Assembly (NCBI GenBank): GCA_009829735.1
Contig: CM020618.1
Span: 35,316,894-35,380,893, forward strand
Origin: Pyropia yezoensis
Lineage: Eukaryota; Rhodophyta; Bangiophyceae; Bangiales; Bangiaceae
Direction of reading: 5' to 3'
DNA: 64,000 nucleotides
The notes beneath the pieces were generated by a model that saw only the letters and a list, made by a program, of their open reading frames with translations, did not search any database and was not told the DNA's origin. The position numbers and the translations under genes were made by a program. Below are positions 1 to 64,000 of the stretch, piece after piece (the first letter of the stretch is position 1; every line of letters begins with the position of its first letter).

Positions 1-1812
1 CAGGCAGCGCCCGTTGACGCTGCCGACCCGCCCCGCCGGGCCGTCCACGGACGCCTGGAACCAGTCCCCCCTGCGGAAAGCGGAAGCGGCGTCGAGGAGT
101 CTGGCCACCCCAGCATGTGCGACTCGCCTGCGCGGGTCCGTGGCGCACCCCCATCGGCGCCCAGCATGGGGTGGGATCGACGGTGTCCCACGTGAAGAGG
201 CGGAGCTGGCCCGCAATCCACCCCTTCCTGAGCACCGCCATCCCCCTGGGTGGCGTTGGCATCTGTGGGTAGCGGGAGGTGTCTCTCGCCTAGCCACCTC
301 CTTCTCCCTCCCCCCACTTTCTGGCGACGCCCCCCCCACCCCAGCCCGGGAGGTCAGGAAGAGCAATCCACCCCTTCCTGAGCACCGCCATTCTCCTGGA
401 CGGCGTTGGCATCTCTCTATGGGTGACGGGAGGCGTCTCTCGCCTAGCCACCTCCTTCTCCCTCCCCCCACTTTCTGGCGATGCCCCCCCCACCCCAGCC
501 TGGGCAGTCAGGAAGAAGGCGGCAGGCCGCTCAGCCAGCAGATGCGGCGGGCGCCCACAGCGCCACCGGCCAGTCGCCCGACCGTCGGCGCGGGCGGAGG
601 GGGTGGAAAAGTCGAACCTGGTAGGCGGGTGCGGCGGCCCAAGTCGCCGCTGCTGCCGCCCCCGCTATTGCCACTTCCGCAGCCACCATCCGCACCACCA
701 CCACAACCACTACCACGACAACCACCAGTACCACCGCCGTCCCCCGCCGCGGCGGGCAACGGCCATCGCCCCCCCAGCCGGAGGCCGCTCAATGAAAGCG
801 TAGCGCCGCCGGCTGCGGCCCTGGTGCCCGGCGCGGCCCCGCCCGCTGCCCTTTGACAGTCCCCAACGCCGCAGCCCCTTCCGCTGCCGCCGCTGCTGCC
901 GTCGCAATCTCCACCGGATTCACCACCACCACCGCCAGCCTACTTGCCACTGGCTAGCCCTCGGCCACTCGCATCCCCCCTTGCCCGCCATCCTCAAGCC
1001 CGGGAGGCCAAGACACGGCGACGCCCGCCACCGCCACCGCCGCCGCCACCGCCGCCGCCACCGCCGCCGCCGCCGCCGCCCTGTGTGACGCACGCCGCCG
1101 CTGCCGCCGCGTGCGAAGCCCGCCGCCGCCACCGCCGCTGCCGCCGTGCCACGGCGGGCGGCCAGGCGCTGCTTCCATGACAGGGGGAAGAGGTGGGTGG
1201 GAAGAGAAGAGGGAGGTGCACGACGGGGTGGGGCGTTGGTCGTTGGTGGGCGAGCAAAGGAGAAGGGAGGGGGAGGGAGCGACTGCAGGGAGCGGAGCGA
1301 CGCGCCCGCAACAGACTCTGGGACGATGCGGGCGGATCCGGGCGGTCGCCGACGATGCCACGTGGCGGTGGACGGCCTATGCCGGTGAGCCGGCTGCGTG
1401 GCCGCAACAAGAATAAGAATAGAAAATATAAACAGAGAAAAAAAACATCGACCCGCCAGCGGTGGGGGTGCCTCGCCCTTCAGGCCCCCAGCCACCGCCC
1501 TCCCCGCTTGAAGTCATGACATGGCTGGCGCACCCGTGCGCCGCGACACCGTGCCGCCCCCCCCCCGCCGCGGCCGGCCGTGGCGGCCGTGTGTGGCGGC
1601 CCAGCCGCGACAACGCCATTGCCGTGGCGGCCACGGACCGCCTCGGCCCACCTCCCCGCGCCCCCCACCCATCCTCATCGCCTCTAAGAGTTTTCGCCAC
1701 CCAGCCGCACGGCAGCCGGGGGGCGACCAACAGCCCTTCCCCCTCCCATCCACCCCCCCCCCGCCTCTCCGCTCCTCCCCCTCCCCCCCCCACCCCCCCA
1801 TCCATTCCTTGC
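1..1812. other. GC-rich low-complexity region without a recognisable gene
   Basis: Long open frames exist on both strands, but they are Pro/Arg/Gly/Ala-rich and reflect base composition. CCG/GCC trinucleotide runs (for example 1021-1080) and poly-C runs dominate. I see no domain, no credible start and no splice pattern. The one structured element is the 150-bp tandem duplication listed separately. Confidence 0.6.
214..516. repeat. Two-copy tandem duplication, unit about 150 bp
   Basis: The block starting at the CAATCCACCCCTTCCTGAGC motif near 214 recurs near 364. Both copies run through the same CTCGCCTAGCCACCTCC segment and a poly-C tract to GTCAGGAAG. The copies differ by a few substitutions and small indels, so this is a local tandem duplication and not assembly of one sequence twice. 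Confidence 0.8.
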
Positions 1813-2247
1813 TCAGCAAAACGACTCGACGCAGCACCCGTGCACGCCCGTCGCCCGCCCCGCAGCAATACGGATGGCGCCAAAGCTGGAAAACACGGCC
1901 TGGCAGTAGGGCGGGCAGCAGCAGGCGGACCGGCGGGTGCAGCCCGAAAAGTTCCAGTACCGCGCGCACGCGCGTGCGGCGGCGGTGCAGCGGTGGGAGC
2001 GCCCCGTCGGCTGCCGCGGCGCGCCGCGCGGCGGCCGGCCGACCATGACCCGCCCAATGGCGGCGCCCATCCGTGCCCACGAGGAGGTGGACGGGAGCGC
2101 CCGCCAGCCGCCCGCTCCCGCCACGGGGGTGTCCACCAGCGTGTGGAGGGCGTCGTGGACGGCCCACGGGGACGCCCCCGACGCGTGCATCGTGCGGGCA
2201 GCGTCGTTGAGGAAGGTGGACCACTCGTTGGGGGACACCCACACCAT
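1813..2247 (-). CDS. Possible 144-aa hypothetical protein
   Basis: The minus frame from the ATG at 2247 to the TGA at 1813 starts with a balanced stretch (MVWVSPNEWSTFL, then NDAARTMHASG) that reads like folded protein, unlike the Ala/Gly noise around it. After about residue 70 it becomes Arg/Cys-rich and unconvincing. The open frame continues upstream to 2610, but only through a Gly/Pro/Ala tract. I do not recognise a family. It could be the tail exon of a spliced gene or a chance frame. It ends 366 bp left of the DNA transposon that begins at 2613. Confidence 0.25.
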   Translation of the reverse strand: MVWVSPNEWSTFLNDAARTMHASGASPWAVHDALHTLVDTPVAGAGGWRALPSTSSWARMGAAIGRVMVGRPPRGAPRQPTGRSHRCTAAARACARYWNFSGCTRRSACCCPPYCQAVFSSFGAIRIAAGRATGVHGCCVESFC

Positions 2248-2612
2248 TTGGGTGGCGGACGCCTGCCGGCTCGTCGCAGGGGGGGGCGCCCCGCCGGGAG
2301 GGGTGCCGCCGCCGCCGCCGCCACCGCCTCCTGCCGCCGCGCCGGCCACCGTGGGCGGCGCGCCGCCACCGCCGCCGCCGACCGCCGCGGGCGCCTCCGC
2401 CACTGCCACCGCTGCCGCTGCCGCTGCCGCCTCCCCTATCCTTGCCGCCCCCGACGGTGGGGCGGCGGCGCCGCCGCGCCGCCGCCCGTCGTGGACACCC
2501 TCAAGTCGCTGCTGCGGGCGGCGATTGGGCGGGCGCTCCTCGACCGGCCGCGTGTGGCGTGAGCGGGCCACCGCCGCCGCCGCGTCCCGCGGGCGCTCCC
2601 ATTGGGCCACCC

Positions 2613-3938
2613 CTAGTGTCTAGTCTACCAACAGGCTCATTTGAGCCTTTTCGGCTCATTTGAGCCCCTTTTTCGGGTCCAGTTTTTTCGTACTTCCCGT
2701 GCTCCCTTGCTCTTTTTGACGTCAGAAACGGACTCAGCGCAGGCTCTTTACCCTTGGGGCAACTTGAGTGCATCCTAGCTTCTCAACAACCCGGGCAAAA
2801 GACGGGCTCTTGTCGACTCCTTCGCCCCGCCAAGGAGAGACTTCTGACGACCCTGGGCACGCTGTCCGCAGCCAGTGCGCCCCCCTCCCGTGAGTGCACA
2901 GCCGCAGGACGCAGTGGCCTTCTTTCCAGCACCAAGAGGCACGTCTCCACCCATTGTGTCCTTCTCCAGCCCCGTATTTTGCGGTCCGCTATGCCCCCCC
3001 CTCCCCCTCTCCCTCCCCTCGTCCCTTCTCCTCCTCCCCCTCCGCCCTCTCGACCAACTTCCCCCCCACCCCCCCCCCTGTCCCGCCGCCGCCCGCTCAC
3101 CCCTCTCCCCCTGCCTCCCAAAAGAGCAGGAAAGCCAGGCGGCGGCCGCGGCGACCGCCGCGGCGGTGGCCACGTCGGCGCGCCGCGCCGCCGCCGCCGC
3201 CGCCGCGTCGGCGCGGCCGCCCGCGGAGGCCGCGACAGTAGCTACGACGGCGGCGGCCTCGGCGGCGGCGGTCGCTGCCGCCGCCGCCGCGTCTGCCCCC
3301 CGCGCGCGATCCGCCGCGGCCGACGAGGCCGCGTCGGCCGCCGCCGACCGCGCGTCCGCAGCCGTCGACAGCGCGTCAGCGGCCGCCGCGTGCGTGTCAG
3401 CAGCAGCGGCCGCGTTGGCGGCGGCGGCGGCCACAGCCGCCGTGTCGTCGGCCGCCACCCGCGCGGCGGGGTCGCGGAAAAACCCGTCCGCGGCGGCCAC
3501 GGCGCGCGCTTCCGCGGCCGCCGCGGCGTCGGCGCCCGCGGCGTCGGCGCGCGCCGCGTCGAGCGTGGCTGCCGCGGCGGCGTCGGCGCGCGCCACGTTC
3601 AGCGCCGCGGCGGCGTCGGCGCATGCCGCGTCCAGCGCCGCGGCCGAGTCGGCGTGCGGCGCATCAAGAGCAGAGGCCGCGGCGGCCGCGTCGGCGGCAG
3701 TCGCGTCTGCGACCGCGGCCGCGTCGACACGGGCGAATCGGCACCAGCGGCTGAGGGGGAAGGGCGGTCACAGGAGGCGACAGGCGGCAGCGGGGCGGCA
3801 GGGATGTGCCGTCGGTGAGGTCAAGCCAAGTCCGCTCGAACAGTGCCTCCAGGGGTCAGAATCGACGATTTCCGGGAGGCTCATTTGAGCCTCAGCACCG
3901 GCTCATTTGAGCCTTATTTGAGGTAGACTAGACACTAG
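2613..3938. mobile_element. Non-autonomous piggyBac-type DNA transposon (1.3 kb)
   Basis: The ends are perfect inverted repeats: CTAGTGTCTAGTCTACC at 2613-2629 and its complement at 3922-3938. Just inside each end lie two copies of the near-palindrome GGCTCATTTGAGCC (2634-2647, 2653-2666; 3878-3891, 3900-3913). About 150 bp inside the left end (roughly 2668-2810) align with the left end of the transposase-bearing element at 14216, including a shared GAAACGGACTCAGCGC block and the following GGGGCAACT. The interior is an Ala-codon-rich tract (about 3140-3740) open on both strands, with no transposase. It is therefore a deletion derivative or hitch-hiker of that transposon family. CTAG flanks both 13-bp cores and may be the target duplication. 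Confidence 0.85.
3140..3740. repeat. Alanine-codon low-complexity tract inside the DNA transposon
   Basis: GCG/GCC/GTC-type triplets dominate. The minus frame reads Ala/Asp/Arg/Val repeats and the plus frame reads Ala/Ser repeats. Both stay open for 250 or more codons, so openness is no evidence of coding. The minus frame has a heptad-like ADAAAA pattern that could form helices, but nothing else supports a gene. Confidence 0.5.
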
Positions 3939-4743
3939 TTGAGACGGCTGTTGCCGGGCATCCTGGGTTTTCAGGGCCGCGCCCCTTCCGCATTGGCTGA
4001 GCACGTTCAATTCGATCCGGCGCTGAAGCAATTCTGGCACCGCATTGGCCCAACCACAGTCTGTCAGGTTTTTTCCTTTACTTCTGCATCAAGCACCACA
4101 CAATCATTGAAAAATGCACACGTGGTCGCCATAGCCCTCGTTGCAGCCGTCTGTGGGAGGTCAGATGATCATTGGAGAACAGTTCATGCCGGGGAGTCGC
4201 GACTCGTCGAAAAATCGCTGCACGGACCACACACTGTCTTCATCGTGTCGCGGTGCAAGCCCCTCCCGCCTCGCCGCGACCGCCGCCGGCCCACCCCACC
4301 CCCTCCATCACTCACACCCCCCGGCCCTATCCCCGTTAGCTCAGTAATCGTTAAAGTAAAAAACCATCTCACTCGTCACCGCATCCCGTACCAGGAAGGT
4401 CAAAAACGGGGGGGTTTGGTGCTGGCGGTGTCACTGAGCGTCTGGGGGGGGTGCGGTCCCCCCACGACGGCCCCCAAGCCACATCCGGTGCCGGTGGAAG
4501 CAGGTCAAAAAGGGGGGAGCTCGGCGCTGGGGGCGTCACAGAGCATCCTGGGGGGGTCCGGTCTCCCCGCGGGACGGCAGGGTGAGCGGTGAGGGGGTAG
4601 AGATAAAAATAGCGCCGCGGCCGGGGTGGTCGACCACCGGTCGCAGACCCTGGGTGCTATGGGGACGTGGATGCGCAAGAACTGGGCGCGGAAGACGCCG
4701 GTGCGACGCATCCCCCTCTCACGGGCTCTGTGGGGCGGTGACC
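3939..4743. other. Intergenic, no gene seen; diverged direct repeat at 4398-4568
   Basis: I find no recognisable coding segment. Within it, about 65 bp starting GGTCAAAAACGGGGGG (4398) recurs in diverged form at about 4504 (GGTCAAAAAGGGGGGA), each copy followed by a GTCAC...GGGGGGGT...CCGGTC-like pattern. This suggests an old tandem duplication with a unit of about 106 bp. Confidence 0.5.
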
Positions 4744-4777
4744 AAAAATTGGGGGCACGAAAGTGCCCCCAATTTTT
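4744..4777. other. Perfect 15-bp hairpin with GAAA loop
   Basis: AAAAATTGGGGGCAC (4744-4758), loop GAAA (4759-4762), then the exact complement GTGCCCCCAATTTTT (4763-4777). A transcript of the plus strand would form a 15-bp stem closed by a GNRA tetraloop. No gene ends here on either strand that I can support, so its role is unknown. Confidence 0.75.
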
Positions 4778-4859
4778 GCTCCAGCCAGTGGCAGGCCTCC
4801 ACGTCTGCTGGAAAGATTGGTGTAAACAAAAGCCAGGATGCCCACCTTAACTAGGGGTG

Positions 4860-4939
4860 GGGCAGGGCAGCGCGCTGCCCTGCCCAATACCGCGTCCCGC
4901 GGGCGCTCCCATTGGGCAGGGCAGCGCGCTGCCCTGCCC
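4860..4939. repeat. Duplicated 26-bp perfect palindrome, 54-bp period
   Basis: The half-site GGGCAGGGCAGCG followed by its own complement makes a 26-bp palindrome at 4860-4885 and again at 4914-4939. The 28 bp between them also occur at about 2580-2607, directly left of the DNA transposon, and include the CCAAT-box complement ATTGG. Confidence 0.8.
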
Positions 4940-6701
4940 AATACCGCGCCCCGCAGGCGCGCGCCAGGCAGGCGGTAGTAGCCCGTCTTTATGTACCTTG
5001 GGTCGACCATTCTCTAAACAGTCGACCACTCTACAGGGCCGTGAGCTGCGATCTGGCCACCCCGAGCGACTCTTTTTTTCTCTTCCGAACGCCATGTTTT
5101 GCACGAGGACCGGAGCCTGATCTCGGCCGACGCCCCGCCCCCCCGTAGGTACTAGTAGCCTCCTCCCTCACGCGTCCTGTTCGTCCGCATGCCTCACAAC
5201 GCCGCCACCGCCGTGTCGCCCAACGGCCATGGCGCGGAGGCGGGTGCGCGGGCGGGCGTGCCGTGTCGGGCGCCAACCCAACCAGCACGCTGTGGAGCGT
5301 ACGGACGGAGGTGGTGGTGGTGGGGGTGACGGGGTAGAGGAGGCATGGGGGCACCCGCGGGGCGGGGCCGAGGGGGGGTGGGCGGCAGCACCGTCGTCGC
5401 CGCTGCGGTCCAACAGGCCTCTCCGACCGAGGCCGGTTTCTCTCGTGGGCGAGAACCCCGCTTCCGTTTCAAATGTCCGCCCAACCATGGGATATGTATA
5501 GTCGAGACTGTAATTATGTTTGGGTATTGTGCCAATCAATGCGATCACATAGACGGAGAAAAACAAACATCACCAGTCAACACAAGCAGGACACTGCTCT
5601 CTCTGCATCATGGATGATCACGGCTACAGTGTAGTGGTATTTACCATGGCATCAGGCTACGTACGTGATGACGCCATAGCACCTCGTGCGACGAGAGGCC
5701 GTCATGCTGTGCGTGTGGAGAGGCCGTCCGACAGAATGTGAAGAGGTCGTCCGACAGAATGTGCAGGACAAACTTCCACCTTCCAATGGGTTGGCAAGCT
5801 CGTTGACCTGGCCCTGCCATAGCCCCCACGGCCCGTGTGATCCCCGTCCCTCGGGCGGGGCGCGCCCCCTCGTCTGCGCCCAAAACGCACCAGCCGCCCC
5901 CTCGCTTTGCCGGCCGACGGCCGGAGGAGGAGGAGCGGCGGGCCCCGCCCACGAGTGCCCCGCCTCCCCGCGATGCCGGCCGGCACCGCCGCGCACGGCT
6001 GCTACGTACTGTACGCACCGCGCCACGCCGCGACCCCGGTGCGTCCTCCGTGCGAGTGTGGGCGGATGGATCGCTGGGAGGGGGGGGGAGGGGTGGGGGG
6101 GGGGCCTGGCCGGGACGTCCGGACGTGGGCAGACTCGCTCGGGCGCAGAGAGGATGGCGCGGGGCAGACGCGCCTCGGCGCAGCGCACGGTGGCCGCGCG
6201 AGCTGCTGGGGAGGCACCCTCGCCCCACCGCCGTGCTGCCGCACCGCCGGCCCCTCCGGCGTCGCCGTCGCGCACGCCGCCGCACCGCACACCGCGTCTG
6301 GGCACCGTCTCCACCGACCACAGGGGTGGGGAGGGCGTGCGGCCTCTGGGGGAGCGCCTCGCAGTGCGGCGCCCGCCCAGCGTCGTGGCCGCCGCCGCGT
6401 CGTGGCTTGATGATGAGGGGTGGGTGTGGCGTCGGGTGGCCGCTGGTGGCACGGACACTGCGTACATAACCGGCAATCTTCGCGACGCTCCTCGCCCGGC
6501 GCTCTTTCTCCAGTCTTCTACACGACCACGCGCCCAGCTTCGCCCCCCTCTGCCGTCTTTCGCCCCGCCTCGCTCTTCCCCGCGCTCGTACTTGCTCGCC
6601 CACCCCCCCCCCCCTGTTCCCCCCACCCTCACTGTGTGCCTCGCCACCTCGCCCTTTCGCGTGCCATAGCCTGCCGCTCGCCCCTTCACTGCCCCCCGAC
6701 C
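4940..6701. other. Intergenic region upstream of the NTR gene; no gene seen
   Basis: Frames open on both strands between 5640 and 6670 are Arg/Pro/Ala-rich and overlap each other, and I see no motif in them. A 16-bp motif CGTCCGACAGAATGTG is directly repeated near 5726 and 5748. A GTACTGTAC motif lies near 6006. The 5' region of the 6702 gene is within this stretch, but I cannot place a promoter. Confidence 0.5.
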
Positions 6702-7217
6702 ATGGCTCCCGCTCGGGCCCTCTTCCGCTCCGCCGTCCTCGCGGCGGTGGTGGCGATGGCGGCGGTGGCTGCCGACGGGGCCGCCCCTGCGGCGGCCGCG
6801 TGCACATGCGCGCCCCAGCCCCCGATCAACGAGTCGGTCGCGGCGTCGCCACACATTGTCCTCGCGCGGGTGACCGACATCATCCGCTCCCCTCACCCCG
6901 CGCCGGGGGAGGAGGGGGAGGAGGTTTACACTGCCGTCGTGGGTTCCTCCTTTGTCGGCTGCACGCTTCGGCACATTATGCTGTCGACAAAGGCCGTGCC
7001 CACCGACGCGGGGGGGTGTGCCGCGACGCTGACCGTCGGCAAGAAGTACCTGCTGTTCCTGCCCGAGATGGACTCCAAGGGCAACTACCCCGTGTCCTCG
7101 TGTGGGCCGCAGCGGGAGTGGGATGTGGTGGGCGCGGCGGACCGGCACATGCTGTGGGGGGTCAATCGCATGGTGTGCCCGCGATCGCGGCTGGTGGTGC
7201 TCGGTCAGAGGCGATGA
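6702..7217 (+). CDS. Secreted TIMP/netrin (NTR)-like protein, 171 aa
   Basis: The protein begins with a signal peptide (MAPARALFRSAVLAAVVAM, Ala-rich h-region), followed by C-T-C-A-P at about residues 34-38. An N-terminal Cys-x-Cys right after signal cleavage is the hallmark of TIMP and NTR domains, where it pairs with downstream cysteines and, in TIMPs, inserts into a metalloprotease active site. Further matches are a hydrophobic strand ASPHIVLARVTDI, then GGC-ATLTVGKKYLLF, then SSCGPQREW, then a final Cys near MVCP, in the order of the NTR fold. There are six to seven cysteines in all, fewer than the twelve of two-domain TIMPs, so this is a single NTR domain. The start is ATG in an ACCATGG context. 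Inhibition of a metalloprotease is an inference; NTR domains also occur in other secreted proteins. No operon-like neighbours. Confidence 0.75.
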   Translation: MAPARALFRSAVLAAVVAMAAVAADGAAPAAAACTCAPQPPINESVAASPHIVLARVTDIIRSPHPAPGEEGEEVYTAVVGSSFVGCTLRHIMLSTKAVPTDAGGCAATLTVGKKYLLFLPEMDSKGNYPVSSCGPQREWDVVGAADRHMLWGVNRMVCPRSRLVVLGQRR

Positions 7218-8887
7218 GACGGGGGGGGGTGGGTAGGTTGCTCATGCAAGAGATTGAACGCCCCCTATCCAGTGGTGAACGGTTTAAATGACGGCTGGTT
7301 TGACAGAAGGGTCGGCTAAGGTTAGGGTGAGGGGGAGGGGGGGGGGGCGCCGCCCCGCCCGTCACCTCGTCTATGCGGGGCACCCTCTCCACTGGGGTCG
7401 CGTCACCTGGCCCCGCAAGCATCTGGAACCTCTTTACGGGGATCCCCCGACGCGGCGCCCATCGCCTTCGCGGCATGCCGCGCGGGGTTGGTCCGCGCAG
7501 CCACGCGCTTCTCTCCTGTCCTTCGTGGTCCAACCGCGCGCCACTATTGCCGGCGCGCCGAACCCCCACGGGCCGCCCTCCCCCCTCGCCCCGCCCCCTT
7601 CCTGTGAAGGCGTGGTCCCCACGAGGCCGCCCAAGCGTTCGACCGGGGAGCGCAGCTTCACCGTGGGTCTTCGCGTGGAGGCGGCGGTGCCACTCGTTGG
7701 CTGTCGCCACCAGACGTCGGCTGCGGCCGGGAGTGGTGACAAGGAGCTTCACCCGCAGCTGCTCCGCTCACGCGTTCTTGTCTGGACTGTTTAGTATGTA
7801 CAGTAAAAGTACGCGTACGACACGTCAGGGCCAGCCACACCGCCCGCGCGGCCCGCCCCGGCGGCTACCGTCCACATCTGGCAGGGGTCTGCGCGCTGGC
7901 GCGGGTGCCTGCCAGGGCATCCGGCCTCCCGCGTTAAGGCGGAGAACAAACACCGCCCGCCACTCACTGGGGACGTCTCAAGTACACCTCATTGACACTT
8001 CAGGCACATCTCCGGTTAATGTACGGTACAGTACATGTACCGAACGTCTACAATAACATGTGTACACGTGGCAGCTGGTTCCACCGGCAAAACGCCAACC
8101 ATCTTTCCTTGTCTTGCCGTCTTGGTCCAGCTTCGTGCCCCTGCGATCGAATTCCACACCTCCCGACCGAGGCGGCGGAAGGCCGCCGCCACCAACCCCT
8201 CCCTCCCCCCCCGTTGGCCGCTGCTGCCCCCGTCCCCCCCGCCGCCGCTGCCTCCGCCGTCCCTTCCGCTGCGGCTGCCGCTGCGGCTGCCGCTGCGGCT
8301 GCCGCTGCGGCTGCCGCTGCGGCTACCGCTGCCGCTGCGGCTGCCGCTGCCGCCGCTGCTGGCCCAGCCGGCCGGCCGCCACGACAGGCAGACCCTATGG
8401 CGGGGGCGCTGCGCCAGCCGAGTCGCCCCCCTGCCGTGGGGTCGCCATGGCGGCCCTCCCCGTCGCCTCAGCCACAGCCACGGGCTGCCGCCCCAAGGGG
8501 GGATGACGCCTGGCGTTGGTGTGCAGAGGAAGGGGGGGTGGCAGCTTGGCCTCGCCCACCGCCGCCGCCAGCCGCGGAGTCCGCCCCTACCCACCGCTCG
8601 GCAGCCGCTGGCCCGCCGTTGTGCTGCCGCCCCGATTGGCTCGCGGTCTCTTTGCTTCCCCAGCGCTGCGGTCTTGCCGGCGGTGCTCGCTGCGGGCTGG
8701 CGTGCGTGCCCCGTCCAGCCGCATCTGAGCACCAAGTGCTGGCATCGCGGCATCCCCCCACCGCCCCCCCCCTTGTTGCTTGTGGCCTCTGTCGCTCTGC
8801 GGCCGTTGCGCGTATTCCTTCCCCCCTGCTTCCTTATCCCCACGCCTGAAACCTCCCTCCCCCGCCGACCTCCATTGCGGCCTCGTC
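7218..8887. other. Intergenic, no convincing gene; GTAC-rich motifs
   Basis: Open frames here are compositional. A TGTACAGTA motif lies at 7797-7805 and a GTAC cluster at 8021-8041. The 12-bp minisatellite at 8266-8355 is listed separately. Confidence 0.5.
8266..8355. repeat. 12-bp minisatellite (GCTGCGGCTGCC)n
   Basis: About seven imperfect head-to-tail copies of GCTGCGGCTGCC lie at 8266-8355. It keeps several frames open (Ser-Gly-Ser-Arg on minus, Leu-Arg-Leu-Pro or Ala on plus), which explains long frames there that I do not call as genes. Confidence 0.85.
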
Positions 8888-9565
8888 ATGCCCGCCTCAG
8901 CGTTTGAACTGGAGCGGTTGCGACAGTTTGCGGTTGTGGGCACCTCTCCTTCCCGCGGCGGCGGGCGGGGCAGCCGCGGCGGCGGTATTGGGAGCGGCGT
9001 TGGCGCGGGTGGTGGCGTCGGCGTCGGTGGCGGTGGCGGCGGTGACGGCCGTGCCCCCCCCCCTTCGTGGCGCGCAGCCGCCGACGCCGCCGGTGACGCT
9101 GCTGCTGGCAGGCGGCGGTCGCCTCCTTTGGGCGACCCCGTCCGTGACCGCGACCGTGACCGCGACCGCGACCGTGACCGGGGCGACGGCGGTGGTGGCG
9201 TGCCTCCGCTGCCGGCACCACCACCGCTGGGGCCGTCCCGGTCGGGCGGCGGGGGTCGGGGCGGCCGCGGGGGGGGGTGCGGGGGGGGGGGGCGCCCCCT
9301 GGGTGGGGGGGGGCGCCCGCCGCGGCCGCAGCCGGGCGCGGGAGGAGGCGGGGAGGAAGGGTCGGCGGGGGGGAGGGTCTGTGCCGTCTCCCCCTCCCGG
9401 TGGGGTGCTGCGGGTGTTGGCCAGTCGCGTGCGGCACTGCGAGTGGACGCCATTGCAGCTGAGTGTGGTATGTTTTGGATTGGAGGGGCAGGCGAGGATG
9501 AGTGGGGGGGGAGGCGCGGGGGGAGGGGTGTGAGGGGGTCTGCCCGCTTGCCAGTGCCTGGTTAG
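8888..9565 (+). CDS. Possible Gly/Arg-rich hypothetical protein, 225 aa
   Basis: From an ATG at 8888 the frame begins with a plausible ordered segment (MPASAFELERLRQFAVVGTS), then becomes RGG-like and Gly-rich. It contains an Arg-Asp dipeptide repeat (PVRDRDRDRDRDRDRGD) encoded by a GACCGY hexamer array at about 9142-9180. Such RGG plus RD composition occurs in RNA-binding proteins, but there is no RRM or other domain, and the opposite strand is also open across it. It ends 188 bp before the GT90 start on the same strand. Treat it as a low-confidence candidate. Confidence 0.3.
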   Translation: MPASAFELERLRQFAVVGTSPSRGGGRGSRGGGIGSGVGAGGGVGVGGGGGGDGRAPPPSWRAAADAAGDAAAGRRRSPPLGDPVRDRDRDRDRDRDRGDGGGGVPPLPAPPPLGPSRSGGGGRGGRGGGCGGGGRPLGGGGRPPRPQPGAGGGGEEGSAGGRVCAVSPSRWGAAGVGQSRAALRVDAIAAECGMFWIGGAGEDEWGGRRGGRGVRGSARLPVPG

Positions 9566-9753
9566 TACTGGCGTTTCGGCGAGTGGCGGGGCAGGAGGCG
9601 GGCGTGCCTGTGGTGGTGGCTCGATTCGGAGGGGCATGTCTGTCCAGCGGGCACTCGCGCCAGGTGGTGCAGCAGGGATGCTGGCGTCGTCGCATGCCCG
9701 GCTGGGCAGCGACGGGGGAGGAGGTGGGGCACCCCAGCTGCTGACCATGGTTG

Positions 9754-11508
9754 ATGGACCATGACCCCGTGGCGCCCTCCACTCCGTGGCATGGACTTGT
9801 TTGGCTTGTGTTGTGTTTCACCTTTGCTTGCCCCCCCTTCTTTTCCCGTCACTGTCGCACGCAGATTGTTACGTGGGCACTGCTGTCCTTTTACGTCCTC
9901 AACGTGTACTTCTCCCCCTCCCCCACCGATGCGCTCTCCACCCACACCGCCGTGGCGGCCGACACGCTCTCGGGCGACCCGACCGCGGCGGACGCGCGGA
10001 GCGCGGCGGCCGCGCTCGAGGCGGACGGTTACAACTCGCAGCGGCTGCCGCCGCTGCCCACCACCTGGGGCCCTGGCTACGCCAAAATCGAGGCGGTCAA
10101 GGGCAAGGAGGGCGGGTCCCGCAAAGGCCCCGCACCGTCTGCGGCTGCCACTGCGGGCCAGCCCTCCGCCACCATGACTGAGAAATCGGGCGCACGCGCC
10201 AAGGCATCCGGCGCGGCTGCCGCTAAGGAGGACGGCGACGGTCGATCGCCGGCCAAGGAGAAGAAGGGCAAGAAGCCCGTGAAGTCGCCCCCCCCAAAAG
10301 GGGAGGTCGTCCCTGTCGTCCCTCACCCCATGAACCGCGAACTGGAGGAGCTTCAGGTGCCCGCCAACACGGGCATCCTGGCGGCCGACGCCGTCAAGGG
10401 CTACTACCGCAAGCTGGCCAAGGCGTATTTGGTGCCGTTTGTTGGGGGCATCAAGCGGGAAAAGTTTTTTGACATCCTCCGCCGCCGCACGTATGGGTTG
10501 ACTCCTCCGGGTGGCAACAAGGGCGCTCAGTCCATGCTCATCCAAATTGTCAATGGGCGCGTCTTCCTGCTCGACCCGTATGAGGTGCCCAAGAACTCCA
10601 AGCCCTTTTATCGTTCTCGCATCAACGAGATCATCTGGTTGCTATCGCGGCTGGCCAAGGCCGGTCGCATCCCCAATACGGAGTTTCTCATGGCCATCCA
10701 TGACTGCGTACAGACGACGGCGCAGCCGCACACCTACCGGGGCGCCACCTTTACCGAGTCCAACCCGGTGTTTACGATTGTCAGCTGCAACTTTAGTGAC
10801 AACGTGCCGTTTCCCATGTGGGAGGGTGGCGACGCCGGCGACCGTGGTGCGGGGTTTGCAGGTTGGGACGAGAAGATGAAGGAGTACGCGACGGACACCA
10901 CTCCGTGGGAGCAGAAGACGCCCAAGGCGGTCTTTCGCGGCGGCAACCGGCCATCCATGTTCTACGCCAGCAAAAAGGACGCTGAGATGGGGTGTGACCG
11001 GACGGGCCGGTCGCGGCTCAAGTTCCTCTCTGAGCAGACCCCCGAGCTGTATGACGTCTCGATTAGTGGTCAATGCGGGGGCAGGGCTTGGGAGCTGCAG
11101 AGGCTGGGCGTCATGGAACACCACCGCTTCAAGTACATTATCTACGCCGAGGGCAACTGCTTTTGGGCGGATCGGCTCAACAAGCAGGTGTTTGGGCCGT
11201 CGGTGGTGGTCAAGCAGGAGACCCCCTGCGGCCAGTTTTGGGAGCCCCTGCTACGACCCATGGTGCACTACCTGCCTACTGATTTTTTCTTTGGCAACAC
11301 AGACGAGCAGCTGCGGTGGGCGATTGCGCACGATGACGAGGCGCGGGTGCTGGTGAAGAACGCCAACGAGTTCGCCGCCAACTTTCTGTCCCTCACTGGC
11401 ATCGAGGCCTACACCGAGATGCTGTTGGCCGAGTATACGGCGTTGCTGGAGCAGAAGGACGTGGTGAAGGAGCGCGGCGCGGTGGACGTGACGGACATCA
11501 AGTTGTAA
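9754..11508 (+). CDS. GT90 (CAP10/POGLUT-type) glycosyltransferase, membrane-anchored, 584 aa
   Basis: The C-terminal 300 residues follow the GT90/CAP10 pattern: NVPFPMWE after VSCNFSD; WEQKTPKAVFRGG; RSRLKFLSE; a QCGG segment; then KYIIYAEGNCFWADRLNKQV, SVVVKQETP, FWEPLL and MVHYLPT, matching the conserved 'Y-K-Y-l-i-x-x-x-G-n-x-x-x-x-R-x-k...S-x-v-l-K-q-x-x-x-x-x-x-F-f-x-x-L-x-P-x-x-H-Y-v-P' block. In this family (PF05686) the domain transfers a sugar, for example glucose or xylose in POGLUTs and xylose in fungal CAP10, in the secretory pathway. The N terminus has two hydrophobic stretches (HGLVWLVLCFTFACPPFF and IVTWALLSFYVLNVYF), fitting a Golgi/ER anchor, then a Lys/Ala-rich stem. A pyrimidine tract ending in GCACGCAG at about 9863 could be a splice acceptor, so the first 40 residues are uncertain. 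Stop TAA. Acceptor and donor sugars cannot be told. Confidence 0.85.
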   Translation: MDHDPVAPSTPWHGLVWLVLCFTFACPPFFSRHCRTQIVTWALLSFYVLNVYFSPSPTDALSTHTAVAADTLSGDPTAADARSAAAALEADGYNSQRLPPLPTTWGPGYAKIEAVKGKEGGSRKGPAPSAAATAGQPSATMTEKSGARAKASGAAAAKEDGDGRSPAKEKKGKKPVKSPPPKGEVVPVVPHPMNRELEELQVPANTGILAADAVKGYYRKLAKAYLVPFVGGIKREKFFDILRRRTYGLTPPGGNKGAQSMLIQIVNGRVFLLDPYEVPKNSKPFYRSRINEIIWLLSRLAKAGRIPNTEFLMAIHDCVQTTAQPHTYRGATFTESNPVFTIVSCNFSDNVPFPMWEGGDAGDRGAGFAGWDEKMKEYATDTTPWEQKTPKAVFRGGNRPSMFYASKKDAEMGCDRTGRSRLKFLSEQTPELYDVSISGQCGGRAWELQRLGVMEHHRFKYIIYAEGNCFWADRLNKQVFGPSVVVKQETPCGQFWEPLLRPMVHYLPTDFFFGNTDEQLRWAIAHDDEARVLVKNANEFAANFLSLTGIEAYTEMLLAEYTALLEQKDVVKERGAVDVTDIKL

Positions 11509-11657
11509 TGGGGGGGAGGGGAGCGAGCCGCGAGGTTGAGGAAGAGGGGGGGGGGGCGGGGGCGGGGGCGAGGCGTGGGTAGAAGAACGTAACGCCAGAA
11601 AACAAGTGACCGGTCATGCGTCGCAACCGGGCTTGACTGACGAGCACCTGCCCCAGC

Positions 11658-13001
11658 CTAGCCGACCGCGCGCCCCGCACCTGGCACGTCCACCGCCGGC
11701 CCCCCCGCCAGCAGGGGCTCCAGCGCCTGCCCCCGGCGGGCGTCGCTTGCCACGCGGAAGAGGGCCAACCCGGCCGGCGCGGTCGCGGCAGGGCCCGCCT
11801 CGCCCAGCGGTCGGGCCACCCCTGGGAGCCGGCCGCCTGACCGCGGGGAGGGGGGTGCTGCCGGGGGTGCCGTCGCCTCTGCAGCGGCTGCTGTCGTGGG
11901 CACGCCAACGGCGGCTGCGGCGTCGCGTGGCGCGTGCCCCTCGGGTGAGAAGGGCGCCCACGGAGACCGAGCGGGGGGGGGTAGTGGCAGCCCGGCCGGG
12001 GTCGCCAGTGCCCTCCCCTCCTCGCATCGGCCGCTATCCTCCGTCCCGGGGTCCGCCACGCCCCTTCCTCCCGGCACCGCCACCGAAGTCAGACCACCCC
12101 CTAACGACAACTGCACCGGCACCTCCCCCCCCTCCCCCCCGCCGACCCGCCCCGCCGCCAACGCCGGGCCCTCACCGCTCGCCGCCACCGCCGCCCCAGC
12201 CGACCCAGCCGCCCCGGCCAGCCCCTCCCCAGCCGCCGCCTCATCGTCCGCGTCAACAATGGTGACCGCGGACTCGAGGTGCGTCCGCACCCACCGCCCC
12301 GCCGCGGACGCCTGGAACCGCTCGCGGGCGCGGTCAAAAACGGGCGGCAGGGCTCCGCCCGCGGCGCCACGCAGGCCCCCCACCATGGGCGCGAGCGTGC
12401 CCTCCAGCGCCTCCCGCCGGCGTGGGACCGCCTCCCGCATGACCGCGGCAAACTCCTCAATGCTGTTGACGCCCAGTGACCAGTGGGTGGCGTACACCGC
12501 CACCGCGCCGCCCGTCATGCACAGGAGGGTGCCCAGCCCAAATGCCTTGGCCGCAAAGAGGGCGCCGCTCAGCTCTGCACGCGCCGCAGACGGCGCTGCT
12601 GGCGGCTTGGCGCCGGCCGAGGCAATGACGACGGGGGCGGAGGACGCGACCCCCCCTGCACCTCGGCCGCCGACAAGACCTGCCTTTGACGGCGGTGGCA
12701 CGGGCGCCTTGTCCTCGGCCGCCGCGGCGGAGCGGCCGAGGGCAATCCCCGCGGGCACCCCCGCCATGGCACCGACGGCAAAGAGGACACCGCCCAGCAG
12801 AGCCAGCGGTTTGGCCACCGTCGAGGGGGTCAGCTCAAAGCCCCATCCCTCGCCAGACTCGTCAATGATGGCAAAGAGGCCCGCATCTTCCTCCTCGGCC
12901 ACGGGCGGGGGGGAGGAGGGGGGCGGGTCTGCAGCAGCTGCGGGGGCATGGGTGGGGGGGGCGGGTGGCGGAGACCCCTTCGCTCCCTGGGAGGGTGACA
13001 T
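11658..13001 (-). CDS. TMEM242-like membrane protein, 447 aa with long low-complexity tail
   Basis: Residues from about 55 read LTPSTVAKPLALLGGVLFAVGAMAG (first membrane segment). After a 60-residue Ala/Pro loop comes FAAKAFGLGTLLCMTGGAVAVYATHWSLGV (second membrane segment), directly followed by NSIEEFAAVMREAVPRRREALE. Two membrane helices joined to a 'W-x-L-G-V-x-S-x-x-E-F-x-x-x-M-r' tail is the TMEM242 (DUF1358) signature. In animals TMEM242 sits in the mitochondrial inner membrane and helps assemble the ATP synthase c-ring. The start is the ATG at 13001. Residues after about 250 are Ala/Gly/Pro-rich; the true C terminus may be earlier or spliced. It converges on the GT90 gene, with 149 bp between the stops. 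Its upstream region carries the TGTACAGTA cluster. Confidence 0.65.
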   Translation of the reverse strand: MSPSQGAKGSPPPAPPTHAPAAAADPPPSSPPPVAEEEDAGLFAIIDESGEGWGFELTPSTVAKPLALLGGVLFAVGAMAGVPAGIALGRSAAAAEDKAPVPPPSKAGLVGGRGAGGVASSAPVVIASAGAKPPAAPSAARAELSGALFAAKAFGLGTLLCMTGGAVAVYATHWSLGVNSIEEFAAVMREAVPRRREALEGTLAPMVGGLRGAAGGALPPVFDRARERFQASAAGRWVRTHLESAVTIVDADDEAAAGEGLAGAAGSAGAAVAASGEGPALAAGRVGGGEGGEVPVQLSLGGGLTSVAVPGGRGVADPGTEDSGRCEEGRALATPAGLPLPPPARSPWAPFSPEGHAPRDAAAAVGVPTTAAAAEATAPPAAPPSPRSGGRLPGVARPLGEAGPAATAPAGLALFRVASDARRGQALEPLLAGGPAVDVPGAGRAVG

Positions 13002-13136
13002 GGAGATGGGAAAGGGTTTCAAGCGCCTGAGGGGAAGGGAAGTTAGGATACGCGAGGGGCGAGGGAAGGAGCGTTGTCCGCCGCGATGGTCGTCAGGTGG
13101 TTGCGTTCTGACGTGTATTACGTGTAGTGCTCTGTA

Positions 13137-13245
13137 TGTACAGTATGCATGTACAGTAATCAGTACTCTTGGGTTTCATAGAATCCTTCCGTACACGTGT
13201 ACTGTACACACACTTTCAGTAAGTGGCCTCCCGTTCTGTACAGTA
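13137..13245. promoter_or_regulatory. Cluster of four TGTACAGTA motifs upstream of the TMEM242-like gene
   Basis: TGTACAGTA occurs at 13137-13145, 13150-13158 and 13237-13245, and inverted (TACTGTACA) at 13200-13208. The cluster lies 136-244 bp upstream of the minus-strand start at 13001. The same 9-mer is at 7797-7805. A 9-mer four times in 110 bp is far above chance in this GC-rich sequence. A factor-binding role is inferred from position only. Confidence 0.4.
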
Positions 13246-13249
13246 CGTA

Positions 13250-14215
13250 TATGTTCTTTTGAGGGCACCCCGCCCGGGGGTGGGCGGGGGATTGTGGCGG
13301 GATGGACATGGTCTGCTTGGCACCGTTGCCCACGGAATGCCACGGGCGGCGCAGCTGGGCGTGTTGGCTGGGCTGCCCTGGCAGTCCAACTCGTCGTTTG
13401 CACCCACGTTGCCCTCCGCGCCCATCCCCCCCCACACTCCCAACTATCGCAATGTTCTATGCGCTGGTGCGCTGGTGTTTGCACCAGACGACCCTGGTGG
13501 TGATGATGGGGGCTGTCGGGCTGGGTCCTGTGGTCTGCGGCGGCAGAACTGAAGCGTGCTCTGCGGGCGGAGCGGGCTCTTGGAGAGGCCGCCCCGTAGC
13601 AAGGGGCGGAGGGCATGCCGGATAGATATGCACTGTACGAACTGTTCACGCCTATGGACATACGGCACAGACGCAGTTTGTGTTTCGTGTTTTGTTTTTT
13701 CCGTTTGGGAGGGAAAAACCCCGTATTTTGGCAGCTGCCAGCTTGTGCTGTGCCTACTCGTGACGCGCCCGCCGTCGGCGTCGACTGCACTGTGCAGCAG
13801 AACGACGAAGTCTCGCGCTACGGCTTCCTTTAAACGGCCGGCGGGCGCGCTGGAGGCCACCAGGACGCGCGGCGCGGGCACTGGAGCGGGCGGCCGCTCG
13901 CGGGGTGGGAAAGGGGGTTGCCCCCTCTGCCCCCCGCCGATGTGTGCGACGCGCCCACTGACGGGTCCACCCGTCGGCGGCGGCGGCCAACCGTGCGTGC
14001 GCATGGCGGGGGCAAACGCCCACGGCACCCTGCCGCCGCTGTCGCCCGCCGAGGCCGCCACTTACGGCCGCCGCCGTCGCCACCGCCGCCGCCGCCGCCG
14101 CCGTGGCTGCCACTGTCCCTACCACCGTTGCTATCCCGATACCGGATGAGCCCCAAGCCGCCGCCCCCGCCCTCGGGGCAGCCATGCGAGGGCCACGTGT
14201 CATTCGCCCTCCCCA
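13250..14215. other. Intergenic, no gene recognised
   Basis: Overlapping frames on both strands (13444-14061 minus, 13556-14149 plus) have no motif and no clear preference for either strand. The right edge is the terminal repeat of the piggyBac element. Confidence 0.5.
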
Positions 14216-17051
14216 CTATTGTCTATTCTACCGACCGGATTCCAGAATCCTCTCCGGATTCTAGAATCCGGTTTTTCGGCTCCTGTTTTTCGCACTTCCT
14301 GCGGTCCGTTGCTCATTCTGACGCCAGAAACGGACTCAGCGCATTTGACTTGACGTTGGGGCAACTCCAGTGCATCCCACGCTGAGGAGAACCCGCGCCA
14401 AAAAGTTTTCTCTTTTGCGCGCAGCTGCCCCGCCATCACACCCCACAAAGGGACGCCAGAGGCTCCTTTGGCGGTCTTTGGAAGCAGCGACGGCATCCAG
14501 GTGAAGCTCGGGCTGCGAAGGACGCGCCAGTGATCACCAGGCGTGCTGCGACCCCACCCACCGTCACCCACCGCTGTCATCACCGACAGTACTCGTTTCT
14601 GTGGCCACATTTTCTTTCCCTCTTCCACACTTGGCTGTTCTGTCCCCTCTCCTTTTTCGTCAGGTTCCCCCATTCCCACCCATGGCCGAAGCTCCCCGCC
14701 CCCGCCACGAGGCCATTCCCCCTCGCCCTCCCCCGACGCCCTCCCCCCCCCTCTTCTCTCCTCTTCCGCTGTCAAAAGCTCCGGCTCATGCCGACCCTAC
14801 CCCTGCCAACAGCACTAAGGCCAAAGGACAAGACCTGCGCTTGTCGGTTGGTGTGCAGGTGCACACGGAGGCGATTAACGTGACGAACTTCTCGGAGTGC
14901 GCACGATTTTTGGGCTCGCTGGCCAAGACGTCGTTTGTGACCGGAACTGTGCTCGGGGTGGTCAAGGGAAAAACAAAGAGTGGCCGGAACAAGACGGACT
15001 TGCGGGTCAAGTGGAAATGGCTGGGCCGAGAGGTGGAAAAGGTTCTGGGCCTGCATAGCGTCAAGATTGGAGCAGCTCCTTCCCCCGCCAGCTCCCAGTT
15101 GCCGCAACGACTCGAGGCCAACTCCCCGGCTAGTCAACCTTCCAGTCGACTTGGGGCTGGTGCTCAACTGCTCGACCCGGCAGCGGCACGCAACTTTTCT
15201 CCGTCGCTTCCTAGACTTACGCCGGCATCATCGTCGGTGGTCGGCACTACTCTCTCGTTAGACGGGAGCGCCTTCTCCGCGACCCTACCTACGCACTCCC
15301 CCGGTGGCCTGTCATCCGTAGCAACGCCAACCGCCGCAGCGTCCCAGCTCGTGACGGCCCATGCATTGACCTGGGCACGGCGACCTGTCACTGAGCCTGT
15401 CGGTGGACCAGTACCACGTCAAGCTTGGTCGGTGCGCGCCATCACGGGAGAGCATATTCTCGAGGGGGGCGACTCCATTGGACCAGGTGTGTCGCGGCGG
15501 CCTTACGATTACGTTTTGACGATGTTCCCCCCGAATCAGCTCGTACGCATGGTGCGGCTGACGAGCGCGAAGCTACGTTCGCGAGGTATGCAGCCCACGT
15601 CGACGGGAGAGCTTCTCAAGTTCATCGGGGTCATCCTGTTGGGAACGCGGTTCGAGTTTGGCGCCCGCGCGGACCTGTGGGCAACTCAGGCACGCAACAG
15701 GTACCTGACTGCGCCCGCTTTCGGCAAGCGCACCGGTCTCTCTCGCAGCCGGTTTGACGCTTTGTGGTCGTGTGTAACCTTTAGCGCACAGACGGGCACT
15801 GCGAGCGACGCCTCGGAGCAGAGCAGGTGGCAGCTGATTGACGACTTTGTAGCGTCCATCAACCAGCACCGGGCTGCTCACGTCACTCCAAGCGAGTCCA
15901 TTTGTGTCGACGAATCTATGTCGAGATGGTACGGGCAAGGCGGCAAATGGATCTCCCGGGGACTGCCGGCGTACGTCGCAATTGATCGCAAGCCGGAGAG
16001 TGGATGCGAAATCCAAAATGCCGCCTGCGGCCGAAGCGGAATTATGCTGAAATTGAGCGTAGTCACGACGGCTGAGTACGAGAAATCGGCTGCCGGGGAC
16101 AACGACGCGGACCTGCCGCACGGTACCACGGTCCTCAAGAGGCTCGTGGCTCCTTGGGCGGGCACCCAGCGAATCATCTGTGCCGACAGCTACTTTGCGA
16201 GCGTTGCCACTGCTCAACAGCTCCTCACAATGGGCTTGCGGTTCGTTGGAGTGGTGAAAACAGCCACGCGCGGGTACCCGATGGGCGCCCTATCGGCCAT
16301 CCCCTTGCAGTCTCGCGGGCAGCACGTTTCCTTCTCGCACGTCAACGCGGACAATGTCACGGACTTGATGGCGGTGCTTTGGGTGGATCGCGAACGACGG
16401 TATTTTATCGCGTCGGCATCAAGCACCCTTCCGGGGGCACCGTGCGAGCGCTTGCGATGGCGCCAGACGGGCGAGCATGCGGAGCTCGTTTCACTCACCG
16501 TGCCTCAACCGCAAGTTGCTGAGCTGTACTACAGTGTGTGCGCAACCATCGACCGCCACAATCGATGCAGACAGGACGACCTGCAACTGGAGCGGAAGTA
16601 CATCACGCACGACTGGTCGATGCGAGTGAACCTCACCCTGCTGGCAATCTGTATTGTGGACGCGTGGATGCTCTATACGGGTGCGCGCGTGGCGGCAGGG
16701 GAGCTGACGCAAGCTGAGTTCTACGAGGACCTAGCCGCGCAGCTCATTGAGAACACGTTTGACGGCTCAGGCTATCGCAGCCGGGCGGCACCGGCCGATG
16801 TGCCGCGGGAGGACGTGGCTGGACCTGCGCGGTATGGCGTTGGTGTGCACCTGGTCCCGACTCTCAAGCGCAAGGGAGGGGACGCGAGGCTGGCTCAACG
16901 CGACTGCCGGGTTTGCAAGCAGAACCGCTCAACTTCTGTGTGCTCGCGCTGCCGGGAGACCGGCGAGGGCGAAGTATTTTGCTGCTAGCCACAGTCGGGC
17001 CGCGACTGCTTCCAGAAGCACATGCGAATTGTGCATGACTTGGATGTGTAG
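14216..17051 (+). mobile_element. piggyBac-type DNA transposon, left end present, right end not found
   Basis: The left end carries TGTCTATTCTACC (14220-14232), which matches the 13-bp core TGTCTAGTCTACC of the element at 2613 in 12 of 13 positions. It is followed by two 14-bp palindromes, GGATTCCAGAATCC (14237-14250) and GGATTCTAGAATCC (14256-14269). About 150 bp inside the end are shared with the non-autonomous element. The transposase gene follows. No complementary terminal repeat or GGATTC palindrome is visible downstream of 17051, so the right end is deleted or too diverged to see, and the end coordinate given is only the last coding base. Confidence 0.8.
14682..16988 (+). CDS. piggyBac-like transposase, 768 aa, zinc-binding tail cut by a stop
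   Basis: The start is the ATG at 14682 (MAEAPRPRHE). Residues about 50-130 form a small basic domain of unknown type. The DDE_Tnp_1_7 domain spans about 270-690: FPPNQLVRMVRL, TSTGELLKFIGVILLGTRFEFG, ICVDESMSRWYGQG (first catalytic Asp), RIICADSYFASV (second Asp), and VCATIDRHNRCRQDDL (third Asp region), then helices including LNLTLLAICIVDAWMLY-like packing. The C-terminal Cys-rich domain starts C-R-V-C, then C-S-R-C, then F-C-C, and is ended by TAG at 16986-16988. The same frame continues 20 codons to a TAG at 17049-17051 and holds a further Cys-Phe and two His in the spacing expected for the remaining zinc ligands. piggyBac transposases bind end palindromes with this domain. The copy may be inactive, or the stop may be a base error. 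Confidence 0.9.
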   Translation: MAEAPRPRHEAIPPRPPPTPSPPLFSPLPLSKAPAHADPTPANSTKAKGQDLRLSVGVQVHTEAINVTNFSECARFLGSLAKTSFVTGTVLGVVKGKTKSGRNKTDLRVKWKWLGREVEKVLGLHSVKIGAAPSPASSQLPQRLEANSPASQPSSRLGAGAQLLDPAAARNFSPSLPRLTPASSSVVGTTLSLDGSAFSATLPTHSPGGLSSVATPTAAASQLVTAHALTWARRPVTEPVGGPVPRQAWSVRAITGEHILEGGDSIGPGVSRRPYDYVLTMFPPNQLVRMVRLTSAKLRSRGMQPTSTGELLKFIGVILLGTRFEFGARADLWATQARNRYLTAPAFGKRTGLSRSRFDALWSCVTFSAQTGTASDASEQSRWQLIDDFVASINQHRAAHVTPSESICVDESMSRWYGQGGKWISRGLPAYVAIDRKPESGCEIQNAACGRSGIMLKLSVVTTAEYEKSAAGDNDADLPHGTTVLKRLVAPWAGTQRIICADSYFASVATAQQLLTMGLRFVGVVKTATRGYPMGALSAIPLQSRGQHVSFSHVNADNVTDLMAVLWVDRERRYFIASASSTLPGAPCERLRWRQTGEHAELVSLTVPQPQVAELYYSVCATIDRHNRCRQDDLQLERKYITHDWSMRVNLTLLAICIVDAWMLYTGARVAAGELTQAEFYEDLAAQLIENTFDGSGYRSRAAPADVPREDVAGPARYGVGVHLVPTLKRKGGDARLAQRDCRVCKQNRSTSVCSRCRETGEGEVFCC

Positions 17052-19535
17052 GTTTGATTGAAGAGAAATGTACTGGATTAACGGGGAAATATTTGAGGAG
17101 AAGTTTGCTGGCCGTGGAACGTCCGCCAGCTGCAGCCGAGGTGACCACCACCGCGGGCACCACCCCCACCACCGGGGCCACTCTCACGTGGTGGGGTGGC
17201 GCGCTACCCAGCAGTCGATGTCCAGGGACGGGGGGGGAGGCGCCCCCCCCACCGCCGTTGCCCACAAACGCGTTTAAAAGAGTCGTCAGATGTGAGCAAC
17301 GGCAAGCAACAGGACGCAAGCCGCTGCAAAAGCGCATGGGGGGGGAAGGACACGGCCAGCGGTCGCCCATGGCCGCCGCCGCCGCGGACGCAGCCTGCTG
17401 CTGCCGCTCGCCGCTGCCGCTGCCGGCGGCCGATGCCGTCGCCGCCGCCGCGGCCGCTGCCGCTGCCGCTGCCGCTGCCGCTGCCGCTGCCACCCGCCGC
17501 CCGCCGCCCGCAGCCTGCCGCCAACCGCCCGCACCCGGTGCCGCCCTCCACGGTCGCGATCGTGCCACGCGCGGACGCGAGGCCACGTCCGTGCGTCGCG
17601 CCGTGGACCCAGAGTGCCGGGAGGAGGGAAAGAAAGGGCTGCCCGGCCGCTGCGGAGGCGCCCCGTAGACTCCGCGTTGAGTGCCCAACCGCGGCCGGCA
17701 CCATCTGCGCCCGGCAAGGACGGCCGGGGGCCGACACACGAGACGGAGGGGGCATCCGTGGCGGGGAGGGGGTGTCCGCGGCGATGAGGCTCCGTCTGAG
17801 GTGGGGGGGAGGCGTCCGAGGCGGGGCAGTGGCACCCGCAGCGGGGCGGTGGCGTCCGAGAACGGGTGGGGATGGCGTCCGAGTGAAGGGGAGCCTGGCG
17901 CCACTGGCGCCGGAGGGTGGCGTCCGTGTGCGCGCTCGCGGCGTGAGTTTTCTTTTTTTTTTCTGGCCGTGGGGTGCCTCACACTGGTCAGACAGTACCG
18001 GTACCGGTGGCGGCCAGGTGTGGTGCGGCAGAAAGTTATCCTGGTGGGGAAAGGATAGTTGAGCCCCCGGGAAGCACTATATCATTCTATGCACGTATTA
18101 GGCACAAGTCTTTCCCTAAGCATGGCGTTTAAGTCAGTTCCCGCCCAAGTCCATAGGAGTTAGAATCGTCCTGTTCGTGGATATACTGGACAGGAAAGGA
18201 AGTCTCATCTAAGTGAAGTTCATGACGAAGAGAGGTGCCTACAAGTCATCCTGTCCATTGAACTATTTACTCTCAACCAGACGCATGCTGGATGCTCCTG
18301 CCGCTTCGCCTGCAGCATCTCGCCGGATCTGAACCTGACGAAAGCCCGAGCCCGGAACGCCCGGGTGTCTGCTCGACATATGCGCGTCCCGCCGCGTTCG
18401 GACAGCCCGGCGTCGAGTCGGGGCGTTTCTCGGGAGCGCATCCGAGACGTTCTGTGCAACCGAACCGTCAGTCCTGGATAGTGGCGTCACTGCCGCGTTC
18501 TTACATCAGAGATGCTCCCGAGGACAGCATACGTCATGTTCTCTGCTCTGGTGTACTCTCAACGGCGTTCCGTTATCGATTCGTTGTCTCATTGAGAGGG
18601 TTCCCTGGGCGTTTCCTGGCCTGCAATGTGTATTTCCTGGGCCAAATAGCCAGCATAAAAATCGGGTTATTGTCCACAGGAAACGGTCCGCGGCCGACGC
18701 CGCCGACGCGGTGCCGACCGCGATCGCCAGCTCATGCTGAAGTCGCGCACGAGCTGGCACCGCGTGGCGGCGCGGCGGCGTGGCGGCGTGGCGGCGTGGC
18801 GGCGTGGCGGCTGTGGAGGCGGCAACGGAGTCGGCTGGCCTCCGCCCCCACCCATCAGCAGCAGCACCACCCCTACCTCCACCACCACCACCACCAACCC
18901 CACCACCGACCTCACCGACCACTGCCGACGGCGCGCTGCCGCCGCCGCCGCCGCCGCACCCGGCAGAGGCGCCGGAACAGGGCCTCAACCGCCGCCGCCG
19001 CCGCCGCCACGGCGTCGGCCGCCACCCCCATACGTTGCGGACGGCGGTGGCAGCGGTAGCGTCGGCGGGGCGTGTCGCCACGGCACCGCGGCCCGCGCCG
19101 GCCTCCCCCGGCTCCGTGGCCGCGGCGGGCGGCCGCCCCCCCCCACCAGTGGTGGCGGCGGCGGCGGCGGCGGCGGGCGGGGGGAAGGTCCGGGAGAAGG
19201 CGGGGGCGGGGGGCGCCCAGATGGGCGCGCCGCGGCCGCGGGCGCCACCGATGGCGGCATGTGCCGCCGCCGTTGCGGCCGCCGCCGCCGCCACCGCGGT
19301 GCACCCGGCGGCGGCCGTGCCGACGGCGCCCGCCCCCCCCGCGTGGCGCATGAGCGTTGGCGCTGCCGCCGCGCCGCCCGGTTGGGCGCCCGAAGACGCG
19401 GCTACCCTCACCACCGCCGCGCCCACGTACGTGGCCGCCCGCCGCGGCCGGCCGGTTGGCGGCACCGACACACCGGGGCTGCTGCAGACGTACCGCTTCG
19501 CTCCGGGGGACAACCGCATGCCCCCACTCGGCGAC
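17052..19535. other. Intergenic and low-complexity, no gene recognised
   Basis: 17350-17935 is GC-rich with GCTGCC repeats (17450-17500) and irregular GGCGTCCGAG-like repeats (17756-17930). 18060-18660 has lower GC and no coding pattern I recognise. 18740-18815 is a 9-bp tandem array (GGCGTGGCG)n. 18880-19520 is GC-rich with long Ala/Gly/Arg frames on both strands that I do not trust. Confidence 0.5.
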
Positions 19536-19539
19536 GATA

Positions 19540-19680
19540 GGCATCCACCACCTTCTTGGCCTCTTCATGGAGGTCCTTTGCCCACTTCTTCCGATCCTCC
19601 TCCATCTTCTCCACGCTCGCCGCACACAGGTCATCACTGACACGCGACGCTCTCAATCTCCGGTCACTGGGTCGAGTCAC
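19540..19680 (-). other. Orphan coding-like fragment
   Basis: The minus strand here reads a charged helical segment (VSDDLCAASVEKMEEDRK, then KWAKDLHEEAKKVVDAYRR) unlike its Arg/Pro-rich surroundings. The frame degenerates on both sides, and the open frame 19408-19680 ends in low complexity. It may be one exon or a relic of a coding region. I cannot name a family. Confidence 0.3.
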
Positions 19681-20585
19681 GTGCGTTCCGCGAGCAGAGC
19701 TTGGCTTGCGGATGGGAGACTGCAGCCGGAGAAGAGCGTCCGTGGAGGGACGAATTGGCCCAGAGGGACGCCTGACGCATCAACCCCTAGGCTCCGACGG
19801 CTGTGGCACAGCGGCAGGTCTGCCACTGCAGCAAGCAACCGTCGACGCGGCCCAGTAGATCGGGCCACCCGCACGGAATCTCTCCACGCCTCGCGCCGCG
19901 CAGTGTTTCTCAGGAACGAATTCCGGGAAGTGCCGCACACCCGTGGGAAGTCTGGTCGCTACAGGTGAAGCGTCAAGAAGGCGTGACAGCCCGTATCCCA
20001 GAGGCAAACAATACTATATGTATGCGTACTTCTGAGATAAGGCCTGTCCAAAGGCCGGCCGACTGCCCGCGGCGGTCTGTCGGGTCACTCATAAAGCACA
20101 CAGGATCCGCCACCCCTCTCTCGTGCGCACTCGTGGGAGTCCCCCTCCCAGCAGCCCCGCACAGGGCAGTGCACGGTGGCGGGCCAATGTCAGCACGGCA
20201 CTGCGGTACCGTGCACTGGCACCAACCTAGGCAGGCTGGCGCCACCAGAACCACCACCCGTTCAACCACGCGGGCAAGAATTAGATATCCTGCGGCTCGT
20301 CCCGCCAGGAAATCGCCTTCGCCGTCACACCAACAGATGTGACGGCCAGAGGCACAAGCGGGCGGTCTCACACTCCCCCTGGCCCCGTGGTCGGACGGGG
20401 CGTGGGGACCAGCGGGGCACGGATGATCCACTGCTCCACTGGCGTGTTGTCGACGCCAGTGTCCAGGAAGCGTTCGAGAACATCTTTAGACTGGGCCTTT
20501 GTAAGGCCGTTTGCCATGTTGTCCTTGCCTGGGCTATATCAAGAAGTTTCGTAGGCCTCAGAAAAACCTCAGGATGACTACTCAT
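19681..20585. other. No gene recognised; probable decayed tail of the copia relic
   Basis: Frames are short, and I see no motif apart from weak continuation of the copia relic on the minus strand down to about 20325. CCTGCGG/GGCCGGCC-rich patches alternate with ordinary sequence. Confidence 0.4.
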
Positions 20586-20589
20586 TGCT

Positions 20590-21655
20590 TTTTCTGAACG
20601 GGACGTATCAATAGTTTTTATAAAAGCAAGCACATGGGAGTTGCCCGACGCGTCGCACAGCAAGATGATGTAGCCAATTTGCGAGGAGTAGTCGGCATTG
20701 GTGGCGAAGGATGCGTCAACGTACGCGCGGATGCGCAGTGTCTTGATGTCAAGGGGCTTGTAGGACAGGACTGGCGGGCCGTAAAGTGCGTGGTCGGCTT
20801 GGCCGCTGTCGCCAGCCAGACGCCGACAAAGGCACCGTTGCCCCATTTGCGCTCCTTGGCCTGGAATCGGGCCAGGGTCTTCTTGGTCAGCTCCTGGAAG
20901 CTCTCGTCGCCGCCGTTGAACAGGTCGTCCACGAAGGCGCCGGTCATGCCCTGGAGCATTGCAGTGGTGGCCCGCTTGGCAAACAGAGCGGGGTCGGAGA
21001 TGAGGGGAACCATCCCCAAGTCGCCACGGAGGTGGGTCGACATTGTGTCACCCTAGTAGTCCCCCGCGTCACAAATGCCGTACAAGGGAAGGATGAGGAG
21101 CAGTACCTCGTCGTCGGCCAGGCCGAACAGCTCCCGATCGGCTGGGCGCGGGTCAAGGTAAATTTCCCGCGTGAACCCCTCCTGATTCTGACGGTAGGCC
21201 TGGGTGGTATCGTGGAAAAAAATGCGGAAGTCGTTGTTGATTGAGGTCGACAGGATGATACGGGTGGAGCGTCGTCGCAGCGTCGAGGAGCTGTGCACTA
21301 CGAAGGCCTTGGACTTGTCCGACTGGCCCTGCGCCACGTAACGTGCCTTGGGCTGCTCCTCGGGGGTGTTGAACTCCTTGAGGGTGCAGACGAAGCGTCC
21401 CTTGATGACGTTGGCACCTAGCGGCAGGTCACACCGCTTAGTCTTGCAGAAGGCGCCACGCCACGGTCCTGCAACCCCTCCGCTTCCTTGCGGGCGGCAG
21501 CCCTAAACCGGGCGGTCTTAAGGCGGGCGTCGCCCGACGGCACGTCCACGGTGAGGTGGATGGATGCGTGCTCGTTGGTAAGCCCGGGCATCTCCAGCAC
21601 CTGATTGCGGCGGCGCAAGGCCTCGGTGCCGGCCTGGTGCTCTTTGCATAGCAGC
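20590..21655 (-). pseudogene. Decayed copia (Ty1) reverse transcriptase and RNase H
   Basis: Reading leftwards on the minus strand: RFRAAARKEAEGLQDRGVA (about 21510-21460), then after a frame change CDLPLGANVIKGRFVCTLKEF, KARYVAQGQSDKSKAFVVHS, FRIFFHDTTQAY, LLILPLYGICDAGDY, an in-frame TAG at 21053-21055, GDTMSTHLRGDLGM, and GAFVDDLFNGGDESFQEL with the RT active-site VDD. A frame change near 20815 leads into RNase H-like RIRAYVDASFATNADYSSQIGYIILL. This order is the copia RVT_2 to RNase H series. The TAG falls where copia elements have Trp (GDYWGD). Integrase, gag and LTRs are not visible. The right end abuts the GATA gene. Confidence 0.85.
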
Positions 21656-21659
21656 TGCT

Positions 21660-22214
21660 CGCCGCGGCTTGCCGCGGCTCGCCGCGCCAGCCGCAGCGAC
21701 CGTGCCGCCGCCGCCCCCCCCGCACCCCCTGGACGATGATGACGACGGGCCACCTCCACGCCGTCCCCCGCCCCCCTCGTCCCCTCCATTCCCCAACCCC
21801 CCCTCCCCCGATGACGACGCGGCGGCCGCCGCGGCAGAGGCGGCGGCGGCGAGAGTCTCGCGCCCGGCCCGCGGACGGTCGTGTAGCGGGAGCCCCCCCC
21901 GGGCGGCGGCACCCGCCTGAGCGCGAGCGTCCTCTTGTGCAGCCGCACCCCACACGCGTTGCACAGGGAGCGCGGCTCATCCGTGCCAGTGTACCACAGC
22001 GGCGTCGCCGTCGCCGCGCAGTGGACACAATTGAGGGCGGGGGGTCCCCGCCACCACCGCCCCCGCCGCCGCCACCGCCCCCGCCTCTGCCTCTGCCGCC
22101 ACCAAGAGAGACGGATGCCGCGGCCGACGCAGACGCCAACGAGCCGCCGCCGCCCCCCCCGCCCCTGCCACCGGTCGTCTTGGCCGCGTTGGCCGCCGCG
22201 GGGGGGCTCATCAT
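21660..22214 (-). CDS. GATA-type zinc-finger protein, frame interrupted
   Basis: A single GATA finger is encoded at about 21935-22032: N-C-V-H-C, then TPLWYTGTDEPRSLCNAC, then GVRLHKRTLAL. This is C-x2-C-x17-C-x2-C with the TPLWR-like and LCNACG signatures. The likely N terminus, from the ATGs at 22214/22211 (MMSPPAAANAAKTTGG and a long poly-Gly stretch), is in a different frame from the finger. The frame switch falls at the G6 run 22039-22044, which codes a Pro run. After the finger, an Ala/Ser/Gly-rich stretch is best read in a third frame, switching near a C8 run at about 21893-21900. Either homopolymer base errors or real frameshifts explain this. The 3' end is uncertain because copia sequence begins near 21655. 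GATA factors bind (A/T)GATA(A/G) and regulate transcription. Confidence 0.65.
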
Positions 22215-23255
22215 GCCGCGCCGGTGACCACGAGGGCGCGGCGCCCCGCCGCAATACCCCGCCGCCGTGCGCACGGCATTGGCTTTGGCGCCGTGGCGGC
22301 AGCGGCAGCGGCAGGAGCGACGGCAGCAGGAGGATCTCGGCAGAGCTGCGAGGGTGGTGGTAGGCAAGGAGCTGGGCACAATCATCTCGGGCACCTGCGG
22401 TGGGGGGGAGGGCGCGGCGTCCAACCGGGCGGCAAGCCAGGCGGCCAGCCGCGCTGTGTCCCGCCGGGCTGGCGGGCGAGCCTCTGCTGCCGCCGAAGAG
22501 CCCGCGCAGGGCGGCGGCCTCCTCCTGCTAGACTGTGTCGCCCGTGGGGGGAGGGGGGGGAGGGGGGGTGGCGGGGCGGCCAACGCCGCACCTGGTTCCC
22601 TCCGACTCGCCGCCAGCCTCCCCCCCGCCCCGCGCCTCTTTCCGCGCGGCTTGCGAGGGCCTGTGCATGGCTGGGGGGCAGCTCCAGGCCGGGGGGAGGG
22701 GGGGTTGGTGGTGCTGGTGCTGGCGGCGATGGTGGCAGCAAGCCCGGGACCGTCATGGCTCGCCCCCGCGTGCGCGTGCTTGCGGGCGTGTGTGCGGGCG
22801 TGCGGGCGAGCGACCGAGCAAGCAAGCAAGCGAGCGTGCGAGCGTGCGTGTGTCGCGGAGAGAGGGGGCGGGGGGGCTGGTGACTGGCTGTTTGTTAGGT
22901 ACCGCCTTGAACCGGGCGGCCATGCTGGACAACGTTCCCCGCCGGGTAGAGCGTCTGCCCAGGGCGGTGGGCGCCACGCTGTCTCGGAAGGTGGTATCCT
23001 TTTTCCGCTCCTCCGCGTCAGGGCTGTCCCTGGGGGCCTGCGCCTGCACGACCGGAAACTTTAACGAGCTTCTGCAGGAGGCGGCGGTGGAGGCGCGGGG
23101 GGGGGGGTCGGGGACGGGGGGGAGGCATGGGGCGGTTTTGGGTGCGAGGACTGGCGCGGGGTATGAAAGTCGTCGCCTGGGCCGGGCTCCTGCACGGGTA
23201 TGCGCCGGTGAGACGGGGCAAGGCACGCGAGTGGGGAGGCAAAAGGATCGCTGTC
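22215..23255. other. No gene recognised
   Basis: GC-rich, with overlapping compositional frames on both strands and G runs. A GCGAGCG/AAGCAAGC microsatellite-like stretch lies near 22785-22845. Confidence 0.45.
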
Positions 23256-23404
23256 GAGGACGGCACGGCTCGGTGGCCCTCCTCAACCCCGTATCTTTCG
23301 TACACACACGCAAACAAAACCCGCGATTGAGAGGACGGCACGGCTCGGTGGCCCTCCTCAACCCCGTATCTTTCGTATACACACGCAAACAAAACCCGCG
23401 ATTA
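23256..23404. repeat. Two-copy tandem repeat, 75-bp unit
   Basis: The unit starting GAGGACGGCACGGCTCGGTG (23256) is repeated at 23331 with one or two differences. Each unit contains a TTTCGTAYACACACGCAAAC segment. Both copies lie upstream of nothing I can call. Confidence 0.85.
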
Positions 23405-23472
23405 ACAAACGCTACAACGAGAAATCCGTCATTCTTCGCACTCGTTGGCGGCAAATGCAGCACGCCTGTGCA

Positions 23473-24147
23473 TCAGAGCACTAGCAGGAGTGCGAAGAAG
23501 CGGCGGTACCCATTGACGACCATCCAGGGCTGCTCGCGGCGGCCGTCTCCGTCGCCGTCGCGTGCTGCGTCGATGGGGTGTCCACGCCCCACGTGGCGAC
23601 GGCGGGGAGCCAACTCCGAAAGTGCACGTGCACCTGCGGTGGCAGGCAGAGGCCCACGACGACGAGGGGCGATACCGTACGGCCCCCACACGACGCTGCT
23701 GCTTGTGGTGGCGGCGTCCATGTCAAGCACCACGCGCACGGAGCGCGGATGCCAACAGTAGCCCGGCCGCTGAAACTGGTCGTGGTAGGCTGGGTCGGCG
23801 GGCTGCCTGGCGGCAGCATCCACGTGAGTGGTGATCGGCAACGTCCGCAGCGTAACGTCTTGGAGCACCAGAGACGGGCGCGCCAGGTGATGAGGAACCC
23901 GTGTGGTGGCGGCCCCGTCGGCACCTGCCGACGGTGTCGCGTTGACCCCGTCCTCCACCACCACCGCTTCAGCACCCTGCGCGTCAGTGCGCCCGCGTTC
24001 CGCGAGCGACGCACCGCTGTCGTCCACGATCATATCGCCAACGTGGACGGCGCTCGCCCGCATGTCATGGTCATCGTCTGTCAAGTCGGAGGGGCACGGA
24101 TCGGCCACGCTGGCGGGGCGGGGAAAAGCGCGAACCGATCTGTCCAT
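23473..24147 (-). CDS. Hypothetical protein, 224 aa, acidic N-terminal half
   Basis: The minus frame from the ATG at 24147 (MDRSVRAFPRPASV) to the TAG at 23473 has balanced composition that stands out from surrounding low complexity: an acidic segment (DLTDDDHDM), VHVGDMIVDDSGASL, a Val-rich piece LVLQDVTLRTLPITTHVDA, then SVRVVLDMDAATTSSSVVWGPYG, and a hydrophobic C terminus (RRFFALLLVL). There is no recognised domain and no signal peptide. Its upstream region (24260-24575) is a sequence module repeated upstream of the 38870 gene, which supports this being a transcribed gene. Function unknown. Confidence 0.45.
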   Translation of the reverse strand: MDRSVRAFPRPASVADPCPSDLTDDDHDMRASAVHVGDMIVDDSGASLAERGRTDAQGAEAVVVEDGVNATPSAGADGAATTRVPHHLARPSLVLQDVTLRTLPITTHVDAAARQPADPAYHDQFQRPGYCWHPRSVRVVLDMDAATTSSSVVWGPYGIAPRRRGPLPATAGARALSELAPRRRHVGRGHPIDAARDGDGDGRREQPWMVVNGYRRFFALLLVL

Positions 24148-24259
24148 GACGGACGTCCGCGGCAGCACAACTGGAATGGGCGGCAAACGATGATTGGATC
24201 GGGTGCCTTTGTAGTGACAACAAGACTTAAACGCTGTGAAGTGCAGGGTACTTTAAAGT

Positions 24260-24575
24260 CCAGAATAGACCAATTCCAGAGGCCCTCCCTGGCGCTGCTC
24301 GTGTTGCTCGTGCTGTTTGTGTTGACGGGGTTGCCCCCCCCCGCCGACCCCCCCACCCCACCACCCCGGGGGCCGAACCGTCTTACGGTGGCGAGACTGA
24401 ACTATCAGTGGGACTATCATTGAAAGAAGGATTGCCGAAATTCTAATTGATATAAGTTTTGTCGCCACCACTGACTGCCACGTCCCGGGTAGACGGTGCA
24501 CGCATAATGCATATGCGGCGATCCGGCACGGGCGGGATCCGGCCAGCCCCGCCCGCGAAAGACTTTTCCATGGGC
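24260..24575 (-). repeat. Dispersed module, copy 1, upstream of the 23473-24147 gene
   Basis: On the minus strand this roughly 315-bp stretch aligns with 38255-38600 on the plus strand. Shared blocks include AAAGTCTTTCGC, GGCTGGCCGGATCC, CATATGCATTATGCGTGCAC, GACGTGGCAGTC, a TTTCAATGAT region and GTCAACAC.AAC.. near the 3' end. In both places it sits directly upstream of a host reading frame on the same strand, so it may be a duplicated promoter or 5' region. An unknown mobile element is the alternative. Confidence 0.7.
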
Positions 24576-25921
24576 GACTCCGCAAGCGGCCGCGCGGCCG
24601 CAATGCGGGCAAGGGGTGGCAGAACAGGCACAGGCGCCATGCGCGTAGGAAAAAGGGCGACGCGGTAGGGAAGGTGTCGGGAGAACCGCCCCTCTCTCTA
24701 AAGAGCAAAGGCGCCAAAGTGGACACCTGGCACACAGGGCGGGTGGACGCCCTTGCCCTGCCACCCCGATCCATCGCCGCACACTGCTGCGCGCGGACGG
24801 AGGTGGCACACCCCGTCACCGGCATTGCTAAGGGAGAGAGGGGCCACGCCAGGGACAGCGCCGCCGGCAGGGGCACCCGCCAGCCCCCGCCACAGCTGTG
24901 ATCATGCAGCGGTACGGAGGCGCTATGTGCCCGGCCACGCGCCAGCACATCGCCAAGAAACGAGAAAGGGGGGACGGCTTCCGCCACTGGCTTTTTCGGG
25001 GCGCGTGGTTGGCGCAGCAGGTCCGCGACCGTACCTGGTGGGTAGGGGCTGGAAGGCCGCGGCCGCCATGCCAAGCGCTGACCCGCGGGGGAGCAGTGGG
25101 GCCACGTCCTCCCCCCCCCCCCCCCCCCCCCCCGCCCCCCCCCCCTCCCGCGCCGTCCCCTCTCCCTTCTTCCTAATCAGAAGTCAAAGGAGTCGAGGGT
25201 GCTCTTCCCCAACGCGCAGGCCCCGCTCGGTGCCGGAACGGGGACGCCCGCGACGGCACCAGCGTCGCCGCGGCCTCCACGGCCTTCGCCTCCATTGCCA
25301 CCACCGTTGAGTAGCCAACCACGCTGAGTAGCCCTCTGGCGGGGTGTGTACTGCATGGGGTGCCTGGTGGGGCGGCGGGTAGCCACCCACCGCCACGGAA
25401 CCCGCTGCCCTCAGCAAGGCGCTCGGGCATAACTGGCAGAGCACACGCGCGGCTGCTGATTGTAGTCGCGACGCAATGCGGAGCCAGGGGAGGGGGGCGC
25501 GCGCGAAGAGTCGGCCACGGCGTCCTCTGCCGTGGCACCCGTCACGGGGACGGAGCGGGGCATGACGGAGCAACAGCGCGCGGTCGAGACAGGACAGCAG
25601 CAGGGGGCGCCACACTGGCGAGGGGGGGAGCGGGGGTGGGGGGGCGTTCGAAGTGGGGCGGGTGCGGGCGCACCCCCAGCGCTACTCCCCCCCCCCCCCC
25701 CCCCCCCCTCGTCAACGCAGCACATAAAAAAAAAAAAAGGGTGCCCTTGGGGATGGAGAGAGAGAAAGGGGGGTGTATGGAACGGAGGCGGCGGCCAAGA
25801 CGGCCGCGGCCAAGTCGTCAATGGCAGGACGCAGCCGTCGATTGTCTTGCATGGAAGGGGGGGCAACAAAGTGCGCAAGGGTACCATACAAGTGGATATT
25901 GACTGTACAGCGTATACATAG
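24576..25921. other. No gene recognised; homopolymer tracts
   Basis: Poly-C runs of about 22-23 bases lie at 25111-25133 and 25687-25708, and a poly-A run at about 25726-25738. Open frames on the minus strand (24253-25074) include the repeat module and are not convincing. A TGTACAG motif occurs near 25904, close to the element A insertion point. Confidence 0.45.
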
Positions 25922-26284
25922 TGTAGCAATATGGTTAGCCGTATTGTGACCCTAATATTAGGGGGGCTACTTCAAATCCTTGGCTTTCAATTTGATAGTC
26001 CGTACTGGTCACGGTATCTATAAGTTACGTATGACCAGAGGGACTTGCATCTTGGGGTGGAGGGTAGTTAGTAGTGTCTCCGAGGGTTTATAACGAGGGG
26101 GCCGGCGGCGAATCCACCGCCGGCCAAGGTAGAACAACAAACCCCTCCCATTTGGGCTCCCATCTTGGTCCCGTGGCTTGCGCTCCAAGGACAGCAACCT
26201 TGGCCTCCCGGTGACGTTAGTGCCGATCCCCCTTGGTGAGTGTTCCCTGAGAGTGGACGTGCGACGGATTCCTATTGTGCTACA
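25922..26284 (+). repeat. Element A 5' LTR (363 bp)
   Basis: Begins TGTAGCAATATGG and ends TTGTGCTACA, so the ends form the short inverted repeat TGTAGC/GCTACA. It contains CTATAAG (about 26018) and TTTATAACG (about 26087) as possible TATA-like or poly(A)-related sites. Confidence 0.92.
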
Positions 26285-26310
26285 TTGGTGAAGCAGCAGG
26301 GGACGGGTTT
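26285..26310 (+). other. Primer-binding site of element A
   Basis: TTGGTGAAGCAGCAGGGGAC follows the LTR end directly. Elements B, C and E have TTGGTGGAGCAGCAGGGGA at the same place. TGG at the LTR boundary fits pairing with a tRNA CCA end; I could not identify the tRNA. Confidence 0.7.
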
Positions 26311-26509
26311 CCGTCACCCTTGTGGTGACGCCGTCTTTGGCCCTGGCGCACGGATAGGGATCCGGTCCTTTTCTTGTACTCGTGGTGTTGCGACCTGATC
26401 GATTGTGTTGAGTTTTTACCATTGACTGTGATCTACTGTTACTCTCCCCAATCTACCCCCTCGCTCTCTTATTCGTGGTGATCGTTACGTCGGTTGACTG
26501 ATTGTGACT

Positions 26510-28687
26510 ATGTCTACCCAAGAGACGGGGAACGTTCAAGATGACGGATCGGCGTCGACGCCGACTCCGGAGGTGACTACGGGAACCGGGATCGGGAACC
26601 CGATCGACAACATTGAGACGCCAATGCTTTCCGGTGCCGGATCGACGTTTGGCACGGCTCGGACGGCAGGAGGCGGGGGCCCGCCTCAACTGTCGTCGAC
26701 CGACCTCACTCCGCCGCCTCCTTCACCAGGGGATTCCCTGATGGCATCATTGGCCCGCATCGAGGCCCGGTTTTTCGGGCTCGACGCTCGTCAAGATCGG
26801 ACGGAGGACGCAATTGCAGTGTTGATGTCAACACGCCACACGACGGGACCCCGTCGTGTTCCTCCCACCCCGGTACGATTCGGACCGGCCGGACTACTTT
26901 CGGAGTCCACCGGGGTCAACCCCGGTGTTGCTACTCCTGGACAAACCCCGGACACGGCGGGTTATGGATCCGACTCGTCGGCGGAGCTGGAACGTAGCCA
27001 TACGGAGCGCTACGCTCGGAGCACCCAGAGCGGGCTCCGCGGACATGGTCCGGCGGACACTTACGCCGGAACAGAGTCGGCGATGGGGGGAGGCGGTACC
27101 GCCTCGCATTACCCCCTTGACGACGGAAGGCAGGCAACTCGGGTACCCGAGGCGCCGACGCCGGAAGTTCCAGCGTCACTGATGCAAGCGATGACGGCGC
27201 AGGTTACTGCGGGCTTACTGAAGCGGTTGGAGTCCGATGAGTTCACTCATGAACTGGCGAAGCGACTGGATATCTAGGACGCGGACACGGAGATTGTCAA
27301 CGAAGTCTTCAGGTCGGTACTGACCCCCGAACGTTATCGTTTGGAAGACCGATCCACTGCCGTATCGGAATCGATGCGTACGACCTCGCACCGAGCGATC
27401 CGCTCTATGCAGACCCTTATGAAGGGAGTCCCTATGTTCGCAGGCCCCAACGGACGCCCGTTGGCAGTCATCGGCTTCTTGACTAGCTTCAAGGCAGCCG
27501 CGGACAAGGCCCTCGTTAACGAGGGGCTGGCCCTGGAGATCCTCCCGTTCTTTGTTGACGAACGGGTGCGAGGCATTCTTCGCCAGGCATCCCCGATGCC
27601 GGGAATGAGGGTTGCGGCCACCCCCATGGATTATCGTGGTATACTGAAGGAGCTGCTGAGCAGTTACCTCAGTGAGGACAAGTGCGAGGACCACTACCGG
27701 GCCCTGCGCACTGCCACCGCCCAGTCCTGGGAGGATGAGGAGATGTTCGGACGACGGATTCAAGAGCTCGACTACGAGCTGGGGAAGCTCCTCGGAGAAG
27801 AGGAACTACGGGCCATCCTGTTCGCAGGAGTACCCAACTACGGGCGGATATCCGCACGGGGAGCCAATACGGCTCGGGCGAACTTCAGTCGACTGATGCA
27901 TATGTGCAAGTCCCTAGGGGATGCCTACCGGGTGCTACACCCGGAGTGTGCCTTGGCCCCGAAGCCCAAGGGTGAGGGAGGCAAGCCCAGTCTTACCCCG
28001 GTAACGAGGCAAGAGAAGGTGGAGCGTAAGGCCGCACCAGTACTGGTGGCGACCGAGCATACCCCTACGGGTGAGGATGAACCTCTGGTCGACCAACAGG
28101 GCCACCTGTTGCTACCGGCGACGCCGGTGATTGATGAGCATGGTACGGTAGCGTACATCGCCCCGGCTGGGACCCAGTTCCAGGTCAACGAGGGAGCCGG
28201 CCGGCGCGTCCCCTATGTGCGGTCTACAGGGTATGCCCCGGTTACGGGTAACCCTCACCAACCCCTGCCGACATGGGCAGTGCGCACGGAGGCACCTCCG
28301 CACATCGCTGGTAGAACAAACCGGCTGGGGGAGCCCATGTTCCGGTTGGCACCGGGACCCAAGGCCTACCACGGGGCAGGCACTCGGGCGCCCGAGGCTG
28401 GCAACCGGACCTATGGAGCCAACCCGACGCGGACGCCCGGGACGGCCGGCACGTCCGGATGTATGTTATGCGGAGACCCCCGACACTGGGTGTCCGCATG
28501 CCCGCTCATCCCGGAGGAGTCTCGACGGGCAGCGGCGCAACGCAAGGCATCCATGGGGGGGTATCCCGCCAGAGGCCCGGCACCGGGTAGGCAGCAAGCT
28601 CCAGGAGGAGTACTGGCAGTCGAGGAGGCACCTCCTCAGCCGGATGACCCGGAAGACAGTACCCGGCCGAGCACGGGAAACGAGTAA
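26510..28687 (+). CDS. gag: Element A gag polyprotein, one in-frame TAG
   Basis: From the ATG at 26510 (MSTQETGNVQDD) the frame runs to TAA at 28685-28687, interrupted by one TAG at 27275-27277 after RLDI. The first part is Thr/Pro/Gly-rich. After the TAG the capsid-like region (about 27370-27960) reads IRSMQTLMKGVPMF, AVIGFLTSFKAAAD, EDHYRALRTATAQSWEDEEM and FSRLMHMCKSLG. A zinc knuckle C-M-L-C-G-D-P-R-H-W-V-S-A-C (CX2CX4HX4C) lies at about 28460-28501. Gag forms the virus-like particle and the knuckle binds RNA. The pol frame is different (pol in frame 1, gag in frame 2) and does not overlap. Element B has no gag in this window for comparison, so whether the TAG is inherited is unknown. Confidence 0.85.
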
Positions 28688-28770
28688 GAGGAAGGACGTC
28701 ACGGGGTCGCTGGGGTAACCCTAGCAAGCCACCCCGGACTGCCGCGGGGAAAGCCCCACGGCGAGCGCGT

Positions 28771-31700
28771 TTGAGCCGGCGCCGCATCAACCCCCGGGTA
28801 CACCTTCCGGCCCCGACGACACGGAGTCAGGGGAATGATGAGAATCCCCCGATAACGGGAGGCGAGGACGGGATGCCCCGTCACGTTGAACCAGCCAAGG
28901 GCCCTCTCCAGGATGCCCGAGGAACACCGGATATCGGTGTAGGACATGTGCTGTTTACCTTGGAGAACTTCAAGGTATCAGCCACACTGGGGGTTGACCC
29001 CCAGTCGACACGATCGTACTACCCTGTACTGGATACAGGAGCTGGACCCAACCTTATCCGGAAGGATACCCTCCCGGACAAGTGGCTTCCGCGAGTCAGA
29101 GTGACTCGGGGACCCACCATCGAGGACGCGAATGGTCGCCTCATTCGTACGACCGCAGCGATGTCGCTGCGGGTTACCATAGGGGAACTCACTACGGAAG
29201 TCGACTTCCTTGTGTGTGAGACTCTATCGGTGCCCTGCATCCTGGGATGCACCTTCATCAACGTTCACGTGGATGCAATCCGGCCAGGCCGGAGGACCGT
29301 CGAGCTTCAAGAAGCCGACGGGACGAAGCGAGGACATACGGCTATCGTCAGGGACCTGACGCTACAAGGGAGCCACGTTAACGTGGCTGTGGTGTACGCA
29401 AGCGTCGAGCCGAAGACACTTCGGTTGGCCAAGCGAACTCGCTTTGAGCCGTTGTCGGAGACAGTCCTCCCGGTTAACTGCGACCTCGCAGGCATCTGCA
29501 GAGTCCGGTCCAACCTGCGGACGTACAAGCGCCATGGATTGACCATGGCCAACGGTCTCATAGACCTCCCAGCAGGAGGGTCGTCCCTCCTAGTGATGGC
29601 GAACTATCGCCGTAAGGCAGTCACCCTCCCGAAGGGAGCTATCCTCGGGATTGCCGAGCTCTACGAAGGAGATATCCTTACCCCGGACGAGGGGGGTCAA
29701 GTGGAACCACTTGAAGTGCTGGCAGTTGCCGACACTCCCGAGCAGGACGATCCCGACGTCGGGAAGCGTAGTCGAGCATCATTACCGGCGGATATTCTGC
29801 CGATGGACCAAGAAGCATTGAAGGCCCTGGCCGAGGCTGACCTCGACCACCTTCCCCCCTCGGTAGCCGAAGGGGTGCGACGGATGTTAAGAAAGCATGA
29901 CGTTATGTGGACAGGCGGGGCCTTGGGCACCATTGGGGCAACCCAACATCGTACAGACCTGGGACCAGGTGCACGACCCGCCCGGTCACAACCGCACCGA
30001 GCGGGACCTATGCAACGAGAGATCGTTGATGGAGAAGTGAAGAGGATGAGCGAAGCGAAGGTGATACGACCTTTGATGTCAGAGTGGGGTGCCCCAGTCG
30101 TCATCGTACCGAAGAAGGATCAAGCCCCTCGGTTTTGCATCGATTATCGATGCCTCAACTTGGTTACCAAGAAGGATTCATACCCTTTACCAAGGATGGA
30201 TGAATGCATCGACTCCCTGGGGGAAGCTACGGTTTTCACCACCATCGACTGCAATGCCGGACACTGGCAGATCCCAGTGGCGGAAGAGGATATTTTCAAG
30301 ACGGCGTTCGTCTGTCACAGTGGAGTGTACGAGTTCCTAAGGATGCCCTTCGGATTGTCTAACGCCCCCGCTACATTCCAGCGGGCTATCGACATTATAC
30401 TGTCGAGGGTGAAGTGGCGTAACTGCCTAGTGTACCTCGATGACGTCATCGTCTTGTCGCGTAACATGGGTGACCATGTGCAACATGCCGACGATGTACT
30501 GACCCTCTTGAGGAACGCCGGGGTAACCCTGCGTCTGAAGAAGTGCGCCTTCTTCCAACAGACGGTCGAATATCTGGGCCACCAGATAACCCCTGGTAAA
30601 CTAGGGGTACTCGAAGCCAATACCCGGGCACTCCGGGATGCCCGGTTCCCTAACACCCAGACGCAGCTCAAGAGCTTCCTGGGAATGTGCAACGTATACC
30701 GACGGTTCGTCAAGGACTTCGCTCGGATAGCTAAACCGTTAACGGTTCGTACGAGCAGTACCTTGCCGAAGGTACTCCAACCCCCTTCGCCTAGCGAAGA
30801 GGAGGCATTCGAGTCGCTGAAGCGAGCCCTACTATCCCCACCCGTCCTTGCGTTACCGCACAGACGGGGTACCTTCGTCATCGATGTCGATGCGTGCGAC
30901 ACCCAGGTGGGATGCACCCTGCTACAAGGAGAGACGTTGATCGGTTCCGATAACGTTATCCCGGACCTACGTCCGGTAGGGTACTTCAGCCGGACACTCA
31001 ACCCGGCTGAGCGTAACTATAGTGCCACCGAGCGTGAGTGCCTCGGAGTTATATGAGCAGTGCAACTGCTCTGTCCATACCTGGAGGGCTCCAGGTTCAT
31101 CGTGAGGTCCGACCACGAACCCCTACGATGGCTCCTCAACCTTGGTGACAAGGATTCCGACAGCCATGGGAGGCTAGCCCGATGGAGGCTGAAGATGGCC
31201 GAGCACGACTACCGTACCGTGTATAAGGCTGGGTCAACCCACCATCTCGGAGACGCATTGTCTCGACTCGGCACCCCGAGCGGGGATACCCGCCAGGTGG
31301 ACGAGGACATCCCGGTGGTACCGGTCTGCATGGTGGGTAACGCTACCCAAGGTATGGTTGACCATACCATGGCACACCAAGCATGCCCACTGACCCTCGC
31401 GGACTTCCGCGAGGCACAATCCAATGACGACGACTGTAGACGCCATCGCGCTAACCTCCTGGCCGGTACGGCCGGCATCTTCTCCGAGAATGAAGACGGA
31501 CTCATATACCGGCGGGCACCCGCCGATGGACGACATCAAGTCGTGGTACCCGTGTCCTTACGGCAAGCCGTCATGGAACGAGAACACGAGAACCCTACAG
31601 CCGGACACCTGGGGGGTTCACGTATGTTCGCAGCAATACGAAGGTTCTTCTACTGGCCAGCAATGGCCGTCGACGTGGTCGACCACGTAAGGGGATGCCA

Positions 31701-32862
31701 CCCCTGTGCACGTAACCGCATGAGTCTACATAAGCAGGCGTCTGCCATGAAGCTATTCCCACCCGATGGGCCCAACGAGCAAGTCGCTATCGACATACTC
31801 GGGCCACTTCCGGTAACGGAAGAAGGGAACAGGTACATCCTGGTCATGTCTGACCGCTTCACTAAGCTGTCACGAGCGGCAGCCATCCCGAATGATACGG
31901 CATACACGATCATGAACGCAGTGGTTGACCACTGGATCAGTGCATACGGAGTCATGAAGCAACTCCTCTCCGACAACGGAGCAAACCTGACGTCGGCATT
32001 CTGCACTAAGGTCATGGGCATGTTCGGGATCGAACCACGTCGGGCATCCGACTACCACCCGCAGACCAACAGACAGGTGGAGCGGTTCAACCGCACCATC
32101 GTCAAGATGCTACAGTGCTACGTGGCCGAGCACACGAACACTTGGGACAGGCTCCTGTCCGTACTCACCCTGGCATACAATGCCAGGCCACATCGAAGCA
32201 CAAACATCGCCCCACTGGAGTGGGTCATGCCACTAGGCGTCGGTAACCTGACGCTGCCACCCGGCAGGTGCACTCGGTATGATACACCGAAGGGCCGACC
32301 GGCCGAACGCATCCACCTAGCTTGGTTGGCCAAGCCATCGTGGATGATTCCTAAGCTCAAGGGTGCCCTTGACAGAACACAACTTCGATACAAGAAGAAC
32401 TTCGACGCCCGGCTACGGGTGCGCAACGCTACCCTGATGACTGGTGACTGGGTCTACATCAGACACCAGAAGCTCCGAGGGAACAAGCTCATGCAACCGG
32501 TCAAGGGACCGTACCAGATCCTCCACAGAGATGACCACTCTGTTATCTTGCACTCCGATACGGAGATCCAACGCATCAGTGTGAATGATGTCACACCTGC
32601 TCCGAAGCCGGAACAGCCTCAGCCGGTACCGGCTGAGTTGCTACATGAAGCTCTTACAGCCCACCGGTCAGATGACCCGGTGGGACCGGATTGAATCCCA
32701 TACCAGGTGAAGAGCGTCGTCGGACATACCGACCCGGACCTACCAGGACCCTGGTACGTCAAGGTTATGTGGGTCGGATACGACTCACCCACCTGGGAAC
32801 AGGCGGCAAATATACCCCGCCAACTCCTCATGCCTTACATGAGGCGACGACGCCTACTGTAA
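28771..32862 (+). CDS. pol: Element A pol polyprotein with two in-frame TGA codons
   Basis: The coordinates give the open frame; its ATG is not certain. Aspartic protease: YYPVLDTGAGPNLI near 29020-29060. Reverse transcriptase: [74 protein letters not shown] (YLDD). RNase H: FVIDVDACDTQVGCTLL, then AERNYSATERECLGVI and TGA at 31054-31056 where relatives have Trp. Integrase: H-x5-H...C-x2-C (HENPTAGH, GCHPCA), catalytic D in AIDILGPL, D in LLSDNGANL, E in ERFNRTI, and GPY motif VKGPYQIL. A TGA at 32692-32694 precedes a chromodomain (YVKVMWVGYDSPTWEQAANI), ending TAA at 32860-32862. Both TGA codons are also in element B, so they predate the insertions. RT residue Tyr to His (GHWQ instead of GYWQ) marks decay of this copy. 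Confidence 0.9.
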
Positions 32863-32940
32863 CAATCCAACCGACACCGACTTCGGATGTAGGGGGGTGA
32901 GGCTTATACCTACTAAGTAGGGTGTGACATGGTTACGGCA

Positions 32941-33035
32941 GACTTAGGTTTCTAAGTCAAATCAGACTTAGGTTTCTAAGTCGAACCAAGCTTAGGTAAC
33001 TAAGTAGAGCCAAGCTTAGGTAACTAAGTAAAACC
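32941..33035. repeat. Four tandem 24-bp hairpin repeats between pol and the antisense ORF
   Basis: Two units of GACTTAGGTTTCTAAGTC plus a short spacer (32941-32988) are followed by two units of GCTTAGGTAACTAAGT plus spacer (32989-33035). Each unit is an inverted repeat (CTTAG...CTAAG) able to fold. A related ACCTACTAAGTAGGGT palindrome precedes them (about 32908-32923). They lie between the convergent 3' ends of pol and the antisense frame. Element B keeps three units (about 44425-44485). A two-way terminator or processing role is inferred from position. Confidence 0.75.
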
Positions 33036-33336
33036 TGAACCTTAATAAGTTAACTTAAAGGTAGAGGCTAACTCCGATAATATCGAAGTAACTAGGGGGC
33101 TTACAAGGGAGGATGACCTCCCCAAGCCAAGACACAAAGTGAGGGAGGATGACCTCCCCAAGCATGAACCAACCGGAAGAAGTTGGACGGGAGGCAAGGC
33201 ACCACTGAGCCAGAAGGGGTACCCCCCAGGGCAGCAAACAGAGGCAAGCAATGCCCCCAAAGGGGATGAGTTTATACTCACTAATACCCGGCCACCATAA
33301 GGGTCGCCGGGTCCCTCACTCTCACTCTCACAACCA

Positions 33337-35858
33337 TCAGAAGGGGTTACCCCCGCCAGCAGAAGGGGGCCAGTCACGCGTTGTCGCGTACACTTCCGTA
33401 CTCCAACGGTCGGCTATCTCACGCCGGTTGAGCGCCTGAGCTACCTCAGCGCTAAGATGCACCAGAGTGCTGTCACCAGCCTCCACAGCATCCAGAGCCA
33501 TCTGTAGGCGGTTGAGCACCCAACCGAGGCAACGCGCGGTACCGACCAGCGCAGCAGTTGGGGGGATGTCCCCCCAGCTAACCGGAGGCGCCTCCGTCAA
33601 CTCACGAGAGAGAAGGGCGTTAACGCCCTCATACCACAAGCGGGGACCCCCGTCGGGCATGACGGGAGCCGGCGATGCCACCGGAGGGACCGGAGCCACA
33701 GCCGGAGGAGTGGACACCGCCATCGCCGGAGACGGCGATAGATGGTAAGGAGCACGGTACGACCGTGAAGGAGGACCAGACTCCTGGGCAGAACGCCCAC
33801 CGGGAACCCGGTGGAACTCCCCACGACGACGATACGTCTCGCGGCCTCCACAAGTGGAGTCTTACTCACGGCGATGGCGACCCGTCCCCATAGGAGTCGG
33901 GTTACCGAACCGGGGGGTTCCCACCTGGAGAGAGTCGGGCAGAACCACGGGAATACCCAGGCCTGGTACCGACTCGGTGGATGCCCACCCCTGGTATCCA
34001 TCCTCACCCGAGATAACTCGGCGGATACGTAGCGAGTGACGAGGCAACGGGAGCGTTCCCGGTTGCGCGTCACGGAACGGCGGCAAGGTCGCCACCGCCG
34101 ACCAGTTCACGGCATCGTGAACGGCCACGAGCGCAGTCAGCTCACGGGTTAACCCCGTCCCAGTAGCAATGGCGTCAACGCCTAGCTCCCCAAGGTGCCG
34201 ACTGACACCCGTCGGAAGATGGAACAGTCGACCCTGTCGGCGGGCCGACAACAGGAAGGAAGAGACCTGCCCGAGGGTAACCTCGAGGGTGAAGACACCC
34301 TGCAGCAAATGCGTGGGCCGAGCGGCCAGCACACCGCCGAAGTAGCGCAGGCAAGGACCGGTGTCAAACCGGAAAGCCGGGGCGGGCTCCCACCCTCCTT
34401 GCCACCCAGGCGGGCGCAACAGAGTGTACACGGGAGCACGACCGTTACCGGTCTGCACGTGATATCCGTGCGGAATGGGTCCGCCATGACACCATGGTTT
34501 CGACGCCAGCTGGAAGCTGACTTCAAGCCACCCATGGTCGGGAAGGGCGGCGTCAGCCACAGATACGGGGGATCCCCCGGGTAGTAGTCCAAACCGGGAT
34601 ACCGGTTGGTACCGGGCACGAGCTGCCCAAAGGCCACAGGGGTCTGGGTAGGAGCCACCCCGCGGGCACCCGCAGGGTAATCCACCTCCCGCGGCAGCGC
34701 GGGGGCAACCAAGTCGCACACCCCAAAAGCGGGGTGCAGAGTAGCCTCAGGCCGCCCGACCCGGGCGCGCCAGAGTTGAGCATGCCGGTCGTCCGGCTGG
34801 CTGAGTACCCAATGATGCTCGACGCGAACCGCGTCAGGCTGGGCAACCAGCCGAGCCAGCTCCCGCTCCCAACAGGGGTCCAACGAAACCAGACGGGAGG
34901 TACCTCCACGACGGCCCGGCGGGTGGAAGTCCACCCGCATCCGACCGCCTCAGTCCATGGCTTCCTGCACCGTCAGGCTACGCACCCGAGCCACCAGCTC
35001 GGAGACCGACAACGGGGGGTGTCCCACCGCAGAGGCGGCACCGCCCCGCTCGGAAGCGGTACCGCCACCCGCAGAGGCGACGCCGCCACCGACCAGGCCG
35101 ACGTGGCCGCCCAACGGGGCAACCCGGGCCGGCCCAGGAAGAAGCGCCGGCGCCGGCGGAAGCCCAACGCGTAGGTGCACCGGCGCCGGAGCACGGGGAC
35201 GAGGAGGAAGAAGTAGGGCGGGCACCCGCCCGGAGTAGCTCCCGGTGTCAACCGCCATGGGGGAAGGAGCGTCTTGACCGCTCGACGCCCGCGGCACCGC
35301 GGGTAGGGTACCGGCGCCGGCACCACCCGTCGACGTCGCTCCCGCCTCGGAAGGGGAAGGCACTTGGACAGCCTCCGGAGCCGGAGCACCGGCCGTGCGG
35401 ACACCCGCACCGTCTTGACTCGCCGCACCGGGTGTCGCACCGCCACTACCACCCCCGTCAACGTCGGGATCGCCTTGAAGAATCCCCGTCCGGACACCCG
35501 GACCACCTTGCCCAGCCGGAGTCGGCCGGGAATCGCCACTTCCGCCGTAGGGCGGGCCATCTTGGGGTAGCTGCGGCGGGCCGGCATCGGCACCAGGCTC
35601 CATCCCGGTAGCCGGAAGGGAAGGGGTAGAGGCAGCCACGCGCGGTTGACCGGCGGGTTGACCCCCGACCGACGGCACCTTCGTGCCGCTGCACACGGAC
35701 GAAAGTCCTCCGGCCGACACACGGACGGACGCCACAGGCTCGTCGTCTTCCGACGAGCTCGCCCCGTAACGCGCGGCAGGACCGACAGGCGCGTCGTCCT
35801 CCATCTCTTCCCCAATCAGGAGGTCTTTCTCCTCCCCAAGCACCTGGGGATAGGACAT
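33337..35858 (-). CDS. Element A antisense ORF (aORF), interrupted
   Basis: Read on the strand opposite to gag-pol, from the ATG at 35858 (MSYPQVLGEEKDLLIGEEME) to TAA at 33337. The N terminus is acidic (SSSEDDEP), then Pro/Gly/Ala-rich to about codon 300. An in-frame TGA at 34952-34950 is shared with element B. The central domain follows: WRARVGRPEATLHP, LVPGTNRYPGLDYYPG, then VYTLLRPPGWQGGW, LLQGVFTLEVTLGQVSSFLL, GRLFHLPTGV, LTRELTALVAVHDAVNWS. A 7-bp loss relative to B near 34458 shifts the frame here. A TAA at 33864-33862 (inside a GTGAGTAAG splice-donor-like string) is followed in frame by a Ser/Pro/Arg linker and a helical C-terminal domain (LVGTARCLGWVLNRLQMALD, LVHLSAEVAQALNRREIADR). 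Homologous to the antisense frames of elements C and E. Function unknown; no membrane segment and no known domain. Confidence 0.7.
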
Positions 35859-36427
35859 GATAACGGGTGGCAGAGTCCCCCGCGCCCACAAGCCGTCGAC
35901 GGCTACGACCCGGTACGGTGTGACAACCGGGACGAGCCAGGGAAGCGCGGGCACCCGCGCTTATGACCACAAACAGCCACGAGAAGCGCCGCAAGTGCGC
36001 GGGTCAACCCGCGCCCCACGGGGCTATGAACGCGCTCCACCCAGGCACCTGGGCGGGCTGGGCCACACCCCCGTACGGGGCAACCACGAGGGGGTCACCC
36101 CGAACGCGCCCCCACGAAAAGCGGGCAGCGGCCGCCCCCATTCACTCGGTAACACGAGAGGGGCCCCCCTACCACCAGACGCCTGGTGGCGGATCCGCTT
36201 GCACCACCCCTCGGAAAGGGGGGTCGTGAACAGAAACCCGCATCGGGAATTTAACGGTCCGGAAAACGGATCGTGTGTGTACCACACAAAGGGGGGCACC
36301 CCCCTCAGACAACCCCGAAAAGGGGTGTCTGTCGCGACAGGGCGCAAAGCCCCACCCGACTGGTAAACGGTCACGCGACCCACTTACATTCGGTAACCCG
36401 AATGCAACTCGACCCGAGGACGGGCCG

Positions 36428-36444
36428 AATCTAAGGGGGGGATA
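36428..36444 (+). other. Polypurine tract of element A
   Basis: CTAAGGGGGGGATA lies directly left of the 3' LTR, the usual place for the plus-strand primer. Element B has the same tract as its complement at 41877-41890. Confidence 0.75.
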
Positions 36445-36807
36445 TGTAGCAATATGGTTAGCCGTATTGTGACCCTAATATTAGGGGGGCTACTTCAAAT
36501 CCTTGGCTTTCAATTTGATAGTCCGTACTGGTCACGGTATCTATAAGTTACGTATGACCAGAGGGACTTGCATCTTGGGGTGGAGGGTAGTTAGTAGTGT
36601 CTCCGAGGGTTTATAACGAGGGGGCCGGCGGCGAATCCACCGCCGGCCAAGGTAGAACAAAAAACCCCTCCCATTTGGGCTCCCATCTTGGTCCCGTGGC
36701 TTGCGCTCCAAGGACAGCAACCTTGGCCTCCCGGTGACGTTAGTGCCGATCCCCCTTGGTGAGTGTTCCCTGAGAGTGGACGTGCGACGGATTCCTATTG
36801 TGCTACA
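36445..36807 (+). repeat. Element A 3' LTR (363 bp)
   Basis: Same length as the left LTR and almost identical to it; AACAAAAAACCC replaces AACAACAAACCC. Followed by GGTCC, which does not match the CATAG left of the 5' LTR. Confidence 0.92.
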
Positions 36808-38177
36808 GGTCCGCGTGAATGATTTGACAAGCGGAATATGTACCAGTTTCGCCGACGGGCCATTTTGTGTTGACAGTTGTACGTGCAACGGGCCGCGCAA
36901 GCCGCGTTGCCAGTCAAATCGGCCGTCTGTTAGGGACATGGTGTAAGACCCGCTGCGCTGGCCCTCGCCAGCTGCGGCGCCCGGATGCAGCTGCGATGCT
37001 CGGCGCCTGGTCGCCTGCCTAGCGCTGCCGCCCTTCCCGCCCACGCCTCAGCTGCCACCGCCCTTTCCCCCAATGCCACAGCTGCCCGCCCCTGCCGCCC
37101 ATGCCGTTGCTGTCAACGTCCACAACGCTGGCGGAGGCTGCAGCAGCGGCGGCAGCCGCCACAGCTGCGTCACGTAATGCTACTCCCGCTGCGGCGGCGG
37201 CGGCACGGGCTGCGCTTGCCGCGTGGCGCGCCGACCCTCGGATGGGGATGGCGGCGGCGATTGAAACTATGCGGGGAGAGCTCCCCCCGGGGTCGCCGGC
37301 GGGCTCTCCCAGTGGCTTCCCTGCCGGACTCCCCCTGGACTCCCGGCTGGGCTTCCTGTCGGCTTCCCTGGGGGTTTCTGGACCGCCTCCCCAGGGGGCC
37401 GCCCGTGAGGCCTCCCGGCGGGTCCCTTCTCAGGCCTGGCAAGCCTTCCTGGCATGGCTGGCGGCGGCGGCGGCGGCGATGTCGGCGGCGGTGGCAGAGG
37501 TGGTGGTGGCAGAGGTGGTGGGCTCTGCGCCGGCATTGGCATTGGCGCGGGCGACCATGGCAGCGGTAGCGGGGACCTAGGGGACCCCATCGTGGTCGCT
37601 GACTATGTGCATCCTTCTGTGTCAGCCGATAGCGGGCTGGTGGCGTTTATGCACGGTGGGGGCGTGTGGGTAGCGGCGGCTGCTGGGGAGCGGCAGTTGA
37701 CTTTTTCAGGTGGCTGTGCCGGCTGTGGCGGCTGCTCGTGTGCGCTGCCCGGGGGGGGGGGGCGGGGGGGGGGGGGGGCTGCGGCCTGCGATTGCCTGGG
37801 CTTCCGCTTGGGTGGGGGCGGCGGAAGGAAGCGCGTCGCTGCCGGGGGGGGTCTCTGAATACGACATGGCAGAGGAATTTGAGCTGAAAGTGGGCTTTTG
37901 GGTGTCCCCTTCCGTCGGGAGGAGGGGAGAAACAGGAAGGTGGATGGCCGCGAGGGGTGGGCTCGGGGGATGGCGCAGCCACAGGCGACGCCCGTGCCGC
38001 CGACGGAAAACTACACTGGCGGGGATGGCAAAGCAGGGCAGGGGATCTGCGGTCGCGATGGGTGGGCGCGGCTCGGATGGGGGGGGGGGGGGGGGGGCGA
38101 CGCGTCAACAGCGGCACCGGCGCGGCTGGACAGACCGCACCGGTGGTGCGGGCGGGCGCCCCCCTCCCCAGAGGGAG
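36808..38177. other. Left part of the host island; one weak candidate gene
   Basis: GC rises again relative to the retroelement. Apart from the candidate at 37101-37580, only G-rich low complexity (poly-G at 37750-37777 and about 38080-38098) is seen. The island is bounded by LTRs on both sides. Confidence 0.5.
37101..37580 (+). CDS. Possible Ala-rich hypothetical protein, 159 aa
   Basis: From the ATG at 37101 (MPLLSTSTTLAEAAAAA) the frame reads Ala-rich helices with ordered pieces (ALAAWRADPRMGMAAAIETM, PSQAWQAFLAWL) and a Gly/Pro/Leu repeat in the middle (GSPAGSPSGFPAGLPLDS). It stops at TAG (37578-37580). There is no known domain. It could be compositional, but the Trp/Met content is above the local background. 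Confidence 0.3.
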   Translation: MPLLSTSTTLAEAAAAAAAATAASRNATPAAAAAARAALAAWRADPRMGMAAAIETMRGELPPGSPAGSPSGFPAGLPLDSRLGFLSASLGVSGPPPQGAAREASRRVPSQAWQAFLAWLAAAAAAMSAAVAEVVVAEVVGSAPALALARATMAAVAGT

Positions 38178-38222
38178 GAGGCGGCGCGCACGGTGGGATG
38201 GACGTATCGCCACACCGCGCGG
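38178..38222 (-). pseudogene. Short fragment homologous to the 38870 gene
   Basis: The minus strand encodes FRAVWRYVHPTVRAAS, matching LRAVWQDAHPTVRAAS of the intact gene at about 39310-39358, with DNA-level similarity over about 45 bp. The flanking frame diverges at once. It is a third, tiny inverted fragment of this family, adjacent to module copy 2. Confidence 0.6.
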
Positions 38223-38254
38223 AATCCCCGCTCGCGGGCGCATGCGGGGAGCCG

Positions 38255-38600
38255 TCCACGGCAAAGTCTTTCGCAGGCGCGGCTGGCCGGATCCCCACCC
38301 GGCTGGGTCGCCACATATGCATTATGCGTGCACCGGCCACCCGGGACGTGGCAGTCGGTGGAGGTGGAGGCGACGGACGTGGCAGTCGGTGGTGTCGACG
38401 GTAGTTGTATCAATGAACATTACAGCAGTCCTTTCTTCAATGATTGTCAAGTCTCGTTACTGTAGGACGGATCGTGAGAGGAGGGCGTGGGGGGGTGGGC
38501 GTGGGGGTATTCCCGTCAACACGAACAACACTAGCAACACGAGCACCACGTCCGACACGTGCAGCGCCGGCGCGGGCCACTCAAATTGGACTTGAAATCA
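38255..38600 (+). repeat. Dispersed module, copy 2, upstream of the 38870 gene
   Basis: Plus-strand counterpart of the minus-strand module at 24260-24575, sharing several exact blocks including CATATGCATTATGCGTGCAC. It contains a local duplication of GACGTGGCAGTCGGTGG. It ends about 270 bp before the ATG at 38870. Confidence 0.7.
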
Positions 38601-38869
38601 CTCCAAGTCCCGAGTCCATATTTGACCAAGCCTGGCCGTCAGAGCACAGCCACCGTCCTGAGCCGCGTCACGCACGAGTGTCGGCGCCGTTTTTCTCGTA
38701 CTCGCCCGGACCCGGCCCTCCCCCCGCCACCCTCCTCACCCACCCACCGACGCCCCGCCTTGCCCCCCGTCCCCCTCCTCGCCGCCGACGACTCTTCCTG
38801 GCAACCGGACGGCAACCACCCGTGCGACAAGCTGTCGAGAGCAGTAGCCCCCCGGAGAACGTTGCCGTC

Positions 38870-39655
38870 ATGCCGGGGCATGCGGCGCACAGCCTTCGTG
38901 GTGGGGCAGCTCACTTTGCTGTCGAGGTGTTTGTAGACTACTTGCGCTTTTTTGGCTTTCTCACGGGTGCCCCCTGCGCCGCCGCCTCCCGTATCAGCGA
39001 GGTCGCCGCGGCAATGTGTCACGGCGGAATGGCCCTAGCAGCAGTGCCCGTGGCTGTCCAGTGGGAAAACTCGTACTGTGTCGCTGCCCGTGCGAGTGTC
39101 GGGCGCCCTCCGGCTCGGGAGCCGCCGGTGGCCTGCGAGCACGTTCCCACGGCCTTGCTCATTGCGTGTCGTGCTGTCTGTCTGCGGCTGCAGAGTTGCG
39201 GCCTGGCTGCGGACACAGCGGAAGCCGACCAAGAGCCCGTGCGGCTGATCTACTCTCTGATGGCGTTCAACGAGGCTGAGGGGCTGTCCGTCGCCATTGC
39301 CGAGCTGGCCCTCCGCGCGGTGTGGCAGGACGCCCATCCTACCGTGCGCGCCGCTTCGTTCGATTCCGTCGCAGACGTTGCGTCCATGCGGCGTTGCGTG
39401 GACGCGGCAGTGGCTCCCACAGGCACGGGCACGGGTGCACGGCCGTCTGCTGTTTGTATTCCGGCTGACCTAGCCGTTGCCAGTAAGTATCCGGACATGC
39501 ACCTCGTCTTTGGAGCTGGCACCACCGCGACAGCGGCCGCTGCCACGGGAGTGGCTACAGGGCAGCACGTAGAGGGTGCGGCGGTCCCGGAAGCCACCCC
39601 GCCGTCCCGTCGCCGGAGTCTGCGCCTGGCCATGCGCAAAACACGGGGGCGATAG
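38870..39655 (+). CDS. Unrecognised protein, 261 aa; intact member of a local gene pair
   Basis: The start is the ATG at 38870 (MPGHAAHSLRGGAAHF); the upstream open frame is Pro/Arg-rich and lacks an ATG. Residues 15-190 look like an all-helical domain: FVDYLRFFGFLTG, ISEVAAAMCHGGMALAAVPV, PTALLIACRAVCLRLQSCGL, PVRLIYSLMAFNEAEGLSVA, IAELALRAVWQDAHP. The tail is basic (RRRSLRLAMRKTRGR). A paralog on the minus strand at 40361-41018 conserves these helices, so the protein is real and was under selection. The helix pattern is loosely reminiscent of a cyclin box, but no cyclin signature residues are clear, so I leave it unnamed. The upstream module is shared with the 23473-24147 gene. Confidence 0.65.
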   Translation: MPGHAAHSLRGGAAHFAVEVFVDYLRFFGFLTGAPCAAASRISEVAAAMCHGGMALAAVPVAVQWENSYCVAARASVGRPPAREPPVACEHVPTALLIACRAVCLRLQSCGLAADTAEADQEPVRLIYSLMAFNEAEGLSVAIAELALRAVWQDAHPTVRAASFDSVADVASMRRCVDAAVAPTGTGTGARPSAVCIPADLAVASKYPDMHLVFGAGTTATAAAATGVATGQHVEGAAVPEATPPSRRRSLRLAMRKTRGR

Positions 39656-39900
39656 TGGAAGAGAGGGTCGAATAGACCTCTGGGGTGGGGGGGGGGGGGG
39701 GAGGGCGATTTCCCATGTCCTACCACTCAGAGCCGCTTTTTCGGGTGTGGAACGCCTCTGTGCCAACACGTGACAACGTTATCTGTACATGGTGAAGGAT
39801 GTGGGCGGGTTGAAGGCGTGTCTTGTCTTGGGTAGATCATTTCCATGCTTCCAGCCGCCGTTTTCTCTTGGTCATTTCCTAGGCCGACCGCGCGTCGGCG
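39656..39900. other. Short intergenic spacer
   Basis: A 13-base G run lies near 39687-39699. No gene is seen. It separates the 38870 gene from the candidate at 39901. Confidence 0.4.
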
Positions 39901-40413
39901 ATGTGCAGCGTGCCCCTGGCGCACTACCCGGCCCACCACCTTTACAAAAGACCGTATCGGCCGCGCTCCCTACTCACCAATGCGCGGGGAGGGCCGGAAG
40001 ACACGTACTTTTTCACCTTCTTGTCCTCGCGCAGCTACGGGAGCTGCCGCGCCGCACAGGGCGACCCGGTAGACACGTCGGCCTACGCGCACGTTTCCGT
40101 GGTGACCCGATTGGCCGTCACTGCCCTCGTGCGCTTTGGCATGGGAGCTCCACACGGGCCGAGGGCGTCTGGGGTGCACCTTGTGCGCACCCCCCATGGA
40201 CTACAGACGAGAGGCCGGGGACCCCGACGAGGCCATGGCGTACAGCAGCCGACACGCGCTGAAAAAAAATTTGTACAAGAACCACCCACACAATCCCCAC
40301 GGGCATCCGGCACCCGTCGTGCGGACAAACCACCCACACAACGCCGGCTCCGTGGACCACCTACGGAGAGAGGTTCGAAAAATAATCCCCCTCGGGATAC
40401 TCACTCGCACTGA
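39901..40413 (+). CDS. Possible hypothetical protein, 170 aa
   Basis: From an ATG at 39901 (MCSVPLAHYPAHHLYKRPYR) the first 80 residues have balanced composition (DTYFFTFLSSRSYGSC, AYAHVSVVTRLAVTALVRFG) before turning Arg/Pro-rich. The plausible continuation MDYRREAGDPDEAMAYSSRH and HALKKNLYKNHP lies in another frame from 40197, so an intron or frameshift may join the two. Its 3' end overlaps the 3' end of the paralog on the minus strand by about 50 bp. No domain recognised. Confidence 0.35.
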   Translation: MCSVPLAHYPAHHLYKRPYRPRSLLTNARGGPEDTYFFTFLSSRSYGSCRAAQGDPVDTSAYAHVSVVTRLAVTALVRFGMGAPHGPRASGVHLVRTPHGLQTRGRGPRRGHGVQQPTRAEKKFVQEPPTQSPRASGTRRADKPPTQRRLRGPPTERGSKNNPPRDTHSH

Positions 40414-41018
40414 ACAAGCCTGTGGGGGGGTCCAGCGCCGACGCGGGCGGGTCCTGATTGTCTCCGATAGGGGCCTTGGCAGCGTCCACACAGTGTCGCA
40501 TTGCAGAGACGTCCGCTGCAAACGCTGGTGCCACATGCGCCACAGGCGGGTGTGCGTCTTGCCACACCGCCCGGAGGGAGAGCTCTGCAACCGCAACAGC
40601 GAGTCCGTCGGCCTCGTTGAGTGCCACCACAAATGTGATCAGCCGCAGGGGCTCTTCGTCGGCGGCCGCCCCTCGGGGTGTCAGGCCCGATCCCTGCAGG
40701 CAGCCACAAGCGGCCCTACAGGCAATGAGCATGGCAGCCGGTACAAGCTGGGCGGCCACAGGCTCTGGCCGCGCCGCCGGCCGGGGGTTGTTGAGACGGC
40801 CAGGAACGGAGTACGTGTTGTCCCGTTCAAGCGCAATAAAGACCGCCGCCGCAGCCATTCCGCTGCGGCTCCTTCCTGCCGTGAGGTCGTTGACGCGGGA
40901 GGACGCGGCGCCGGGGGCGCCCGTAAGCAGGCCAAAAAAACCGCAGGACGAGCACGAAAGACTCGACGGCCCCGTGCAGAGCGCCGCCATTGGCGGTTTG
41001 CATGGACCGACGCGGCAT
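40361..41018 (-). pseudogene. Inverted paralog of the 38870 gene with a T-run frameshift
   Basis: From the ATG at 41018 (MPRRSMQTANGGALHG) the frame matches the start of the intact gene through VLRFF. At 40934-40940 a run of seven T (minus strand) replaces the six T of the intact copy, and the homologous sequence continues one frame over: GLLTGAPGAASSRV, AAMLIACRAACGCLQ, LRLITFVVALNEADGLAVAV, AELSLRAVWQDAHPP, DVSAMRHCVDAAKAP, to TAG at 40361. The C-terminal tail differs and is shorter. Either this is a recent pseudogene or the seventh T is a base-calling error. Confidence 0.7.
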
Positions 41019-41394
41019 GGTCACGACAAGTACCGCCCGCCCACCGCGCAGGGACAGTGCACACAGGGAAGGGTACGAGGGACAGGGGACGAGGCTACAA
41101 TGCCAAGAGGGATAATCCAGCAGGATGATCGCGTCCGTCGTCTCGCCTTGCACCCTGTTGGCATGCCAGTCGCCGGTCGACTCTTTCGCCAAGAATTCAT
41201 CCATTCAGAGCCACGTCAGAGTTTGTATTCCCATTGGCTGAATAGAGCACCGGACTGGCAGTCGGCTCACCAATCCCAGCCGCAGTCTCAGTGGCCCAAT
41301 TTTGCTCAGAGGGTGCTTGTAGCCTGACCGCGGACGACTACTTGCTGCACCATTCTACATGGCCGTCCCGCGCTCGCCCTGTTGCCGCCTATGT
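41019..41394. other. Host sequence next to the LTR remnant; no gene
   Basis: No coding pattern is seen. It ends with CTATG (41390-41394), the complement of CATAG found left of element A. Confidence 0.5.
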
Positions 41395-41513
41395 GTAGCA
41401 CAATACGCAACACCACGAGTACAAGAAAAGGACCGGATCCCTATCCGTGTGCCAGGGCCGAAGACGGCGTCACCACAAGGGTGACGGAAACCCGTCCCCT
41501 GCTGCTCCACCAA
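41395..41513 (-). mobile_element. LTR-end plus leader remnant of the A family
   Basis: On the minus strand the LTR at 41876-41514 is followed by the primer-binding site and about 105 bp of element A leader (match to 26285-26393). It then jumps to TATTGTGCTACA, the last 12 bp of an LTR (41406-41395), then CATAG. This is what remains of an LTR-leader-LTR unit with almost everything deleted. Confidence 0.75.
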
Positions 41514-41876
41514 TGTAGCACAATAGGAATCCGTCGCACGTCCACTCTCAGGGAACACTCACCAAGGGGGATCGGCACCAACGTCACCGGGAGGCCAAGG
41601 TTGCTGTCCTTGGAGCCCAAGCCACGGGACCAAGATGGGAGCCCAAATGGGAGGGGTTTGTTGTTCTACGTTGGCTGGCGGTGGATTCGCCGCCGGCCCC
41701 CTCGTTATAAACCCTCGGAGACACTACTAACTACCCTCCACCCCAAGATGCAAGTCCCTCTGGTCATACGTAACTTATAGATACCGTGACCAGTACGGAC
41801 TATCAAATTGAAAGCCAAGGATTTGAAGTAGCCCCCCTAATATTAGGGTCACAATACGGCTAACCATATTGCTACA
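41514..41876 (-). repeat. Element B 3' LTR (363 bp)
   Basis: Complement of the element A LTR, same length, with a few substitutions. The polypurine tract complement TATCCCCCCCTTAG starts right after it at 41877. Confidence 0.9.
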
Positions 41877-42462
41877 TATCCCCCCCTTAGATTCGGCCCG
41901 TCCTCGGGTCGAGTTGCATTCGGGTTACCGAATGTAAGTGGGTCGCGTGACCGTTTACCAGTCGGGTGGGGCTTTGCGCCCTGTCGCGACAGACACCCCT
42001 TTTCGGGGTTGTCTGAGGGGGGTGCCCCCCTTTGTGTGGTACACACACGATCCGTTTTCCGGACCGTTAAATTCCCGATGCGGGTTTCTGTTCACGACCC
42101 CCCTTTCCGAGGGGTGGTGCAAGCGGATCCGCCACCAGGCGTCTGGTGGTAGGGGGGCCCCTCTCGTGTTACCGAGTGAATGGGGGCGGCCGCTGCCCGC
42201 TTTTCGTGGGGGCGCGTTCGGGGTGACCCCCTCGTGGTTGCCCCGTACGGGGGTGTGGCCCAGCCCGCCCAGGTGCCTGGGTGGAGCGCGTTCATAGCCC
42301 CGTGGGGCGCGGGTTGACCCGCGCACTTGCGGCGCTTCTCGTGGCTGTTTGTGGTCATAAGCGCGGGTGCCCGCGCTTCCCTGGCTCGTCCCGGTTGTCA
42401 CACCGTACCGGGTCGTAGCCGTCGACGGCTTGTGGGCGCGGGGGACTCTGCCACCCGTTATC

Positions 42463-44424
42463 ATGTCCTATCCCCAGGTGCTTGGGGAGGAGAAAGACCT
42501 CCTGATTGGGGAAGAGATGGAGGACGACGCGCCTGTCGGTCCTGCCGCGCGTTACGGGGCGAGCTCGTCGGAAGACGACGAGCCTGTGGCGTCCGTCCGT
42601 GTGTCGGCCGGAGGACTTTCGTCCGTGTGCAGCGGCACGAAGGTGCCGTCGGTCGGGGGTCAACCCGCCGGTCAACCGCGCGTGGCTGCCTCTACCCCTT
42701 CCCTTCCAGCTACCCGGATGGAGCCTGGTGCTGATGCCGGCCCGCCGCAGCTACCCCAAGATGGCCCGCCCTACGGCGGAAGTGGCGATTCCCGGCCGAC
42801 TCCGGCTGGGCAAGGTGGTCCGGGTGTCCGGACGGGGATTCTTCAAGGCGATCCCGACGTTGACGGGGGTGGTAGTGGCGGTGCGACACCCGGTGCGGCG
42901 AGTCAAGACGGTGCGGGTGTCCGCACGGCCGGTGCTCCGGCTCCGGAGGCTGTCCAAGTGCCTTCCCCTTCCGAGGCGGGAGCGACGTCGACGGGTGGTG
43001 CCGGCGCCGGTACCCTACCCGCGGTGCCGCGGGCGTCGAGCGGTCAAGACGCTCCTTCCCCCATGGCGGTTGACACCGGGAGCTACTCCGGGCGGGTGCC
43101 CGCCCTACTTCTTCCTCCTCGTCCCCGTGCTCCGGCGCCGGTGCACCTACCCGTTGGGCTTCCGCCGGCGCCGGCGCTTCTTCCTGGGCCGGCCCGGGTT
43201 GCCCCGTTGGGCGGCCACGTCGGCCTGGTCGGTGGCGGCGTCGCCTCTGCGGGTGGCGGTACCGCTTCCGAGCGGGGCGGTGCCGCCTCTGCGGTGGGAC
43301 ACCCCCCGTTGTCGGTCTCCGAGCTGGTGGCTCGGGTGCGTAGCCTGACGGTGCAGGAAGCCATGGACTGAGGCGGTCGGATGCGGGTGGACTTCCACCC
43401 GCCGGGCCGTCGTGGAGGTACCTCCCGTCTGGTTTCGTTGGACCCCTGTTGGGAGCGGGAGCTGGCTCGGCTGGTTGCCCAGCCTGACGCGGTTCGCGTC
43501 GAGCATCATTGGGTACTCAGCCAGCCGGACGACCGGCATGCTCAACTCTGGCGCGCCCGGGTCGGGCGGCCTGAGGCTACTCTGCACCCCGCTTTTGGGG
43601 TGTGCGACTTGGTTGCCCCCGCGCTGCCGCGGGAGGTGGATTACCCTGCGGGTGCCCGCGGGGTGGCTCCTACCCAGACCCCTGTGGCCTTCGGGCAGCT
43701 CGTGCCTGGTACCAACCGGTATCCCGGTTTGGACTACTACCCGGGGGATCCCCCGTATCTGTGGCTGACGCCGCCCTTCCCGACCATGGGTGGCTTGAAG
43801 TCAGCTTCCAGCTGGCGTCGAAACCATGGTGTCATGGCGGACCCATTCCGCACGGATATAACGTGCGCGTTGCAGACCGGTAACGGTCGTGCTCCCGTGT
43901 ACACTCTGTTGCGCCCGCCTGGGTGGCAAGGAGGGTGGGAGCCCGCCCCGGCTTTCCGGTTTGACACCGGTCCTTGCCTGCGCTACTTCGGCGGTGTGCT
44001 GGCCGCTCGGCCCACGCATTTGCTGCAGGGTGTCTTCACCCTCGAGGTTACCCTCGGGCAGGTCTCTTCCTTCCTGTTGTTGGCCCGCCGACAGGGTCGA
44101 CTGTTCCATCTTCCGACGGGTGTCAGTCGGCACCTTGGGGAGCTAGGCGTTGACGCCATTGCTACTGGGACGGGGTTAAACCGTGAGCTGACTGCACTCG
44201 TGGCCGTTCACGATGCCGTGAACTGGTCGGCGGTGGCGACCTTGCCGCCGTTCCGTGACGCGCAACCGGGAACGCTCCCGTTGCCTCGTCACTCGCTACG
44301 TATCCGCCGAGTTATCTCGGGTGAGGATGGATACCAGGGGTGGGCATCCACCGAGTCGGTACCAGGCCTGGGTATTCCCGTGGTTCTGCCCGACCCTCTC
44401 CAGGTGGGAACTGGCTCTACTTAG
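42463..44424 (+). CDS. Element B antisense ORF (aORF), one TGA, C terminus deleted
   Basis: Same protein as the element A antisense frame: ATG at 42463 (MSYPQVLGEEKDLL), acidic then Pro/Gly/Ala-rich part, TGA at 43369-43371 at the same place as in A, then the central domain in one unbroken frame (B lacks the 7-bp loss seen in A). After LQVGT the sequence jumps to the hairpin-repeat region. This deletes about 0.9 kb that in A encodes the linker and C-terminal domain, and the frame ends at a TAG at 44422-44424. Confidence 0.7.
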
Positions 44425-44569
44425 TTACCTAAGCTTGGTTCGACTTAGAAACCTAAGTCTGATTTGACTTAGAAACCTAAGTCTGCCGTAACCATGTCAC
44501 ACCCTACTTAGTAGGTATAAGCCTCACCCCCCTACATCCGAAGTCGGTGTCGGTTGGATTGTTACAGTA

Positions 44570-44856
44570 GGCGTCGTCGCCTCATGTAAGGCATGAGGAG
44601 TTGGCGGGGTATATTTGCCGCCTGTTCCCAGGTGGGTGAGTCGTATCCGACCCACATAACCTTGACGTACCAGGGTCCTGGTAGGTCCGGGTCGGTATGT
44701 CCGACGACGCTCTTCACCTGGTATGGGATTCAATCCGGTCCCACCGGGTCATCCGACCGGTGAGTGGTAAGCGCTTCATGTAGCAACCCAGCCGGTACCG
44801 GCTGAGGATGTTCTGGCTTCGGCGCTGGTGTGACATCATTCACACTGATGCGTTGG
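44570..44856 (-). CDS. pol: Element B pol, last segment (integrase tail and chromodomain)
   Basis: Minus-strand sequence matching element A from RISVNDVTPAPKPE to the chromodomain and the final TAA, with the same TGA at 44732-44730 after VGPD. Cut from the rest of pol by element E; the 5-bp GTTGG at 44852-44856 is the duplicated target. Confidence 0.85.
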
Positions 44857-45324
44857 TGTGGCAGTATTGACCCCCAGGTAGGGGGCAACACGTGCCATGC
44901 AAGGGGCGGCAGGCCACTAGCCTGATCCGTTCCTCCCCCTGCATTTGGGTCCATATTCCCTAAGTTCGGGATAGTTAGCTTAGTAGTAAATCCAACTTGG
45001 ATTTGAGGGTTTTCTGCATTTATCGTCTTGAATTTTCGTGTGGCCCGGTGGGCAGGTGCTGGGGTGGGAGATTCTGAGTGGCGAGATTCTGAGTGGACCC
45101 TGGGGGGATAAGGGGAGGGACAGCGGGGCTTGGCCCTGCGTCCCCGTCCCGACCAAGAAACTGTTGGACCACACACCATCTTCTTGTTTGTCCGTGGGGG
45201 GATTGCCCCACAACAGGGATAGAGTGTGTGCGACTTGCACTTCTTCCGGTTCCCCCGACACGGGAGGCAGCCCTCGCACACCGCCCCAACTTGGGTACTG
45301 TGTGTGCAAGTGGTTTTTGCCACA
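44857..45324 (+). repeat. Element E 5' LTR (468 bp)
   Basis: Begins TGTGGCAGTATTG and ends TTTTTGCCACA. Contains a short direct repeat GAGATTCTGAGTGG at about 45069-45098. Confidence 0.92.
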
Positions 45325-46020
45325 TTTGGTGGAGCAGCAGGGGACAGAGGTAAACTTTACCTCCGGGTGCACCCGGGTGTAGGGGGCCCTCTGTCTCAGA
45401 GGAACGGTGGTCTTGGACTGTGTCGTGTGGATCGTTAGCCAACACGGCTGAATCGGACCTCCCGACGTTCGGGAAACTCTCCGGTGACGACTTTACCCCG
45501 GCGCCTTTGAATACTGGCCAGACACAGGGTGTACCTGGGGTCGCGGAGGTGCTAGAGGCACTCCAGCCAGCAGGGCCGTGGGTATCGGTGCGGGCGGTAT
45601 GCCACCCCGACCCAGTCGGGTGTTCACCCTGAGGGTCTTTCTCGGACCGGTGGTTCGCACTTCGGCCACCGGGTGGTACACTCAAAGGGAACGTCCCAAG
45701 GTGAGAGGACTGTCCCCGCGAGATCCACTCGGGTTGGATTCAACTTCGGCATAGAGCCGTCGCCAACTAGGCGGGTGGAAGACGGCGGACCTTCACTCGT
45801 CGGTGATGGGCTCGAGCCTGTGACAGGGGTCGTAGCAAGTTGCTACCCCCGCCACCCTCAAAGAAAGTATCTTTGATCGGGAGCCAAGTTCGGCTATATC
45901 GACCAACATGAGGGACCGGTAGTAGCGGCCACCCTCAACGCGGGCGCGAGTAGCGACCCGAGGTCCGGAAAGGAGAAGCACCAAGCCAAGTCGGCCGCCT
46001 CTCCTCGTCCCCATGTGAAC
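45325..46020 (+). other. Element E leader, no gag
   Basis: Starts with the primer-binding site. The sequence where gag would be has no zinc knuckle and no long frame. Contains a short hairpin-like GGTAAACTTTACC at about 45348. Confidence 0.6.
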
Positions 46021-47010
46021 ATGGAGGGTGTTCCACCCAGGTTGAGGGTTCAAGTTGAACGCCTCTTGGACCAATATCACAAGTTGTGGGATGGTCAATT
46101 GGGACTCATGAGAGCCACCCAACACCGGATCGAGTTGAAACCCGGTGTACCCCCTATACGCCAACAACCGTATAGGGGAGGGCCCCGTTCAAGGGCCCTC
46201 GTCAAGGAGCGCTTCAACAAAACTATTGTTAGGCAGCTGCGCCACTATGTGAGTGAGCTTGTGAAAACGTGGGACCAATACATTTCTATTCTTACCACTG
46301 CCTACAATTCGCAGGTTCACTCATCTACCGGGGAAGTACCCCTCGCTTTTGTGACCCCCCGTCGCGTGCGGTCTATTGCTGTGCGGCGGTCGCTCCCAAC
46401 TAGGGAGGATGATGGCAGCACGCCTACTCCTACTGAGAGTAAGGCGGAGTTCGCTGCTAGGCTTGAACACCTCATCCCTAAAGTCAGGGCTGAGATGGAC
46501 AAAGCACAAAAGCGCTACAAGCGTACCTTTGACAAAAAGGTGCGCAATGCTAAACATGTCCCCGAGCAGGGTGACTGGGTGCTGGTACACTTGCACACCC
46601 CAACTGGGGGTAAGCTGGTATTCCAGACGAAGGGACCGTACCAGGTCCTTCGTACTGATGGGCGGCGTTTCACCATCGAAAGTAACGATGGGGTCCGCAC
46701 AGTGAACGGACAGGACGTGGTCAAAGTTGCACCACCGTCTGCAGGCGACCCAGCTTGGGCGCGTGCTTTGAAAACGTGGCGCCTGCCCTCGCTGCCTGCA
46801 GCCAAACAGGGCCCGCAGGAGTACGTGTTCGACAAGTTCATCGACCACGGCTGGGATGAAGATACTGACCGCCTCATGTTGAGGGTGCGTTGGTTTGGCT
46901 ACAAAGCCAAGGATGATACGTGGGAGTATGTGGAGGACCTTCCTGCTGAGAAGGTCCGGGCGTACTGTGCCCGGAACGAGATAGACCCTAACAGCCCTCC
47001 CTCAACGTGA
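46021..47010 (+). CDS. Element E fused pol remnant: pre-RT joined to integrase tail and chromodomain, 329 aa
   Basis: From the ATG at 46021 the first 60 residues match the segment just before the RT domain of chromoviruses (LLDQYHKLWDGQLGLMRATQ, QHRIELKPGVPPIRQQPYRG). The frame then passes directly into the post-catalytic part of integrase (RFNKTIVRQLRHYVSELVKT, WDQYISILTTAYNSQVHSS), the GPY motif (QTKGPYQVL), and a chromodomain (EYVFDKFIDHGWDEDTDR, LRVRWFGYKAKDDTWEYVEDLP). RT, RNase H and the integrase catalytic core are gone, but the frame is preserved across the join near 46205. Ends in TGA at 47008-47010. A product could still bind chromatin through the chromodomain; that is inference. 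Confidence 0.85.
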   Translation: MEGVPPRLRVQVERLLDQYHKLWDGQLGLMRATQHRIELKPGVPPIRQQPYRGGPRSRALVKERFNKTIVRQLRHYVSELVKTWDQYISILTTAYNSQVHSSTGEVPLAFVTPRRVRSIAVRRSLPTREDDGSTPTPTESKAEFAARLEHLIPKVRAEMDKAQKRYKRTFDKKVRNAKHVPEQGDWVLVHLHTPTGGKLVFQTKGPYQVLRTDGRRFTIESNDGVRTVNGQDVVKVAPPSAGDPAWARALKTWRLPSLPAAKQGPQEYVFDKFIDHGWDEDTDRLMLRVRWFGYKAKDDTWEYVEDLPAEKVRAYCARNEIDPNSPPST

Positions 47011-47121
47011 GGGAAGGCCGAGCAACAGTGCCAAGAGAGTGCTTCAAGTCGAAGTGGTACGCAGAGTGGCTTTAAACTACAGCCCTAACCCTCACACTCT
47101 CACAACAAAGGCAGCTGCCAA

Positions 47122-49065
47122 CTAGGCACGCATGCTAGACTCTCCCACTCCACGGCCCTCGCCCTCACGTGGAGGCGAGCGGCGAGACCCACGCCGATAA
47201 CGGTCTCCACTCGTTGGAAGGGGCGGCGGCTCCAAGTCGGAACCGTCGCGCCCCTCACGGTCGCGCAAGTGGCGCCGACCGTGGCTACTCTTCTGCCTGG
47301 TCTTGCGCGCAAGTTTGCGACGCAGACGCTGGACAGACTCCGTCTCCGATGGGGTAGAGGACTCCGAGACGGAGTAAGACAACTCGTCTTCCGACACGGA
47401 GGGAGAGCGCCGCGAGTGACGGCGACGACGGCGAGGAGGCGAGTATGCCCGGCTCGCACGACGCTTGCCACGCCCAAGTGGGGTTGGCTGGGGCATAATA
47501 GCCCCAATGCGAGCCAACTCGGCCGTCATAAACTCCGCCACCGACTCGCAACTCGCGGTCGCCACTGCAGTACGAACGCGCTCCTCAAGTTGAGGAGTCT
47601 CGGAACTTTGGAGGGTTGCGGTCGACGCGGCCAACCAGGAAATGGTGCGCACCAACGTGGTGATCATCATCTCTGAGGTTAGAGGCGTGGGCGGTAACAC
47701 CAACTTGGGGTATACCGTCAGGAGGGTGGCCCCCAAGTTGGGAGACACCGGTGTGGATGACTCCACGGCCACGCTGATCGGGATGTTCCCGTGAGGCTGG
47801 AAAGGAACAGGAGGAAGCGGAGGGGCACGCCGAGGTGGCGGTACCCGGGTGTAACTGCGACCCCGACTTGGGGCCCCCGCAGTAGGTTGAGTCATATGGT
47901 CATCATATGAGGGCACAGCCATAACTATGGGCTTGTCCGGGGGTGGCGCAGTGTGACGATCCACCCCCGGGGCATACGGGTAGTCCCCGATGCCCAACCC
48001 CTCTCGTAGGACCACACGGCCGTCGTGAAGTTCACGAGCGACCCACACGAACTGGCGAAGTGCGCCATCGTCCTTGGGCCCCCGAGTGGGGCGGCGCAAC
48101 TTGTGCTCAATGCTCTCCCACTCGATAAACTTGTGGAGGCGGAGCATCTCCTCAAGTAGAGTGAGTTGTCCTGACGAGCACCCCTCAGCAACTAGCTGAG
48201 GGGTGAGCTGTTCCAAACCCTGGATGAGCCGGAGGGGGAGATGCCAGAGCATCCCCCGCCGCTGAACACATGACACCCAGGTCGACATGACCTCGAGGAG
48301 CCACTGGGTGGCCAACATGGCCCACACCAGATGATCAGGGCCAGCCGTCAACATGACGGAGCCGAAGTGGTCAAGCAACCGTGGCAACAATGCCGGGAAC
48401 CCGTAGGGAACCTCAACTTGAGGCCACCACTCGGGCTTCTTCGGGTAGTATTGCTCCTTACTGGCAGCAGACTGCTGAGGAAACTCAAGTTGAGCCGAGG
48501 TCACCAAGTAGGGACCTCGCCGGAAGTCCTTCTCCATCCGCACATCAAAGTGATGAGTGTGCGGATCGGCCTCGTGAAGGTACGGGGGGCGAGTTGCCAC
48601 CGCGTCCCAAGTGAAGGTCGGCAAGTCGCCGGGACCCGGGATAGTTCCCCCGCGGTCCACCATGGCCTTGGCCCGCTGCACGTCCTCGACCTCCTCGTCG
48701 TCCAGGAAGGCAAACTGGTCCGTCCTGAAGCCGGCAGGGAACCCGACCCTACGGGGATACTTCTCCCGTAGGCGGTCCCATACCCGACCCATCGCTGCGC
48801 CGAGTCGGCCACAGCGAAGAACAGTCAACCCCTCCTCACACAGAGGCCAAGCGGGGTAAAACCACCGCCCCAAGGCCTCACGCGGGACAACTTGTCCCGC
48901 CTCCGGGGGAGATCCTGCCGTCAACCCAAAGCCGGGTGACGCGGGAGTCCCACCCCCCGGAGCGATCGCGGAGCCCCCGCCGGAAGTCCCGGCAGGTGCT
49001 GCACCGTAGGAGGTGTCCTCCATACGCTCATCGAGAGAGTCCGTCTCCACTCCCGGAGTCGCCAT
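47122..49065 (-). CDS. Element E antisense ORF (aORF), intact, 647 aa
   Basis: From the ATG at 49065 (MATPGVETDSLDERMEDTS) to TAG at 47122, on the strand opposite to pol. Layout: acidic/Gly-rich N terminus; ordered region from about residue 65 (GRWFYPAWPLCEEGLTVLRC); central domain about 190-370 (EQYYPKKPEWWPQVEVPYGF, DHLVWAMLATQWLLEVM, MLWHLPLRLIQGLEQL, LTLLEEMLRLHKFIEWESIE, LRQFVWVAREL); Pro-rich linker (GAPSRGRSYTRVPPPRR); helical domain (MMITTLVRTISWLAAST, VAEFMTAELARIGAI); Arg/Ser-rich tail (RRRRRHSRRSPSVSEDEL). Central and helical domains align with the antisense frames of C and A. The start is 342 bp from the 3' LTR. No sense-strand frame of comparable length exists here, so it is not a shadow of pol. 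Function unknown. Confidence 0.8.
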   Translation of the reverse strand: MATPGVETDSLDERMEDTSYGAAPAGTSGGGSAIAPGGGTPASPGFGLTAGSPPEAGQVVPREALGRWFYPAWPLCEEGLTVLRCGRLGAAMGRVWDRLREKYPRRVGFPAGFRTDQFAFLDDEEVEDVQRAKAMVDRGGTIPGPGDLPTFTWDAVATRPPYLHEADPHTHHFDVRMEKDFRRGPYLVTSAQLEFPQQSAASKEQYYPKKPEWWPQVEVPYGFPALLPRLLDHFGSVMLTAGPDHLVWAMLATQWLLEVMSTWVSCVQRRGMLWHLPLRLIQGLEQLTPQLVAEGCSSGQLTLLEEMLRLHKFIEWESIEHKLRRPTRGPKDDGALRQFVWVARELHDGRVVLREGLGIGDYPYAPGVDRHTAPPPDKPIVMAVPSYDDHMTQPTAGAPSRGRSYTRVPPPRRAPPLPPVPFQPHGNIPISVAVESSTPVSPNLGATLLTVYPKLVLPPTPLTSEMMITTLVRTISWLAASTATLQSSETPQLEERVRTAVATASCESVAEFMTAELARIGAIMPQPTPLGRGKRRASRAYSPPRRRRRHSRRSPSVSEDELSYSVSESSTPSETESVQRLRRKLARKTRQKSSHGRRHLRDREGRDGSDLEPPPLPTSGDRYRRGSRRSPPREGEGRGVGESSMRA

Positions 49066-49406
49066 GGCTCTCCCCAAGTTGGGGAGAGACGTCCTGGCTA
49101 TCGCGGCACGAGACCCGCCTCGAGTTGAGGGGGACTCGGATCGTGGGTAAACGGGTGGCCTCCCCAGCGTGGGGTGGCCCCGTGTAAGGTGAAGGAGAAG
49201 TGGTGGTGGTGGTGAGGTGTGAACCGAGGAGAGCAAGCTGCCAAGTGGGCAAGCTTGAGGAGAGGGGCGGCCAACGTGACCGCCTCCACATCCGCGTTAC
49301 GTACTCAAGGGGGGACAGCAAGTCGCGTCCCCCCCAACGCCGAGACGTGCGTTTACGCACCCCCTCACAGGGCCGACCGGGTCGGTCGGAACTGAGGAGA
49401 GGGGAG

Positions 49407-49874
49407 TGTGGCAGTATTGACCCCCAGGTAGGGGGCAACACGTGCCATGCAAGGGGCGGCAGGCCACTAGCCTGATCCGTTCCTCCCCCTGCATTTGGGT
49501 CCATATTCCCTAAGTTCGGGATAGTTAGCTTAGTAGTAAATCCAACTTGGATTTGAGGGTTTTCTGCATTTATCGTCTTGAATTTTCGTGTGGCCCGGTG
49601 GGCAGGTGCTGGGGTGGGAGATTCTGAGTGGCGAGATTCTGAGTGGACCCTGGGGGGATAAGGGGAGGGACAGCGGGGCTTGGCCCTGCGTCCCCGTCCC
49701 GACCAAGAAACTGTTGGACCACACACCATCTTCTTGTTTGTCCGTGGGGGGATTGCCCCACAACAGGGATAGAGTGTGTGCGACTTGCACTTCTTCCGGT
49801 TCCCCCGACACGGGAGGCAGCCCTCGCACACCGCCCCAACTTGGGTACTGTGTGTGCAAGTGGTTTTTGCCACA
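49407..49874 (+). repeat. Element E 3' LTR (468 bp)
   Basis: No difference from the 5' LTR noticed on reading. Followed by the GTTGG target duplication. Confidence 0.92.
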
Positions 49875-51060
49875 GTTGGATCTCCGTATCGGAGTGTAAG
49901 ATAACAGAGTGGTCATCTCTGTGGAGAATCTGGTACGGTCCCTTGACCGGTTGCATGAGCTTGTTCCCCCGGAGCTTCTGGTGTCTGATGTAGACCCAGT
50001 CACCAGTCATCAGGGTAGCGTTGCGCACCCGTAGTCGGGCGTCGAAGTTCCTCTTATAACGAAGTTGTGTTCTGTCAAGGGCACCCTTGAGCTTAGGAAT
50101 CATCCACGATAGCTTGGCCAACCAAGCTAGGTGGATGCGTTCGGCCGGTCGGCCCTTCGGTGTATCATACCGAGTGCACCTGCCGGGTGGCAGCGTCAGG
50201 TTACCGACGCCTAGTGGCATGACCCATTCTAGAGGGGCTATGTTCGTGCTCCGATGTGGCCTGGCATTGTATGCCAGGGTGAGTACGGACAGGAGCCTGT
50301 CCCAAGTGTTCGTGTGCTCGGCCACGTAGCACTGTAGCATCTTGACGATGGTGCGGTTGAACCGCTCCACCTGTCTGTTGGTCTGCGGGTGGTAGTCGGA
50401 TGCCCGACGTGGTTCGATCCCGAACATGCCCATGACCTTGGTGCAGAATGCCGACGTCAGGTTTGCTCCGTTGTCGGAGAGGAGTTGCTTCATGACTCCG
50501 TATGCACCGATCCAGTGGTCAACCACTGCGTTCATGATCGTGTATGCCGTATCATTCGGGATGGCTGCCGCTCGTGACAGCTTAGTGAATCGGTCAGACA
50601 TGACCAGGATGTACCTGTTCCCTTCTTCCGTTACCGGAAGTGGCCCGAGTATGTCGATAGCGACTTGCTCGTTGGGCCCATCAGGTGGGAATAGCTTCAT
50701 GGCAGACGCCTGCCTATGTAGACTCATGCGGTTACGTGCACAGGGGTGGCATCCCCTTACGTGGTCGACCACGTCGACGGCCATTGCTGGCCAGTTGAAG
50801 AACTTTCGCATTGCTGCGAACATACGTGAACCCCCCGGGTGTCCGGCTGTAGGGTTCTCGTGTTCTCGTTCCATGACGGCTTGCCGTAAGGACACGGGTA
50901 CCACGACTTGATGTCGTCCATCGGCGGGTGCCCGCCGGTATATGAGGCCGTCTTCGTTCTCGGAGAAGATGCCGGCCGTACCGGCCAGGAGGTTAGCGCG
51001 ATGGCGTCTACAGTCGTCGTCATTGGATTGTGCCTCGCGGAAGTCCGCGAGAGTCAGTGG
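49875..51060 (-). CDS. pol: Element B pol, middle segment (integrase)
   Basis: Minus-strand continuation of element B pol: PLTLADFREAQSNDDDCRRH at the right edge, then the zinc-binding HENPTAGHPGG...GCHPCARN, catalytic AIDILGPL, LLSDNGANL and ERFNRTI, and GPYQIL near the left edge, ending at the GTTGG where E inserted. The frame is open throughout. AGTGG at 51056-51060 is the duplicated target of element C. Confidence 0.88.
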
Positions 51061-51631
51061 TGTGGTATAAAACTCGATCCTTTAGACACGTGTCAATATC
51101 CCTCGGGGGAAAGGGACAGGTAACGCAGAAAGGGGAACTACGAGAATGGTATGCCTGTTGCCTCACGTGCCTGCTCGCAGAGCAAACAGATACGCACGGT
51201 AGTGCACACGGGGAAGAGGAAAGCAAACGCGCAGTTGTCTTTTTCCCTGAGGGCGCGGGCCGAGGGCGCCTCGCTGTCCCTCTTAACGTGCATCTGGGGG
51301 AACCCCGGCACGTTGGCCCGGTAGCCCCCCCATAACCCCGAGTGGCCCCGACCCGAGTCTAACCTCGTCAGGTCGGGGGCCACTATCACTACTAATTCTA
51401 TTCCCACTCACTAATCTCACACTCAAATTCTCTCAAATCAAGTCCCTCACAAATATGCAAAAACACATCAGAAATCCCTCTCTCGCGTGTGGATAGCGTA
51501 GTCCACCGCATCCCAGTGCCGGGCACGGGCCACGGCCGCCAACCATCGCCACACGGCGGGCGTGTTCTGGCACCTGGTGCCCTCTGGTTGCAGTCCCGGG
51601 TCGGCGCCAAGTCGGGGCCAGGGATGCTACA
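51061..51631 (-). repeat. Element C 3' LTR (571 bp)
   Basis: Plus strand begins TGTGGTATAAAACTCGATCC and ends GGGATGCTACA. Differs from the 5' LTR by a one-base length change near position 20 and a few substitutions near 51415-51440. Confidence 0.92.
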
Positions 51632-51815
51632 TAGCTCCCTCCCTAGTCCGGCACGTCCTCGGGCCGAACCAGGTGCCACCGTGCACAGCCTCGAGCACGT
51701 CCACACCGGTGCCGAGGTCGAGCGTCTTCACCCCGGTCACGATCACCTGCCCCGATTCTGCCCCCCCCCTCCGCTCCTTCACCTTGGCCCTCTCGTTCCC
51801 CGGAGTCTGGACGGT

Positions 51816-53933
51816 ATGTCCAGTTCCGAGATCCAAGCTGGGCCCGTGGTTCCGGCGGCGAGTGTTGCGGAGGAGAACTCGGGTAGTCGTGCCCCTCTCC
51901 TGCCTCCGGTTCCTCGGATGTCGGTGCCGGCGCCGGTCGCCACGGCGGGGACGGATCGAGTTCCCCCGGCTTTCGCGATGCACCCGGTCGAGGCCCCCCC
52001 GGAGGGTCTCCCGGAGATGCTTCTTGGGCAGGACCCTCTGGCGGCCCGGCGTTACTCCACGGTGGTCGGCAACGCCGGCGCGGCCCAGTGCCAGCAGGAT
52101 TGCATGGACCTCTGGCGCAAGGAACTCCAGCGCGGGGTCTTGACCGAGATGGACAAGGCACGTCTTCATACGGCGGACCAGATGCGCCTGGCACAAGACC
52201 GCTCCCAGAGCTTCTCGGGTTCCTCTTGGGTTGCTCGTCTGGAGGATCTCCCCTTCGCACTGGTACTGGATCTACCCTTGACCGAGCGTCGCGTGTCCGC
52301 GTCCGTTCTCCGGTGGCCGGAGGAGGAAGGGTACGTCCACCGGGCGCTCAAGGTCTGGGACGAGGCGCTCAAGGGGTCGGGAAGCTTGAACTGCGACCCC
52401 CGTCCGAGCATGGTCGCTCTGGAGCCGCCTTTCTTGACCCGGAAATACTCCAAGTTGTCGCCGGCACGGGAGCAGGGTGAGCGACGCGGGCGTCAGCGTG
52501 ACTTCCTTGTGAGCTGCAACCACCAGGAGTTCTGGAAGCTGGACAAGGCTAACCGGGCGGCATACTACCCCAAGGTCATCCCGCAGCAGCAGGAAGTCGA
52601 GATCCCGGTCGGGTTTGCTCCTTCCAGCATCCTTTGCACCTGGTACTTCTTGGACGCCTTGACTCAGGCGTCGATCAAGGGCTTCTTTTACTCAATCCCG
52701 TACATGATGTACACGTCCGAGATGACAGTCTTGGCGGCCAACCACTGGCTTCACGAGGTCTTGGTGTCCAACCGGCTTTGGTTTCTCCCCGACCTCCTGA
52801 TGGTCTGGATTGTCGACAAGTTGACCGTCGACTTCCTGTGCAGCGAGGACGAGGAGTACAATGAGCTCTTCCAGGCGATGATCGACTTCCGGCGTCTGGT
52901 ACCGGTGCATGACCGGAACTTCTTGAACGCGATTGCCGACCAGAACCGCCCGCGTCGGGATGGCTTCGGTTGGGCGCAGGTGGTCTACCAGTCTTCTCCG
53001 GCTAAGGTGCAGCTGGCGACGCTGCTTCCGGCGTGGCCGCAGCTAGGTAGCTTTCCTGCTCCGGCCGCCCTTGATCTTCTGCCAGTTGGGCCGCCGGTGC
53101 AGGAGTCGGGATGGGCCGCGGCGGTCGGTCGGGCGTCTGCGGCGGCTCCGCTTCCTCCTGTTGCCCCTGTCGCCCCGATCGCCTCGCCTGAACCGTCACC
53201 GGCGCGTCCGCGCCCTGTTCCGGCTGTGCCGGTACTTCAAGCTTCTCCGGCACCGCGCTTGTCTGCGGCGAGTCTGGGAGTGGCCGGGCGGTCGCCTACC
53301 ACTCCGGCCGCTCTGCCTCGGACGCCTTCTTCCAACGCCGGCGGCGCTGTGCCTCCGCTGGAGTTGGGTACTCCGGTCTCGGGGGCCGTTGTGGACCGTC
53401 CGGTAGTGTCATCCTCGGGCCGGTTCGAGATTCCGGCGCCGACTCTGCGCCTTACCCGCTTCCGGGTGCCTGACTGGTACCTGAACCAAGGTGGTCCAAC
53501 ATGCGACCAGTACGACGTCGGCATGATTGAAGACCAGCTGGGTCGTCTTCCGGTGCAGGTTGAAGGCGTCGGGTCTTCTCTGGTGCTGGGTACTTACGCC
53601 AGCGTCTTGAACAACGTGGTCGACCGGGTGTTTGCTTGCGCAGATAGTGGTCAGATGTCGAACAGCCCGGTGGTTGGCGAACTTCTGGCGACTTTGACGC
53701 GGCATGGCTTGGCCCAGCAGTGGTCAGAGACCTTCACGGGCTTCCAGCGGCGCCGACGGACATATCTGGATGAGCGGGAGCCACCGGCAACTACTGGTAC
53801 TACTCCGATGGCGTCATACCGGGATGCGCCGCGTCCACCGCACTACGTCATCCCGTCTTCCTCCGGTTCCCGTCGTACCGCGGAGGCAGCGCCGGAGGAC
53901 ACTCCCTCGGCTCAGCGTCCGCGCCGGGAGTAG
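51816..53933 (+). CDS. Element C antisense ORF (aORF), intact, 705 aa
   Basis: From the ATG at 51816 (MSSSEIQAGPVVPAASV) to TAG at 53931-53933, opposite to gag-pol. The open frame extends left into the LTR but without a better ATG. Layout: Pro/Ala-rich N terminus; ordered region from about residue 60; central domain about 230-400 (LDKANRAAYYPK, EVEIPVGFAPSSIL, MTVLAANHWLHEVLVSNRLW, FLPDLLMVWIVDKLTVDFL, FQAMIDFRRLVPVHD, FGWAQVVYQ); long Pro/Ala linker; C-terminal domain (FRVPDWYLNQGGPTCDQYD, YASVLNNVVDRVFACADSG, VVGELLATLTRHGLAQQWSE); short basic end. The same order is found in E and A. The start lies 185 bp from the 3' LTR, which could supply an antisense promoter. It ends 145 bp from the end of pol, so the two are convergent. 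Function unknown. Confidence 0.8.
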   Translation: MSSSEIQAGPVVPAASVAEENSGSRAPLLPPVPRMSVPAPVATAGTDRVPPAFAMHPVEAPPEGLPEMLLGQDPLAARRYSTVVGNAGAAQCQQDCMDLWRKELQRGVLTEMDKARLHTADQMRLAQDRSQSFSGSSWVARLEDLPFALVLDLPLTERRVSASVLRWPEEEGYVHRALKVWDEALKGSGSLNCDPRPSMVALEPPFLTRKYSKLSPAREQGERRGRQRDFLVSCNHQEFWKLDKANRAAYYPKVIPQQQEVEIPVGFAPSSILCTWYFLDALTQASIKGFFYSIPYMMYTSEMTVLAANHWLHEVLVSNRLWFLPDLLMVWIVDKLTVDFLCSEDEEYNELFQAMIDFRRLVPVHDRNFLNAIADQNRPRRDGFGWAQVVYQSSPAKVQLATLLPAWPQLGSFPAPAALDLLPVGPPVQESGWAAAVGRASAAAPLPPVAPVAPIASPEPSPARPRPVPAVPVLQASPAPRLSAASLGVAGRSPTTPAALPRTPSSNAGGAVPPLELGTPVSGAVVDRPVVSSSGRFEIPAPTLRLTRFRVPDWYLNQGGPTCDQYDVGMIEDQLGRLPVQVEGVGSSLVLGTYASVLNNVVDRVFACADSGQMSNSPVVGELLATLTRHGLAQQWSETFTGFQRRRRTYLDEREPPATTGTTPMASYRDAPRPPHYVIPSSSGSRRTAEAAPEDTPSAQRPRRE

Positions 53934-54078
53934 TAGTTGGAGGCAAGGAGGGTGAGGGTCTTGGGAGTAGCGAGGAGGGAAGAGGCGGAGAGAAGGGTTG
54001 CTCGAGCGGGTGCTTGTTTTCCTTGATTGTTCCATGCTTGCATTGCGTGTTCTCTTTGATATACCCGTTCCCTTCTTC

Positions 54079-57000
54079 TCAATCCTCTTGTTCCGCATCC
54101 TTTGCGGGTGAGCTCGTCTCGTCCCGAGGGTCTTGGTTGGCCCCGTCCTCTTGGTCCTCCTCCGTGTCCGACTCCAGAATCTTGCCGGCTCTGGCCATTG
54201 GAGTGCCCTCAATCCCGTTCCGTCGCGTGTAGGCACAGACGTCCGCGATGGGTAGCCGGTTTGAGGGTTCCCATGTATCATCTGTTGGGTTAAAACCGAA
54301 CCAGCGTACTCGCAGGTACAGGCGTCCATCTCTCCAGGCATGGTCGACAAACTTGACGTAGACATATTCCCGGCCTTCTTCTGGGGATAGCCAGGGTATC
54401 GCAGTCCGCTTGCGCCGGGTCAAGTCCCGCTGGCTTGGCGGTGGAGCTCGGGTGACATGGTCGCTGCTCACCCGGTACGGAGAGCCATCCACGTCTAGAA
54501 GGAAGGTCCAGCCATCCGTATTGAGAATCTCATAAGGTCCATCCGTCTTAGAATCCAGCTTCCCCCGGGTCTTGCTATGGTTGTCCACAAAAACCCAGTC
54601 GCCACCACCCAGTTCCTTGTTCTTTTCCCGGACACCCTTGTCATAGTCCCGCTTGTATCGCTCCTGGGTCTTTGAGATTGACTCCTTGACTCTTGGGAGC
54701 AGGAGCTTTAGTTGTTCCAGGAACTCATCCTTTGCCTTGGGACCTGACTTCAGTGCAGGCTGGAGACCATCCGGTATTCTTTCCAGGGAGAAGTTGGTCA
54801 GCCGCCTTGGGGTGACAAAGTCGAGTGGAGCGACTTCCGTTGTCCGGTGAACTCGGGAGTTGTAGGCTAGAGTGAGGACAGCCAGGAGCTCGTCCCAGTC
54901 TTCTTGGTGCTCCTCCACGTAGTGCCGTAGCATGTCCACTAGGGTCCGGTTGAATCGTTCCACCTGGCCGTTCGTTTGAGGGTGGTACGTCGTGGTGTAC
55001 AAGTTCTTGATGCCCATCAGGTCACAGACTCCTTGGAAGAACAGGGATGCAAACTGGGGACCGTTGTCGGTTAAGACGGAGTCTGGAGGGCCATAGGCAG
55101 CTATCCAGTACTCGCAGAAGGCTGACGTGACATCCAGAGCCGTGATGGTCCTCAGCGGGATTGCTCGAGTGAACTTGGAGAACCGGTCACAAATGATGAG
55201 CAGGTATATGTTGCCACTGGATGTTTCAGGTAGGGGCCCCAGGATGTCCATGCTTAAGCTTGCAAAGGGCTCCGCCGCAGGGAATAGGCGTAGCTTGGAA
55301 GTCTTCTTCCTCTGGGACAACCGGTTCCTTGCACAAAAAATACAAGCCTCCAGGCACTTATGGACGTCACTGGCCATGGTTTCCCAGTAATAATGTCGTC
55401 TCATGGAAGCATACATCCGATTGATACCAGGATGCCCGGCCTGGGGAGACGAGTGCTCCAGGCGTAGGATGTCAGCTCGTAGACTTCGGGGTACGNNNNN
55501 NNNNNNNNNNNNNNNNNNNNNNNNNNNNNNNNNNNNNNNNNNNNNNNNNNNNNNNNNNNNNNNNNNNNNNNNNNNNNNNNNNNNNNNNNNNNNNNNNNNN
55601 NNNNNNNNNNNNNNNNNNNNNNNNNNNNNNNNNNNNNNNNNNNNNNNNNNNNNNNNNNNNNNNNNNNNNNNNNNNNNNNNNNNNNNNNNNNNNNNNNNNN
55701 NNNNNNNNNNNNNNNNNNNNNNNNNNNNNNNNNNNNNNNNNNNNNNNNNNNNNNNNNNNNNNNNNNNNNNNNNNNNNNNNNNNNNNNNNNNNNNNNNNNN
55801 NNNNNNNNNNNNNNNNNNNNNNNNNNNNNNNNNNNNNNNNNNNNNNNNNNNNNNNNNNNNNNNNNNNNNNNNNNNNNNNNNNNNNNNNNNNNNNNNNNNN
55901 NNNNNNNNNNNNNNNNNNNNNNNNNNNNNNNNNNNNNNNNNNNNNNNNNNNNNNNNNNNNNNNNNNNNNNNNNNNNNNNNNNNNNNNNNNNNNNNCTGTA
56001 GACTCGAGAAGCGACTGTTCCGGTTCAGGTCCATTTGGTGGCGAAGCTCCAAGCATTGAGGGTCCGTCAATTGTGCCTCCAGCATCCGGTGAATGGTTAC
56101 CGGTTGATGAGCGTCAGGTGTCTCGTACACGGGAGCGTGCCAGCCACGTCCGACATTCGGGAGGATAAAGCAAGGTATTTCCTCCGGGATAGGACCGGTA
56201 TCGGCTGCGGGGGTCTCCAGCCTGGACATGGTGTCGGCGCAGTGGTGCTCCCTCCCTGCTCTGGTGCACACCTTGTACTTGAACTCCGAAAGGCGTAGGC
56301 GCCACCGGGCGACCCTTCCTTGACTGCTGTCCATGCATAGCAGCCACCTTAGACTGGCGTGGTCCGTCCGGATGAGGAACTCTTGTCCTTCAAGATATGG
56401 ACGTAACAGGAAGCAAGCCCAGACGACCGCCAAGCACTCGCGCTCGGTCGTGGAATAGTTCTTCTCGGCTGGAGTCAAGACGCGACTGTAGTAGCCTATC
56501 GGGAGGAAGTGCCCATCAGGTTGCTGCTGGAGTAGTGAGCACCCCACCTGGACGCCACAGGCATCAGTCTCCAGAACAAACTGGCCCTCCCGCTTGGGTA
56601 AAGCCAGTACTGGAGTGGTGGTCAGGCGCTTCTTGAGCTCTTCGAAGGCTGCTGTCTGCTTCTCGTCGAACACCGGGAGTTGTGTTGGAAGCTTCTTGCT
56701 AGTAAGCTTGGTCAAGGGCCGGGCAATCAGAGCGTAGTCCCGTACGAACCGGCGGTAGACGTTGCACATACCCAGGAAGCTCTTGAGTTCCGTCTGGGTT
56801 TTAGGTTGCCGTGCATGTCGGAGGGCCTTGATGTTCTTCTCATTGACTCGGAGCTCCCCCGGACTCAGCACGTGCCCCAGGTACTCCACCTCAGTCTCAA
56901 ACAGGTGGCACTTCTCGGCCTTGAGGGTAACTCCAGCCTTGGACAGGAGGGCCAGGACTTCTCGAAGGTGCTCCAGGTGTTCCGCTGGGGTCTTGGAGAA

Positions 57001-58489
57001 AACGATGATGTCGTCCAGGTAGACCAAAACATGTTCTCCACCTTAGCCCCGACAGGATGATGTCGATGGCTCTCTGGAAGGTTGCCGGAGCATTAGTGAG
57101 ACCAAAAGGGAGACGCTTGCACCGGAATAGTCCCATGTGGCACGTGAAGGTAGTCTTGTCCTTGTCCTCGTCAGCCAGAGGGATCTGCCAGTAACCGGCA
57201 TTACAATCCAGCGTCGAGAAGAGGGTGGCATCACCAAGAAAGTCGAGGCAATCATCCATCCGGGTATCGGGTATACATCCTTGACTGTCATCTCGTTCAG
57301 GCGTCTGTAGTCAACGCAGAAACGGAAGTGACCGCCAGGTTTCGGGGACGACTACCACCGGGAAAGCCCACTCGCCATCAGACGGCTCGATAACATCCAT
57401 CTTGAGCATCTTGTTAACCTGCTTCTCAATCTCATCCCGGCGATGAGATCCAGCCCGGTATGGTTGCATGTGCACTGGTTTGGCATCTGGCTTGAGTTGA
57501 ATCCGGTGTTGGGTGGCGTCCATCTTGCCCAGCTCTCCGGACCACAGGTGCCGATATTTCTGGAGAAGCTTCTCCAGTGCCTCCTTCAAGTCGGGAGGGA
57601 CGTTTTCTTGGTTGACCTTCGGCATCCCGGGCGGTGCTTGTTCGGGCTTCGGAGTAGTACGGCCAGCCTGCTCTTGTTCCGGAGATACGTCTAAGGCCGT
57701 CAAGTTGGATGCCAGCTCTTGTTGCAGGTTGAAGAGGTCTTCCTTGCTCATAGCGCGGGCGGACCCCCGGTAAGGCTCTGCTGTACCAACTCGAGTGCCC
57801 TTGGCGAGGGTTATTGGCTTCCGGCTCACGTTGACGATCAGCACCGAGAACGGGGTGTGCCTCTCCACTTTCTTGTGATGTCCGTGGGCTAGGTATAATC
57901 GGTGTTTCGCCAGAAATTCCTTGCGTCCGTAGATCAGGCATTGACCTGCAGTCCGGGTCGTGACTTGAACCTTGGTCTCCGAGCGAGGAGGTAGGAGCAC
58001 CGGTTTGATGAGGGTCAAGGTAGAGGGTGGGATGCGTCCCTTCTGGTTCTTGGCCACACGAACCTTGGTGTCCAGGTGCTCCAGCACTGGTGACACAAAC
58101 CCATGGTTGAACTGCACCTTTCCTTCTCCGGGTAGGATGCTCTTGACATGCTGCTTCTGGAAGTCCCAGCCTAGGATGAGGGGGACTGATAAGGTCTTGA
58201 CTACTAGAAAGGGAAAAAGCATTGGTTCATTGTTGACATAGATGGCGACGGGAAGACGGCCAAGCGGTCGTAGGGTTTGACCTGATGCGTCTACAATATG
58301 GGTTCTGGTAGGCGCTCTCCAGGCATGTCGACGCCAGCCCAGAGGTAACAGGTTCTCAGTGATGACGCTTGGTCCGGCTCCCGTGTCGACCACCGGCGTA
58401 ACAGCTTGGGGGAGGCTATCCCCCACACGCATACGAGCATTAATCTTGAGGTTTTCCTTACGCAGGACGAGCAAGGTCCCCTTGAACAA
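54079..58489 (-). CDS. pol: Element C pol polyprotein, frameshifts in RT and a gap
   Basis: Sense order on the minus strand: protease [13 protein letters not shown] (about 58400-58360); RT beginning WAFPVVVVP (about 57350); a frame change at the 4-base run 57344-57347; VKDVYPIP; a second change at about 57257-57266; [56 protein letters not shown]; a third change at 57026-57029; then [14 protein letters not shown] (YLDD) and an open frame through RNase H ([17 protein letters not shown]), integrase ([43 protein letters not shown]) and chromodomain ([32 protein letters not shown]), ending TGA. All three shifts fall in short homopolymers. The gap at 55496-55995 hides the start of integrase. Confidence 0.88.
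55496..55995. other. Assembly gap of 500 N
   Basis: Exactly 500 N inside element C pol, a size typical of an arbitrary placeholder. Real length and frame across it are unknown. Confidence 0.98.
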
Positions 58490-58617
58490 ACAGGGTGTCC
58501 AGGCGGCTACCGGTTGAGCAGGTAACTGCCGTCCTTTCTCCCGGCACGCAAGGGCAGAACAGGTAGAAGTACCCTGCCGTTGGAGATTCGGGAAGACACT
58601 TGGGGAGAGCGCCTGCC

Positions 58618-60378
58618 CTACTCGTTTCCCGGGTCCGAGGAGTCCTTAGAGGTTTCGGTCTCCAGGTCAAAGTCCGTAGGAGCTTCCCTTGCCAGAGCCT
58701 CCGTGATGCTCTGTAAGGTTGCCACTCGGATGGCATGTACCTGTGCCTTGTCCATCTTGGAGGGTGCCCGCCGGTCAGCCCAGTTGACCGCCTTTGCAAA
58801 CACCAGTCCTTGACGCTTGAGTTTCTCCTGGAGATCCTTGGGAATGGTCGGGCACTGGTAGGACATATGATCCTCCTTCTGGCACAGCCAGCAAGACCGG
58901 AACCGCTGGTTCCTGATCTGCTTGGGGGCGACCAGGGAAGGTTGCTCCTTAGAAACGAAGCCGCCCCACTTGTCCCTTGACTCCATGGGTGAGGCCTCGC
59001 CAACTGCGAGTACCGGTACAGGGTTATCACCTCCCTTATACTTGTCGGGTCCGGGACGAACTCGCGACAACGGCTTGGGAGTTGATACCATAGGAGCCTG
59101 GAGGGCCTTGGCTTGCCGGTGCTTGCCCTGGGTGTAGGCCATCAACTGCTGGAAGGTATGTTCTTGATGTTCCTGGTTGTAGTTCTCCGCATCCACTTGA
59201 AGATATTCAGGAAGCCCCTCCGAGAAGATCATCTTGAGCCTGTCCTCAGGGTAAACGTTGCCACAAGCATCGCTCATCTCCCGGACACGACGGGCGAACG
59301 CCTCCGGAGTCTCTTGTCTCTCCATGGTTGCCCGGTTCAGCCTACCGACTGCCTTACGCAGGGAGTCCGCGTCTGCGCAGTTGGACAGGAGCCAGTTGAC
59401 CGCCTCCGGATAACTCGCGACGGTACGTCCAACAATGTGCCCGGCAGAGTCTGGTAGAATCTGTGCAAACCGCTGTTCCGCTTCTCCGGTCATAAAGTTA
59501 ACCAGGAGATAGAGAGCCTTGCCCTCGGACACATCGTTGTCATTGCATGCCTTGACAAACCGGCGCAGGAAGGGAAAGATAAGCGCCGGTTTCTTCCCGG
59601 AAAACTTAGGATGTCCCCCAAAGCTCGGCTGCATTCGCCGGCTCAGGGATGCCATCTTCTTGGCCATCTTCCGGGTGTAACCTTGGTCTTGGTTCTCCAG
59701 CCGGTTGTTACCCCAATACGTGACCTTGTTCAGGGTGGCACCTCCCACTTGGTGGGCAGGGAAGTCGAACTCGACTAGCCTGCGCCGGGTGGGACCGGGA
59801 GATGCATCCCAGTCATATCCCTCCTCAGAGCTGGAGGAACTGGTCTCGCTGGTGCTAGAGCGACGGCGACGACGCCGACGCCTACGGCTGCTCCGGTTAC
59901 CGGTCTTGGAGCTCCCCGCCCCATAGGACGCAAGCGGAGGAAAAGCTTGGCCGGCCCCAGGAGTCGAAGTCTCAGGAAGACCCGTAGAACCATTCATAGC
60001 GGTGCCTCTGGCACTGCCAGTGCCCACAGGAAGAGGTGTATACACCCAGCTGCCATGTGTGGGTCCAGGAGTAAACACACCAGGGAATATCCCTGGAGGT
60101 TGAGGAGTAGAACCGACAGGAGGGAGACGTCTGCTGCGAGCGGACTCAAACGCCGTTGACCCCGGGGTGGCTCCCACAGGAGGAACAGCCGGAGGAACGG
60201 GAGCAGGCGGTACTTGGCCGCCTGTAGACTCCAGTCCACTACCGGATGTCACGCCCAGGTCTGCTTCACCCGTAGGGAGAACGCCGGGTTGGGCACCGTC
60301 CCCCGCGGTGACCAGGGATGCGTCAAGGGACGCGGGGTCTACCCCTTCGGGCACCGTCGTGCCAGGGAGGGTAGCCAT
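58618..60378 (-). CDS. gag: Element C gag polyprotein, 586 aa
   Basis: From the ATG at 60378 (MATLPGTTVPEGVDPASLDA) to TAG at 58618. The N-terminal 180 residues are Gly/Pro/Thr/Ser-rich with a basic RRRRRRRR tract (about 59860-59885) and an acidic SSSSEEGYDWD. The capsid region (about residues 240-420) reads FPFLRRFVKACNDNDVSEGK, ALYLLVNFMTGEAEQRF, AVNWLLSNCADADSLRKAVG, RQETPEAFARRVREMSDACG. The zinc knuckle C-W-L-C-Q-K-E-D-H-M-S-Y-Q-C fits CX2CX4HX4C. Forms particles and binds RNA. The C terminus ends ...DPGNE, like ...STGNE in element A, a possible trace of shared ancestry at the gag/pol border. Unbroken frame. Confidence 0.9.
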   Translation of the reverse strand: MATLPGTTVPEGVDPASLDASLVTAGDGAQPGVLPTGEADLGVTSGSGLESTGGQVPPAPVPPAVPPVGATPGSTAFESARSRRLPPVGSTPQPPGIFPGVFTPGPTHGSWVYTPLPVGTGSARGTAMNGSTGLPETSTPGAGQAFPPLASYGAGSSKTGNRSSRRRRRRRRRSSTSETSSSSSEEGYDWDASPGPTRRRLVEFDFPAHQVGGATLNKVTYWGNNRLENQDQGYTRKMAKKMASLSRRMQPSFGGHPKFSGKKPALIFPFLRRFVKACNDNDVSEGKALYLLVNFMTGEAEQRFAQILPDSAGHIVGRTVASYPEAVNWLLSNCADADSLRKAVGRLNRATMERQETPEAFARRVREMSDACGNVYPEDRLKMIFSEGLPEYLQVDAENYNQEHQEHTFQQLMAYTQGKHRQAKALQAPMVSTPKPLSRVRPGPDKYKGGDNPVPVLAVGEASPMESRDKWGGFVSKEQPSLVAPKQIRNQRFRSCWLCQKEDHMSYQCPTIPKDLQEKLKRQGLVFAKAVNWADRRAPSKMDKAQVHAIRVATLQSITEALAREAPTDFDLETETSKDSSDPGNE

Positions 60379-60587
60379 GTTGGTCTCTTGACAGCCACAG
60401 TCCAGTTGCCTTAGTGTCCAAAGATCGCAAGACCACAAGAGAGGGGTTGGAGAGCCAGGAATGGGGTTCCCGTGAACGGGTGAAAATAATTCCCAAACCA
60501 CAGAAAAAGACAGAACAGGAACAACGCAACCGCTGCTCCCAAATGTCTCTTCTCAAACACTCCAATCCCCTGCTGCTCCACCAAATA

Positions 60588-61159
60588 TGTGGTATAAAAC
60601 TCGATCCTCTCAGACACGTGTCAATATCCCTCGGGGGAAAGGGACAGGTAACGCAGAAAGGGGAACTACGAGAATGGTATGCCTGTTGCCTCACGTGCCT
60701 GCTCGCAGAGCAAACAGATACGCACGGTAGTGCACACGGGGAAGAGGAAAGCAAACGCGCAGTTGTCTTTTTCCCTGAGGGCGCGGGCCGAGGGCGCCTC
60801 GCTGTCCCTCTTAACGTGCATCTGGGGGAACCCCGGCACGTTGGCCCGGTAGCCCCCCCATAACCCCGAGTGGCCCCGACCCGAGTCTAACCTCGTCAGG
60901 TCGGGGGCCACTATCACTACTAATTCTATTCCCACTCACTAATCTCACAGTCAATTTCTCTCAAATCAAGTCCCTCACAAATATGCAAAAACACATCAGA
61001 AATCCCTCTCTCGCGTGTGGATAGCGTAGTCCACCGCATCCCAGTGCCGGGCACGGGCCACGGCCGCCAACCATCGCCACACGGCGGGCGTGTTCTGGCA
61101 CCTGGTGCCCTCTGGTTGCAGTCCCGGGTCGGCGCCAAGTCGGGGCCAGGGATGCTACA
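60588..61159 (-). repeat. Element C 5' LTR (572 bp)
   Basis: Near-identical partner of 51061-51631. Sense-strand end ATACCACA is followed by TAT and the primer-binding site. AGTGG follows at 61160-61164. Confidence 0.92.
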
Positions 61160-61164
61160 AGTGG

Positions 61165-63753
61165 GCATGCTCGGTGTGCCATGGTATGGTCGACCATACC
61201 TTGGGTGGCGTTACCAACCATGCAGACCGGTACCACCGGGATGTCCTCGTCCACCGGGCGGGTATCCCCGCTCGGGGTTTCGAGTCGAGACAATGCGTCT
61301 CCGAGATGGTGGGTTGACCCAGCCTTATACACGGTACGGTAGTCGTGCTCGGCCATCTTCAGCCTCCATCGGGCTAGCCTCCCATGGCTGTCGGAATCCT
61401 TGTCACCAAGGTTGAGGAGCCATCGTAGGGGTTCGTGGTCGGACCTCACGATGAACCTGGAGCCCTCCAGGTATGGGCGGAGCAGTTGCACTGCTCATAT
61501 AACTCCGAGGCACTCACGCTCGGTGGCACTATAGTTACGCTCAGCCGGGTTGAGTGTCCGGCTGAAGTACCCTACCGGACGTAGGTCCGGGATAACGTTA
61601 TCGGTACCGATCAACGTCTTTCCCTGTAACAGGGTGCATCCCACTTGTGTATCACACGCATCGACATCGATGACGAAGGTCCCCCGTCTATGCGGTAACG
61701 CAAGGACGGGTTTGGATAGTAGGGCTCGCTTCAGCGACTCGAATGCTTCCTCCTCGCTAGGCGAAGGGGGTTGGAGCACCTTGGGCATGGTACTGCTCGT
61801 AAGAACCGTTAACGGTTTAGCTATCCGAGCGAAATCCTTGACGAACCGTCGGTACACATTGCACATTCGCAGGAAGCTCTTGAGCTGCGTCTGGGTGTTA
61901 GAGAACCGAGCATCCAGGAGTGCCCGGGTATTGGCTTCGAGTACCCCTAGTTTACCAGGGGTTATCTGGTGGCCCAGATACTCGACCGTCTGTTGGAAGA
62001 AGGCGCACTTCTTCAGACGCAGGGTGACCCCGGCGTTCCTCAAGATGGTGAGTACCTCGTCAACATGTTGCACATGGTCATCCATGTTACGCGAGAAGAC
62101 GATGACGTCATCGAGGTACACTAGGCAGTTACGCCACTTCACCCCCGACAGTATAATGTCGATAGCCCGCTGGAATGTAGCGGGGGCGTTGGACAATCCG
62201 AAGGGCATCCTTAGGAACTCGTACACTCCACTGTGACAGACGAATGCCGTCTTGGGGATATCCTCTTCCGCCACTGGGATCTGCCAGTATCCGGCGTTGC
62301 AGTCGATAGTGGTAAACACCGTAGCTTCCCCCAGGGAGTCGATGCATTCATCCATCCTTGGTAAAGGGTATGAGTCCTTCTTGGTAACCAAGTTGAGGCA
62401 TCGATAATCGATGCAAAACCGAGGGGCTTGATCCTTCTTCGGTACGATGACGACTGGGGCACCCCACTCTGACATCGAAGGTCGTATCACCTTCGCTTCG
62501 CTCATCCTCTTCACTTCTCCATCAACGATCTCTCGTTGCATAGGTCCCGCTCGGTGCGGTTGTGACCGGGCGGGTCGTGCGCCTGGTACCAGGTCTATAC
62601 GATGTTGGGTTGCCCCAATGGTACCCAAGGCCCCGCCTGTCCACATGACGTCATGCTTTCTTAGCATCCGTCGCACCCCTTCGGCTACCGAAGGGGGAAG
62701 GTGGTCGAGGTCAGCCTCGGCCAGGGCCTTCAGTGCCCCTTGGTCCTTTGGCGGCATGTCCGCCGGAGCCGCCGGTGGGTTAGGCTTCCCGTCATCGGGT
62801 TGCTGTCGCTCAGCGGTCTCGGCGACCGCCAGCACCTCAAGTGGTTCCACTTGACCTTCCTTGTCAGGGGTAAGGATATCTCCTTCGTAGAGCTCGGCAA
62901 TCCCGAGGATAGTTCTCTTCGGGAGGGTGACTGCCTTACGGCGATAGTTCGCCATCACTAGGAGGGACGACCCTCCTGCTGGGAGGTCTATGAGACCATT
63001 GGCCATGGTCAACCCATGGCGCTTGTACGTCCGCAGGTTGGACCAGACTCTGCAGATGCCTGCGAGGTCGCAGTTAACCGGGAGGACTGTCTCCGACAAC
63101 GGCTCAAAGCGAGTTCGCTTGGCCAACCGAAGTGTCTTCGGCTCGACGCTTGCGTACACCTCAGCCACGTTAACGTGGCTCCCTTGTAGCGTCAGGTCCC
63201 TGACGATAGCCGTATGTCCTCGCTTCGTCCCGTCGGCTTCTTGAAGCTCGACGGTCCTCCGGCCTGGCCGGATTGCATCAACGTGAACGTTGATGAAGGT
63301 GCACCCCAGTATGCAGGGCACCGATAGGGTCTCACACACCAGGAAGTCGACTTCTGTGATGAGTTCCCCGATGGTAACCCGCAGCGACATCGCTGCGGTC
63401 GTACGAATGAGGCGACCATTCGCGTCCTTTATGGTGGGTCCCCGAGTCACTATGACTCGCGGAAGCCACTTGTCCGGGAGGGTATCCTTCCGGATAAGGT
63501 TGGGTCCAGCTCCTGTGTCCAGTACAGGGTAGTACGATCGTGTCGACTGGGGGTCAACCCCCAGTGTGGCTGATACCTTGAAGTTCTCCAAGGTAAACAA
63601 CACATGTCCTACACCGATATCCGGTGTTCCTCGGGCATCCTGGAGAGGGCCCTTGGCTGGTTCAACGTGACGGGGCATCCCGTCCTCGCCTCCCGTTATC
63701 GGGGGATTCTCATCATTCCCCTGATTCCGTGTCGTCGGGGCCGGAAGGTGTAC
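61165..63753 (-). CDS. pol: Element B pol, first segment (protease, RT, RNase H) with in-frame TGA
   Basis: Minus strand, sense order: protease DTGAGPNLI; RT with [62 protein letters not shown]; RNase H FVIDVDACDTQVGCTLL; TGA at 61497-61495 after ECLGVI, the same position as in element A; then [38 protein letters not shown] to the element C junction. RT keeps the Tyr of GYWQ that element A has lost. Open upstream to the LTR F boundary at 63754. Confidence 0.9.
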
Positions 63754-64000
63754 TGTTGCGATATGGTTGTCCGTATTATGACCCTAGTATTAGGGGGGCT
63801 ACTTCTAACCTTTAACTTTCAATTTGATAGTTCGTACTGGTCCCGGTATCTATAAGTTACGTATGACCAGAGGGACTTGCATCTTGGGGTGGAGGGTAGT
63901 TAGTAGTGTCTCCGAGGGTTTATAACGAGGGGGCCGGCGGCGAATCCACCGCCAGCCAACGTAGAACAACAAACCCCTCCCATTTGGGCTCCCATCTTGG
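63754..64000 (+). repeat. LTR F: left part of another A-type LTR, runs off the window
   Basis: Begins TGTTGCGATATGG, a variant of the A-family LTR start, and continues collinear with it to the window end. It interrupts element B just before pol. The preceding five bases TGTAC are the predicted target duplication to look for beyond the window. Confidence 0.85.

Follow-up and report, generated by a model that had tools for sequence, protein, structure and literature searches.

An antisense gene with a shared central domain in three Ty3/gypsy retrotransposon families of the red alga Pyropia yezoensis

Three families of Ty3/gypsy retrotransposons in a 64,000-nucleotide stretch of the Pyropia yezoensis genome (the window, to which all positions refer) carry an antisense frame that is protein-coding, occupies the same place and orientation in each family and is homologous between the families in its central domain. 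Long open relatives of this frame exist in Pyropia vietnamensis and in other database records. The best explanation is an antisense accessory gene of red-algal Ty3/gypsy elements, probably chromodomain-bearing ones, that codes for a nuclear regulatory protein; the probability of this full reading is put at roughly 0.45, a little short of even odds. An earlier sequence-only reading of the window had proposed one homologous protein family encoded antisense in three element families. This core was borne out by the frame test, the combined A/B+C profile and the relatives described below, while several details proved wrong, making the outcome a partial confirmation.

The elements concerned are designated A, B, C and E (Table 1). 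Element B belongs to the family of A, is minus oriented and hosts C and E. The orientation of A, C and E was fixed by pol frames, by the purine tracts adjoining the 3' LTRs and by the LTR ends, and for C and E also by 5-bp target duplications; no such duplication was found for A. The Ty3/gypsy order of protease, RT, RNase H and integrase was recovered with Pfam in A and E, the protease match of A lying below the curated cut-off. Both gag and pol of A are interrupted by stops, and in E the RT is split over two frames and 500 N occupy 55496-55995. The Pfam Chromo matches of C (4e-4) and E (3.2e-4) both fall below the curated cut-off, and the two chromodomain-like stretches match each other at about 1e-14. 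That of A was read by eye, downstream of a stop, and tblastn with C or E gives no match to it. Gag-pol had been attributed to every family; this does not hold for C, where only the pol ends remain beside the intact antisense ORF, and where searches of the interior with A and E proteins gave no match to gag, protease, RT, RNase H or the integrase core. The window is GC-rich, with values of 0.59-0.64 around C and the antisense ORF of E, and 83 ORFs of at least 200 aa overlap it.

Table 1. Elements, antisense genes and conserved domains in the window.
Feature	Position	Strand	Remarks
Element A, Ty3/gypsy	25922..36807	+	LTRs 25922-26284 and 36445-36807, 99.7% identical; Pfam RVT_1, RT_RNaseH, Integrase_H2C2, rve
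A antisense gene, broken copy, ATG 35858	33337..35858	-	TGA 34950-34952, TAA 33862-33864, frameshift near 34457
B antisense gene, broken copy	42463..44424	+	TGA 43369-43371, 904-bp deletion at 44411/44412
Central conserved domain, B	43741..44235	+	tblastn to C 4e-7
Element C, internally deleted Ty3/gypsy	44857..49874	+	LTRs 44857-45324 and 49407-49874; target duplication GTTGG; nested in B
C sense ORF	45877..47010	+	pre-RT stretch joined in frame to integrase end and chromodomain-like stretch
C antisense ORF, intact, 647 aa	47122..49065	-	database copy P0003, 97% over 576 residues
Central conserved domain, C (residues about 156-319)	48109..48600	-	sequence match, hhalign
Element E, Ty3/gypsy	51061..61159	-	LTRs 51061-51631 and about 60588-61159; target duplication AGTGG; nested in B
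E antisense ORF, intact, 705 aa	51816..53933	+	database copy P0004, 97% over 583 residues
Central conserved domain, E (residues about 199-362)	52410..52901	+	sequence match, combined profile
E pol: RT end, RNase H, integrase, chromodomain-like end	54079..57042	-	Pfam
E gag ORF	58618..60552	-	27% identical to A gag over 216 aa, 6e-16

The antisense gene is present in A, B, C and E and is broken in two of these four copies. In A, C and E it lies, as first described, between pol and the 3' LTR and antisense to gag-pol, its 3' end convergent with that of pol across a gap of 111 bp in C, 145 bp in E and 642 bp in A; the ATG of the antisense ORFs is 184-586 bp from the LTR. A long frame had been ascribed to all three families, but it is intact only in C and E. 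Profile matches to the gene in A fall at 34185-34949, 33865-34746, 34953-35960 and 33340-33861. The in-frame TGA is common to A and B; relative to B, A has the extra TAA and a small frameshifting deletion, and relative to A, B has the 904-bp deletion. The antisense copies of A and B are separated by 6 synonymous and 5 non-synonymous differences, too few for dN/dS.

The GC content and the abundance of long ORFs noted above would favour the view that the frames opposite this GC-rich region are open by chance. This explanation retains next to no probability, being refuted by frame-specific homology and contradicted by the ORF-length null, by the relatives and by the profile test. First-order Markov simulations (2000 per region) reached the ORF length of C or E in 0 of 2000 cases, the longest frames being 383 and 474 codons, respectively. 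Codon-position G+C of the antisense frame (0.667/0.549/0.690 in C, 0.681/0.518/0.738 in E) has the low second position that is also seen in pol. When frames were compared pair by pair, values of E < 0.01 arose solely for antisense against antisense (C-E 1.4e-6, C-B 9.9e-9).

The central domain common to the A/B, C and E antisense proteins spans approximately 165 residues, with an identity among the three families of only about 23-27%. The C and E proteins match in BLASTP at 1e-7, and tblastn with the C protein found B at 4e-7, A at 1e-5 and E at 5e-5. A profile of A/B and C, built without P0004, P0015 and P0017, was run against 902 ORFs of the window together with 302 sequences derived from E and retrieved E at 1.9e-7; the best of 300 shuffled E sequences scored 1.4. 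Significant profile matches among the three proteins had been put forward as a check on the family. Such a match was obtained between A/B and C (hhalign prob 90, E 1.6e-6) and more weakly between C and E (prob 27, E 7e-4), but not directly between A/B and E (prob 1.6, E 0.03; pairwise p 0.58), and E was absent among the best 25 matches listed for the profile of A/B only. Element E is linked to the A/B family because it matches C and the combined A/B+C profile.

The proteins had also been described as matching in order from an acidic N terminus to a helical C-terminal domain. The central domain does match, but no similarity between families could be detected in the C-terminal parts (p 0.31 for A-E, 0.87 for A-C and 0.64 for E-C); the C-terminus of A matches that of P0007 (p 6e-8). 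An acidic N terminus is clear only in A, P0005 and P0017 and is not common to E, the net charge of the first 50 residues being -9 in A, -16 in P0005, -10 in P0017, -5 in C, -1 in E and +2 in P0007, where the gene model starts further in. The two variants of the WLxEV motif had been swapped: E has HWLHEVL, C has QWLLEVM, and both are missing from B.

The earlier statement that LTRs and nucleotide sequences differ between the families was correct. Words shared by the LTRs are no longer than 10-15 bases, and nucleotide similarity of the antisense ORFs between families is marginal (best E 0.003). These comparisons bear on the idea that the antisense RNA itself is useful, as a promoter or through dsRNA control of the sense transcript, with the open frame secondary. 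The convergent layout could indeed yield overlapping sense and antisense transcripts, an overlap discussed in the available part of PMC7264820; however, the amino-acid sequence is recognisable where the nucleotide sequence is not, and an RNA-level role is judged very improbable.

Database matches total 15 (P0003-P0017), comprising eight A/B-like sequences, six C-like sequences and the E-like P0004. Searches with the full-length C and E proteins as queries gave only the one 97% copy apiece listed in Table 1. A protein search with masked flanks returned at least 14 relatives at E <= 1, the weakest at 9.3e-31, from 7993 candidates; since masking recovered them, low-complexity words had presumably filled the candidate list of the full-length searches. 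The masked search missed P0004 even with E in the query, its list of relatives being incomplete, and the protein searches yielded P0004 as the sole E-like relative. The five C-like relatives besides P0003 all have at most 209 residues. Some of the database relatives, many of them short, may be broken copies, and such records are open frames by construction. Three of the 14 are hypothetical proteins of P. vietnamensis, which by itself points to a bangialean red-algal host; the P. vietnamensis genes MMPV_009242, MMPV_008948 and MMPV_001347 would be expected to sit within LTR elements in antisense orientation. The earlier statement that no such algal case was known stands for the open-licence literature searched, in which no similar antisense protein was found in any alga, but these three unannotated relatives were already public. 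The core alignment took in 7 of the 15 matches (P0004-P0009 and P0011); alignment A3 held seven of the eight A/B-like matches (without P0015), A4 all six C-like ones, and A6 14 of the 15 (without P0017).

A further alternative is that a host gene or gene family was captured once, spread by recombination between elements and is now a passenger of little benefit. Two of the four window copies are broken, and the 3' module of A and B looks recently exchanged, with 16 differences at 2891 sites in 33917-36807 against 122 at 2594 sites in 28798-31391, such that the module may move between copies. The low identity of the central domains, however, indicates that the association is old, and neither a domain nor a host-gene relative was found in protein and Pfam searches. 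Moreover, the P. vietnamensis relative P0007, which represents a cluster of 19 sequences, has a frame of 661 residues that would be hard to keep without selection, its identity to the B ORF being 66% over 334 residues; the six A/B-like relatives compared, out of eight, each share 62-75% identity with B. A captured passenger is accordingly considered improbable.

Wider searches returned no match by sequence in the PDB and no credible match in PHROGs or, for whole proteins and cores of all 17 members, in Pfam (best E 0.014, one member). Three scans of viral contigs (0, 1 and 26 pattern matches) and one of prokaryotic genome contigs (183 pattern matches), which may omit records near the window's own genome, yielded no relatives confirmed by tblastn. 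A Gag origin of the antisense protein found no support in hhalign comparisons with the elements' Gag (prob 0.1 at E 0.57, prob 1.1 at E 0.047), and the antisense orientation speaks against an env-like 3' ORF, which lies in sense orientation.

The composition of the protein is relevant to its possible role. The acidic N terminus of A and two relatives, a core drawn as mostly helical by low-confidence AlphaFold models, a proline-rich linker and basic C-terminal patches (534-590 in C, 645-648 in E) would fit a nuclear regulator; the models themselves, with mean pLDDT of 33 for the C protein and 40 for the central part of B, are too low in confidence to use. On composition and analogy, a nuclear regulator is the most likely role. 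The gene would be expressed as a separate antisense mRNA that starts within the 3' LTR or immediately internal to it and ends between the convergent genes. Its product would act in trans and would most likely be nuclear, as a regulator that binds chromatin or nucleic acids and either tunes expression of the element or dampens silencing by the host. Regulation has likewise been proposed for the Grande/Retand antisense genes, by analogy with the retroviral HBZ of HTLV-1. Alternatively, the accessory protein may work in the particle or cytoplasm, in RNA binding, packaging or movement. The Arg/Ser-rich basic tail of the C protein would suit such a role, as would retention of the ORF by C without gag-pol, which is expected if the protein is useful for trans-mobilisation. 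Nevertheless, no RNA-binding domain was found via Pfam and the protein shows no relation to the elements' Gag, leaving a role outside the nucleus unlikely.

The nuclear-regulator reading draws on known antisense systems. The aORF-3R class, as described in the available portions of PMC7264820 and PMC11963269, includes Grande gene23, RIRE2, Retand ORF4 (TRP28, PF04195) and PvRetro13 ORF2; these genes are antisense between pol and the 3' LTR, occur in most family copies and are of unknown function, and that of Grande has its own promoter and a nuclear product, GENE23. Place and strand are those of the red-algal gene, and no relatives are known outside elements according to the same portions, as would be expected if the red-algal proteins were homologous to the Retand proteins through a very old antisense gene. 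Against such homology, the part of PMC11963269 available reports TRP28 from flowering plants only, and PF04195 was absent among the four families listed by hmmscan for the 17 members at E <= 10, a search in which HMMER filters hide very weak matches. The same part describes Retand as a non-chromovirus, whereas the pol of both C and E has a chromodomain-like end. Homology to TRP28 is accordingly very unlikely. The spacing of conserved TRP28 positions given there fitted the central domain only partially by eye and was not used as evidence. Other likenesses are drawn from layout or description: Boty of Botrytis cinerea / Sclerotinia also has an antisense ORF; HBZ and APH-2 of HTLV, nuclear products of an antisense gene of an LTR element (PMC11963269, in part), are an analogy; and LTR elements of bdelloid rotifers have extra ORFs common to different retroelement types (PMC5408684, in part).

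A broader possibility, judged unlikely though not remote, is that the antisense gene is a lineage-wide, obligate, trans-acting part of red-algal chromoviruses, retained by every family. The A/B mosaic suggests that it passes between copies as a 3' module, and pared-down elements such as C would retain it as the one gene still complete; C would then be a satellite on the gag-pol of others that still makes the accessory, perhaps anti-silencing, protein. A bolder extension, held to be less likely, would derive this gene and the plant TRP28 antisense genes from one ancient antisense ancestor.

The protein family matched no catalogued family searched and is new to us, in a layout that has precedents in certain land plants and in one fungus. 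Its presence in Pyropia points to the origin or retention of an antisense accessory gene in a lineage far removed from land plants. The conserved domain and element C, a natural minimal element of LTRs, a pol stub and one intact antisense ORF, provide material for tests of function, and some Pyropia gene models may be genes of retrotransposons and not of the host.

LTR retrotransposons are stacked across the right half of the window (see table). A chromodomain-like stretch closes both C and E; the two ends match one another at about 1e-14 and Pfam Chromo at 4e-4 and 3.2e-4, values below the curated cut-off. A chromodomain-like stretch at 32694-32870, past the stop of A's pol with the frame unchanged, was read by eye only. 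The LTRs of the three families (A/B, C and E) have nothing in common beyond words of 10-15 bases, in agreement with the sequence-only reading that they differ. A primer-binding-site-like sequence directly after the 5' LTR is identical in C (45325-45350) and E (near 60588). At 63751-64000 an A-family LTR in plus orientation stands head to head with the truncated, minus-oriented pol of B, and after B's LTR, at 41406-41514, come 108 bp similar to the sequence that A has immediately internal to its 5' LTR, which looks like two elements sharing one LTR. The run of 500 N at 55496-55995, within the pol of E, is presumably an assembly gap. We take the 795-aa ORF to be of piggyBac type, and the Glyco_transf_90 ORF is possibly a host gene.

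Elements and open reading frames located in the window
Feature	Position	Strand	Description
ORF	9751-11508		Glyco_transf_90 domain, 2e-27
795-aa ORF	14601-16988		DDE_Tnp_1_7 domain (Pfam name Transposase IS4), 4e-37
Element A	25922-36807	+	Ty3/gypsy domain order
Element B	pieces between 41406 and 63753	-	second copy of A family; split by insertions C and E
Element C	44857-49874	+	inserted in B; TSD GTTGG
C sense ORF	45877-47010		still open
C antisense ORF	47122-49065	-	647 codons, intact from ATG
Element E	51061-61159	-	inserted in B; TSD AGTGG; Ty3/gypsy domain order
E antisense ORF	51816-53933	+	705 codons, intact from ATG

The long antisense frame that had been claimed for all three families in the interval from pol to the 3' LTR is intact in C and E but broken in A and B. 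In first-order Markov simulations of the C and E regions, an ORF this long arose in 0 of 2000 sequences each. The frame starts at 35858 in A and 42463 in B, and both copies share an in-frame TGA; in addition, A is interrupted by a TAA and by a small deletion that shifts the frame, and B lacks 904 bp. Open relatives of this broken frame exist, since the database protein P0005 reads across the TGA position, with 63% identity to A's frame over 245 residues before it and 75% to B's frame over 304 residues after it.

Homology among the antisense proteins was detected by BLASTP between C and E (1e-7) and by tblastn with C as query (B 4e-7, A 1e-5, E 5e-5). Six-frame comparisons of the C region with the E, B and A regions, and of E with B and A, gave E values below 0.01 only where both frames were those of the antisense ORFs (C-E 1.4e-6, C-B 9.9e-9, C-A 4.8e-7); no match below 0.01 was found for E-B or E-A. 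Window-shuffle tests gave p values of 3e-8 for C-B, 5e-4 for C-E and 0.58 for E-B. The expected profile match among all three families was recovered in hhalign for A/B-C (probability 90, E 1.6e-6), was lower for C-E (27, 7e-4) and failed for A/B-E (1.6, 0.03). Against 902 window ORFs and 302 E-derived sequences, a combined A/B and C core profile placed the E protein at 1.9e-7, far ahead of unrelated window ORFs (0.45 at best) and of 300 shuffled E sequences (1.4 at best); a C-only profile placed it at 0.0027, while with an A/B-only profile E was absent among the best 25 matches listed; thus, E joins the family through C. The proposal that the proteins match in order holds for the central domain (C residues ~156-319), which is the part common to the families, but not for the C-terminal parts, which gave no match between families, and the acidic N terminus is present in A, P0005 and P0017 but not in E. 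Basic patches lie near the C terminus.

A relatives search with low-complexity flanks masked (7993 candidates scored) returned 14 proteins under a threshold of E <= 1, none weaker than 9.3e-31, comprising eight A/B-like and six C-like sequences, the latter including the already found 97% copy of C (P0003). No E-like protein was returned, not even P0004, a 97% copy of E, and the list of relatives is therefore incomplete. Three A/B-like relatives are annotated hypothetical proteins of Pyropia vietnamensis (Bangiales), which suggested a bangialean red alga as the window's host. B is 66% identical over 334 residues to P0007 (661 aa, representing 19 sequences) and 74-75% identical to P0006 and P0005, and over 161 residues the C-terminal pieces of A and P0006 share 63% identity. 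The C-like relatives besides P0003 are fragments of 143-209 residues, 64-72% identical to C. No relative was confirmed in the viral contigs or prokaryotic genomes scanned, scans that possibly did not include records of the window's own genome.

The divergence of A and B is mosaic: it is 4.7% in protease-RT-RNase H (122 of 2594 sites, 28798-31391, 47 of them inside one 400-base stretch), amounts to 26 differing sites out of 1186 across the integrase stretch, and drops to 0.55% over the antisense gene together with the 3' LTR (16 of 2891; A 33917-36807, B 41514-44411). This is most simply explained by recent recombination in the 3' part. Three in-frame TGA codons are common to A (31054-31056, 32692-32694, 34950-34952) and the matching places in B, and one of them aligns to Trp in E; they reflect either UGA readthrough in the A/B family or stops spread via recombination. 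Pol has diverged under constraint despite these codons (dN/dS 0.26 over 2253 nt without indels, 0.135 in integrase).

Element C is stripped. Its sense ORF fuses a pre-RT stretch in frame to an integrase end and chromodomain-like region, the two parts sharing 43% (89 residues) and 42% (264 residues) identity with E. With the gag and pol proteins of A and E as queries, C's interior matched in those two stretches only, the next match having an E value of 0.06; C has therefore lost gag, protease, RT, RNase H and the integrase core. Because its LTRs are 99.8% identical and its target duplication is clean, C probably moved recently, using borrowed enzymes. The antisense ORF is the only complete gene recognisable in C, which fits selection for the protein and also a recent deletion. 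The E copy is probably defective, its RT being split over two frames (57043-57310; one ORF ends at 57311, the other begins at 57042), with the antisense ORF intact.

An antisense accessory gene is an already known kind of gene; in the available open-licence literature we found neither this protein family nor such a gene in the probable red-algal chromovirus group. Nothing naming the family emerged from Pfam scans of 17 of 17 members (best E 0.014, in one member), PHROGs (best 0.19) or the PDB, and structure models were unusable. A Gag origin was considered; the proteins showed no relationship to Gag of the elements. In position, strand and composition the genes resemble those of the plant elements Grande, for which nuclear localisation and an own antisense promoter are reported, and Retand, for which a DNA-binding domain is predicted (PMC7264820, PMC11963269); unlike in Retand, its TRP28 domain (PF04195) was not detected in the members scanned against Pfam. 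On the strength of this likeness we rank first, at somewhat under even odds (about 0.45), a protein that would act in trans as a nuclear regulator, for which we infer transcription, translation and localisation alike.
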